A stretch of 42,260 nucleotides of DNA from Cytophagales bacterium (lineage in GTDB: Bacteria; Bacteroidota; Bacteroidia; Cytophagales; Spirosomataceae): positions 1 to 42,260 of the forward strand of contig JAAFIU010000011.1 in assembly GCA_013298805.1 (NCBI GenBank), given 5' to 3'. The number at the start of each line of letters is the position of its first letter. Position 1 is the first letter of the stretch. Below, in pieces: positions 1 to 42,260 of this stretch. The notes beneath the pieces are model-generated. The model was given only the letters and a program-made list of their open reading frames with translations, had not been told where the DNA came from and ran no database searches. The position numbers and the translations under genes are program-made.

Positions 1-1110
1 CAAAACCAAATCTCTCTTTATCCCCTCATAGTTCTCCCTCACCATGATTTTGACTCTATTCTGTCGGTCTTCTTCTGATTCGCCATCTAATATTCTGAAC
101 GCTGGATTCAAATCTGGAATTTCTTTGATGGGCATTTTCGTTGTCGGACTTGCCTCGTGTGCCAACGCATCAATTCTGCCGTGAAAACGTTTGTATTTTA
201 AGGGAGCTGTAAAATCATCAGAAATCGTACCCACCATTTCACCTTGTGATAAATTAGCAATGGATGAAACGGTGACCGCTTCGTTTAATTGGTGTGAAAT
301 ACTGTAAGAAATTCCCTGTGCAGAAACACTTTCTGAAATCTGTTCTTGGTTAATTTTACCAATACATTCCGAAATCGTTTTCGCTAATTCTCCTCTATTT
401 TGCCCAGTTACGATTGAACCAACCATATTGATAATCATATCAGCCTTCTCTTTGCCATATCGTAACACAAATTGAGAAGTATCTTGAACCCCCAAGATAC
501 AGGCTACTTTATTAGACCGAGCCGTAGCAATCAAATTACTAACACTGTTAAAAGGTAAAGTTGGAAGTTCATCTAATATTACTGCTAAGGGTAACTGCCC
601 TTTTTTGTTAATAGTCTTTGTTAACTTTCCATTCAGTAACGATAGCAAAATCCCATAAGTTTCTTCACGGTCTGGGTCATTGCCAATGACTAAAATAGAT
701 GGATTTTTCGGATTAGAAATATTTATATCAAAATCTGCCCCAGTGAATGTCCAGTATATCCCTGGGTCACTCAATTGCCCCATCGGAATGACTAAAGAAT
801 CTACTTGTCCTTGTAATTGATCAAAAACACCCTTTTCAAAAGCATTGTTGAAGGTTGAAGCAATGTTTTTTACGTAAGGGTCAGACATCAATAACGGAAA
901 GAGTATTTCATAAGGTTTCTGCAACAGCTCCACCACATGGGGTAAACTACAAAATTCTTGACCGTATTGATTTGATTTTCTTTTCAAGTAAAAGATACAA
1001 GCCGTTAGCAAATTCTCGGCAGATTGGTCGAAGAACTTATTACCTCCATCACTCCCTTCCGTACCTTTCAAGCCTTGCATGATGAACTGACTATCAGATA
1101 GTTTATTTAA
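1..1110 (-). pseudogene. T4SS coupling protein (TraG/VirD4 type), partial at both ends
   Basis: The minus-strand frame is open from the left edge to about 1131 and reads as the C-terminal half of a conjugative coupling ATPase. Seen: a Walker B-like stretch LAVILDELPTLPF, followed by NLIATARSNKVACILGVQD and a TraM-recognition-like region (SIVTGQNRGELAKTISE). Known: TraG/VirD4 proteins link the relaxosome to the type IV secretion channel at the inner membrane. The N-terminal membrane anchor and Walker A are missing. The frame meets an IS4-type transposase fragment in opposite orientation near 1086-1110, so the 5' part was lost by insertion plus deletion. The 3' end lies outside the window. The family call is fairly safe; non-functionality is inferred from the truncation. 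Confidence 0.8.
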
Positions 1111-1529
1111 AATCCAAACAACGTGCTTTAGTTAAAGTACCATTAAAATTAGCTCGATTCAAGATTATATCAACGGGTAAAACATTGAATATCATCTCAA
1201 ATATTGATAATCTTGATGCTTTCGAATTAGCTTTTATGTACCGAAGACGTTGGGATATCGAAGTCTTTTTCAGATTTATCAAACAGGCGATGGGTCGGGC
1301 GGCGTTCCGCTTTAGTCATCTGATTTCTCGGAACGAAAATGGTATTAAGGTAATGGCAATGATTATCCTAATTGCTGCAATGATTATCTTATTTTACAAG
1401 AATATTAACAATTTGAAGGGTTACAAAATCCCTAAAATGAAATTTGCCAATGAACTACATCTCGTGTTGATGAAAGAAATCATCATTAGATGTAATGGTG
1501 ACCCTGATTTGCTTGAAAAAATGTTATAA
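1086..1529 (+). pseudogene. IS4-type DDE transposase, C-terminal remnant
   Basis: The reading frame opens at 1086 after an in-frame stop at 1083 and has no start of its own; TTG 1185 only looks like one. It contains YRRRWDIEVFFRFIKQ, a perfect Y-(2)-R-(3)-E-(6)-K signature of IS4-family DDE transposases, so the final catalytic glutamate and its context are present. The N-terminal half with the two aspartates is missing. The upstream neighbour is a truncated coupling-protein gene on the other strand, consistent with an IS-mediated deletion. No left inverted repeat could be seen; the right end should lie just after 1529. Confidence 0.82.
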
Positions 1530-1675
1530 ACAAGGTTTCGGACAAGACTGATTCAGAATCGGGGCGAGATGTCATTAAAATCTTAGCGGATGGGAAAGGT
1601 GAAGATTCGCTTAATCTAATGGGACGGATTACCTTCAAAAAAGCCTTAGAACAAGTCAAATCTATAATTAATTAG
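1530..1675 (+). pseudogene. C-terminal remnant, possibly a mobilisation protein
   Basis: After the transposase stop, a different frame reads KVSDKTDSESGRDVIKILAD and continues for about 48 residues to TAG 1673-1675, ending EQVKSIIN. It has no start codon and abuts the IS fragment, so it is the tail of a gene cut by the element. Only five bases separate its stop from the ATG of the next gene, so the two were probably translationally coupled. Position between a coupling-protein fragment and the plasmid origin suggests a relaxase or other mobilisation gene. That is inference from context; no relaxase motif lies in this short tail. Confidence 0.45.
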
Positions 1676-1679
1676 TGTT

Positions 1680-2123
1680 ATGGTGGACTTGGTAGAGGCG
1701 AGACATAAACTGTCGCTTAAATACGATATTGCTGCCAGCGACTTAGATGAATCAATCGTGCCATTAATGATCGGCATTAGTAGAATATCAGAAGACTTGA
1801 CAAAATCACTGGTTTCTTACGAAATTCAGGTAAAAAATATTGAAAAGCTAATGAATCAAAAAGTACCGCAAATCTATTGTGATAAACCTAAAACGGCGTT
1901 ATTGGTGGGAATTGGAAAATATGGGAGCATTTCAATGGCGGTTTCTATTTTTCTCTCTGTTTTCTGGATTGGTTTGGTAATGCTCAAAACTAACGAAAGT
2001 AAATTTAGACATTTAAAGAATTTATCCAAAGTAGTAAAATTTGATGAAAAATCAGGAAGGTATTTTGTAGAAAAGCATGACTTTAATAAAATTGAAACTG
2101 GGATAATTTTAAAAAATAGATAG
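1680..2123 (+). CDS. Small membrane protein, probable mobilisation accessory
   Basis: The product is 147 aa, starting five bases after the stop of the remnant upstream. Residues about 1-75 are hydrophilic and helix-prone (SRISEDLTKSLVSYEIQVKN, perhaps coiled coil). One clear membrane segment follows at about 82-102 (ISMAVSIFLSVFWIGLVML), then a basic C-terminal tail of about 45 residues. I do not recognise a family. Coupling to the truncated mobilisation-type gene and location beside oriV suggest a conjugation accessory protein anchored in the inner membrane. The gene ends 12 bp before a long palindrome that could end its transcript. The frame is convincing; the role is a guess. Confidence 0.6.
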   Translation: MVDLVEARHKLSLKYDIAASDLDESIVPLMIGISRISEDLTKSLVSYEIQVKNIEKLMNQKVPQIYCDKPKTALLVGIGKYGSISMAVSIFLSVFWIGLVMLKTNESKFRHLKNLSKVVKFDEKSGRYFVEKHDFNKIETGIILKNR

Positions 2124-2134
2124 TCAAATATGAG

Positions 2135-2171
2135 TTTTTTCCAAGTGGACATAATGTCCACTTGGAAAAAA
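2135..2171. repeat. 37-bp perfect palindrome, left copy (candidate parS or terminator)
   Basis: TTTTTT + CCAAGTGGACAT + A + ATGTCCACTTGG + AAAAAA reads identically on both strands apart from the single central base. The 25-bp core (2141-2165) recurs with one difference at 4263-4287, and the two copies bracket the iterons and rep gene. The T/A flanks would let it act as a bidirectional terminator, but the second copy lacks symmetrical flanks, which favours a protein-binding site such as a ParB centromere. Confidence 0.75.
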
Positions 2172-2180
2172 TAATTGTAT

Positions 2181-3117
2181 GGGGACTTTTTCTGACAAAT
2201 TGAGAAGTAAGTTTTATTAGTGCGATTATACTTGAATGGTCAGTTTATTAAGTCCTATAAAAAATTTAGTAAATTCTTAATTGGTTATAAATCAAACAAT
2301 TACGATAATATTGTTGGTTTTTAGAATTTTACGTTTTTCAATTAATCATTTATTTTTATAATATGCCCAAGCTAAGGGGACTTTTTTTATTGCTAAATTA
2401 AAAGTTTATTTTCTTATAAGGGGACTTTTTTTACAATTATAACTAACTGATAATCAATAATTTAGAAAAACAAGGATGCTTAAATTATTATTTCTACTTA
2501 GAAAGTTCTTCCAATATGGGGACTTATTTTAGAGTAATACTAAAATTATTTTATTTAAAATCACATTAATCTTTTGATTTTCAGCAAATTATGTGATATT
2601 TCTAATATTTTACTTAGTTTCTATGAAAACTTCGTCATACTTTTTTTTCAAATTAATGTTACAATAATTCCGCATATCAAACAGTAATCTACTGAATACC
2701 AACATCTTATGTTTATATTGTATATTTAATATCAAGACCATAAATTTTAAATAATATGCTAAGGGGACTTTTTTGTTTCTCTTAATTAGTTACTATTTAG
2801 CTATTTATAGCTGTAAGGGGACTTTTTTTAGAGATTTGCTTTTAAAAAAACATTTTTCAATTATTAATATAACAAATAGGATATTGGGGCTGAGAATTAG
2901 TTTTAGCAAAACACAGCTTAAATACTTTTATTTTTAGTAATTTTTTATTTTTTGGATTTATAGATTTCTCAAATATAATTTGAATGATTTAGAAGGCTTA
3001 TAACTATCTGATAATCAATACTTTACAAACCATAAAGGGACTTTATTTAGACACAAGGGGACTTATTTATGAATAATTATTTTACAAGGGGACTTTATTT
3101 AGTCATAAGGGGACTTT
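2181..3117 (+). repeat. Iteron array of the plasmid origin (about ten AAGGGGACTTWWTTT units)
   Basis: GGGGACTT-type units, all in the same orientation, start with their G-run at 2181, 2376, 2420, 2518, 2763, 2817, 3037 (AGGGAC variant), 3057, 3088 and 3109. The fuller consensus is AAGGGGACTTTTTTT. The last four lie 20-31 bp apart just before rep; the earlier ones are irregularly spaced in very AT-rich DNA. Direct repeats beside a Rep_3 initiator gene are the hallmark of an iteron-controlled theta origin, where initiator monomers open the origin and initiator dimers handcuff copies to limit copy number. The non-coding stretch 2172-3171 holds nothing else recognisable except two copies of TAACTAWCTGATAATCAATA (2440-2459, 3001-3020). 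Confidence 0.9.
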
Positions 3118-3133
3118 ATTTGTTTATTTTTAT

Positions 3134-3141
3134 TATATTTG
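3134..3141 (+). promoter_or_regulatory. -7 box of rep promoter
   Basis: TATATTTG matches the Bacteroidota -7 consensus TAnnTTTG and lies 30 bp before the chosen rep ATG. The last iteron (3109-3114) sits where the upstream promoter half would be, so initiator bound to iterons could repress its own gene. No clear -33 TTTG at the usual spacing was seen. Confidence 0.5.
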
Positions 3142-3171
3142 CTTACATTATTAATTATTATAGTTTGTCGT

Positions 3172-4188
3172 ATGGAATTAATACCTAATAACATAAATAA
3201 CCAATATATTCTTGAACCAAATGAATATTTGGAGCAAGAATATATTGAGCATAGAAGTCATAATTACTTACCTCAGAAACTAATCATCAGCCAAATTGAC
3301 TTCTCAAGGATTGAGCAAAAAATGTATGAGATGTTTGTTAATCAAATCAATTATGAAAAAATTGACAGAGAAAAAGGTTTAATGATTAAAATTCCTATCG
3401 CCTTCGTGAAACAATACATGACGGTTGAACAAATCAGGGAAACAACATCAAAAATGTCAGAGAAGAAAATGACGTTGTACGATGTTAACCATCCTGAAAT
3501 TGAGTTCCGACATTTGCCTATATTTTCAGAGATAAGTTATAACTACAAACAAAGCGGCTATTTGGTCTTTAAATCAAATCCCGAAATTTCTGAATATCTT
3601 ATCCTCGGAAACAAATATGCAAAGTATGATTTTATTACAGTTTTAAATTTCAAACATACCTATTCAACTTTGCTGTACAAATTATTGAAAAGTCACATTG
3701 GTCAAAATAGATATACTTTTATTTATTCAATTACGGAACTTAGAAAGCTTCTAAATGTTCCACAGGGTACTTACCAGAATTTAAAAGATTTCAAACGTAA
3801 GGTTCTTAACACGGCGATGGATGAAATTAATAGCACAGCACGCTCACCTATTAAATTTGAATATAAGCATTACGGAAATAAACAAAGAAATGTTACTCAC
3901 TTGGAATTTAGCATTAGTACCATTTTTGATACTATCTCGGCTGATAAAGCCGACTTTGTTCAAGCAGTTAATATTAATCCAAAATTAGTGTTTGAAAACG
4001 TCCATGAGATATTGCTTAAAAATTATAATCTCAAAGATAAACTTCGTACCGAGATATTGACTCGAAAAGATTTATTAGACAAATTTGTTACGCTTCATAT
4101 CGAATTTGAAAATGGATTGTATCCAAAAGTTAAAAACCGAACTGCTTATATTTTAACTTGTTTAGGATTAGTTACCAAGAAAAATTAG
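3172..4188 (+). CDS. Replication initiation protein, Rep_3 superfamily
   Basis: A 338-aa protein from ATG 3172. The frame is open further up to a TTG at 3139, but that codon lies inside the -7 box, so the ATG is preferred. It shows the two winged-helix layout of RepB/Rep_3 initiators: first domain about residues 35-140, second about 160-260. The second includes the characteristic stretch TYSTLLYKLLKSHIG...YSITELRKLLNVP...LKDFKRKVLNTAMDEIN. Known: such proteins bind iterons as monomers to start replication. The iteron array directly upstream and parAB downstream fit. A weak terminator follows at 4213-4242. Confidence 0.9.
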   Translation: MELIPNNINNQYILEPNEYLEQEYIEHRSHNYLPQKLIISQIDFSRIEQKMYEMFVNQINYEKIDREKGLMIKIPIAFVKQYMTVEQIRETTSKMSEKKMTLYDVNHPEIEFRHLPIFSEISYNYKQSGYLVFKSNPEISEYLILGNKYAKYDFITVLNFKHTYSTLLYKLLKSHIGQNRYTFIYSITELRKLLNVPQGTYQNLKDFKRKVLNTAMDEINSTARSPIKFEYKHYGNKQRNVTHLEFSISTIFDTISADKADFVQAVNINPKLVFENVHEILLKNYNLKDKLRTEILTRKDLLDKFVTLHIEFENGLYPKVKNRTAYILTCLGLVTKKN

Positions 4189-4212
4189 AAAAATATACCT
4201 TAAAATACAGAG

Positions 4213-4242
4213 CCGTTTGATTTTTAATCCGACGGTTTTTTT
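4213..4242 (+). terminator. Rho-independent terminator after rep
   Basis: CCGTTTGAT, a short AT loop, then ATCCGACGG followed by seven T. Pairing is CCGT/ACGG and GAT/ATC with a two-base mismatch, so the stem is moderate. It lies 25 bp after the rep stop. Confidence 0.55.
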
Positions 4243-4262
4243 CTTTTTAATGGATAAGTTTT

Positions 4263-4287
4263 CCAAGTGGACATATTGTCCACTTGG
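4263..4287. repeat. 25-bp palindrome, right copy (candidate parS)
   Basis: CCAAGTGGACA + TAT + TGTCCACTTGG: 11-bp perfect arms around three bases. It differs from the core at 2141-2165 at only one of 25 positions. It sits between the rep terminator and the parA operator, about 90 bp before the parA start, a usual place for a partition centromere. A resolution or replication-control site is the alternative. Confidence 0.7.
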
Positions 4288-4296
4288 GCAGTTACA

Positions 4297-4357
4297 TACA
4301 AATATGTATAAATATACAATAAATAATATACATATTTGTATAATAATTGTATATTTG
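4297..4357 (+). promoter_or_regulatory. parAB promoter with 14-bp inverted-repeat operator
   Basis: TACAAATATGTATA (4297-4310) and its exact reverse complement TATACATATTTGTA (4327-4340) are 16 bp apart. A -7 box TATATTTG follows at 4350-4357, 20 bp before the parA ATG. ParA proteins with an extra N-terminal DNA-binding region, as here, usually repress their own operon, and this repeat is the natural operator candidate. It overlaps the -33 region, fitting repression. Confidence 0.65.
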
Positions 4358-4377
4358 TAAAAATAAAAACCCTTACC

Positions 4378-5316
4378 ATGAACATTGACAAAATTGACAA
4401 ATTCTTGAAAATGAAATCTTCCTTAAATGTCTCAGGTCTTGAAAAAGAAGCGGGTATCAAGGGAAGAGCTTTATCAATTGCTTTATCTGATAAAAAGGAT
4501 TTGAGCGAAAAAAATTGGCAAAAATTACTTCCAATATTAAATAACTATGGATTTGGAAATCTGCCGAATAAAGCAAAAATCATTTCAATTGTCAATAATA
4601 AAGGAGGCGTTGGTAAGACTACCACTACCGCAGTTTTAGGTGAGGCAATGGCACGCAGAGGATTAAAGGTTCTGATGGTGGATATGGATTCACAAGGTAA
4701 TCTTTCACAAATATTTGAAGTTAGCACCGAGAATGGTCAGGTCGCTGATTCTATGTTAGATATTGATTTATTACTGAACCAAGTCGAGGTAAATGAGAAT
4801 TTATATATTGTACCCTCCGATTTGAAATTACAAAAAATTGAATCAGAACTATTAACTGCAATTTCAAATCAGCATAGGCTAAGTGCTGCTCTGAATATTA
4901 CCTTAATCGAAAATTACGATTTTGTGTTGATTGACTGCCCGCCAAGTTTGGGTTTACTGACTCAAAATGCCATCAATGCAAGTCACAGTTGCTTGGTAAC
5001 TGTTCAGCCCGAATCAAGTGCCGTGGTTGGTTTAGATACCATTTTTAAAGTTATTAGTGATATTGGCAAGTATAGCGGAAGAAATGTGGCAGTAGAGGGG
5101 ATTTTGTTTACGATGGTTGAGAAAAATATGGTGCATGATGGATTTAAGAAATTTGTCCGTGATACTTACGCAAATGTGAAAGTGTTCAAAACAGAAATCA
5201 AAAAGAATGTGGACGTTTCAAAAGCACAGGCAATGAAAGAACAACTTTTTAATTTCAAAAGTAAGTCGGTGGTTGCCATTGCTTATGATGAATTAATTGA
5301 CGAAATCTTAAATTAA
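4378..5316 (+). CDS. parA: ParA partition ATPase with N-terminal DNA-binding region
   Basis: From ATG 4378 the product is 312 aa; the frame is open up to 4336, but those codons overlap the operator and promoter. Residues 1-60 form a helical, HTH-like region (VSGLEKEAGIKGRALSIALS). The deviant Walker box KGGVGKTT is at 75-82, a second nucleotide motif VLMVDMDSQGN follows at about 97, and Walker B LIDCPPSLGLL at about 180. Known: type Ia ParA proteins drive plasmid segregation with ParB and a centromere and repress their own operon through the N-terminal domain. parB starts 9 bp downstream, so they form one operon. Confidence 0.92.
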   Translation: MNIDKIDKFLKMKSSLNVSGLEKEAGIKGRALSIALSDKKDLSEKNWQKLLPILNNYGFGNLPNKAKIISIVNNKGGVGKTTTTAVLGEAMARRGLKVLMVDMDSQGNLSQIFEVSTENGQVADSMLDIDLLLNQVEVNENLYIVPSDLKLQKIESELLTAISNQHRLSAALNITLIENYDFVLIDCPPSLGLLTQNAINASHSCLVTVQPESSAVVGLDTIFKVISDIGKYSGRNVAVEGILFTMVEKNMVHDGFKKFVRDTYANVKVFKTEIKKNVDVSKAQAMKEQLFNFKSKSVVAIAYDELIDEILN

Positions 5317-5325
5317 AATCTAATC

Positions 5326-6306
5326 ATGAAAAAAAACATACAAGACATTATTCAAGCAAAAGCCAAAGCATCCTTAACTAATACGCTCTTGAATGATGAA
5401 GGCATCAAGAAAAATATAGTTATCCTACCAATTCTCAAAGACTTAATAAGACCCTTAGAAAATGATGAAATTGAGCAACTTAAAGCCAATATTTTAGCGA
5501 ATGGTTGTCAGGATAGTTTAAAAATTTGGCAAACTACTCAAAAAATAATTAATCCAGATTCTACGACTAATGAAGAACAGTTTGTCCTAATTGATGGACA
5601 TAATCGCTATAAAATTTGTTCAGAAAACAATGTATCGTTCGCAGTAAGCATCATGAAATTTCAGTCACTCGATGATGTAATTTCTTGGATGATTGATTTG
5701 CAGTTGGGCAGACGGAATATGTCTCCTAATGAAATTGCATATTATCGTGGTTTGAAATATAATCAGGAGAAGAAAATTGAGAAAACAGATAATTTTTCAT
5801 CAACGGGTACATCCATAAAAACCTCTCAAAAATTAGCGGAACAATACGGTATTAATGAGAAAACAATTCGCAGAGATGCTGAATTTGCAAAAGGAATAGA
5901 AAGTTTGTCTCCCGAATTAAAAAGAGATTTTTTGAATGGAAATGTAAAAGTTGCCAAGAAAGACATTGAAGTACTCGGTAAGGCTGGTGTTAAAGAAAAG
6001 ATTGAAACGGTTGAAGCAATTACAACCTACATAGCACCCAAGAAAGACGTAAAAGTTACGAAAATAGTAAAACCACTTCCTTTAATTATTACCGATAAGG
6101 CAGAGAAAATCAGAGAAAAAATAAAGAATGCCAATGACTTCGACATCACCATAAAAATTTCTGGAAGGTTCTTAATCAGTAATGATTTAGTGGATATTTG
6201 GAAAGATTTACGAGGTATTTCAAAAGAAACACACATTGGCGAATCCTTTGAAGATTCAATCTCCCTTTATCAAGCACCCTTTTTAGGCTTAGTTAAAGAG
6301 CTATAA
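5326..6306 (+). CDS. parB: ParB-like partition protein
   Basis: A 326-aa protein. Residues about 35-125 carry a ParB/Srx-type domain (IRPLENDEIEQLKANILANG, FVLIDGHNRYKIC), and an HTH follows at about 160-185 (TSQKLAEQYGINEKTIRRDA). The C-terminal part is less conserved and may dimerise. Known: ParB binds the centromere and stimulates ParA. In P1-like systems parS lies next to the operon, which makes the palindromes at 2141 and 4263 its obvious candidate sites. The stretch DGHNRYK resembles the GERR/CTP-binding position of chromosomal ParB but is not a perfect match. Confidence 0.85.
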   Translation: MKKNIQDIIQAKAKASLTNTLLNDEGIKKNIVILPILKDLIRPLENDEIEQLKANILANGCQDSLKIWQTTQKIINPDSTTNEEQFVLIDGHNRYKICSENNVSFAVSIMKFQSLDDVISWMIDLQLGRRNMSPNEIAYYRGLKYNQEKKIEKTDNFSSTGTSIKTSQKLAEQYGINEKTIRRDAEFAKGIESLSPELKRDFLNGNVKVAKKDIEVLGKAGVKEKIETVEAITTYIAPKKDVKVTKIVKPLPLIITDKAEKIREKIKNANDFDITIKISGRFLISNDLVDIWKDLRGISKETHIGESFEDSISLYQAPFLGLVKEL

Positions 6307-6356
6307 TTTTGGAAAAAAGTACAAAACATTAATTGATATTTCCATAATTAACTTTA

Positions 6357-6399
6357 ATTTTGGAAATATATTTCATAAATTAGTACATATTTCCAAAAT
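6357..6399. promoter_or_regulatory. 13-bp inverted repeat upstream of the AAA ATPase gene
   Basis: ATTTTGGAAATAT (6357-6369) and its exact reverse complement ATATTTCCAAAAT (6387-6399) are 17 bp apart and end ten bases before the ATG at 6409. The position suggests an operator or a 5'-leader hairpin covering the ribosome binding region. No regulator is identified. Confidence 0.5.
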
Positions 6400-6408
6400 C
6401 AAAAGAAA

Positions 6409-7839
6409 ATGTTGATAGGTAGAGAGCAAGAAAAAGAGATATTTTCCAAACTTTTGAAGGCCAAACAGGCTGAATTTGTGGCTATTTATGGGCGAAGAAG
6501 AGTTGGAAAAACATATTTAGTAAGACAATTTTTTCAAGAACAAATTGTCTTCTCATTCACGGGAGCATTTGAGACAGAAACCAATATCCAACTAAATAAT
6601 TTTTGGGTAGAATTAAAACGAGTTTATTTTGATGCAGAATTTCAAGAAAAACCACAGAACTGGTCCGAAGCCTTTCATCGGTTGACAGATTATCTTATCT
6701 CAATCAAAGAAACAAAATCAAAAATCGTAGTTTTTATTGATGAATTACCTTGGCTCGACCGCACAGGTGCAGGATTTGTGTCGGCGTTGGAATATTTTTG
6801 GAATCAAAACGGCTCTCAATTCAACAATCTGATTTTTGTTACGTGTGGTTCGGCGGCATCTTGGATGATTGGCAAATTATTGAAAGCCAAAGGAGGTTTA
6901 CACAATAGAGTCACGTGCAGAATTGAATTAAAACCATTTAGTTTAAGAGAAACGAAAGAATTCTGCGAGTATAAAAATCTCAAATTTAATTATTATCAAT
7001 TGACCCAACTCTACATGATTTTGGGAGGAATTCCATATTATTGGCAAGCCATTGAACAAGGAAGAAGCGTTGCTCAAGTAGTTGAAAACCTGTGTTTTGA
7101 TAATAGTGGAATACTGACAAAAGAGTTTGAATATCTATATCATTCACTTTTCAAAAATGCCGGTAAACATATAAAAGTGATTGAAGCATTGGCTTCGCAT
7201 CCTTATGGACTAACAAGATTTCAATTATTGGCAGAAACTCAAATCTCAAATGGAGGAAATTTTGTGAGGGTAATAGAGAATTTAATAGACTGTGGTTTTA
7301 TAAAATCATTAGAACCTTATGGTAAAAAGAATAAAGATACAGTTTTCAGAATAATAGATTTTTACAGTGTCTTTTATCTAAAATATATCGTTGGAAATAC
7401 TGGAGAAAGAAATAGTATTTGGCAAAGTCTCTCAACGAGTATTGGGTATAATTCATGGATGGGATATGCTTTTGAAAACATTTGTCTAACACATTTAAAA
7501 CCAATTCATGCAGCATTAGGAATTGGGGGAGTTTTCACCAAAGTTTCATCTTTTTATTTTAAAGGAAATGATGAATTACCTGGAGCTCAGGTGGATATTG
7601 TCATTGAAAGAAATGACGGAATCATCCATTTGTGCGAAGCCAAATTTACAAATACTGAATTTGTGTTAAATAAAGAAATCAATCAAGGACTTAGGAGAAA
7701 AAGATTAGTTTTTCAAGAAATAACTAAAACTAAAAAGATGGTAGTAACCACATTGTTTAGTACCTATCCTGCCATCCAAAATCAATATTATAATGAGGAG
7801 ATACACTCAGAGGTATGTTTGGAATCATTATTTGTATAA
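6409..7839 (+). CDS. Archaeal-type AAA ATPase with DUF234 nuclease-like C-terminus
   Basis: A 476-aa protein starting MLIGREQEKEIF. Walker A is GRRRVGKT (about 28-35), Walker B is IVVFIDELPWL (about 107-117), and an HTH region lies at about 260-300 (YGLTRFQLLAE). The C-terminus has QVDIVIERNDGIIHLCEAKF (about 398-417), a D...ExK arrangement typical of PD-(D/E)xK folds. Known: this ATPase + DUF234 family (STAND-related) is frequent on mobile DNA in Bacteroidota and archaea, without a settled role; defence or stress response are common suggestions. It stands alone between parB and a resolvase. Family assignment is firm, function open. Confidence 0.85.
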   Translation: MLIGREQEKEIFSKLLKAKQAEFVAIYGRRRVGKTYLVRQFFQEQIVFSFTGAFETETNIQLNNFWVELKRVYFDAEFQEKPQNWSEAFHRLTDYLISIKETKSKIVVFIDELPWLDRTGAGFVSALEYFWNQNGSQFNNLIFVTCGSAASWMIGKLLKAKGGLHNRVTCRIELKPFSLRETKEFCEYKNLKFNYYQLTQLYMILGGIPYYWQAIEQGRSVAQVVENLCFDNSGILTKEFEYLYHSLFKNAGKHIKVIEALASHPYGLTRFQLLAETQISNGGNFVRVIENLIDCGFIKSLEPYGKKNKDTVFRIIDFYSVFYLKYIVGNTGERNSIWQSLSTSIGYNSWMGYAFENICLTHLKPIHAALGIGGVFTKVSSFYFKGNDELPGAQVDIVIERNDGIIHLCEAKFTNTEFVLNKEINQGLRRKRLVFQEITKTKKMVVTTLFSTYPAIQNQYYNEEIHSEVCLESLFV

Positions 7840-8022
7840 ATTTCTTTTTAGTCAAGTAATATAAATTTTAAACTTACAATTTATAATTATCTGATATTCA
7901 ATATTTTAAATCCATTTTGCCTAACTATTCAACAAATCATAGCCCCTGAGAATCGATCAGAAATTAGAAATAAGGCTTGAGTGTAAAATATCGTCTTGTA
8001 AATCCCTTAAATATTACAAAAA

Positions 8023-8679
8023 TTATTGATTTAACGAGTCTATTCTTTTTGTAATATGAAAGACGGTATCTAAATGCCATTTACAATCTTTCCGAAAGGA
8101 AGCAATTGAACGATTATTTAATTCATCCCTTAAAGCTCTTAGGGTAATATATCCTTCTGATTTCAACTGATTTATTATTGGATTCATAGTTTTTGCGAAA
8201 TCATCTGCCAACTTAAAATTCTGTTTAGATAAAACACTTTTACCATGTTTTCCTAAAATAACTCCTCTACTTTTGGCCACTTTTAAAGCCTCTTTGGTTC
8301 GTGTACTTATTTGCTCTCTTTCATGCTCAGCAAAAGCTGCCAACAAATGTAACATCAATCGGTTTGCGTGTGGGTTATCGACTGCAACAAATTCTACCTT
8401 ACTTTCCATAAGACTCGAAATAAAAGCTACATTTCTCCCTAAGCGATCCAATTTGGCAATTACTAAAACAGCTTTTTGTTTCAAACATTGTTTAAGTGCC
8501 TCTTGCAATTGTGGGCGGTTATTCTTTTTCCCACTTTCTATTTCGGTAAACTCACCAATTAATTCCCATTGCTTAAAATTGGCAAATTGTTGGACGGTTT
8601 CATTTTGGGCTTCCAAGCCTAAACCGCTTTTCCCTTGTCTGTCAGTTGAAACACGATAATATGCAATTGCTTTGTTCAT
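8023..8679 (-). CDS. Serine resolvase/invertase
   Basis: A 218-aa protein. The N-terminal catalytic domain starts AIAYYRVSTDRQ with the nucleophilic Ser11 and continues with LVIAKLDRLGRN (arginines of the active site) and LAAFAEHEREQIS, leading into the long E-helix. The last about 60 residues form an HTH region (GYITLRALRDELNNRSIAS). Known: small serine recombinases resolve plasmid multimers or cointegrates or invert DNA. The inverted-repeat site immediately upstream (8711-8748) is a candidate res/operator. Next to the partition module, dimer resolution is the simplest role. The 183 bp between 7840 and 8022 hold no gene, only one copy of the CTGATAWTCAATA motif (7884-7903). Confidence 0.9.
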   Translation of the reverse strand: MNKAIAYYRVSTDRQGKSGLGLEAQNETVQQFANFKQWELIGEFTEIESGKKNNRPQLQEALKQCLKQKAVLVIAKLDRLGRNVAFISSLMESKVEFVAVDNPHANRLMLHLLAAFAEHEREQISTRTKEALKVAKSRGVILGKHGKSVLSKQNFKLADDFAKTMNPIINQLKSEGYITLRALRDELNNRSIASFRKDCKWHLDTVFHITKRIDSLNQ

Positions 8680-8710
8680 TTTATGTTTAAAATTTCAATA
8701 AAGATACAAA

Positions 8711-8748
8711 TTTGTTCGGATATATATGGACGTATATAACCGAACAAA
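8711..8748. promoter_or_regulatory. Inverted repeat upstream of resolvase (candidate res site/operator)
   Basis: TTTGTTCGGATATATA and TATATAACCGAACAAA face each other around a six-base centre, with one mismatch in the arms. The site begins 31 bp upstream of the resolvase ATG on its promoter side. Resolvases commonly bind such symmetrical sites at their own promoter to recombine and autoregulate. Confidence 0.65.
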
Positions 8749-8806
8749 AGGAATAAATGAAATACTAAAATGCTTTTAAATCAATAAAAAAATAGTTTGA
8801 CTTAAA

Positions 8807-11800
8807 TTACGCTGCCTCCCGCATTCCCATTTGTGCTTTTTCATAAAAATGTTGAAAAGTTATATCCACTTTCTGAGAAAAAATCATTCTGTCATAAGCA
8901 GGTTCTGGTAATAATCCACCCAAGATTTGCTGAATTTCCCATTTGACTTTTTCTTGGGTAGATTTTTCTTTATGCCACTCTTGGACAAGAAGCGTATTCT
9001 TGGAATAATATAATTTTTCGAGCAAAGTTTTTGCCGCTAATTTGACACTTTTTTCTTCTGTTTTGGTCAGTTTTTCTTTCTTCAATAAATCAAAAAGCTC
9101 TTGTTCTTGCTCGGTCATTTCATTTTTTGCTGCCCTTTTCTCCTCTTCATTCATGGCTTGGGCTTGTCTCAATAATTCTTCGTAAGCTTGTTCTATTGAC
9201 AAACTACCCGCATTATAATCATCAATCACTTTCTGAAAATTGGCTAAAAAAGAACCTCTTGTTTTATTCTGAGCAATCATTAATTTCAACTTCTTTTCCA
9301 TGAGTTCACGGAGGTCGGCAAATTGAATATTTTTATGTTTTACTTCGGGAAATGCTGCCCTTAATTGTTCAAAATTTAACTTTCCTATATCAATTTGCTT
9401 AGAGTCTTCAATGAAATATTCAGCATTTGGCTCTGAGACTAAATCGCCTTTACCTACTACGCTCGTATCTAACAATTCATCAATTCGCTTCTTAGCACTT
9501 TCTATCTTTTCATCTGCATCTTTCGTTCTGTCCACAATGTCACGGAGGTATTGAAAAACATCTCTATTCTTTTTTATGACGGGTAAATCATAAATCTCTG
9601 GTTTGGCAGAATCATACAAAGTCACAATAGTATTTACATACAAAGCCAACTGTCTTTTATAGTCATCTTTGCTCAAAATGATATTGGCATAATCTTGGAA
9701 TAACTCTATTTCCTTGAATCCTCTTTCACCATAGTTCAAAATCATTTCAATGTCAATTTCTAAACTTTTGCAATAGGCTTTTGCTTCGGTAATTGCCTGT
9801 TCTAATAAACTTAATAATTCTTCAAATTCTTTGGCTGGATATTCACTGTCTTCTTGTCCCTGATTTCGGTCTTTTGTGCCTTCTGCGTAGTCGGCTAAGG
9901 CTTTTTTAAGGTTACGGAATACACCGAAATAGTCAATAATTAAACCGTTTTTCTTGCCTTCAATCACTCTATTTGCCCTTGCGATGGTCTGAATGAGGGT
10001 ATGATTTTGTAAAGGTTTATCCAAATATAAGGTTGAAACTGAAGGAGCATCAAAGCCAGTCATCCACATGGCAGTAACGAAAACAATACGATATGGATTA
10101 TTGGCATCTTTGAAAAAATCTTCAATATTTCGACCATCTCCGTCTGGGCAATCCATCAAATCACGGTGCGGTTTGATGTCTAATTTCGCTTTTCTGAAGG
10201 CTTCCTGCTCGTCTTTATCACTGCCCTCTTGACTAATTACGACCGCCATTTTTGTTTCTTCAATAAATTTAATGGCTCGTTGGTACCTCTTTTTTAGTTC
10301 TGAATTATTGGTAGAATTGACTTTTCTCCGCAAATCTTTGATTTCTTCTTTGGCAAAATGCTGTACATTTTCATACATTCTCACTGCGGTGAACTTGTCA
10401 ATACTAATCACCATTGCCTTCATCGGTCTGCGGTTTCCTTCGTCATCTTCAACGTCCAAACGATAGGGGAAATGTTGCACAATATGCTTGGCAATTTCAT
10501 TCAATCGATCGTCTCTCCGAACAAGCGTCATCAAAGTTGAATACTCTTTATCTAACTTCTGTTTTTGTTCTTCGCTCAGATTTTCGTCCTCCAAAATAGC
10601 CGCTGCTTCACCCACTAAATCGTCATTGATTTGCATGACGGTTGGGACACTTTTTTTGTAATAAAGTGGTACAGTTGCCCCATCTTCAATGCTTTGGGCA
10701 AAATTATATTCTGAAACATATTCGCCAAATTTATCTTTAGTTTGTTCGTTTTTTAGGAGTGGTGTACCCGTAAAAGCAATGAATTGAGCATTTGGTAAGG
10801 CAATTCGCATATTTTCTGCTAATCCTTTGTATTGCGTTCGGTGAGCTTCATCCACGATAACAATCCAGTTATTTCTGTCGGTTAGTTGTGGGTAGGTTTT
10901 GCCACTTTCGATGCCAAATTTAAAAATCATGGTGAACAAATAATCTCTGTTCCGCTGTAAATATTCCCTCAATTTTTCTTTATTCGCTGGACGATAAAAG
11001 TTTTCTTTTTTGGCATCGGGTTCTACGAAAGTACCCGTTTCGATGAAGTTTCTGTAAATCTGACTATCCAAATCTTTTCGGTCGGTAATTATCAAAAATG
11101 ACCAGTTGCCATTTACTTTTCGATGCACTTTTTTGGAAAAGAAAATCATCGAATAGGACTTTCCAGAACCTTGAGTATGCCAAAATACGCCTAATTTTCC
11201 TTGATTTTGGTCTTTATTTTCCAGAGCTTTTATAGCATTGTCCACACCTAAAAATTGGTGATTTTTGGCAATGATTTTAGTTTTTTCTTTGTGGTATAAG
11301 ACAAAATTCTCGAAATAATTGAGCAAATTTTTCTTCGTGCAAAGTCCTTCGCCAAAGAGTTTTAGGCTTAGTTTTTCGCCTGTTTGTTCACTTTCAAGTT
11401 CTATTTGTTCTTTACTGGGTTGGTCGTGGGTTATGGCGGTGTCTTGCAATTTGAGCCACGTAAAAAAATGGTCCCAAGGAGCATTGAAACTGCCTATACG
11501 GGTCTGAATTCCGTTTGAAATACAAACAAACAGATTGTACCAGAACAGTTGTGGAATATCTTGTTTATAATCGGATAGGTTTTTATCGTAGCCTGTTTTT
11601 ACTTTTTCTTTGGCGTTTTTCAATTCTATCATCACCAAGGGCAAACCGTTTACGTAAAGCAGTAAATCGGGACGGCGAGTGGATGGCCCAATATTCAGGT
11701 GCTCAATGCTGAGTTGTGATATTACCAAGAAATCATTTTGGGTTTCGTCTTCATAATCCAACACTCGCACAAAACCGTTTTCTTCTTTGCCCAATTCGTT

Positions 11801-12100
11801 TTTATAACTTACGGCAACTCCGTTTTTGATGAGTTCATAAATCACTTTATTGGCCCCAATGGGTTCGAGCGTGATACGGCTTTTGGTGAGTTCGGTGATG
11901 GCAAAATCAATGCAAGATTCGGGTAAATGGCTGTTCAATCTCAACAGAGCGGCTTTTAGCCTATCTTTCAATACAACTTCTTTTAGGTTTTTTCTGCCAA
12001 GCAATTGTTTTTCCCAAGCGTTGATGTGCTGGTAGCCTAATTGTTCAACAAAGAAATTGATGTCTGCATTTTCGATGTGTAACTCCTGTAGAAATGCCAT
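8807..12100 (-). CDS. hsdR: Type I restriction enzyme, R subunit
   Basis: A 1097-aa protein, normal for HsdR. The nuclease motif RRPDLLLYV...MIELKNAK gives D145, E159 and K161 of the PD-(D/E)xK site. The SF2 translocase follows: Walker A HTQGSGKS (308-315), DEAH (417-420), TGTP (444-447) and the later TGFDAPSVSTLY and QTIARANRVIEGK motifs. The C-terminal about 250 residues are helical and bind the methylase core. Known: it cleaves unmodified foreign DNA after ATP-driven translocation, in complex with HsdM and HsdS. It is the third gene of the minus-strand operon, 155 bp after hsdS. No frame damage is visible. Confidence 0.96.
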   Translation of the reverse strand: MAFLQELHIENADINFFVEQLGYQHINAWEKQLLGRKNLKEVVLKDRLKAALLRLNSHLPESCIDFAITELTKSRITLEPIGANKVIYELIKNGVAVSYKNELGKEENGFVRVLDYEDETQNDFLVISQLSIEHLNIGPSTRRPDLLLYVNGLPLVMIELKNAKEKVKTGYDKNLSDYKQDIPQLFWYNLFVCISNGIQTRIGSFNAPWDHFFTWLKLQDTAITHDQPSKEQIELESEQTGEKLSLKLFGEGLCTKKNLLNYFENFVLYHKEKTKIIAKNHQFLGVDNAIKALENKDQNQGKLGVFWHTQGSGKSYSMIFFSKKVHRKVNGNWSFLIITDRKDLDSQIYRNFIETGTFVEPDAKKENFYRPANKEKLREYLQRNRDYLFTMIFKFGIESGKTYPQLTDRNNWIVIVDEAHRTQYKGLAENMRIALPNAQFIAFTGTPLLKNEQTKDKFGEYVSEYNFAQSIEDGATVPLYYKKSVPTVMQINDDLVGEAAAILEDENLSEEQKQKLDKEYSTLMTLVRRDDRLNEIAKHIVQHFPYRLDVEDDEGNRRPMKAMVISIDKFTAVRMYENVQHFAKEEIKDLRRKVNSTNNSELKKRYQRAIKFIEETKMAVVISQEGSDKDEQEAFRKAKLDIKPHRDLMDCPDGDGRNIEDFFKDANNPYRIVFVTAMWMTGFDAPSVSTLYLDKPLQNHTLIQTIARANRVIEGKKNGLIIDYFGVFRNLKKALADYAEGTKDRNQGQEDSEYPAKEFEELLSLLEQAITEAKAYCKSLEIDIEMILNYGERGFKEIELFQDYANIILSKDDYKRQLALYVNTIVTLYDSAKPEIYDLPVIKKNRDVFQYLRDIVDRTKDADEKIESAKKRIDELLDTSVVGKGDLVSEPNAEYFIEDSKQIDIGKLNFEQLRAAFPEVKHKNIQFADLRELMEKKLKLMIAQNKTRGSFLANFQKVIDDYNAGSLSIEQAYEELLRQAQAMNEEEKRAAKNEMTEQEQELFDLLKKEKLTKTEEKSVKLAAKTLLEKLYYSKNTLLVQEWHKEKSTQEKVKWEIQQILGGLLPEPAYDRMIFSQKVDITFQHFYEKAQMGMREAA

Positions 12101-12210
12101 TTTTCAGCGGTTTTAGGTTGAGATTGATAGCGTTGATTAAATTTGAAATAAGGTTACAATTTACAGATTAATTTTAAAACTATTATGTGAAATTCAATAT
12201 TCATAGGTTT

Positions 12211-12243
12211 ACGGAAGTCGTCCTTTTGAAGGACGACTTCCGT
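12211..12243 (-). other. Perfect hairpin between hsdS and hsdR
   Basis: ACGGAAGTCGTCCTT, a three-base centre, then its exact reverse complement AAGGACGACTTCCGT. The 15-bp stem is far more GC-rich than its surroundings. On the transcribed strand it begins 13 bp after the hsdS stop, with the T-run before rather than after the stem, so it is not a classical terminator. It could protect or process the mRNA, lower hsdR expression, or be a dispersed palindromic repeat. Confidence 0.75.
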
Positions 12244-12255
12244 CTAAAAAATAAC

Positions 12256-13572
12256 CTAAACTACATCTTCCGCCGCCATTGATAAACGCTCCTCATTTTC
12301 ACCAATTTTATACACCTTATCCTCCAATAAACCCGCTACACTCAATTTTCCACTAATTAACCTCGGTAATAATAAATCTCTGGTTTGTTGTAGGAGTTGG
12401 TTTTTTTGTGATAAAATAAATATTTCATCAATCATTGTACCTACAATCTCGCTAAAATTTTGCAACAAATCAGAACTTGGAATAAGCAATTTTATATTCT
12501 CAATTTGTTCGCCGCTTATATTGGGTTGTGCTGCTCCCAACGCAAAATTGTTTATGCTACTTTTGAAATCATCTGTTTTTGAAAATTGATAAATGAAAGC
12601 TTGATTTGAAATAATATTTGACTTTTTGAAAAACTTACCAACTCGTTGATTTACATAATAAGCTTCATTTTGTTTATGAAACAGAGCAACCTTTCCAATT
12701 GTAGCACCCGTCATTGCAACAAGTAAGTCTCCATTGTCAATTTCAAATTTTTTAATTCTATCGTTCATTTCACCGCAATATCTATCACAATTTACAGTAT
12801 CGACTTCTAAATTATCAATATTCCTAATTTTAATAATTGGAAAACCGACATCTCCAAAATCTTCACTCTTAAATGCAAACCCAGATTTTATATTGTAAAG
12901 ACTACCAATTGTTCCATCCTCCCATCCCAAAGGCAAACCATCCACAAATTCCGTATTTTCATAATTTGGAAAGCGTAATCTTACAAACCATTCTTTATAA
13001 ATTTCCTCAGCCATTTCTTCCAATAGTTTGATGCGTTGCTTGTTGTTTTCAATCAATTCATCATACGCTGAGAGAATGAAAGCGATTATTTGTTGGATTG
13101 GGAGTGGTGGAGTAGGAATTGGCATATTATTTAAAATATCCTGATTCAAGTTTGAAATATTCGTGCCATTCCCATATTGTGATAAAACTCCTCTAAAAAG
13201 CGGACTTTTAAATAAATATAAATAAAATTCAGGACAAATATTCTCTAACTTCTTAAATCTCAACCGAATAGAAAAAGCTGAGTAAGTTACTTGTTTATCA
13301 ACTGGCAAATTCTTTATAAAAATTGACCTTCCAATAAGGTTTTTATTACCATTTGAACGAACAAAAACTATATCATTTTCCTTTAAAAAGCATTCTTTTG
13401 ACCAATTTGCTTCTGAATCTAATTCGCCCAATTCTTCGTAATCAGGGTACATTTTATCCTTAAAATCTGCCACATTTATTACTTTAATTCCAGTACCAAA
13501 GGAATCACTCGTGAAATTAACTCCATTTCTAAAATCAGCAATTTCTTCAAGGCGGATATAATTCCAATTCAT
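12256..13572 (-). CDS. hsdS: Type I restriction-modification specificity subunit
   Basis: A 438-aa protein with two target-recognition domains, each opening with the usual motif: MNWNYIRLEEIADFRNGVNF at the N-terminus and LPLGWEDGTIGSLYNIKSGF at about 214. Each ends in a helical spacer (PLPIQQIIAFILSAYDELIE, then LLQNFSEIVGTMIDEIF). Known: HsdS sets the bipartite DNA target for both methylation and cleavage. Its ATG overlaps the hsdM stop by four bases (13569-13572), showing translational coupling. The recognition sequence cannot be read from the protein by eye. Confidence 0.94.
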   Translation of the reverse strand: MNWNYIRLEEIADFRNGVNFTSDSFGTGIKVINVADFKDKMYPDYEELGELDSEANWSKECFLKENDIVFVRSNGNKNLIGRSIFIKNLPVDKQVTYSAFSIRLRFKKLENICPEFYLYLFKSPLFRGVLSQYGNGTNISNLNQDILNNMPIPTPPLPIQQIIAFILSAYDELIENNKQRIKLLEEMAEEIYKEWFVRLRFPNYENTEFVDGLPLGWEDGTIGSLYNIKSGFAFKSEDFGDVGFPIIKIRNIDNLEVDTVNCDRYCGEMNDRIKKFEIDNGDLLVAMTGATIGKVALFHKQNEAYYVNQRVGKFFKKSNIISNQAFIYQFSKTDDFKSSINNFALGAAQPNISGEQIENIKLLIPSSDLLQNFSEIVGTMIDEIFILSQKNQLLQQTRDLLLPRLISGKLSVAGLLEDKVYKIGENEERLSMAAEDVV

Positions 13573-15731
13573 ATTTCAAATTGCTTTAAAGTTTCAAAAA
13601 TAGAATTTTCTAAATTAGAAGCTTTCTCAGATAATTGTAAAAGCTTCATTCTATTAAAATTAAGATTATCCTTAAATTCATTTACAGTTAATATATCGCC
13701 TGTAACCTCAACGCCCACATATCTCCCAGCATTCAAGGAATAATCTTGTTCTTCGGCATATTCTTTTCGGTCTGCCAATTTACATAAACCCACAACATCA
13801 TTATATTTTGCTTCGGGGAAACGGCTTTGTAACCATGCAATATTAGTTTGCCAATACATCAAGTTTTCAAGGGCATTTTTCCATTTTTGGGTTAATTCTT
13901 CTAAAACTTTGGGAATATTTACCAGTTCAGAAGCAACCCAAAACTTATCACTTTTCAGTTTAAGATTTTTATCATAATCAAGCCAAATTTCACAGAGAGC
14001 CTCTTTTTGTAGTTTTAAAGCGTTATCCAATTCTTTCAATTCCTCAAGGTATTGGTTTAGTTGCTCACTGAAAAGATGTTGGTTTTGGTTAGAAATAGGC
14101 AAGATTTTAAACAATTCATTTTTAGGCAAATTGCGTATTTCCAACGTCATTTTCTCCAATTTTGGGAGTAAATTATCAATACCTTCTTTCAGTTCGGGAA
14201 ATAAATTTAGGTTGGTAACTTTTCGTTTAAGACTGGTAATTGTCTCGTATTCTTTCAAACTCGCCAAAGTGGTTTGGAGTTTATTTTGCAAATCTTCAAA
14301 AGTAGTGTTGATTTCGGGTTGGCACAAAAGGGCTTTTTCGATATAGCTATCCACCAATTCGGTAAAACGCTCATTATCACCCCTATACAACCGCACAATT
14401 GCCGTCAGGTTTTGGATATGTTCCTCTTTCCATTCCCGATGGGCTCGGTCAATTTGGTAATACGTATTGCGGGCATCTATAAAAAGAATCGTATCTTTTG
14501 TTCTTTTTTTAATCCCCTCAATCCTTTCATCTGACGAATCCAAGTTCTGACATTTATTCTTATCAAAAAACCACAAAGTAGCGGGCAAGGTAACGGTAAA
14601 AAACATATTGCTGGGCATTGAAACCATACAATCCACCATGCCCGTATCCACAATGCGTTTACGGATTTCATATTCAGAATTACCCGCATCCGAGGCAGAA
14701 TTTGGCATCACAAAGCCCGCCCGTCCTGTGTCTTTGAGGGAAGTAGCAAAGAGCGAAATCCAAAGATAATTGGCATCAGTGATGCTGTCGTCGGTGTTTT
14801 TGCCTTTATTTTTGGGTAAACCGTAGCGATAAAAACGTTCATCATCCTTCACGGTACTTTCCTTGACCGATTTGACATTGAAAGGCGGATTTGCCATCAC
14901 AAAATCAAACATTCCAAGACTTTTATACGGGTCAGATTGGTAAGAATTGGTTTCGGTAATTTCACCACGGATATTATTGACCATCAAATTCATTTTGGCA
15001 AGTCGAGCGGTTTGTCCTACAAATTCCTGCCCATGCACATAAATATCGCTGAGGTCGTGTTTAGATTCTTGAATAAACTTGGCACTCTGAACAAACATTC
15101 CACCCGAACCACAGGCAGGATCGTAGATTTTACCCGAATACGGTTCAATGACTTCTACAATAAACCGCACAACGGACGTAGGCGTAAAGAATTCGCCCCC
15201 TTTTTGTCCTTCGCTCATGGCAAATTTGCCGAGGAAATATTCATAAATTTTCCCAAAAATATCACCGCTCGCATCCTTCGGAATATCAGAAAATGTTTTG
15301 AGCAAATCGGGTAGAATATCATCCTTCTTTTTCTCGATTTCAAAATAGGCTTGTTGGGGCAGCACGTCCTTATATTTTTCGTCCAAATACTCTTCAATGC
15401 CTTCCATTGCCTTTTGGAGAGCTTTTGCCAATTTTTGGTCGCCAGGCAGATTCAGTAAATAGTCGTAACGAGCGTATTCAGGCAGGTAAAAACCACATTT
15501 AGTAAGCGCAATTTTATCAATAGTACGTTCCAAACGAGTGCCTTTTTGGGCTAAATATTCAGCCATAATTTCGGTTTCGTAATGGCTATATTTATTATCG
15601 GCAAAACGGAGAAAGATTAATCCCAAAACGGGTAGTGCATAATCGGAGGCTTTCAGACCACCGTAAGCTCGTAGCGAATTGGCAGAAGCCCAAAGATTGT
15701 CTTCTAATTCTTTTAATTGTTGATTGGTCAT
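13569..15731 (-). CDS. hsdM: Type I restriction-modification methylase subunit
   Basis: From ATG 15731 the product is 720 aa. The frame extends to a TTG at 15764, but that codon falls inside the -7 box. The N-terminal helical domain (QLKELEDNLWASANSLR) is followed by the N6-adenine methylase core: motif I DPACGSGG (204-211) and catalytic motif IV NPPF (281-284). Beyond about residue 450 a roughly 270-residue, largely helical extension makes it clearly longer than the 529-aa E. coli enzyme; such long forms occur in other type I families. It methylates host DNA with HsdS and heads the hsdM-hsdS-hsdR operon. Confidence 0.95.
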   Translation of the reverse strand: MTNQQLKELEDNLWASANSLRAYGGLKASDYALPVLGLIFLRFADNKYSHYETEIMAEYLAQKGTRLERTIDKIALTKCGFYLPEYARYDYLLNLPGDQKLAKALQKAMEGIEEYLDEKYKDVLPQQAYFEIEKKKDDILPDLLKTFSDIPKDASGDIFGKIYEYFLGKFAMSEGQKGGEFFTPTSVVRFIVEVIEPYSGKIYDPACGSGGMFVQSAKFIQESKHDLSDIYVHGQEFVGQTARLAKMNLMVNNIRGEITETNSYQSDPYKSLGMFDFVMANPPFNVKSVKESTVKDDERFYRYGLPKNKGKNTDDSITDANYLWISLFATSLKDTGRAGFVMPNSASDAGNSEYEIRKRIVDTGMVDCMVSMPSNMFFTVTLPATLWFFDKNKCQNLDSSDERIEGIKKRTKDTILFIDARNTYYQIDRAHREWKEEHIQNLTAIVRLYRGDNERFTELVDSYIEKALLCQPEINTTFEDLQNKLQTTLASLKEYETITSLKRKVTNLNLFPELKEGIDNLLPKLEKMTLEIRNLPKNELFKILPISNQNQHLFSEQLNQYLEELKELDNALKLQKEALCEIWLDYDKNLKLKSDKFWVASELVNIPKVLEELTQKWKNALENLMYWQTNIAWLQSRFPEAKYNDVVGLCKLADRKEYAEEQDYSLNAGRYVGVEVTGDILTVNEFKDNLNFNRMKLLQLSEKASNLENSIFETLKQFEI

Positions 15732-15761
15732 TAGGTAAATAACAGGGTTTGTAATATCCTG

Positions 15762-15769
15762 CAAAGGTA
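15762..15769 (-). promoter_or_regulatory. -7 box of the hsd operon promoter
   Basis: On the minus strand TACCTTTG fits TAnnTTTG exactly and lies 30 bp upstream of the hsdM ATG at 15731. It excludes the longer TTG start. No good -33 element is visible. Confidence 0.6.
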
Positions 15770-15864
15770 AGGACGAAAAATGGTTTTAAAATAATGGGAT
15801 TAGAAAGCCTCAAAACAAACTCAATTGCCCCAAAATTTTAGTAGTCGCTTTCAAATAAGGCTTC

Positions 15865-16115
15865 CGTTTTTCAATAAGCAAACTTTTGATGATATACCCC
15901 TGGTGCTTCCATCACAAATCGAAGTGGGACTCCTGAACAACTATATTTTTTCACCCACATTAATAAAGTACAAAAAACAGATTCAGTATTTTTAAATACT
16001 TTATGAGCAACTAAATTAATCGCTAAGTCATTGGTCAATCTATCAAAAGTAACAACCAGCTCATTTGAGCAACATCAACTCCTAAAACTTGTTTCAAAAC
16101 TATTTCCATTTCTGC
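15865..16115 (-). pseudogene. IS110-family transposase, N-terminal remnant
   Basis: The minus strand encodes QVLGVDVAQ, then, after one lost base, NELVVTFDRLTNDLAINLVA and LRFVMEAPGVYHQKFAY followed by a stop. GVDV near the N-terminus and VMEATGVYH-like sequence are typical of the DEDD/RuvC-like domain of IS110 transposases. The rest of the protein, including the C-terminal serine domain, is absent. At least one frameshift and a stop show it is dead. Confidence 0.7.
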
Positions 16116-16164
16116 TAAAATTAAAAAATTACGAGGGTATAATTGAATTATCTTTCTTCGTTTT

Positions 16165-16351
16165 GTCTCCTTTTTGGATATTCAAGATAATGGTGAAATA
16201 ACCATTTCGTTACATTCTGTTCAAACTCTAAAAGATAAAAAAGGATAAGGCTGTTTCTTATTATGAATATACCTCAAAGGGTTATTGGGAACCTCACAAG
16301 TCTCATCCTTTTCAATTACGACTACAAAATTTAACCTTTTTTAATATTTAG
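16165..16351 (+). pseudogene. Unrecognised C-terminal coding remnant
   Basis: Two overlapping frames read as one damaged gene tail: LDIQDNGEITISLHSVQTLK and then, after a one-base shift near 16246, SYYEYTSKGYWEPHKSHPFQ with about 15 more residues to TAG 16349-16351. The composition looks protein-like, but I do not recognise the family. It is joined directly to the resolvase remnant at about 16338. Confidence 0.35.
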
Positions 16352-16858
16352 CAAACATAGGAGAACCTCTATTTCTAAATCAAGACCTGAATATGAAAAG
16401 GTGAAGGAAATATTAAGAGCTGGGGATGAATTGGTGGTTTGGGACATTGACCGATTGGGTAGAACTACTCTTGAATGGATTATGCTGGTCGATGAGTTGA
16501 ACCAAAAAGGAGTTTTATTCAAAAGTCTTTCTCAGTCTTTGATTGATACTACCACCGAAACAGGAGAATTTGTCTTTAAATTATTTGCCCTATTGGCAGA
16601 GCATGAACGCAAAAGATTAATTCGTAGAACAAAAGCTGGGCAGGAAGCCGCAAGAGCGAGAGGAAGAATGGGAGAAGACCCAAGGGATTATCACCACGTT
16701 ATCAAGAAATTGCACAGATGGTAATAAGTGCCTACAAAGAACAAAGAAGTATTCGAGATATTATGAAGGCATTTTCAATTCCTTCAACTACGACAGTATA
16801 TAAAATCTTAACTGTTAATAATGTCCCGTTTCAAGTTTATAAGAAGCCGAATCTTTAA
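16341..16858 (+). pseudogene. Serine resolvase, N-terminally truncated and frameshifted
   Basis: The frame from about 16341 reads SRPEYEKVKEILRAGDELVV, WDIDRLGRTTLEW and LFALLAEHERKRLI, the second half of a resolvase catalytic domain. The first about 40 residues with the catalytic serine are missing; the upstream DNA is unrelated. At about 16671 one base is lost: the frame as read ends at 16724, while the next frame continues correctly with RRPKGLSPRYQEIAQMV and an HTH (RSIRDIMKAFSIPSTTTVYK) to TAA 16856-16858. Two independent lesions make this a pseudogene. It differs clearly from the intact resolvase at 8023-8679. Confidence 0.85.
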
Positions 16859-17019
16859 GCATCAACTAATTGAATAGCGACCACCGCTGTGGTTAGAAAC
16901 CGTATATTTTCGGCAAATTGTTATGAAAACCTCAAATAATAGAAGGTATAAAAGCCTTTGATGGCAAGGCTGATACAGATAACCAAATAAAAAATGATTT
17001 TAATCACTAAAATAATCAA

Positions 17020-17086
17020 ATGACGGATTTTACACTTTACTTGACGTTTTATGCTAAATTTTCTTTATTCTGTCCTATTACTTTTG
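17020..17086 (+). promoter_or_regulatory. Regulated promoter of the MFS-TonB receptor unit (AraC-type direct repeats)
   Basis: TGACG half-sites at 17021 and 17042 are 21 bp apart, within a 44-bp element (17020-17063) that matches 24043-24086 at 38 positions without gaps. A -7 box TACTTTTG lies at 17079-17086, 37 bp from the second half-site, exactly as in the other copy. Two turns of spacing suit an AraC-family activator. The rest of 16859-17215 is non-coding. Its leader has a 9-bp stem-loop (GATTCAAGT 17146-17154, ACTTGAATC 17162-17170). Confidence 0.65.
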
Positions 17087-17215
17087 TATAACAAAATATC
17101 AGTATAACACTATTATCAAATTTAATAGTATATGTAATGTCCCAAGATTCAAGTTATTATTACTTGAATCAAACTAATTTTATAAAAGACAACTAATAAA
17201 CAAGGGTATATACAA

Positions 17216-18415
17216 ATGAAAAAAACTTTTTTTAATTACGAAAATTCCTTGTTAATCATTCTTTTCTTAACATTCGGCTTAATGTTTATGGATAGAATGA
17301 GTTTTACTTTTTTAATGCCATTTATAGTGAAGGATTTAGGTCTATCTAATACACAAAGTGGATTGGTTTTAGGTATTTTATCCTTGTTTTTTGGTTTATC
17401 TACTATCATTTTTTCAAGTATTTCCGACTTACTTGGCTCAAAGAAGAAAATGCTTATTGTTTTTGTCTTACTGTTTTCGGTAGCAACATTAGCCGTTGGT
17501 TTGATTGAAGATGTAACTTCGATGATTGTCATTCGAGCCATCATGGGCATTACAGAAGGCCCTGTGATTCCGTTGATATTAGCCATTGTATTAGCAGAGT
17601 CTACGGTTAGTCGCAGAGGTTTTAATATGGGTTTAGTTAAAGGTTCTGCACCATTAATGTCTGGGGTTTTAGCTCCAATGATATTGATTCCGATTGCCAT
17701 TAATTATCATTGGAAATGGGGATTCTATGTCTTGTCAATACCTGGATTTATTATGGCCATAATTATTTGGAAGTATATAAAAGAACCGAAAATGCAAAAT
17801 GATGAAGCAGAATCAAAACCTACTTTTAAAGAACTACAAAAAGTATTTGCACAAAGAAATATTTGGCTTTGTATGCTAATAAGTATTTTCTATACGGCTA
17901 ATTTAACTTCATTTCTTGGCTTTTCACCCCTTTTTGTATCAAATGTGCTAAATTATACAGAGAGCCAGCTTCAAATATTTTTAACAGTTTTTGGCATTGG
18001 GTGTTTTATTTGGTTTTTCACAATACCGAGTATTTCAGATAAATTTGGCAGGAAACCTACATTACTATTTTTTGCTTTTTTCTCCATGTTTTTACCATTA
18101 ATTATGGCAACGTTTACCATGAACTTTGGACTAACAATTGGAGTAATTCTTCTCTTAACTTGTGCTTTTGGTTATATGCCACTGTTTGATTCAATCATAC
18201 CTGCCGAATCGGTACCCCATAAGTATGCAGCATCAGTGATTGCAGGAACTATTCTTACAGGTGAAGTTATAGGCGGCACATTTGGCCCTGTCATTTCTGG
18301 AATAATGGCAGACAAATATGATTTACATGCACCTTTCTATGTGGGAGCTATTGCTGCTGGAATTGCATTTATATTATCATTAGGCATTAAAGAAACTAAA
18401 CCTGATTTCGTTTAG
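17216..18415 (+). CDS. MFS transporter, probable organic/aromatic acid importer
   Basis: A 399-aa protein with about 12 predicted membrane helices. TM1 contains MDRMSFTFLMPFIVKDLGLS, and the loop 2-3 motif is SDLLGSKKKM (GxLaDrxGrkkv type), repeated in the second half as SDKFGRKPTLL. The layout resembles anion:cation symporter/aromatic-acid MFS importers. It is the first gene behind the AraC-type promoter and precedes a TonB receptor by 61 bp, so together they would bring a catabolic substrate across both membranes. The substrate cannot be inferred from sequence. It is unlike the exporter at 21932. Confidence 0.8.
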   Translation: MKKTFFNYENSLLIILFLTFGLMFMDRMSFTFLMPFIVKDLGLSNTQSGLVLGILSLFFGLSTIIFSSISDLLGSKKKMLIVFVLLFSVATLAVGLIEDVTSMIVIRAIMGITEGPVIPLILAIVLAESTVSRRGFNMGLVKGSAPLMSGVLAPMILIPIAINYHWKWGFYVLSIPGFIMAIIIWKYIKEPKMQNDEAESKPTFKELQKVFAQRNIWLCMLISIFYTANLTSFLGFSPLFVSNVLNYTESQLQIFLTVFGIGCFIWFFTIPSISDKFGRKPTLLFFAFFSMFLPLIMATFTMNFGLTIGVILLLTCAFGYMPLFDSIIPAESVPHKYAASVIAGTILTGEVIGGTFGPVISGIMADKYDLHAPFYVGAIAAGIAFILSLGIKETKPDFV

Positions 18416-18476
18416 TAGCACATTGATAGCATTTTAGCAAAAACTATTTTTTAATTTTTAACCTTAAATTATTACA

Positions 18477-21386
18477 ATGATGAAAATTTTACAATCCCAA
18501 GGTAGGTCTTGGAAAAATAGACTTACAAAAAGTCATCAAAAAACCATCTTTTTGGCACTCGTATCAATACTGATGAGTTTTAATGTATTTGCTCAACTAA
18601 CCATTCAAGGCAAAACGACTGACAAAGCGGGTGCTTCTTTGCCAAATGTTAGTGTAGTTGTTAAAAATACAAAAACAGGGACAGTGTCTGATGTTGATGG
18701 AGCATATAAAATCAACGTGGCGAATAGTACCGACGTTTTGATTTTTACCTTTATTGGATATGTACCAAAAGAAGTTGTGGTAGGAAGTCAAACGACAATT
18801 AATGTTAGCTTGGAAGAAAATATTGCTGCATTAGATGAAGTGGTTGTTACAGGAGTTTTTGACAAACGTACTGCCTTGAATTCTTCCATTGCAATTTCTA
18901 CACTTAATTACACTCAAATTGATAAAATTGTGCCAACAAGTGCCGCAGATTTATTAAAAAATGTACCCGGTGTTTTTGTCAATTCATCTTTGGGAGAAAT
19001 TCGAAATACGGTTTATTCAAGAGGTGTTTCCGTTGGTAATAATGATGGTCGCTGGGGCTACGATTATGTATCTATGCAAGAAGATGGGCTACCAGTTACG
19101 AACTCACTTTTTGCAAATTTTGGTCCTGACTTTTTCCTGAGAGCCGATGCAACTATTTCAAAAATTGAGGCAGTTCGTGGGGGTTCGGCTTCCATTGCAG
19201 GTCCAAATGCACCGGGCGGTATCTTTAATTATATTTCAAAAGTTGGCGGCGACCACTTTGAGGGTGAAATAAGAACAAAATTTGGTTTAGAAGGAAATGG
19301 GAAAAATCCTTATTATCGAGCAGACTTTGATTTTGGAGGACCATTAAATGCTGCCAAAACTTTAACATATAATGTTGGTGGTTTTTACAGACAATCAACA
19401 GGCTCTCAAGATGCTGGTTATCCTGCCAATTATGGGGGGCAAATCAAGGCTAATTTGTTTTATAAATACAAAACAGGTTCGTTGAAATTCATTGCAAAAT
19501 ACTTAAATGACCATAATTTGAGCGTAGAAGCTACGCCTACAACAAGTTTTACAGACATAAAACCAGCAACTGGTTTTGATAATACTTCTTCGCTTTTGTA
19601 CCCTGCGGTTACGCAATCTTACACAGTGCCAGGTTGGGGAAATTATGATTACAACCCCAACAAACTTTGGCATTCAAGAGATACTAAATTTGGCTTAAAT
19701 TGGGAGCAAAATTTGGGCGAAAGTGGCTGGAAATTTAGCAATAACATGAGTTTTGCAAGCAAAAACCTAACAGGCTATTCGCCAGAAGGTACTGCTTCTG
19801 CTATTGATTTGACCAATTTTGTATCTTACATCATTCTCGGTTCATTGCACCCAGGACCTCCGGGAGCTCCTGGAACATTTGTTGTGCCTGGCAATTATAC
19901 ATTTAGTGTAGGCGGACAACCAGTTATAACAACCACGCAGGGTTTTGATTTTTCACAACCTGTGCCTTTTGCTTTTAAAGTAAATACAAATACAACAGCA
20001 GGGGCTGCTATTAACCCAAATTCAGTACTTTTCACGCCTTTGATTATTCAGGATAATAAAGTAAATGAGTTTTTCGACCAGTTTAATTTTACTAAGAAAA
20101 CCAAAAATATGAGCTTTAATGTTGGTGGTTTCTTTGGTAGTTCAACGCTTGATAGATTTGTTGGTTCATTTGGTGTAACGTTTAACACGATTCAAAACCA
20201 CCCGCAACCACTTAATGTTACATTGAAAGCACCAGATGGTACGGTTTTCCAAGTAACAAATCCAAATGGAATTTCAAAAGTTGGTGCTGACCAAGGTTAT
20301 ACTGATATTCGAGCAAAACAAGGGCAAATGGCATTCTTCTTAGCTCATACGTGGGAAATTAATGACAAATTGACCTTCGATTGGGGACTTCGTTATGAAA
20401 ATATCAACATCAATGGTACTAATAAACCGCCAGTAGTTACACCAGCAACCGACGGCGGAGTTGATAAAAATCCTTTGACGCTTTATGATAATTATACAAC
20501 AAGCTTCGGCACACCATTGACTTATGATAAAACGTTGAGCTACTTATCATATTCAGGTGCGTTGAATTATAAAATTTCTAATAATTCTGCCATTTATGTG
20601 AGGTATTCAAATGGTAACAAAGCTCCAACTTTTAATATTTATACAGATGTTACCACGCAATTTGGACAACAAAGTTTAGACCCCCAAATTCAAAATATTC
20701 AACAATTTGAGTTAGGTTTTAAGTCAAGAACTGGCAATTTGACAACTACAATTACACCTTTTTATAGCAATCTGAGCCACGTACCGAATAGCGTAAGTTT
20801 TACGAATGCTCAAGGTGCATTGTACAACCCACCTGCCCAATATGAAAGTATCAAAACATACGGTCTTGAATTGGAAGGTAATTTATCATTGTCAAAAAAC
20901 TTGAGCGTGCGTGGTGTAGTTACGCTGCAAGATGCTACGGCAACTGTCTATAAATCATGGAATCACTTGAATGATGGCACTGATGTAATTGTAGATAATT
21001 CAGGAAATAAGGCTGCAAACGTGCCAAATTTGATGATGAATATTACGCCTGAATACTCAAATGGCAAGTTTTATGGAAACATAACTTGGTCGTATTTGGG
21101 TGCAAGACAAGCCAATTTTGCTAATGCTTTTGAATTGCCAGCATTTAGTCAATTTAATATGGCGTTGGGCTATGATGTTTCTTCTAAACTTAGATTAAGT
21201 GGCAATATCAATAATTTATTCAATACTTATGGCGTGATGAATTGGATTGCCCCAGGTTCATTTCCATTCAATACCAATTTAGAAAGCCTTTCTAAAAGTG
21301 ATGTAGCCAAGGGTGGCAATACGTTTTATCAAACAATTGCGATTCCTGCAAGAGCATTTTTCTTGACATTGAGGTATAAGTTTTAA
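18477..21386 (+). CDS. TonB-dependent receptor with carboxypeptidase-regulatory-like domain
   Basis: A 969-aa protein (ATG 18477 or 18480). The signal peptide ends near residue 39 (MSFNVFAQ). A carboxypeptidase-D regulatory-like domain follows (TIQGKTTDKAGASLPNVSVV), then DEVVVTG and the plug (SAADLLKNVPGVFV; VRGGSASIAGPNAPGGIFNY). The remaining about 700 residues are barrel strands ending in aromatic LTLRYKF. Known: such receptors import ligands through the outer membrane using TonB energy. No SusD partner follows, so it is not a classical glycan utilisation pair. Linkage to an importer and catabolic genes suggests uptake of the same compound. A strong terminator follows. Confidence 0.92.
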   Translation: MMKILQSQGRSWKNRLTKSHQKTIFLALVSILMSFNVFAQLTIQGKTTDKAGASLPNVSVVVKNTKTGTVSDVDGAYKINVANSTDVLIFTFIGYVPKEVVVGSQTTINVSLEENIAALDEVVVTGVFDKRTALNSSIAISTLNYTQIDKIVPTSAADLLKNVPGVFVNSSLGEIRNTVYSRGVSVGNNDGRWGYDYVSMQEDGLPVTNSLFANFGPDFFLRADATISKIEAVRGGSASIAGPNAPGGIFNYISKVGGDHFEGEIRTKFGLEGNGKNPYYRADFDFGGPLNAAKTLTYNVGGFYRQSTGSQDAGYPANYGGQIKANLFYKYKTGSLKFIAKYLNDHNLSVEATPTTSFTDIKPATGFDNTSSLLYPAVTQSYTVPGWGNYDYNPNKLWHSRDTKFGLNWEQNLGESGWKFSNNMSFASKNLTGYSPEGTASAIDLTNFVSYIILGSLHPGPPGAPGTFVVPGNYTFSVGGQPVITTTQGFDFSQPVPFAFKVNTNTTAGAAINPNSVLFTPLIIQDNKVNEFFDQFNFTKKTKNMSFNVGGFFGSSTLDRFVGSFGVTFNTIQNHPQPLNVTLKAPDGTVFQVTNPNGISKVGADQGYTDIRAKQGQMAFFLAHTWEINDKLTFDWGLRYENININGTNKPPVVTPATDGGVDKNPLTLYDNYTTSFGTPLTYDKTLSYLSYSGALNYKISNNSAIYVRYSNGNKAPTFNIYTDVTTQFGQQSLDPQIQNIQQFELGFKSRTGNLTTTITPFYSNLSHVPNSVSFTNAQGALYNPPAQYESIKTYGLELEGNLSLSKNLSVRGVVTLQDATATVYKSWNHLNDGTDVIVDNSGNKAANVPNLMMNITPEYSNGKFYGNITWSYLGARQANFANAFELPAFSQFNMALGYDVSSKLRLSGNINNLFNTYGVMNWIAPGSFPFNTNLESLSKSDVAKGGNTFYQTIAIPARAFFLTLRYKF

Positions 21387-21407
21387 TATTTTTTCCCTTA
21401 GTTTTGA

Positions 21408-21446
21408 AGAATACTGAGAATCATAAACTCAGTATTCTTTTTTTTT
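21408..21446 (+). terminator. Rho-independent terminator after the TonB receptor gene
   Basis: AGAATACTGAG, a nine-base loop, then its exact complement CTCAGTATTCT, followed by eight T. It closes the MFS-receptor unit and separates it from dinB-type gene 21474. Confidence 0.9.
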
Positions 21447-21473
21447 AGACAATTACATTAAACCATCTTTTAA

Positions 21474-21935
21474 ATGACAACATCAATTCTCAATTCGATT
21501 GCGGATACCAATTTTCTGAAAGTAAAACTTTTACTGGAAAAATTAACTACTGAAAATAGCTTAAACCGTATCAATCAAGAAACAGGTACAGCAGGCTTTT
21601 ATTTTAGACATATTGCAGAGGCACAAATCCTGTTAGGTAAATTGTTTTTTGATAGTAGTACAAATTTACCTTATGAAAATCCTTTAACTATGCGTGTTCC
21701 TAATGATGATGGAAGACAATATGATATTGAAGAAACTAAGATGATGATGCAAACAGGTTTTGATAGCCTCAAAAGTATAATTGAAAATACATCTGAAAGC
21801 GATTGGCATACGATTAAACATACACAACCTTTTGGTGATATAATGCTTATACAGGGTTTAAGTAGGGTTTTAAATCATAATGCCCATCACTGCGGACAAA
21901 TTGAACTATGCTTTAAGAAACCCCATTTACATTGA
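21474..21935 (+). CDS. DinB-family protein
   Basis: A 153-aa four-helix protein with the histidines expected of the DinB metal site: FYFRHIAEAQ (about residue 47) and HNAHHCGQIE (about 137-146). Known: DinB/YfiT proteins bind metal and include thiol-dependent transferases; many have no assigned role. Its stop overlaps the TTG start of the next transporter gene, so the two are coupled. In this setting it may detoxify or modify a metabolite exported by the neighbour. That link is inference. No promoter box was seen in the 27 bp between the terminator and the ATG. Confidence 0.75.
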   Translation: MTTSILNSIADTNFLKVKLLLEKLTTENSLNRINQETGTAGFYFRHIAEAQILLGKLFFDSSTNLPYENPLTMRVPNDDGRQYDIEETKMMMQTGFDSLKSIIENTSESDWHTIKHTQPFGDIMLIQGLSRVLNHNAHHCGQIELCFKKPHLH

Positions 21936-23116
21936 TAACAAAAGAAATAATAAAACCCAATACTGTGATTATTGTATTGGGTTGTCTCAATGGGCTACTG
22001 CCCTTTACGACAGATATGTATTTACCTGCATTTCCGTCTATCGCAAAAGAGTTTGACGTTGAGATTTCGCAAGTAGCACTTTCTTTTAGTAGTTACTTTT
22101 TGGGAGCTTGTTTGGGGCAACTAACCAATGGTCCAATTTTAGACCGTTTTGGTAGAAAAACACCAATGCTGATAGGTTTATCAATATTTATTATAGCGAG
22201 CTTGGGTTGTGGTTTATCTAATAGTATTGAAATGCTAATCGCCATGCGTTTTTTTCAAGCATTAGGTACGAGTATTTGTGCAGTAGGTAGTAGGGCTGTG
22301 GTACGTGATATTTTTCCTGTTGAAAAAACAGCAAAAGTTTTTTCAACAATGACTCTAATTATGGGAGTAGCTCCAATCGTAGCCCCTTCCCTTGGTAGTT
22401 TTTTGCTTTTATATTATAACTGGCGGGTAATCTTTTTTGTGCTTATGCTCATCGCTTTCTGTTTAATTGTGGCATTATATAATTATCTACCTAATGTAAA
22501 AAAAGCAGATATAACGTATTCATTACGCCCAAAAAATGTAATGAATTCTTATTTTGATGTGCTTAAAACACCAACTTTTCTAACATATACTTTGATAGCA
22601 AGTACGGCGAGTAGTGTATTATTTGCTTATATTTCAAGTTCATCTTTTATTTTTACCCAACTTTTAGGTTTCTCGGCACAACAATTTGGTTGGATTTTTT
22701 CTATAACGGCAAGTTCATTGATTTTGGGGAATCAATTCAATCGGATGTTTTTAGAAAAATATTCAAGCCAACAAATAGCCATAAAAGCAAGTGCCGTGCA
22801 ACTATTTTTTGGAATTATTTTAATTATTGTAGCCATTCGTTTTTTGACATTACCGAATATATTAATACCGCTTATTATATATGTTCTTTGCAACGGCATG
22901 ATTACACCCAATGCAATGGCTTTGGCATTACGACCTTTCACCAAAAATGTAGGGAGTGCAACTGCTATGATGGGCAGTTGCCAAATGGCAGCAAATGCCA
23001 TCGCAACTGGGTCAATGAGTTACTTTCATAATAATACTGCTTTACCAATGGTTATTTTTATGTCAGGGGCAACAACAATCGGTTTATGTATTCAAATTTT
23101 TGCAAAAAAGAGGTAA
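21932..23116 (+). CDS. Bcr/CflA-family MFS exporter
   Basis: A 394-aa protein starting at TTG in the overlap ATTGATAA with the upstream stop. No ATG precedes the first membrane helix, so the TTG start is required. TM1 carries TTDMYLPAFPSIAKEF, the signature of the Bcr/CflA drug-resistance group, and loop 2-3 has GPILDRFGRKTPML. About 12 membrane helices. Known: the family exports drugs and small metabolites by proton antiport. Between DinB and the AraC regulator, it probably relieves toxic intermediates of the catabolic pathway; this is inferred from position. Confidence 0.85.
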   Translation: MITKEIIKPNTVIIVLGCLNGLLPFTTDMYLPAFPSIAKEFDVEISQVALSFSSYFLGACLGQLTNGPILDRFGRKTPMLIGLSIFIIASLGCGLSNSIEMLIAMRFFQALGTSICAVGSRAVVRDIFPVEKTAKVFSTMTLIMGVAPIVAPSLGSFLLLYYNWRVIFFVLMLIAFCLIVALYNYLPNVKKADITYSLRPKNVMNSYFDVLKTPTFLTYTLIASTASSVLFAYISSSSFIFTQLLGFSAQQFGWIFSITASSLILGNQFNRMFLEKYSSQQIAIKASAVQLFFGIILIIVAIRFLTLPNILIPLIIYVLCNGMITPNAMALALRPFTKNVGSATAMMGSCQMAANAIATGSMSYFHNNTALPMVIFMSGATTIGLCIQIFAKKR

Positions 23117-23148
23117 ATTAGTACTTAAATTCAAATAATATTCTTGAA

Positions 23149-24060
23149 ATGGAAAAGAATATACCGATACTCAAGCCCTACGAATTTAATAAATACCATT
23201 TTGGTGATACCGAATGGATTCCGCCTTTTGCTACATTTGAGCATCTCTTTCAGTTCAATCGGATTGAAGCTTTTAGAGATAAACTTAAATTCCCGATTCC
23301 CCCTCATCGTAAGCTGGTCTATGATTTTATTTTTCTTACAAAAGGCAAGTCTATACGCAGTAAAGGACTTAATGAATATCATTTCTCAGAAAATATGTTC
23401 TTTTTACTTCCTGCGTTTCAAATTTCTACCCACACCTTTTTAAGTGAAGATGCCGAAGGATTTTACTGTCATTTTAATGCTGAAATATTAGAAAAATATT
23501 TTCCTCACCATTCTTTTTATGAAACTTTTCCGTTTTTAACTTTTGCTGGTAATCCAATTGTTGAGGTTGATTTCGCCTCGAAAAAATGGATACTAAATGT
23601 TTTAGAAAGATTAGAAAATGAATATACAAAACCAGAATTAAATAGATTTGATATTGTTTCATCTTATTTGTTTTCACTTTTTAATGAACTAAACCAATTG
23701 GTAAAACCTGTTGAAACTACCACAAAAAATGCTGCTCTCCGAATAACCGAAAAATACAAAAATGCCCTGTCACAGCATATCTACAAAAAACAAAGAGTAA
23801 CAGACTATGCCGATTTGTTATCTATTTCTCCCGACCATCTCGGTAAGTGCGTAAGAATCACCACTGGTAAATCTTCCCAAGAATTGTTGATTGAAATGAT
23901 AGTACTTGAAGCCAAAGTACTACTACAACAAACCAATTTATCAATAAGTGAAATTGCTTACCGAATTTCTGAAAAGAACGTAAGCGATTTTAGTCGCTTT
24001 TTTAAAACCCATGTAGGAATGACCCCCAGTGAATATCGCAATATGACGGATTTTACATAA
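23149..24060 (+). CDS. AraC-family transcriptional regulator
   Basis: A 303-aa protein. Residues about 1-190 form a ligand-binding domain of the AraC cupin type (PHRKLVYDFIFLTKGKS). Residues about 200-300 form the double HTH: LLSISPDHLGKCVRITTG and LSISEIAYRISEKNVSDFSR, then FFKTHVGMTPSEYR. It is 32 bp behind the exporter and probably cotranscribed. The last 18 bases of the gene are part of a 44-bp element with TGACG repeats 21 bp apart that also precedes the MFS-TonB unit. It is thus the likely activator of both catabolic units, with an operator partly inside its own coding end. Confidence 0.88.
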   Translation: MEKNIPILKPYEFNKYHFGDTEWIPPFATFEHLFQFNRIEAFRDKLKFPIPPHRKLVYDFIFLTKGKSIRSKGLNEYHFSENMFFLLPAFQISTHTFLSEDAEGFYCHFNAEILEKYFPHHSFYETFPFLTFAGNPIVEVDFASKKWILNVLERLENEYTKPELNRFDIVSSYLFSLFNELNQLVKPVETTTKNAALRITEKYKNALSQHIYKKQRVTDYADLLSISPDHLGKCVRITTGKSSQELLIEMIVLEAKVLLQQTNLSISEIAYRISEKNVSDFSRFFKTHVGMTPSEYRNMTDFT

Positions 24061-24109
24061 AACTTGACGTTTAAAGCTAAATTTTCAGCCAGTAGTATTG
24101 TTAATTTTG
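24043..24109 (+). promoter_or_regulatory. Regulated promoter of the main catabolic operon
   Basis: TGACG half-sites lie at 24044 and 24065, 21 bp apart, and a -7 box TAATTTTG at 24102-24109. Half-site to -7 box distance is 37 bp, identical to the promoter at 17020-17086. Shared invariant blocks are ATGACGGATTTTACA, ACTTGACGTTT and GCTAAATTTTC. The first half-site overlaps the last codons of the AraC gene. Transcription would start about 70 bp before the cupin ATG. Confidence 0.68.
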
Positions 24110-24187
24110 TACAACTAAATAATGATTTAGTTAAATTATTATTTAGTCAAAAAAGCTGATTTTAGCAAAAGTCAATTCAAAATCTGA

Positions 24188-24676
24188 ATGAAAACCCCAA
24201 TTAGAAGATTAGTAACTGGACATTCACCCAGCGGCACAGCAGTATTTACTTCCGATAACCAATATGAAACAGTGGTCATTCCTTCTGGTGATGCTGCTAT
24301 GGCAACCATTTGGACAACAAGCAGTGTTCCCGCTGACCTTAATGACGAAACAGATGGGCGAGAAAGAGACGCAGGAACAACCCTAAAAGGTGGTTCAGTT
24401 ATTCGTGTAGTTGATATCTTACCTAATGCCTCTTCACCAATGCACCGTACCAATAGTATTGATTATGGTATTATAATAAGCGGCACCATAGAATTAGAAC
24501 TGGAAAACCAAGAAATCAAAACGCTTACACAAGGTGATATTATTGTTCAACGTGGCACGATTCACAAATGGCGAAATCCAAGTAATGATGAGATTTGTAG
24601 AATTGTATTTGTCCTAACTGAGGCAAAGGCATACCAACTAAATGGGCTGCCATTGAATGAATTTATGGAACATTAA
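24188..24676 (+). CDS. Cupin-domain protein
   Basis: A 162-aa protein; the single cupin barrel covers about residues 70-145. Motif 1 is HRTNSIDYGIIISGTIELEL (His86, acidic Asp92) and motif 2 is GDIIVQRGTIHKWRN (His126), so only part of the usual three-His-one-Glu metal site is evident. Known: small cupins in aromatic operons can be isomerases, dioxygenases or sensors. It is first in the operon. A metal enzyme acting on an enol intermediate or a substrate sensor are both possible; I cannot choose. Confidence 0.75.
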   Translation: MKTPIRRLVTGHSPSGTAVFTSDNQYETVVIPSGDAAMATIWTTSSVPADLNDETDGRERDAGTTLKGGSVIRVVDILPNASSPMHRTNSIDYGIIISGTIELELENQEIKTLTQGDIIVQRGTIHKWRNPSNDEICRIVFVLTEAKAYQLNGLPLNEFMEH

Positions 24677-24724
24677 ATCAATTTATCGAACGAATCAATA
24701 GTGATTGTTTTTCAAGAAAATTTT

Positions 24725-24856
24725 ATGAAAATACTCTTAAAGATTTTTTTACAATTCTTTCCATCAAAAAAAAACTTATTGAAACTTATAAAAAAGGGTT
24801 TAGAAAATTTAGGACATACCGAGCCTTTATACCCTTTATATGAAAATAAAAAATAG
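24725..24856 (+). CDS. Possible 43-aa basic peptide
   Basis: ATG 24725 to TAG 24856 encodes MKILLKIFLQFFPSKKNLLK followed by 23 residues ending LYPLYENKK. It fills most of the 183-bp gap between the cupin and SDR genes, and its stop lies three bases before the SDR ATG, so it could serve as a leader peptide coupling SDR translation. It may instead be the tail of a deleted gene. No convincing ribosome binding site was seen. Confidence 0.35.
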   Translation: MKILLKIFLQFFPSKKNLLKLIKKGLENLGHTEPLYPLYENKK

Positions 24857-24859
24857 AAT

Positions 24860-25627
24860 ATGAGACGATTTGAAAACAAAGTATGCTACGTAACTGGTGC
24901 TGGTTCTGGGATTGGCAAAGCAACAGCTCTTTCATTTGCTCGTGAAGGAGGCAAAGTGGTTGTATGCGATATAAATGAAGCAAATGCTAAAATTACCGCC
25001 AGCGAAATTTTAGCAATGGGGGGTGAAGCTATTGCCATTGCTGTAAATATTGGAAATAGAGATGAGGTAGAAAACTCGGTCATTGAAACCGTAAAACATT
25101 TTGGACGTTTAGACGCTGCCGTCAATTGTGCAGGAATCGCTGGGCCTGTTTCTATGAAATTGCATGAATACCCTGACGAATTTTGGCATCAGCAACTTAA
25201 CGTAAACCTCACCGGTACTTGGTGGTGCATGAAATTTCAGATTGCCCAAATGCTTAAAAACGGGGGTGGTAATATAGTATTGCTCTCATCTGCCGCAGGT
25301 TTAATAGGACAACCCGAAAACTCACCCTATGCAGCATCAAAACATGGCGTTGTGGGTTTAACAAAAACGGCAGCCATCGAATATGCAACAGATAATATCA
25401 GAGTAAATTCAATATGCCCGACGGCAATTGAAACGCCTATGATTATGTATGGTAGAAGAAAATTAGCAGAAAATCCCGAGGCATTACAACAAGCTATCAA
25501 TCATCAAAGAATGAAACGCATGGGACAACCACAAGAAATAGCAGATATTGCCCTTTGGCTATGTTCTGAACAATCAAGTTTCATTACTGGAAGCTCAATC
25601 AAAGCAGATGGAGGAGCATTAGCATAG
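24860..25627 (+). CDS. Short-chain dehydrogenase/reductase
   Basis: A 255-aa classical SDR. It has the nucleotide motif TGAGSGIG (12-19), acidic Asp37 after beta-2 suggesting NAD(H), NCAG (89-92), and the catalytic set Ser144, Tyr157, Lys161 in SPYAASKHG. It is full length and resembles cyclohexanol/glucose-dehydrogenase-like SDRs. In this operon it probably oxidises a hydroxyl group or a dihydrodiol on the substrate; which one is not determined. The next 106 bp hold an AT-rich repeat region and then the dioxygenase gene. Confidence 0.88.
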   Translation: MRRFENKVCYVTGAGSGIGKATALSFAREGGKVVVCDINEANAKITASEILAMGGEAIAIAVNIGNRDEVENSVIETVKHFGRLDAAVNCAGIAGPVSMKLHEYPDEFWHQQLNVNLTGTWWCMKFQIAQMLKNGGGNIVLLSSAAGLIGQPENSPYAASKHGVVGLTKTAAIEYATDNIRVNSICPTAIETPMIMYGRRKLAENPEALQQAINHQRMKRMGQPQEIADIALWLCSEQSSFITGSSIKADGGALA

Positions 25628-25733
25628 AAAATGATGAATGTTTAATGATAAATGATGAATTAGTGAATCATCAAATATTTGTTAAACATCAATCATTAAA
25701 AATTAAAAATTCAACATTTATCATTAAAAAGAT
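25628..25733. repeat. Low-complexity, partly inverted AATGATGAAT/CATTAAAAATT region
   Basis: The gap between the SDR and dioxygenase genes consists of near-repeats of ATGATGAAT and ATGATAAAT, followed by their inverse (CATCAATCATTAAAAATT, ACATTTATCATT). It can fold into a long AT-rich stem. No promoter is evident. Confidence 0.5.
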
Positions 25734-26702
25734 ATGGCAAGAAACCCGCATTATTTATCACAAATGGCTCATATAGAAGTCTATACCACCAAGTTGGACG
25801 AATCAGTAAAGTTTTTTACAGATATTGTTGGTTTAGATGAAACAGGGCGAGAAGGAAATTCAGTTTACCTAAGAGCTTGGGGAGATTATTTTTTTCACAC
25901 ATTAAAACTAACCCAAAATGATAAGCCAGGTTGGGGGTGTTTGGGCTGGCGTGCCGATAGTGAAGAAGCTCTTGAAGATGCAGTAAAATATTTAGAGTCA
26001 ATTGGAAATGGAATTGGTTGGGTTGATGGAGATTTAGGTCATGGAAAATCATATCGTTTTAAATCACCGGATGGTCATCTACATGAAATCTTTTGGGATG
26101 TAGTTTGGCTAAAAGAAACAGGAATTAGAAGAAGTGTTTTTGCCGACCGTTATGCAAGTAATCGCAGAAAAGGTATTTGTCCACGTCGTTTTGACCACGT
26201 TACTTATAATACTGCACAATACCCTGCCGAAAAAGCCTTTTGGAATGGCTTTGGTTTGAAAAACCCAGATGAAGTACGAATTAATGATGACCTACCACCA
26301 ATCGGGGGCTTATTTACAACTGGCAACCTTTCGCATGATATTGCTATATTTTCTGACCCTGCTTTGCAAAAAGGTGAAGGCGTATTAAATCATGTAGCAT
26401 TTAACTTTGATAGCCGTGAAGAAGTGCTATTGGCTTGTGATTGGGTAATTGAAAATGGGTATAAGTTAGCTATGGGAGCCCCAACTCGCCACAAAGCAGA
26501 CGAAGGTTTTTTTATTTATATTGACGAACCAGGTGGAAATAGGTTTGAATTTTACGCAGGTGCAAGACTAATTTTCGCCCCTGACCACGGACCTGACATC
26601 CATTACTTAAAAGACAATCCTAATGATGCGTGGGGTGATACAAGCCCTTGGTCTGCACCTGATGGAAGTGTAAAAAAAGAACACGGAAGTTATAAGTCGT
26701 AA
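25734..26702 (+). CDS. Extradiol ring-cleavage dioxygenase (VOC family, two-domain type I)
   Basis: A 322-aa protein with two vicinal-oxygen-chelate modules: AHIEVYTTKLDESVKFFTDI near the N-terminus and FDHVTYNTAQYPAEKAF at about 153. The iron ligands of type I extradiol dioxygenases are all in place: His155 (DHVTYN), His220 (LNHVAFN), Glu272 (NRFEFYAG); His201 and Tyr262 fit the usual second-sphere residues. Known: these enzymes cleave catechols next to the diol using Fe(II) and O2. This is the key evidence that the operon degrades an aromatic ring. The specific catechol is unknown. Confidence 0.9.
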   Translation: MARNPHYLSQMAHIEVYTTKLDESVKFFTDIVGLDETGREGNSVYLRAWGDYFFHTLKLTQNDKPGWGCLGWRADSEEALEDAVKYLESIGNGIGWVDGDLGHGKSYRFKSPDGHLHEIFWDVVWLKETGIRRSVFADRYASNRRKGICPRRFDHVTYNTAQYPAEKAFWNGFGLKNPDEVRINDDLPPIGGLFTTGNLSHDIAIFSDPALQKGEGVLNHVAFNFDSREEVLLACDWVIENGYKLAMGAPTRHKADEGFFIYIDEPGGNRFEFYAGARLIFAPDHGPDIHYLKDNPNDAWGDTSPWSAPDGSVKKEHGSYKS

Positions 26703-26740
26703 TTTAATCTGAAATCAAAAATCGTAAATCCGAATTAAAA

Positions 26741-27853
26741 ATGTGGCATTATTTCCCCAATCAATATATGCCCTCTTACCAGTTGAATCGTGCTTTAACA
26801 CAAGCACATTATGGAGGAGGTGAGTTTGCTGAATGTATAGAAGCGGCAAGTGAAATTACACCAGGTGACAATGCAAGTTTTCATAACGCATGGTCAAAAA
26901 TTGGCAATACAATTTATGAAGAAGCAGAAAATGCTTTGAAAGAAGGTAATAATGCTACGGCAAGAAGAGCCTATTTAAGAGCATTTAACTATCTACGTAC
27001 CTCAGAGTTTTTCTTAAAACCAAGCGATGATAGAAAATTACCTGCCTATTTAAAATCGGTGGGGGCATTTCACAAAGCCATTGACCTTTTTGATAACCCA
27101 CCCAAACGCATTACCATTCCGTTTGAAGGTTCATCTATTTCAGGCTATTTATTTACACCAATTGGTAATAATAATGCTCCTGTAATGATAATGTTTGGAG
27201 GTTTGGATAGCTTGGCAGAAGAAATGTATTTTGGTCCGAGCCAATTATTGAATGAGAGAGGCATTGCTTTATTAGTTTTAGATGGTCCCGGTCAAGGAGC
27301 AACGCTTCGCTTGAATCATATCAATACTCGATTTGATTATGAAGTACCAGCTACGGTAGCTTTTGATTGGACATTAGAAAACCTCAAAGATGTAGTTGAT
27401 ACTTCTCGCATCGGTATCATGGCGGTTTCAATGGGCGGTTATATGGCGGCACGTTCGGCGGCTTTTGAAACTCGTTTTAAAATTTGTTGTATTTGGGGAG
27501 CAGTTTGGAGTTATTATGATGTTTGGAAAAATCGCCCAGACGACCATCCATTAGCCGAAATTGTAATGCACATTGTAGGTGCAAATAATATGACAGATGC
27601 ACGTGAGCGTTTGAAAAAATTCACTTTGGAAGGTGTTGCCGAAAAAATATCTATGCCAACTTATGTACTTCATGGTGAAGATGATAGACAAAATTTTGTA
27701 GAAAATGCCTACAAAATGCAAGCAGCCTTGACTTGCGAAAAAACCATTGAAATCGTACCAAAAGAGAGCAGCGGTTCGGCTCATTGCCAAATAGATAATT
27801 TTACAAAAGCCTATAAAATGTTTGATTGGGTTGCAAAAGAAATGAAAAAATGA
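26741..27853 (+). CDS. Alpha/beta hydrolase, FrsA/dihydroxypseudooxynicotine-hydrolase-like
   Basis: A 370-aa protein. An about 120-residue helical N-terminal cap (YQLNRALTQAHYGGGEFAEC) precedes the hydrolase core. The nucleophile elbow is AVSMGGYMA (Ser230), the acid lies in HGEDD (Asp314 or Asp315), and the base is His348 (GSAHCQ); LDGPGQGAT is typical of this subgroup. Known: members such as 2,6-dihydroxypseudooxynicotine hydrolase break a C-C bond in a diketone-type substrate. Next to an extradiol dioxygenase it would cleave the ring-fission product. The exact reaction is inferred. Its stop overlaps the start of a truncated SDR by four bases. Confidence 0.85.
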   Translation: MWHYFPNQYMPSYQLNRALTQAHYGGGEFAECIEAASEITPGDNASFHNAWSKIGNTIYEEAENALKEGNNATARRAYLRAFNYLRTSEFFLKPSDDRKLPAYLKSVGAFHKAIDLFDNPPKRITIPFEGSSISGYLFTPIGNNNAPVMIMFGGLDSLAEEMYFGPSQLLNERGIALLVLDGPGQGATLRLNHINTRFDYEVPATVAFDWTLENLKDVVDTSRIGIMAVSMGGYMAARSAAFETRFKICCIWGAVWSYYDVWKNRPDDHPLAEIVMHIVGANNMTDARERLKKFTLEGVAEKISMPTYVLHGEDDRQNFVENAYKMQAALTCEKTIEIVPKESSGSAHCQIDNFTKAYKMFDWVAKEMKK

Positions 27854-27984
27854 AAACAAATCTCTTTTCATTGGCAGGAAAAGTTGCTTTAATTACTGGT
27901 TCGAGTTCGGGAATGGGGAAAGCCATAGCTGAAGTAATGAGCGAAAATGGAGCTACGGTCATTATATCAAGCAATGACGATTGA
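27850..27984 (+). pseudogene. SDR gene truncated after the nucleotide-binding motif
   Basis: ATG 27850, overlapping the hydrolase stop (ATGA), encodes MKTNLFSLAGKVALITGSSS followed by GMGKAIAEVMSENGATVIIS and a stop at 27984: 44 residues. This is the first beta-alpha-beta of an SDR with its TGSSSGMG cofactor motif; the rest, including the catalytic Tyr/Lys, is missing. An internal deletion is the likely cause, since the next intact gene starts 34 bp later. The original operon therefore had three SDRs. Confidence 0.85.
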
Positions 27985-28018
27985 ATAATTATTTGTATAA
28001 AATTAATAATCAAGTACA

Positions 28019-29296
28019 ATGATACAGCAAATTAAAAAAGGCATTACCTATGCCGAAAGCAAAGAGGCTGACTTGAAAGTAAGAGCATTGGTAGAAAATA
28101 TGCTTGAAAAAGTAAGTCAAGAAGGTGATACCGCAGTTCGTGAATTTTCAACAAATTTAGACAAGTGGTCGCCCGAAAGTTTTAAAATTTCAGCAAAACA
28201 AGCTCAAGAAATTATCGCCAATTTACCCGAACAGGTAATAAGCGATATAAAATTTGCACAAACGCAAATCCGAAATTTTGCTCAAATTCAACGTGAATCT
28301 ATTAAAGATGTAGAAGTTGAAACTTTGCCAGGCGTATTTCTTGGGCATAGAAACATTCCAGTAAATTCTGTCGGTTGCTATGTGCCAGGTGGTCGTTATC
28401 CGATGGTGGCATCGGCTCACATGAGCGTTTTGACAGCAAAAGTTGCAGGTGTAAAGCGTGTAATTGCTTGTACGCCACCTATAAATGGGCAAATTCCTGC
28501 GGCAACCGTTGCGGCAATGTATATGGCAGGAGCAGATGAAATTTATTTATTGGGAGGCGTGCAAGCAATCGCTATGATGGCAATAGGCACAGAAACCGTA
28601 CAACCAGTAGATATGTTGGTAGGGCCTGGAAATGCCTATGTAGCAGAAGCAAAACGTCAATTATTTGGAAAAGTAGGCATAGATTTATTTGCAGGACCTA
28701 CCGAAACCTTAATAATAGCCGATGCTACTTGTGATGTTGAAATGTGTGCAACTGACCTTTTGGGGCAAGCTGAACATGGGCCAACTACGCCAGCGATTTT
28801 ACTAACATCAAGCAAAGAAATTGCCGAAGGAATTGAAGCAGAAATTCAAAGGCAATTAACCATTTTGCCAACGGCTGATATTGCCAGTGTTTCGTGGCGA
28901 GATTATGGACAAGTTATTTTGGTAGATAATGTTGAAGAATTGATTTCGGAAGCAGATAGAATTGCATGCGAACACGTACAAGTTATGACAGAAAATCCAA
29001 GAGAATTTTTGGAGAAAATGACTAATTACGGAGGTTTATTCTTGGGAGCAAGAACCAACGTTGCTTTTGGCGATAAAGTAATCGGTACAAATCATACGTT
29101 GCCAACCAAAGAAGCGGCACGTTATACGGGTGGACTTTGGGTTGGAAAATTCTTGAAAACCTGTACTTATCAAGAAATAAAAACCGATGAAGCCAGTGCC
29201 ATGATTGGTGAATATTGTTCAAGACTATGTGCCATTGAAAACTTTTCGGGACATCAAGAACAAGCCGATTTGAGGGTTAGAAGATATAAAAAATAA
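28019..29296 (+). CDS. Histidinol-dehydrogenase-family NAD-dependent alcohol dehydrogenase
   Basis: A 425-aa protein of the HisD family. Zinc and catalytic residues are visible: Gln250 and His253 (GQAEHGP), Glu318-His319 (ACEHVQV), Asp352 ([13 protein letters not shown]) and His412. [10 protein letters not shown] is the usual family signature. Known: HisD oxidises histidinol to histidine in two steps; related enzymes such as HpsN oxidise other alcohols to acids. No other histidine gene is near, so a catabolic four-electron oxidation of a side-chain alcohol to a carboxylate is the better reading here. Its stop overlaps the next SDR start (TAATG). Confidence 0.85.
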
Positions 29297-30033
29297 TGAG
29301 AACAGCTTTAATAACAGGAGGAGCGGGTGGCATTGGTTCGGCAATTTGTAGAAAATTTGCAGAAGCAGGTTACTCTGTGATAATAACCTACAATTCGGAT
29401 AGAGAAAAGGCAGAAAAACTATTAGCTTCTTTACCCGAAGGTAATCATGCTATTTTTCAAGCACCCAATACAAATCCTGAAAAACTACAAGCATTAACAG
29501 AATTTATAAAAAAGAAATACGGCAAATTAGATGTTTTGGTCAATAATGCAGGCATTACAACGCCCGTAAAACACGAAGATTTAGAAGGTCTAACAGATGA
29601 ATGGATTGACAAAATTATGCAAACCAACGTGCGAGGAACATTTGCAATTATTCGTGCAATGCAACCACTTTTAGCTCGCTCATCAGGTGTGGATGCTTTA
29701 ATAGTTAATATTTCTTCGGTAGCCGCTATTTCAGGCATTGGAAGCAATGTAGCCTATTGTGCTTCCAAAGCGGCGGTTGACAGTATTACTCGTTCTTTGG
29801 CAAGAGCATTAGCACCCAAAATCAGAGTAGTTTCTATTTCGCCAGGTTGGGTTTTGGGCGATTATACGCAAAATATTGACCCCGAATATCTACAAACTCA
29901 AATAGACAAAACACCCTTAGCACGTTTGGCAAGTGCAGAAGACGTAGCCAATACGGTCTTGGCTTTGGCAACACATTTAACCTTTACAACAGGTTCAATT
30001 ATTCCAGTTGATGGCGGACGGCTTTTACTATAA
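29296..30033 (+). CDS. Short-chain dehydrogenase/reductase
   Basis: A 245-aa SDR starting [14 protein letters not shown] (cofactor motif 7-14), with NNAG (83-86) and the catalytic Ser140, Tyr154, Lys158 (AYCASKAAVD). It overlaps the HisD-like gene by one base, so the two are translationally coupled and probably act in sequence, for instance SDR oxidation of a secondary alcohol and HisD-type oxidation of a primary one. After beta-2 it has TYNSDREK, which lacks the acidic NAD-type residue, so NADP preference is possible. Confidence 0.88.
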   Translation: MRTALITGGAGGIGSAICRKFAEAGYSVIITYNSDREKAEKLLASLPEGNHAIFQAPNTNPEKLQALTEFIKKKYGKLDVLVNNAGITTPVKHEDLEGLTDEWIDKIMQTNVRGTFAIIRAMQPLLARSSGVDALIVNISSVAAISGIGSNVAYCASKAAVDSITRSLARALAPKIRVVSISPGWVLGDYTQNIDPEYLQTQIDKTPLARLASAEDVANTVLALATHLTFTTGSIIPVDGGRLLL

Positions 30034-30076
30034 ATAATTCAATCCAAAAAACTAACCTTTGAAAAACGATTAAATT

Positions 30077-31216
30077 ATGTCTAAAATTAAAAAAGCTCTT
30101 ATCGTAGGTGGAGGAATCGGGGGTTTATCAGCTGGTATTGCCCTCAGAAAAGCAGGAATTGAAGTCGAAATAGCTGAAATAAGCAAAGAATATAATGTTT
30201 ATGGCGTAGGTATCATTCAACAAGCCAATGCCTTGCGTGCCTTAGATGCTCTTGGAGTAGCTGATGAAGCCATGCGTAGAGGCTCACCTTATGGCAAGTT
30301 GAAATTATGCACAGTAAACGGAATGCTAATTGGTGAAACAGGAACGCCGCCCATCGGTAGATTTCCAAGCCATAATGGCATTTCCAGAAAAATATTACAC
30401 GAAGTGCTGCACGAAGCTGCCATAGAACATTCCGTTAAATTCAGAATGGGACTTACTATTGCTTCAATACAAAATGAAGAAAATAGCATAAATGTTGAAT
30501 TTACCGACGGTTCAACAGGCACTTTTGATGTGTTAATTGGGGCAGATGGTATCAATTCAAAAGTAAGAAAATTAGTATTCGGCGAATATCAACCTAATTA
30601 TACAGGTGCTTCTGTTTGGCGATATGCCTTCAAACGCCCCGCAGAATTAGATACAAGTTATATGTTTTTTGGAAAAAATACTAAAATGGGTTTAGTACCA
30701 ATGACTGCCGAAACAATGTATATGTTTCTTGTTTCAGCAGAAGGTGACCACAACCCAATCATACCAGAAAGCGAGTTAATACCACGTTTACAAGCACATT
30801 TGAAGGAATATTCTGCTGATTTAGCAAAAGGTTTGTCAGAACAAATCACAGACCCTAAAGGTGTAATTTATCGTCCCTTAGAAACCTTAATGTTATCTTT
30901 ACCGTGGCATAAAAACCGTGTTATTATGATTGGAGATGCGGCTCATGCTACTATTCCGCAGTTAGGTTCTGGGGCAGCTTTGGCAATTGAAGATGCCGTA
31001 GTTTTAGGCGAGTTAATAAATACCGATGATTCGGTAGAAACGATATTTGAAAAGTATATCGCTCGTCGCTATGAACGTTGCAAAATGGTTGTCGATGTCT
31101 CTGAAACTATTGGAAAATGGGAAATGATGAATTGGAAAGGCATTGAGTTGCCAGAAGGAGCAAATATTGCAGCATTGATGGATAAAACCTTGATTACTTT
31201 GACAGAAAATATATAA
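30077..31216 (+). CDS. Class A flavoprotein monooxygenase
   Basis: A 379-aa protein with all three fingerprints of FAD-dependent aromatic hydroxylases: GGGIGGL (11-17), the DG motif LIGADGINSKVRKL (about 154-167), and the GD motif MIGDAAHATIPQLGSGAALA (about 283-302). It resembles the salicylate/6-hydroxynicotinate hydroxylase group. Known: these enzymes add one hydroxyl to a phenolic or pyridinic ring using NAD(P)H and O2, sometimes with decarboxylation. In this operon it would make the diol used by the extradiol dioxygenase. Substrate not determined. Confidence 0.88.
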   Translation: MSKIKKALIVGGGIGGLSAGIALRKAGIEVEIAEISKEYNVYGVGIIQQANALRALDALGVADEAMRRGSPYGKLKLCTVNGMLIGETGTPPIGRFPSHNGISRKILHEVLHEAAIEHSVKFRMGLTIASIQNEENSINVEFTDGSTGTFDVLIGADGINSKVRKLVFGEYQPNYTGASVWRYAFKRPAELDTSYMFFGKNTKMGLVPMTAETMYMFLVSAEGDHNPIIPESELIPRLQAHLKEYSADLAKGLSEQITDPKGVIYRPLETLMLSLPWHKNRVIMIGDAAHATIPQLGSGAALAIEDAVVLGELINTDDSVETIFEKYIARRYERCKMVVDVSETIGKWEMMNWKGIELPEGANIAALMDKTLITLTENI

Positions 31217-31245
31217 TTAGGCGATTCAATTTAGCAAATACAAAT

Positions 31246-32202
31246 ATGAAATTAGTTACATTTAAAAATACAAAAAACAAGGTTCGCATTGGGTGGTTGC
31301 AAGCAGACGGAGTGGTAGATATGAATTTAGCCTCTAAAAAACTACCCACAGATATGCTCAAATTCATTGATAATCACGAAAAATATCGTGCAATAATTGA
31401 TGGTTTGGGAGAGGTAATTGCCCATTTTGCACTTGATGAAGTTCAGTTATTAGCCCCTCTACCAAATCCACGTGGCTTTCGTGATTTTATCGGTTTTGAG
31501 CAACACATGCTTAACGCCTCTAAAACTTTCGGTCATGCTGTAGCAGAAATATGGTACCAAATTCCCATTTTTTATTTTACCAATCATCAAGCTATTTATG
31601 GTCCAGATGCTGATATACCAAAGCCAACAGCAGAAACGAGAATGGATATGGAATTAGAAATGGTAGCAGTTATAGGTAAAAAAGGGGCAAATATAAAAGC
31701 TGCAGATGCCGAAGAATATATTTTTGGCTATACCATTTTTAATGACTGGTCTGCTCGTTATTTGCAAAAATTCGAATCAGCAGGACCACCATTAGGTCCA
31801 CACAAAGGGAAAGATTTTGCTAACTCAATCGGTCCATGTATTGTTACAAAAGACGAAATGGAGCAATACAGATGTACTATCACCCCTGATACATTTCCAA
31901 GTCATCTCAGATTCCCTAAAAATAATTTACAACGATTTGACCTAAAAATGACCGCCAAAATAAATGGTAAAACCATTACAGAAGGTAATGCTAATACTGT
32001 TTTTTGGGCTTTCCCAGAGCAAATCCAGAGAGCATCCGAAAATAGCGTTACACTAAACCCAGGCGATATGTTAGGTAGTGGTACAGTCGGTTGGGGTAGT
32101 TTGGTAGAAACAAATTTTACAAACCATCGTCCATTAGAAGTAGGCGATATAGTCGAAATGGAAATTGAAGGAATCGGAGTTTTAAGAAATAAATTAGTGT
32201 AA
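31246..32202 (+). CDS. Fumarylacetoacetate-hydrolase-family protein
   Basis: A 318-aa protein. The FAH core has the metal ligands Glu136 and Glu138 (MELEMV) and Asp167 (FNDWSAR), then GPHKGKDFANSIGP, and ends PGDMLGSGTVGWGS...GDIVEMEIEGIG. Known: the family covers fumarylacetoacetate and acylpyruvate hydrolases and 2-oxo-hepta-3-enedioate hydratases, all Mg-dependent steps on ring-cleavage products. Here it would give a C4 acid or pyruvate. The following gene, PEP carboxykinase, starts three bases after its stop, which favours fumarate or another C4 acid as product. That step is inference. Confidence 0.87.
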   Translation: MKLVTFKNTKNKVRIGWLQADGVVDMNLASKKLPTDMLKFIDNHEKYRAIIDGLGEVIAHFALDEVQLLAPLPNPRGFRDFIGFEQHMLNASKTFGHAVAEIWYQIPIFYFTNHQAIYGPDADIPKPTAETRMDMELEMVAVIGKKGANIKAADAEEYIFGYTIFNDWSARYLQKFESAGPPLGPHKGKDFANSIGPCIVTKDEMEQYRCTITPDTFPSHLRFPKNNLQRFDLKMTAKINGKTITEGNANTVFWAFPEQIQRASENSVTLNPGDMLGSGTVGWGSLVETNFTNHRPLEVGDIVEMEIEGIGVLRNKLV

Positions 32203-32205
32203 GAA

Positions 32206-33780
32206 ATGGATTTGAAACAATACGAAATTTCACCTAAAACAGAAGTAATAAGAAATGCTTCGCCCGCCAAATTGTATAAGTTGGCAATGCTATTTGAGGA
32301 AAATCCAGAAATTACAAATACTGGAGCTTTAGCTCTCATGTCAGGAGTGAAAACGGGCAGAAGCCCAAAGGATAAGAGAATTATTGCCCGACCTGAAAGC
32401 CATGATGATATTTGGTGGGGCGACATCAATATTAAGATGGATGAGCATACGTTTGATATTAATCGCCAACGTGCGATTGATTACTTCAATACTCGTTCCA
32501 GAATTTATGTGGTAGATGGCTATGCTGGTTGGGATAAAAAGTATCAAATTAAAATCAGAGTGATTTGCACTCGACCTTATCATGCTTTGTTTATGCATAA
32601 CATGATGATTCGACCTACGGAAGAAGAATTAATGACTTTTGGCAATCCTGATTATGTGATTTATAATGCTGGCGAGTTCCCTGCCAATACGTTTACATCC
32701 CACATGAATAGTCGCACAAGTGTTGATTTGTGTTTTGAACGAAAAGAGTTTGTGATTTTGGGTACTGAGTATGCTGGTGAGATGAAAAAAGGGATTTTCA
32801 CTATTATGAATTATATAATGCCAAAACAGGGTATTTTATCAATGCATTGTTCGGCAAATGAAGGGCAGAATAACGATGTGTCATTGTTTTTTGGCTTGAG
32901 TGGTACTGGTAAAACAACCTTATCTGCTGATGCAAACCGTAAACTAATAGGAGATGATGAGCATTGTTGGTCAGCTGATGGCATTTTTAATATCGAAGGA
33001 GGTTGTTACGCAAAAGCTGTAAATCTTTCGCCAATCAAAGAAGCTGAAATCTTTGGAGCAATTAAATTCGGAACTATTCTTGAAAATGTAGTAGTAAATG
33101 CCGAAACCAACGAAGTTGATTATGACGACATAAGTATCACAGAAAATACAAGAGCTTCGTATCCTATTGAATTTATCAATCAAGCTAAAATTCCTTGTCT
33201 TGGTGGACACCCCGAAAACATTATTTTTCTTACTTGCGATGCTTTTGGTGTACTACCTCCTGTCTCTAAACTAAATTCGGCACAGGCAATGTATCATTTT
33301 ATTAGTGGTTACACAGCTAAGATTGCAGGAACAGAAATGGGAATAACTGAACCTACCGCTACTTTTTCAGCTTGTTTTGGGGCAGCATTTTTGGTGTGGC
33401 ATCCTGCAAAATATGCTGAATTACTTTCTGAAAAAATTGGAAAACATAACACCAATATATGGTTAGTAAATACAGGATGGATTGGTGGCAGCTATGGTGT
33501 TGGCGAAAGAATTAAACTTAAATACACCCGTGCCATTATTGATGCGATACATTCGGGTGAACTAAAAAATGCAACTTTTATAGAAGATAAATGCTTTGGG
33601 TTTCAAATACCAACAACTTGCTCTAATGTGCCTTCTACTATTTTAAGCCCCTCAAATCATTGGGAAAGTATAGAAGATTACCAAGTGGCTTCAAAAAATA
33701 TTTCCCAACTTTTTAAAAAGAATTTTGAAAAGTATGTAGATGGTTGCACAAGAGAAGTAATAAATGCTGGACCGAAATAA
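32206..33780 (+). CDS. pckA: Phosphoenolpyruvate carboxykinase (ATP)
   Basis: A 524-aa enzyme of the ATP-dependent class. It shows [14 protein letters not shown] (45-58), the P-loop GLSGTGKTT (230-238), GDDEHCW (249-255) and HMNSRTS. Known: it converts oxaloacetate + ATP to PEP + CO2, the first step of gluconeogenesis from C4 acids. A housekeeping enzyme in a catabolic operon is uncommon; it starts three bases after the FAH-family gene and so is firmly part of the operon. It may remove C4 products of ring degradation. Whether the chromosome has another copy cannot be seen here. Confidence 0.95.
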
Positions 33781-33814
33781 TTCTAACATAATTAAACAAT
33801 TAATCTTAAAAAAA

Positions 33815-34234
33815 ATGAAAAAATTACTAAACCTTGATTTTTTGCCTAAAAACCTTGATTGGGCATTACTTATTTTCCGTATTTGGGTTGGAGTGAGTTT
33901 ATTTTGTAATCATGGCATCGAAAAATTTGTAAAATTCTCTGAATTTTCAAATAATCCCAAAGCCTTAGACCCTATACATATTGGTATTTTACCTACTTTA
34001 ACGTATGCCACCTTTACCGATGGTATCTGTTCTCTTCTTGTTATTCTTGGTCTTTTCACACGACTAAGTTCACTACTTATTGTATGCACTTTATGTGTTG
34101 TATTTTTCATATTAAAAGGAGGTTCTTTTGTTCCAAAAGATGCAGAAGTTGTTTATTTATATCTTGGTTCGTACATGTATCTTGCTTGCATTGGTGCTGG
34201 TAAGTATAGTTTGGATAATCGTTTATTCAACTGA
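33815..34234 (+). CDS. DoxX-family membrane protein
   Basis: From ATG 33815 the product is 139 aa. The frame is open to an ATG at 33764 inside pckA, but the downstream ATG opens the typical sequence MKKLLNLDFLPKNLDWALLI. Four membrane segments lie at about 15-35, 60-80, 85-102 and 110-130, with FRIWVGVSLFCNHGIEKFVK of the DoxX family. Known: DoxX-like proteins sit in the inner membrane and are linked to redox or sulfur chemistry, mostly unassigned. It is the last gene before a terminator, so it closes the catabolic operon. Confidence 0.75.
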   Translation: MKKLLNLDFLPKNLDWALLIFRIWVGVSLFCNHGIEKFVKFSEFSNNPKALDPIHIGILPTLTYATFTDGICSLLVILGLFTRLSSLLIVCTLCVVFFILKGGSFVPKDAEVVYLYLGSYMYLACIGAGKYSLDNRLFN

Positions 34235-34333
34235 AAAGAAAAAACAGAATGGGGTATATGGGTTAAATTCCTTAGAAGATTATTTACGCACTCAAAAAAC
34301 GAGCAACAACAATTTGACAGCCTTAAAAAATGA

Positions 34334-34368
34334 AACACTCCCTTTCCTGTCGGTAGTGTTATTTTTTT
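34334..34368 (+). terminator. Terminator of the catabolic operon
   Basis: AACACT, a loop with two more G-C pairs, then AGTGTT followed by ATTTTTTT, 100 bp after the doxX stop. The stem is modest. The next 220 bp (34369-34588) show no gene or motif. Confidence 0.55.
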
Positions 34369-34604
34369 GTGGTGTTTAGCCAAACTATACAAAAAGTACG
34401 ACAAGATTTTCGCATATTTGCGAGTTAGCGGTAATTGTACAACTACACCTAATAGAACACTACAACCATCAAAAAATATGATTTCAAAACTGGACTTCCG
34501 TAAGAATTTGACAGTATGAACGGAACGTTACACATATAAATTAACTTAATTGCGACTTAAAACACTTTTTTAACCAATTATTTGTGTTATAGAGTGCGAC
34601 ATAA

Positions 34605-35481
34605 CTAATGAGAGATTTGAATAGGACTTTTCCAAAAAATGACGTTCCAGAAATCTTCAATCCATTTTTTAGCAAATGATACTGAATCAGATGCTTTTTT
34701 GAAAGCGTTGTCAATGAGTTGATTTAGATGTTGTAAATTTTCAATAAATCCAGTTTCCGCCAGTACTGTTTTAATAGATTTCCAAAGCCTTTCTATGGGA
34801 TTTAGATTCGGGGAGTATGTTGGTAAATTTACGATGCTAATACCGAGTAAATAAGACTTTTGCTCAATGGCTGGTGTTGTATGGGCCTTATGGTTGTCCC
34901 AAATAAGAATGATTCCATCATACTGTAAGTGTTGTTCTTTGATTTTGTCAAGCATTGCTAAGAAAGTTTGTTCATTCCCTTTTTTTATGGGTATCAAAAG
35001 ACTTTTTCCACGGATTGCATAGAAACCAAAACAGTTTTGTTTAGTTCGATTAGTATTTTCTTTACGAATTAAACCTTTACTAAAAGACCATAATCGATCG
35101 GACCGCCGATGCGGCTGAATTACCATAAGTTTGGAAGGTGGACTCATCGGCAAAGCCAATAGACATATTTTCTAAATTTTTAGTACCCATTCCCAAAACA
35201 TCAGCAACGGCTTTTAAACGTTCACTAAGTTTTTGTTTATGGTCGGGGTGCTGACGATAATCTCGGGGCTGTGGTTTGTAACAGTACATATTCATCAAAC
35301 GTAACAACCTCTGTACTTGACGTTTAGAATAGGTAATTTGAAATCGATTGAGAATTAAATTATGGATTTCTCCACAAGTCCAAAAATCAGATTCATCGGT
35401 TAAAAGTTGTTTTAAGTGACCTTTTTGGTCTTTGCTTAATCGGGGTTTTGGTCCGCCACCTTGTCCTCGAAGGTCTTGCAA
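34605..35481 (-). pseudogene. IS630 transposase, orfB (HTH + DDE), frameshifted
   Basis: Two frames join here. 35481 to about 35100 reads GGGPKPRLSKDQKGHLKQLL (winged HTH), TYSKRQVQRLLRLM and GFADESTF with the first catalytic Asp. From about 35110 to 34605 the next frame continues LWSFSKGL, ILIWDNHKAH (second Asp) and NPIERLW (catalytic Glu). The two frames overlap around 35080-35159; no slippery run lies at the switch, so this break is likely an inactivating mutation. Expression would in any case require frameshifting from orfA. Confidence 0.8.
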
Positions 35482-35483
35482 GC

Positions 35484-35687
35484 CTACCTCTTTTTTTTAT
35501 TCCAGTCGGATTGCCAGTCGTAAAGCGTACTGATAGGAACATTCGTCTGCAAAGAGACTGATTCAATATCGGATTGTGATATTAAATGAAGTACTAACGC
35601 TTTAAAATCTTCGCTATGGCTTTCGTGAAAAGAATTCATGAAGCGTAGTAAACGCTCTGGTTCGCTGATGGAAACTTGTTTTTTCAT
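35484..35687 (-). CDS. IS630 transposase orfA (N-terminal HTH)
   Basis: A 67-aa frame from ATG 35687: MKKQVSISEPERLLRFMNSF..., ending TLYDWQSDWNKKKR at 35484. It supplies the first HTH of the transposase (LISQSDIESVSLQTNVPIST). Its last codons run over eight A followed by G (35498-35490 on this strand), and a -1 slip there continues into EVGLQDLRGQGGGPK of orfB, so orfA and orfB are designed to be fused by programmed frameshifting. Confidence 0.72.
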   Translation of the reverse strand: MKKQVSISEPERLLRFMNSFHESHSEDFKALVLHLISQSDIESVSLQTNVPISTLYDWQSDWNKKKR

Positions 35688-35709
35688 AGGGCAAATTTGC
35701 ACTATTTTA

Positions 35710-36185
35710 ATAGCAAGTTCCAAATTGTTCTGTCATTATCTATATGTAAAATTAAATCAATTCCTTGGTCAATTGAATTAATTGAAAGATATAAAAATGA
35801 ACGGTGGTACGAAGACAATGAAAAATTGAATTGGTATATTTTAAGTAATAATGAATCATTGCCGTGGTCAATTCATTTACTTGAAAGATTCAAAGATAAA
35901 TGGAGTTGGTGGGGTTTAAGTCAAAACAAAAATCTACCATGGTCAATTGAATTAATTTCGAGATATGAAAATAAATGGGTTTGGCAAACTGGAAAATCAT
36001 TAGAAGGAATGACATGGAATCATTCATTGCCATGGTCAGTAGAACTAATTGATGATTTTAAAGATAAATGGGATTGGATTATTTTTGAATGTGATTCCTA
36101 TGTCTATCTTCAAGTCTTTAAGCCACTATTAAATGATGAATTCATTGAAGAAGTGATGAATGAACTTCAAAAAAAATATTCATAA
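35710..36185 (+). pseudogene. LPWSIELI-repeat protein, 5' end lost to the IS630 element
   Basis: The frame enters from the IS without a native start and encodes about 157 residues with four tandem units of roughly 30-40 residues. The consensus is (L/I)PWS(I/V)xL(I/L)xx(F/Y)(K/E)(D/N)KWxWxxLSxN, e.g. LPWSIHLLERFKDKWSWWGL and LPWSIELISRYENKW. The protein is very rich in Trp and ends EEVMNELQKKYS. I recognise this as a repeat type seen in Bacteroidota but know no function. No matching 5' part exists on the other side of the IS, so it was deleted or lay elsewhere. Confidence 0.65.
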
Positions 36186-36217
36186 AATCTTATCAATGAA
36201 TAAAGATATATTTACTG

Positions 36218-36357
36218 TCAGTCCCGTGGATGGTGTCCCCTCCATCCATCTTGCGTCAGCAACTCGTCATTTAATTTTACTCATAATTTATTGATAATCA
36301 AATATTTATATTTCTGATATAGGATCGATGATGGGGACACGCATCCACGGGGACTGA
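36218..36357. mobile_element. 140-bp element with long imperfect terminal inverted repeats
   Basis: TCAGTCCCGTGGATG + GTGTCCCC (36218-36240) pairs with GGGGACAC + GCATCCACGGGGACTGA (36333-36357), differing by one extra G and one mismatch. The 92 bp between are AT-rich and non-coding. It is GC-rich only at its ends. It could be a MITE or a strongly folded RNA; no target duplication was found. It occupies most of the 36186-36475 gap. Confidence 0.55.
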
Positions 36358-36475
36358 GTGATTCTACAAATCAAGTAAGGGGAAATTTTTATATCAGGCG
36401 AAAATTTTAAACAAAAAATGATTAAATTGCGTAATAGAAAATGAGTTTTATAACGAAAAAGAGCGGTTTATTTCG

Positions 36476-37324
36476 TTGCTTTCAGACTACGGATTTAAGG
36501 CAACATTTGGCAATGAATCGGACACCAGATTTTTAAAAAAGGCTTTACAAGCATTGATTAATTCACCAGTACCTATTCGAGAAGTCAAATTTGTTAAAAA
36601 TGACATTTCAGCCCTCACAAAAGATAGTCGAAGCGGTATTTACGACTTGGCTTGTACCGATGAAAACGGCAATCATTTCATCGTAGAAATGCAGCTTGGA
36701 GCCTATGCAGAGTTTATTCAACGCATGAAATTTTATGCTTTGTACCGTTTCAATACGCTTGTAGAAAAAGGTAATTTTACGTTTGAAGAATTGCCTCGCA
36801 TCTACTGTATTGGTATTTTGGCTAAATCTATTTTACCAAATATCAAAGACTATCACAATATTGCCGTTTTGAGGAACGAAAAAGGTGAACTTATTGATGA
36901 ACAATTAACGTTTATTACCTTAGAATTAGATAAATTTAACACGCAAATCGCTGATATTCAGACTGATTTGGATAAATTAATTTATACGATGAAAAATTTA
37001 CATAAGGCAACCAGCCCAACGCAATATCCTCAATTTTGGAATGAAGAATGGCTAAAAATCGCAATTGACGAATTAGACAAAAAAGCCCTGACCCAAGAAG
37101 AACGCCTTGTCTATGCCATGACGATTTCGGCTAATGCTTTGGCTGTTAAGAACGAAAACAAGAAAATTGAGAATGCAAGAGAGTTAGAAAATATGACTGT
37201 GAAAAGCAATGCTGTGAAAAAAGCATTATTGAAAGGAAAATTAAGTCTAAGTGAAATAGCGGACTACAATGATGTGTCAGTTGATTTTGTGCTTGATATT
37301 CAAAATCAACTTTCGGAGAAATAA
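36476..37324 (+). CDS. Rpn-family PD-(D/E)xK nuclease/transposase, copy 1
   Basis: A 282-aa protein as called from TTG 36476. The frame is open to 36422 without an ATG, after a stop at 36419-36421, so the 5' end is unusual or damaged; the paralogue at 39125 starts MEALYTEDQIFIPIISDYGF. The catalytic region is SGIYDLACTDENGNHFIVEM with D and ExQ of the PD-(D/E)xK type. A C-terminal HTH-like tail (KLSLSEIADYNDVSVDFVLD) follows. Known: Rpn/PDDEXK_2 proteins are DNA nucleases promoting RecA-independent recombination. Part of a repeated HTH-Rpn module; the central 55 residues are nearly identical to the fragment at 40119. Confidence 0.8.
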   Translation: MLSDYGFKATFGNESDTRFLKKALQALINSPVPIREVKFVKNDISALTKDSRSGIYDLACTDENGNHFIVEMQLGAYAEFIQRMKFYALYRFNTLVEKGNFTFEELPRIYCIGILAKSILPNIKDYHNIAVLRNEKGELIDEQLTFITLELDKFNTQIADIQTDLDKLIYTMKNLHKATSPTQYPQFWNEEWLKIAIDELDKKALTQEERLVYAMTISANALAVKNENKKIENARELENMTVKSNAVKKALLKGKLSLSEIADYNDVSVDFVLDIQNQLSEK

Positions 37325-37345
37325 TACATACAAATAATTTGAACC

Positions 37346-37382
37346 AAAAAAGGTCATTAACCAAAAATTAATGACCTTTTTA
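37346..37382 (+). terminator. Terminator hairpin, module copy 1
   Basis: AGGTCATTAA (37351-37360), a seven-base loop, then TTAATGACCT (37368-37377), flanked by A-run and T-run so it works in both directions. The same hairpin recurs at 38745 and 40523. Confidence 0.85.
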
Positions 37383-37490
37383 ACACCCCAATTAGTGCCA
37401 CATAAAGCACTTTTCAACAAATATTTCCATCAATTCCCTTGATTATCTCCTATAAGTGCCACACATCGCCCTTATTAAATTGAGCTATTA

Positions 37491-37694
37491 ACGAATTTAT
37501 CACAAAAACTCCGAATCAGGCGTGAACAATTGGGCGTTACCCAAGAATATTTAGCGGATTTATCGGGCGTAGGTCTCCGAACTATCAAATCTTTCGAGAG
37601 TGGAAAAGCTAATCCAAGACTCGAAACCCTCACAAAATTATCCGAAGTTTTGGGTATGGAATTGGTATGGGCTATTCGTAAAATGGGATTGTAA
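37491..37694 (+). pseudogene. 67-aa XRE/HipB-like HTH protein, copy 1, start codon ATG changed to ACG
   Basis: The frame codes TNLSQKLRIRREQLGVTQEY through GMELVWAIRKMGL and is intact, but the first codon is ACG where copies at 38884 and 40662 have ATG in the same surroundings. There is no other suitable start nearby. HTH: VTQEYLADLSGVGLRTIKSF. Known: y4mF/HipB-like XRE proteins autoregulate operons and are often antitoxins. It is followed 37 bp later by only a stub of an Rpn gene, so this module is doubly broken. Confidence 0.75.
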
Positions 37695-37731
37695 TTTTTG
37701 AAAACACCCTCAATATCAGTAATTTTATGGA

Positions 37732-37790
37732 ATGGAGGCACTATATAAAGAAGACCAAATTTTCATACCAATAATTTCATATTACGGGCG
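37732..37790 (+). pseudogene. Rpn nuclease N-terminal stub
   Basis: ATG 37732 starts MEALYKEDQIFIPIISYYG, matching the first 19 residues of the Rpn protein at 39125 (MEALYTEDQIFIPIISDYG), then diverges (RFAAAIQNKFF) and stops near 37838. The remainder of the gene is deleted. The following 37791-38028 has no gene; it holds only a short GC stem CCCCGA...TCGGGG (37922-37957). Confidence 0.8.
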
Positions 37791-38028
37791 GTTCGCCGCA
37801 GCAATTCAAAACAAATTTTTTGTTAAGCTGAAATAGAAGCTGAGGTTATCAAAGGATATTCAAATTAGAAATGATTTTTGTAGAAGGTCAATAAAAAAGA
37901 GAAAACCTATAAAAAACAAATACCCCGACACATGGCAAGCCAGCGGTTTCGGGGAATACGTTGTAAATTTAGTTTTTTTTAATTAAAAAATATGCAAACT
38001 ATTCGGTTGTTTTTTATACTTTTATATA

Positions 38029-38565
38029 GTGAATTCTGAAAACCCATACCACTTAAATATTGAGATTGATAAGCTGACAAACAGTATTTTGAATACCTTA
38101 ACCAATGAGAGTATTCAAACAGATGTTCAACTTTTATCAAAAGATGATTTGAAAACCATTACCAAGAAAAATGGATGGTTATTTTCGTGGAAATCAGAAG
38201 CGAAACTTGATGATAGAATATTATTGAAATTACTTACACTCGACGACCCCAACACAATACAAGGCTTAGCAAGCATAAGCGACTACGGCGACCACTACTA
38301 TTTACATCTTGTAGAAAGTGTTCCTTTCAATTTAGGGAAGAATAAACTGTATCAAGGAGTCCCAGGCAACTTATTTGCCTATACTTGCAGAATTTCATGG
38401 AACAAAGGATATGAAGGTTTTGTTTCTTTTACGTCCAAAACCTTGTTAATCAAACACTACGAAGAAAGTTTAGGAGCTACCCATGTTGGAGGGCATAAAA
38501 TGGTAATTTTTCCATATGAAGCTCTGAAATTAATTAGACAATATTATCCAACAAACAACAAATAA
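38029..38565 (+). CDS. GNAT-like protein, 178 aa
   Basis: Starts at GTG 38029 (GTGAATTCTGAAAAC); no ATG is available in frame before the conserved part. The C-terminal half (about 110-170) reads NLFAYTCRISWNKGYEGFVS, FTSKTLLIKHYEESLGA and MVIFPYEALKLI, a pattern like the GNAT acyltransferase core (substrate loop, tyrosine helix). The usual acetyl-CoA motif (R/Q)xxGxG/A is not seen, so catalytic activity is unsure. The next gene starts one base after its stop, so they form a pair. Such pairs between repeat modules suggest an accessory, perhaps toxin-antitoxin-like, cargo. Confidence 0.6.
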   Translation: MNSENPYHLNIEIDKLTNSILNTLTNESIQTDVQLLSKDDLKTITKKNGWLFSWKSEAKLDDRILLKLLTLDDPNTIQGLASISDYGDHYYLHLVESVPFNLGKNKLYQGVPGNLFAYTCRISWNKGYEGFVSFTSKTLLIKHYEESLGATHVGGHKMVIFPYEALKLIRQYYPTNNK

Positions 38566-38566
38566 A

Positions 38567-38746
38567 ATGGGATATATAAAAGAACCAGAAGGGGTTGATT
38601 TAATCGTTGCTCCTTCAACTTTTACGGCACAAGATAGACAAATGATTAGTAATATCATTGCTAATTATAAAAAAACACGCACATTTACGAAAGTAAATAC
38701 GCTTCCTTTCTTTCAAGGTGCTGAAAAACTGTCAAAGCAAAAGTAG
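38567..38746 (+). CDS. 59-aa partner protein
   Basis: ATG 38567 to TAG 38746 encodes MGYIKEPEGVDLIVAPSTFT followed by AQDRQMISNIIANYKKTRTF and ending GAEKLSKQK. It starts one base after the stop of the 178-aa gene, and its stop codon lies inside the terminator hairpin. Small proteins opening MGYIKEP are, as far as I recall, frequent in Bacteroidota, without a known role. The tight coupling points to a functional pair with the GNAT-like protein. Confidence 0.6.
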   Translation: MGYIKEPEGVDLIVAPSTFTAQDRQMISNIIANYKKTRTFTKVNTLPFFQGAEKLSKQK

Positions 38747-38776
38747 GTCATTAACCAAAAATTAATGACCTTTTTA
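38741..38776 (+). terminator. Terminator hairpin, module copy 2
   Basis: AGGTCATTAA (38745-38754) pairs with TTAATGACCT (38762-38771), followed by T5. It is the same hairpin as at 37351 and overlaps the stop of the 59-aa gene. Confidence 0.85.
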
Positions 38777-38883
38777 ATAATCAAATTAGTGCCACATAAA
38801 GCACTTTTTAACAATCATTTCTACCAACCCCCTTGATTATCTCCAAAAGTGTCACACATCGCCCTTCTTTAATTGAGATTAAA

Positions 38884-39087
38884 ATGAACCTTTCACAAGA
38901 ACTCCGATTCAGGCGAGAACAATTGGGCGTTACCCAAGAATATTTAGCGGATTTATCGGGCATAGGACTCCGAACTATCAAATCTTTCGAGAGTGGAAAA
39001 GCCAATCCAAGCCTCGAAACCCTCACAAAATTATCCGAAGTTTTGGGAATGGAGTTGGTATTGGCTATTCGTAAAACGGGATTGTAA
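38884..39087 (+). CDS. 67-aa XRE/HipB-like HTH protein, copy 2
   Basis: From ATG 38884: MNLSQELRFRREQLGVTQEY, with HTH VTQEYLADLSGIGLRTIKSF and end GMELVLAIRKTGL. The frame is open further up to 38833, but those codons fall in the leader conserved among all three modules. Known: short XRE proteins of this type bind their own promoter and often neutralise a toxin. The leader carries GTGCCACA/GTGTCACA boxes that are candidate operators. Rpn copy 2 follows after 37 bp, making this the only complete module. Confidence 0.85.
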   Translation: MNLSQELRFRREQLGVTQEYLADLSGIGLRTIKSFESGKANPSLETLTKLSEVLGMELVLAIRKTGL

Positions 39088-39124
39088 TTTTTGAAACCAC
39101 CCTCAATTTTAGTAATTTTGTGAA

Positions 39125-39988
39125 ATGGAAGCACTATATACGGAAGACCAAATTTTTATACCAATAATTTCAGATTATGGGTTCAAGGCAACTTTTGGTA
39201 ACGAATCTAATACAATATTTTTACGTAGAGCATTACAGGCACTCATAAAATCAGAAGTGCCAATTGTTGAAGTAAAATTTGATAAAAATACCTTTGAAGG
39301 CATTACGCAAGACGGCAGAAGTGGGATTTTTGATTTGGCTTGTACTGACGAAAATGACAACCATTTCATCGTTGAAATGCAGTATGGAGATGCACCATAT
39401 TTTGTCCAGCGAATGAAGTTTTACGCATTGCACAAGTTTAATGCAATGGTGAAGCGTGGTAAATTTGACTATTCCACACTCACCAAAATCTATTGTGTCG
39501 CTATTTTAGCCAATGATATTCTTCCTTATCCGCAATTTCATACCGTGGCGAACCTGAGAAATGAACAAGGTGAACTTTTTGACGACCAAATGACGTTTAT
39601 TACAGTAGAATTAGATAAATTTACAACGCAAGAGTCTGATTGTCAGACAGATTTAGAAAAACTAATATTCACAATGAGAACTATCCATACAGTCACACAA
39701 CCAATTCAGTTTCCCAAATTTTGGGATGAAGATTGGTTAAAAGTCGCCATTGATGAATTAGATAGTCGCAAAATGACTCCTGATGAAAAAGCCTCATTAG
39801 AGATTTTGATTGCCCGAAATGCAGAATCGGTAAAAGCTGAAAATAGAAAAATTGAAGCTGCAAGAATGGCTGATAAAATAGAAACGATCAAGAATTTATT
39901 AGGTCTGGGTATTTTAACGAATCAACAGATTGCAAAAACGGTTGGAGTAAGTGAAAGTTTAGTTATTCAATTAGCTACCAATGCTTAA
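39125..39988 (+). CDS. Rpn-family PD-(D/E)xK nuclease/transposase, copy 2
   Basis: A 287-aa protein with a proper start, MEALYTEDQIFIPIISDYGF. The nuclease core is SGIFDLACTDENDNHFIVEM (D, then ExQ), about residues 58-78. The helical middle includes FWDEDWLKVAIDELDSRKMT. The C-terminal HTH-like tail is LGILTNQQIAKTVGVSESLV. It lies 37 bp behind its HTH partner, so they are likely one operon. Known roles are recombination-promoting nuclease; a toxin-like or phage-defence role regulated by the HTH protein is my inference. Confidence 0.85.
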   Translation: MEALYTEDQIFIPIISDYGFKATFGNESNTIFLRRALQALIKSEVPIVEVKFDKNTFEGITQDGRSGIFDLACTDENDNHFIVEMQYGDAPYFVQRMKFYALHKFNAMVKRGKFDYSTLTKIYCVAILANDILPYPQFHTVANLRNEQGELFDDQMTFITVELDKFTTQESDCQTDLEKLIFTMRTIHTVTQPIQFPKFWDEDWLKVAIDELDSRKMTPDEKASLEILIARNAESVKAENRKIEAARMADKIETIKNLLGLGILTNQQIAKTVGVSESLVIQLATNA

Positions 39989-40118
39989 ATTTTAGATTTA
40001 AAATTGACATATACCGAATCCAAATTTATTTCATCGGCTGGTAGTTGGCAAATCATCTTACATTCCCAAGTATAGTACGAAAAGAATTTGTTTTTTAATC
40101 TATTAATATTTTCATATC

Positions 40119-40442
40119 ATGGAAGCATTAAATACAGATACGCATCCAACGAAATATCCTCAATTTTGGAATGAAGAATGGCTAAAAATCGCAATTGACG
40201 AATTAGACAAAAAAGCCCTGACCCAAGAAGAACGCCTTGTATATGCTATGACGATTTCGGCTAATGCTTTGGCAGTTAAGAATGAAAACAAGAAAATTGA
40301 GAATGCTAAACAGGCAAAAACGTTTGAAGTAGTAAAAAAGATGCTTTTGAGAGGAAAGGCAACAATCAAAGAGATTGCAGAAGATTGTGATGTCACCATT
40401 GATTTTGTGCTTGAAGTTCAAAATCAACTTTCGGATAAATAA
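40119..40442 (+). pseudogene. Rpn-family remnant with internal deletion, copy 3
   Basis: A 107-aa frame: MEALNTDTHPTKYPQFWNEE and onwards. Its first residues match the N-terminus of Rpn copy 2, then it jumps to the C-terminal third, nearly identical to Rpn copy 1 (EWLKIAIDELDKKALTQEER). The whole nuclease core is missing. The HTH-like tail (KATIKEIAEDCDVTIDFVLE) remains, so it could still bind a partner or DNA. The deletion keeps the reading frame. The 130 bp before it show no motif. Confidence 0.8.
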
Positions 40443-40522
40443 ATCATATTATTACTAAATTACCTTTATTCATCTCCTCTTTTATTAAAATAAAAAAATA
40501 CAATTCATTTGCCCTCCCAAAT

Positions 40523-40552
40523 AGGTCATTAACCAAAAACTAATGACCTTTT
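40523..40552 (+). terminator. Terminator hairpin, module copy 3
   Basis: AGGTCATTA (40523-40531) pairs with TAATGACCT (40541-40549), with one base changed in the arm compared with the other copies, followed by TT. It is the start of the third conserved leader. Confidence 0.75.
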
Positions 40553-40661
40553 AAATACATCAATTAGTCCCACATAAAGCACTTCCCAACAAATATTTCC
40601 ACAATCCAATTGATTATCCCCCAAAAGTGCCACATACTGCCCTTAATAAATTGAGCTACTC

Positions 40662-40865
40662 ATGAATCTATCACAAGAACTCCAAATCAGGCGAGAACAA
40701 TTGGGCGTTACCCAAGAATATTTAGCGGATTTATCGGGCGTAGGACTCAGAACTATCAAATCTTTTGAGCGTGGAAAAGCCAATCCAAGACTCGAAACCC
40801 TCACAAAATTATCCGAAGTTTTGGGTATGGAATTGGTATGGACAATCCTTAAAACGGGTTTATGA
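40662..40865 (+). CDS. 67-aa XRE/HipB-like HTH protein, copy 3
   Basis: From ATG 40662: MNLSQELQIRREQLGVTQEY, HTH VTQEYLADLSGVGLRTIKSF, end GMELVWTILKTGL. It is almost identical to copies at 37491 and 38884. No Rpn gene follows; the 125 bp to the hipB start are non-coding. It is thus an orphan regulator that could still act on the complete module because the leaders are conserved. Confidence 0.82.
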   Translation: MNLSQELQIRREQLGVTQEYLADLSGVGLRTIKSFERGKANPRLETLTKLSEVLGMELVWTILKTGL

Positions 40866-40990
40866 ATGGCTTTTGGCTGTCAGCTTTCGGCAATAGGCGA
40901 AGTCTTAGATTATCTCAAAATCACTTTCCATTATTTTTATATCTAATATTCTAAACAATTTCATTATTTTTGTGTATAATATCAAACATT

Positions 40991-41314
40991 ATGAAATCAA
41001 AAGCAATTGTTTTATTACCCACAGCTTCCAAAATTTTAGCCCAATTAGGAGAAGATGTAAAGCTGGCAAGGTTAAGACGAAAACTAAGTACGGAACAAGT
41101 TGCTGAACGAGCAGGGATTAGTCGTTCAACGTTATGGCAAATCGAAAAAGGTACGCCAAGCGTGGCAATGGGGGCATATTTGCAGGTTTTATTTGTGATG
41201 GGTTTAGAGAAAAATTTGCTGTTAATGGCAAACGATGATGTCTTGGGTCGTAAGCTACAAGATGCTGATTTATTGGTAAAGAAACGTGCTACTAAGAAAA
41301 CTAAGGAGGTATAG
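40991..41314 (+). CDS. hipB: HipB-like XRE antitoxin
   Basis: From ATG 40991 the product is 107 aa: MKSKAIVLLPTASKILAQLG, HTH STEQVAERAGISRSTLWQIE, then a Lys-rich tail (KKRATKKTKEV). The frame is open to 40970, but ATG 40991 is the natural start. It differs from the 67-aa HTH copies nearby. The hipA reading frame follows after two bases, the normal hipBA arrangement. Known: HipB represses the operon and neutralises the HipA kinase. Since hipA is broken, only repressor function remains. Confidence 0.8.
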   Translation: MKSKAIVLLPTASKILAQLGEDVKLARLRRKLSTEQVAERAGISRSTLWQIEKGTPSVAMGAYLQVLFVMGLEKNLLLMANDDVLGRKLQDADLLVKKRATKKTKEV

Positions 41315-41316
41315 CG

Positions 41317-42024
41317 ATGGCGGAGAGAAAACGAATTATACAAGTTTTTGCGGATTGGGAAACCATGTCAGAACTGCAGTTGATGGGTTTATTGTCGGCT
41401 ACCCAAATTAGAGGAAAAGAAATTTTTGCTTTTGAATACGATAAAGAATGGTTGAAATATAACCAAGATAAACACAATCTCGACCCTGATTTAAGTCTCT
41501 ACGGCGGACAACAATATTTGAATGATACCAAAAGTAATTTTGGTATTTTTATGGATTCTTCTCCTGACCGTTGGGGGCGTTTGCTCATGCGTAGGCGTGA
41601 AGCAGCTATGGCGAGATCAATGTCATTAAGTTAAGGTTTTTGAATTAATAATAAAGAACAAGGAATAAAGAATGGAGAAGCAAAATCTCCTCAGCAGCAC
41701 TTCTAAAATCTACATTCCTTATTCTGAATTCTGACTTATTTCCTTAACTTAATGACATTGATGGCGAGATTGGAGGGAAGGAAAGAGCAATTGCTTTTTG
41801 AAACAGATTACCTTTTGGGCGTTTATGACCAACATCGCATGGGGGCAATTCGCTTTAAAACGGACAATGAAGGTGATTTTTTGAGTAATAATAAAGCAAT
41901 GGCAGCCCCTCCGTTTACATCATTACGAGAGTTGGAACAGGCGAGTTTAAATCTTGAAAAAGAAGACAGTGTTGATAATCCCGATTATTTGAAGTGGTTA
42001 ACTAATGTAAGTTGCGTATTATAA
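41317..42024 (+). pseudogene. hipA: hipA kinase gene, interrupted by a MITE and cut again downstream
   Basis: 41317-41616 encodes MAERKRIIQVFADWETMSEL... through SPDRWGRLLMRRREAAMAR, the HipA N-terminal domain. A 145-bp insert (41617-41761) plus duplicated 8 bp interrupts it. Removing insert and one duplicate joins AAMAR to LEGRKEQLLFETDYLLGVYD and continues the HipA frame to about NPDYLKWL, where it meets unrelated DNA (TNVSCVL, stop 42024). The catalytic kinase core is missing. Known: HipA phosphorylates glutamyl-tRNA synthetase and causes growth arrest. The toxin is dead here. Confidence 0.88.
41617..41761. mobile_element. 145-bp MITE with perfect 20-bp terminal inverted repeats
   Basis: The left end TCAATGTCATTAAGTTAAGG (41617-41636) is the exact reverse complement of the right end (41742-41761). 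The target duplication TGGCGAGA lies at 41609-41616 and 41762-41769. The 105 bp inside are non-coding and partly self-complementary (AAGAATGGAG...; ACATTCCTTATTC). Excision restores the hipA frame. Family of the driving transposase unknown; 8-bp duplications occur in several IS families. This is direct sequence evidence of a transposition event. Confidence 0.93.
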
Positions 42025-42081
42025 AAAGCAAAATCTTTCAATATCGACCTAAATTTGGTTTGCCAACTAAATTTACTCTCA

Positions 42082-42165
42082 ATGAAAGATTTTACCATTG
42101 CAATTTATTGTTTTGTAGACGATTTATTACTAAATAGGGCAAACGCACGAGAATTAAATAATTAA
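42082..42165 (+). pseudogene. Possible IS transposase N-terminal stub (IS982-like?)
   Basis: MKDFTIAIYCFVDDLLLNRA then NARELNN and a stop. IYCFVDDLL is reminiscent of the opening of IS982-type transposases, but the frame ends after 27 residues. The junction with hipA is near 42001-42024, so an IS insertion followed by decay or deletion would explain both. Evidence is thin. Confidence 0.35.
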
Positions 42166-42260
42166 CTGTTTTAGGTACTCAACATCAAAAGCGGCTTTTA
42201 CTCTTCTTTTTTTTAGACTTAGTTTATCCTTATGCTCTGAAATAACTTGCAGAGCTAATT
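42154..42260 (-). other. C-terminal end of a gene entering from the right edge
   Basis: The minus-strand frame is open at the right edge and reads LALQVISEHKDKLSLKKRRV then KAAFDVEYLKQLII and a stop at 42154. Thirty-four residues with protein-like composition are visible; I do not recognise the family. Only the tail is in the window, overlapping the transposase stub by 12 bases. Confidence 0.4.

Follow-up and report, generated by a model that had tools for sequence, protein, structure and literature searches.

The DNA analysed here (the window) is one entire contig of 42,260 nucleotides from a Cytophagales bacterium. Between positions 17216 and 34234 it holds a cluster of 15 co-directional ORFs, all on the plus strand, which encode proteins of 153–969 aa and are spaced by -17 to +183 bp (Table 1). 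The cluster ORFs were assigned to families by Pfam and NCBIfam profiles; 30 of the 43 window ORFs of at least 100 aa were scanned, including both neighbours of the TonB receptor. All genes that an earlier note had placed in this stretch are present, on one strand and with catalytic residues in place. The DinB and DoxX proteins and the SDR remnant did not appear in its gene list.

Table 1. Genes and sites of the cluster and the replicon genes of the window.
Feature	Position	Strand	Remarks
Rep_3 replication initiator (3139-4188) and ParA (4336-5316)	3139..5316	+	family match
Promoter/operator-like site 1	17039..17088	+	25-bp box, 15 bp, TAnnTTTGTA; upstream of MFS importer-like gene
MFS transporter, importer-like (presumed direction)	17216..18415	+	PF07690; 33% to C105 MFS protein
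TonB-dependent receptor, no SusD partner found	18477..21386	+	plug, barrel and CarboxypepD_reg domains
DinB-superfamily protein	21474..21935	+	PF12867 (DinB_2)
Bcr/CflA-family exporter (presumed direction)	21932..23116	+	TIGR00710, above cut-off
AraC-family regulator	23149..24060	+	often adjoins the pathway
Promoter/operator-like site 2	24062..24111	+	near-identical to site 1; upstream of cupin/enzyme half
Cupin	24188..24676	+	Cupin_2
SDR dehydrogenase 1	24860..25627	+	71% to C105
Two-domain (type I) extradiol ring-cleavage dioxygenase	25734..26702	+	iron ligands H155, H220, E272
Alpha/beta C-C hydrolase, DHPON-hydrolase type	26741..27853	+	triad S230, D315, H348
SDR gene remnant	27868..27984	+	39 codons, N-terminal motif, then stop
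HisD-like dehydrogenase, sulfopropanediol-dehydrogenase type	28019..29296	+	profile and PDB match
SDR dehydrogenase 2	29296..30033	+	1-bp overlap with HisD-like gene
Class A FAD monooxygenase, candidate A-ring hydroxylase	30077..31216	+	NF005313, above cut-off
FAH-family hydrolase, acylpyruvase-like	31246..32202	+	FAA_hydrolase
ATP-type PEP carboxykinase, second copy in the genome	32206..33780	+	50.5% to contig C111 copy
DoxX-family membrane protein	33764..34234	+	PF07681

The replication initiator and the partition gene support a plasmid-like nature of the contig. This agrees with the earlier assignment to a plasmid. The contig ends share no exact terminal overlap of 16–200 bp. A Megablast search of positions 16000–40900 against plasmids returned no match.

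At the heart of the cluster lies a set of enzymes suited to opening an aromatic ring. The dioxygenase is, as the note had claimed, a type I extradiol enzyme with all iron ligands: these three residues line up with PDB entry 1mpy, as do H201, H253 and Y262. A classical catechol 2,3-dioxygenase meta pathway was considered and rejected, since the enzyme scores 216.7 bits against TIGR03211 (cut-off 320.2) and the cluster is devoid of aldolase and acetaldehyde dehydrogenase families. The C-C hydrolase has its nearest PDB entry in 2jbw, a 2,6-dihydroxypseudooxynicotine (DHPON) hydrolase (E 3e-26), and its triad is in place in the alignment to that chain. For the HisD-like protein the best PDB match is sulfopropanediol 3-dehydrogenase 8v35 (E 3e-115), with Q250, H253, E318, H319, D352 and H412 aligned; the protein was not taken for a true histidinol dehydrogenase, despite a TIGR00069 hisD score above cut-off. 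For the roles and numbering of the residues we take the iron binders of 1mpy and the catalytic residues of 2jbw and HisD as the reference.

Are these genes part of a conserved system? The dioxygenase search gave 37 places at 69–100% identity in 36 genomes. The window itself was left out, as were six places located on short contigs or close to a contig end; one genome (G440) was replaced by the Emticicia plasmid record (100,312 bp), and Hymenobacter, G387 and G030 were added, which yields 33 Bacteroidota loci. As control served 20 of 30 places around paralogues, of which one spans just 12 kb. Genes were called present by tblastn with reference proteins, many from the host's contig C105, at identity thresholds of our choice. 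Near the orthologous dioxygenase the C-C hydrolase is found at 32, the FAH hydrolase at 31 and the monooxygenase at 30 of the 33 loci, while none of the three occurs at any of the 20 controls; the search for syntenic clusters that the note had proposed hence speaks against genes conserved in unrelated contexts. HisD and SDR2 occur in the same 24 loci and SDR1 in 14, the cupin is near only six, and the accessory genes (HisD, SDR1, cyclase, SMP-30, cupin) differ from locus to locus. A PEP carboxykinase stands beside the pathway in the window's copy only (0/33 other loci at ≥50% identity, a threshold that a linked but more divergent enzyme would escape).

The same loci are rich in glycosidases. 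Rhamnosidases of GH106 or GH78 lie near 18 of the 33 loci and none of the 20 controls (Fisher p 1.7e-5), leaving 15 loci with no rhamnosidase in the stretch covered; by family there are 13 loci with GH106, six with GH78, 12 with GH3 and six with GH1, each at 0/20 in the controls. Rhamnosidases release other plant glycosides too. Protocatechuate and 4-hydroxybenzoate genes (pca/pobA) are linked in at least 5–6 of the 33 loci and also in three controls. Several loci extend less than 20 kb on one side and the first 19 kb of C105, with HisD, GH3 and pca genes, lie outside the counted stretch, so that all locus counts are lower bounds.

Contig C105 is a second, fuller copy within the host. It carries pcaF, pcaIJ, pobA, pcaDC, pcaB/G/H, HisD, SDR2, a cyclase and GH3, as well as a TonB receptor 61% identical to that of the window, an MFS gene, GH1, GH106, GH78, dioxygenase, C-C hydrolase, monooxygenase and FAH genes. 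The window receptor is also about 45% identical to the receptors adjoining the pathway in Hymenobacter, G387 and G447. Among the 30 window ORFs scanned, both receptor neighbours included, there is neither a SusD family member nor a glycosidase.

The cluster has an importer/TonB half and a cupin/enzyme half. An AraC regulator is found at 25 of the 33 pathway loci and three of the 20 control loci. The sites upstream of the two halves agree at 23 of 25 bp and stand at equal distance to a TAnnTTTG box, which supports the single regulon that had been proposed. In general scans for Bacteroidetes promoters there was no excess over shuffled sequence (TTTG-N17-24-TAnnTTTG 7 versus 5.6, TAnnTTTG 73 versus 67), and the specific shared box was the sole standout with 0 matching shuffles, a zero obtained after the fact, as the pattern was derived from the two sites themselves. 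The box was not found on C105, the host's own second copy, and across C105 and the 32 other loci no site exceeds 23 of 31 fixed positions; the one that reaches this value precedes the dioxygenase gene of G485. Looser patterns, selected once such sites had been viewed, occur upstream of the dioxygenase in 2–3 of 33 loci against 0.03–0.85 expected from mononucleotide shuffles, and in front of none of ten further genes tested. Both halves are probably activated by the AraC protein, the presumptive binder of the 25-bp box that they share. Taken together, the data support a ring-cleavage pathway for aromatics that is under common regulation, includes TonB uptake and is carried by a plasmid-like replicon.

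Which compound might this pathway consume? We consider the cluster to be, most probably, the core, carried on a plasmid, of a system that uses flavonoid glycosides by opening their A ring, a reading based on gene families, active-site residues, synteny, rhamnosidase linkage and the shared promoter box and, more weakly, on pca/pobA linkage. The TonB receptor and the MFS protein would import the phenolic, whose sugars would be stripped off by glycosidases from other parts of the genome such as C105. Next, the class A monooxygenase may hydroxylate the A ring next to a phenol, at C8 by analogy with IfcA/FdeE, and the dioxygenase would cleave the newly made catechol. From the resulting diketo-acid the DHPON-type and FAH hydrolases could split off pyruvate or oxaloacetate as the C3/C4 keto acid and leave a truncated C-ring/B-ring fragment, the chemistry of the C5–C8 fragment being taken as background. 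Cupin, SDRs and HisD-like enzyme might process the remainder of the C3 bridge. The HisD-like enzyme may also act on a hydroxyalkyl side chain, as the note had suggested. The B ring would enter the beta-ketoadipate pathway on C105 in the form of 4-hydroxybenzoate or protocatechuate, and PEP carboxykinase could turn oxaloacetate into PEP for gluconeogenic growth. The substrate class, the order of the reactions, the hydroxylation position and the roles of HisD/SDR2 and PEP carboxykinase are proposed on this basis.

A wider comparison with clusters from other phyla bears on these assignments. NF005313 scores above cut-off in the window monooxygenase and in all seven compared cluster proteins, a set that does not include IfcA or FdeE; identity to the five non-Bacteroidota proteins is 36–44%. 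The cupin shares 62% identity with its counterpart in the N. aromaticivorans pNL2 cluster and 36% with the one from the Burkholderia anthina cluster. FAH similarity is weak (23–25%) to the Massilia, Burkholderia, Novosphingobium and Rhizobium clusters and 38% to Deinococcus. HisD genes with a neighbouring SDR gene are present in the Rhizobium, Novosphingobium and Massilia clusters, HisD being 64–75% identical. The window dioxygenase matches that of Massilia with 27% over 130 aa, and the Massilia and Burkholderia dioxygenases, presumably FdeC-like from their context and species, have no match at 60% coverage in the window or the 33 Bacteroidota loci; the same holds for the Rieske electron carrier (FdeD). 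In the best 80 loci, from 500 relatives, around an FdeC-like dioxygenase in genome contigs, the monooxygenase has a homologue at 71 loci, the C-C hydrolase at 70, the cupin at 34, FAH at 29 and HisD at only two, and none matches the window dioxygenase over 60% of its length (tblastn E 1e-6 over 60% of the query, by which a few hits may be other superfamily members).

The same chemistry might act on another plant phenolic of resorcinol or phloroglucinol type, such as a dihydrochalcone, stilbene, coumarin, chromone or tannin unit, with the HisD/SDR pair handling a side chain. The four core families could handle any ring of this kind, the varying accessory genes suggest several substrates, and the dioxygenase lineage is unlike that of fde-like clusters. 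We nevertheless regard this as rather unlikely, as monooxygenase, C-C hydrolase and cupin are shared with flavonoid-type clusters, and rhamnosidase and glucosidase genes as well as pobA/pca suit flavonoid glycosides and their B rings. Breakdown of an N-heteroaromatic, nicotine- or pyridine-like compound, which the note had held possible, is very improbable. It draws on the solved structure nearest to the C-C hydrolase and on a monooxygenase match to 6-hydroxynicotinate 3-monooxygenase, one among many others, yet the 15 cluster proteins include no molybdenum hydroxylase, amidase or deaminase family, the relatives lie near rhamnosidases, glucosidases and, at some loci, protocatechuate/4-hydroxybenzoate genes, and an isoflavone cluster is described with the same hydrolase type (excerpts of PMC11069340).

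A last option concerns the HisD-like/SDR2 pair, which could serve sulfonate or polyol metabolism, as in dihydroxypropanesulfonate breakdown, and be a module of its own that just happens to lie within an aromatic cluster. The affinity to sulfopropanediol 3-dehydrogenase, the nine of 33 loci without the pair nearby (one of these, C105, has it on the uncounted stretch) and the scarcity of HisD at FdeC-like loci would fit this idea; its recurrence with the pathway in most Bacteroidota loci, and in clusters from three genera beyond, makes it improbable.

If A-ring opening of flavonoids is what the cluster does, the implications reach further. In the literature examined, oxidative A-ring cleavage is described genetically for a few Pseudomonadota. 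A counterpart in Bacteroidota, with uptake across the outer membrane and glycosidases linked to it, would, if true, widen the range of soil and water organisms that can consume the signalling and defence compounds of plants, and would also bring new hydroxylases and ring-cleaving enzymes. Cultured carriers are available in Emticicia oligotrophica DSM 17448 and Hymenobacter monticola KACC 22596. We tentatively suggest, at slightly less than even confidence, that aerobic Bacteroidota such as Hymenobacter, Emticicia and relatives possess complete flavonoid-glycoside loci of their own, partly spread by plasmids, with TonB uptake, trimming by rhamnosidases and glucosidases, opening of the A ring by a dioxygenase whose recruitment was independent of FdeC/IfcB, and funnelling of the B ring to protocatechuate.

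How does the cluster relate to known systems? Degradation of naringenin (fde) reportedly begins with a monooxygenase, followed by A-ring cleavage (Marin et al., 2013 and 2016, known via citing papers). The enzyme combination, which the note could not match to any described pathway, is that of the ifc type: in the excerpts of PMC11069340, isoflavone A-ring cleavage in Variovorax involves a class A monooxygenase, a glyoxalase-fold (VOC) dioxygenase, a DHPON-hydrolase-like hydrolase and cupins, encoded with transporters and regulators in one induced cluster and likened to naringenin degradation. These excerpts place IfcA homologues only in Proteobacteria and report that daidzein was still degraded after disruption of the gene for the DHPON-like hydrolase. 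The likeness drawn here is by description and through related clusters, as the sequences of FdeC, FdeE and IfcA–D were not in the comparison. Unlike the Variovorax cluster, ours belongs to Bacteroidota and has another VOC dioxygenase lineage, HisD/SDR2, a TonB receptor and PEP carboxykinase, with glycosidases near its relatives; unlike fde, it has no detectable FdeD-type Rieske protein and a dioxygenase that is not FdeC-like. Genes for naringenin degradation are reported from Pseudomonas thivervalensis strain SC5 (excerpts of PMC8515041). DSM 13194 of the same species is among the best 80 FdeC-like loci, and in a P. thivervalensis locus (L135) the FdeC-like gene adjoins homologues of the Massilia/Burkholderia monooxygenase, C-C hydrolase and Rieske protein.

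Related gene sets also occur on plasmids. R. rhizogenes K84 pAtK84c and Deinococcus aetherius pDAETH-1 have a dioxygenase of the orthologous type (36%), the monooxygenase (40–44%) and the C-C hydrolase (32%), K84 also HisD (75%), cupin and SDRs. They differ from the window in an epimerase/dehydratase-like gene, not found in the latter, and in the TonB receptor, not annotated in the stretches viewed. Canonical polysaccharide utilisation loci of Bacteroidota share the TonB-dependent receptor, the regulator and linked glycosidases (here on C105); in contrast to these, no SusD was found in the window and most genes would serve an aglycone instead of a glycan. The Hymenobacter monticola plasmid and Emticicia oligotrophica pEMTOL02, the latter presumably from the same family as the window host, bear the whole core in similar order at 58–89% identity; their records annotate single genes, name no pathway and list no PEP carboxykinase in the run. 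In Hymenobacter the TonB receptor, GH1, pcaHGBDC and pobA adjoin the core in one run. As far as its sequence tells, the cluster is no plain member of the fde/ifc type: its dioxygenase lies outside the FdeC/IfcB lineage, and HisD/SDR and TonB modules have been added.

The 15 ORFs between 17216 and 34234 are co-directional, with intergenic gaps of −17 to +183 bp, and include every part of the gene cluster reported in an earlier note on this DNA. The order begins with an MFS importer-like gene, a TonB receptor, DinB, a Bcr/CflA exporter, an AraC regulator, a cupin and SDR1, continues with an extradiol dioxygenase, a C-C hydrolase of the 2,6-dihydroxypseudooxynicotine (DHPON) type, a HisD-like dehydrogenase and SDR2, and ends with a class A FAD monooxygenase, an FAH-family hydrolase, PEP carboxykinase (PEPCK) and DoxX. 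The window is all of contig C45 (42,260 bp), one of 461 contigs in a genome that is 86.6% complete. The region from 3 to 16 kb holds Rep_3, ParA and a type I restriction system, and a truncated resolvase on the left and a transposase on the right, which we take to be IS630-like, frame the cluster; it is thus carried as cargo by a plasmid-like replicon. A leftover SDR fragment within it suggests that a third dehydrogenase has been lost.

Coordinates of features in the window and in related loci of other records
Record	Feature	Position	Strand	Context
Window	Resolvase gene	8023-8679		Beside type I restriction-modification genes, plasmid-like contig
Window	Type I restriction-modification HsdR, HsdS, HsdM (Pfam)	8807-15764	-	
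Window	Truncated serine resolvase	16401-16724		Directly left of cluster
Window	Shared box, first site	17039-17088		Upstream of importer-like gene
Window	Shared box, second site	24062-24111		Upstream of cupin
Window	SDR gene remnant, SLAGKVALITGSSSGMGKAIAEV..., terminated by stop	27868-27984	+	Between C-C hydrolase and HisD-like gene
Window	Transposase, HTH and DDE_3 split over different ORFs	34605-35481		Right of cluster
Window	PD-(D/E)XK-family transposase genes (PDDEXK_2), two	36476-37324, 39125-39988	+	Right of cluster
L032 (host contig C105)	Xylose-isomerase-like TIM barrel fused to HPPD-like domain	13568-15394	-	Beside core
L040 (genome G560)	Monooxygenase	4477-5601	-	
L055 (R. rhizogenes K84 pAtK84c)	Short ORF annotated PEP carboxykinase (ATP)	5658-5915		Inside related cluster

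Alignment to solved structures shows that the dioxygenase keeps H155, H220 and E272, the C-C hydrolase S230, D315 and H348, and the HisD fold Q250, H253, E318, H319, D352 and H412, which we take to be the iron ligands, the serine-acid-histidine triad and the metal/base residues, respectively. With a score under the curated cut-off for catechol 2,3-dioxygenase, the dioxygenase probably acts in nature on a diol that is larger than, or otherwise different from, catechol. The HisD-like enzyme and SDR2 may oxidise an alcohol to an acid, as their likeness to sulfopropanediol dehydrogenase suggests.

How widely is this set of genes kept together? At E 1e-40, a threshold that includes a paralogue of 36–42% identity, the dioxygenase matches 45 of 200 own-family genomes, where close orthologues (at least 69%) occupy 36 places besides the window's own. 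Phylum-wide, 6 of 395 genomes match: the host, four with a close orthologue (71–81%) and G058, at just 37%. Around 33 Bacteroidota loci picked by presence of the window-type dioxygenase, the C-C hydrolase (32/33), FAH hydrolase (31/33) and monooxygenase (30/33) are nearly constant; a cyclase and AraC each occur at 25, HisD and SDR2 at the same 24, ABM at 17, SDR1 at 14, the cupin at 6 and PEPCK at none. At equal thresholds, none of the cluster enzymes turns up around the paralogue in 20 control loci, most of them from the same genomes; AraC turns up in three. Paralogue loci (L045, L047 and others) represent a second dioxygenase family of these genomes, 36–42% identical to the window's; L045 and L047, when compared, share neighbours and an AraC gene.

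The same 33 loci offer clues to the substrate. A rhamnosidase lies near 18 of them (GH106 alpha-L-rhamnosidase 13, GH78 6), GH3 near 12 and GH1 near 6, each family being absent from all 20 controls (rhamnosidases, 18/33 vs 0/20: Fisher p = 1.7e-5). The link to pcaG/H/B and pobA, at 5–6 of 33 loci, is weak taken alone because they also occur at 3/20 controls. The strongest case comes from another contig of the same genome, C105, of which 56.5 kb (L146, L147, L032) were examined. Beginning with beta-ketoadipate genes, it encodes pcaF, pcaIJ, pobA, fused pcaDC, pcaB, pcaG, pcaH and AraC, next HisD-like, SDR2, cyclase, GH3, AraC, a TonB receptor with 61% identity to that of the window, MFS, GH1, GH106, GH2, GH78, SMP-30 and SDRs, and last the dioxygenase, C-C hydrolase, monooxygenase and FAH. 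C105 is probably a better site than the window for a full flavonoid-glycoside pathway. The stretch also encodes a PQQ-dependent dehydrogenase and a TIM barrel–HPPD-like fusion, an architecture known for dehydroshikimate dehydratases. A Hymenobacter monticola plasmid carries in a single run glycosyl hydrolases including GH43, a TonB receptor, AraC, GH1, the core, ABM, cyclase, pcaHGBDC and 4-hydroxybenzoate 3-monooxygenase. From this we infer that flavonoid glycosides best fit, as rhamnosyl-glucosides with an aglycone yielding 4-hydroxybenzoate or protocatechuate.

Comparison of 11 intergenic stretches revealed two near-identical sites (23/25 bp), each a 25-bp box followed in the same register by 15 bp and TAnnTTTGTA; the chance of such a pair in this set of stretches is about 1e-5 by rough reasoning, not computation. 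Standing before the importer-like gene and the cupin, they tie the uptake genes to the enzyme genes, supporting a putative single regulon. Against this count a general promoter scan, which gave no excess, and the lack of a site of equal quality at C105 and 32 other loci, the best outside the window (23/31 positions) lying upstream of the dioxygenase in genome G485. Within the window, the 23-bp core has no further occurrence at up to 3 mismatches.

Maximum-likelihood trees point to a composite history. A clade of 30 own-family rows, fully supported (100/100), takes in the host's C105 copy and excludes the window dioxygenase, which lies closest to the rows of G387 and Hymenobacter (81%). The sister of the window's HisD-like protein comes from the same-genus genome G456 (98/96), and the monooxygenase and hydrolase (the latter from a quick tree) each branch singly next to larger groups. 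Window and C105 proteins are 61–76% identical (MFS 33%, AraC 46%), hence the cluster on the plasmid is no recent duplicate of the C105 one; it looks mosaic. The L040 monooxygenase, just 45% identical to the window's, clusters with the R. rhizogenes and Deinococcus enzymes (96/95, long branches), so one Bacteroidota locus may have swapped its hydroxylase as well.

If the A ring is 5,7-dihydroxylated, we reason that cleavage adjoining the new catechol, with removal of C5–C8, would yield a C4 or C3 keto acid. Oxaloacetate, mentioned in PMC8515041 as a reported A-ring product, would explain the second PEPCK (50.5% identical to the copy on host contig C111); the enzyme would also be of use in any gluconeogenic growth.

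For isoflavone degradation (ifc), PMC11069340 describes the class A monooxygenase IfcA (8-hydroxylation), the glyoxalase-fold dioxygenase IfcB (65.8% to FdeC), the cupins IfcD1/2 and a hydrolase resembling DHPON hydrolase; homologues of IfcA are reported there from Proteobacteria only. For naringenin (fde), PMC8552027 gives FdeED as monooxygenase plus Rieske carrier, with initial hydroxylation at C8. Plasmid clusters of Massilia, Burkholderia, Novosphingobium, Rhizobium and Deinococcus hold homologues of the window monooxygenase (36–44%) and C-C hydrolase (30–32%), and three of the five a HisD homologue (64–75%). Among the best 80 of 500 relatives that a scan of genomes for the dioxygenase of Massilia/Burkholderia gave, homologues of the monooxygenase (71/80), C-C hydrolase (70/80), cupin (34/80), FAH (29/80) and HisD (2/80) occur, and the window-type dioxygenase at none. 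They include Pseudomonas thivervalensis DSM 13194; another strain of the species is reported, in PMC8515041, with a cluster resembling the naringenin genes. The query thus appears FdeC-like, judged from P. thivervalensis, its Rieske/monooxygenase neighbours and the published description rather than from the FdeC sequence. R. rhizogenes K84 and D. aetherius each have a window-type dioxygenase (36%) with the same kinds of partner. The L055 ORF, which gave no match in BLAST (E 1e-3) with the PEPCK of the window, is possibly a fragment or misannotation.

A literature search, with most subscription papers outside its scope, found among the papers listed no published route of this kind in Bacteroidota. 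The earlier note's gene set is confirmed and its proposal of an aromatic ring-cleavage pathway is partly supported; its remark that the combination matches no described pathway to its knowledge is superseded, an fde/ifc-like enzyme set having been found. Since most of the 80 FdeC-like loci have the monooxygenase and C-C hydrolase in common and none has the window-type dioxygenase, the kind of pathway looks shared and the ring-cleaving enzyme different. Compared with fde/ifc, the cluster is a Bacteroidota variant that probably works alike, not a strict member.
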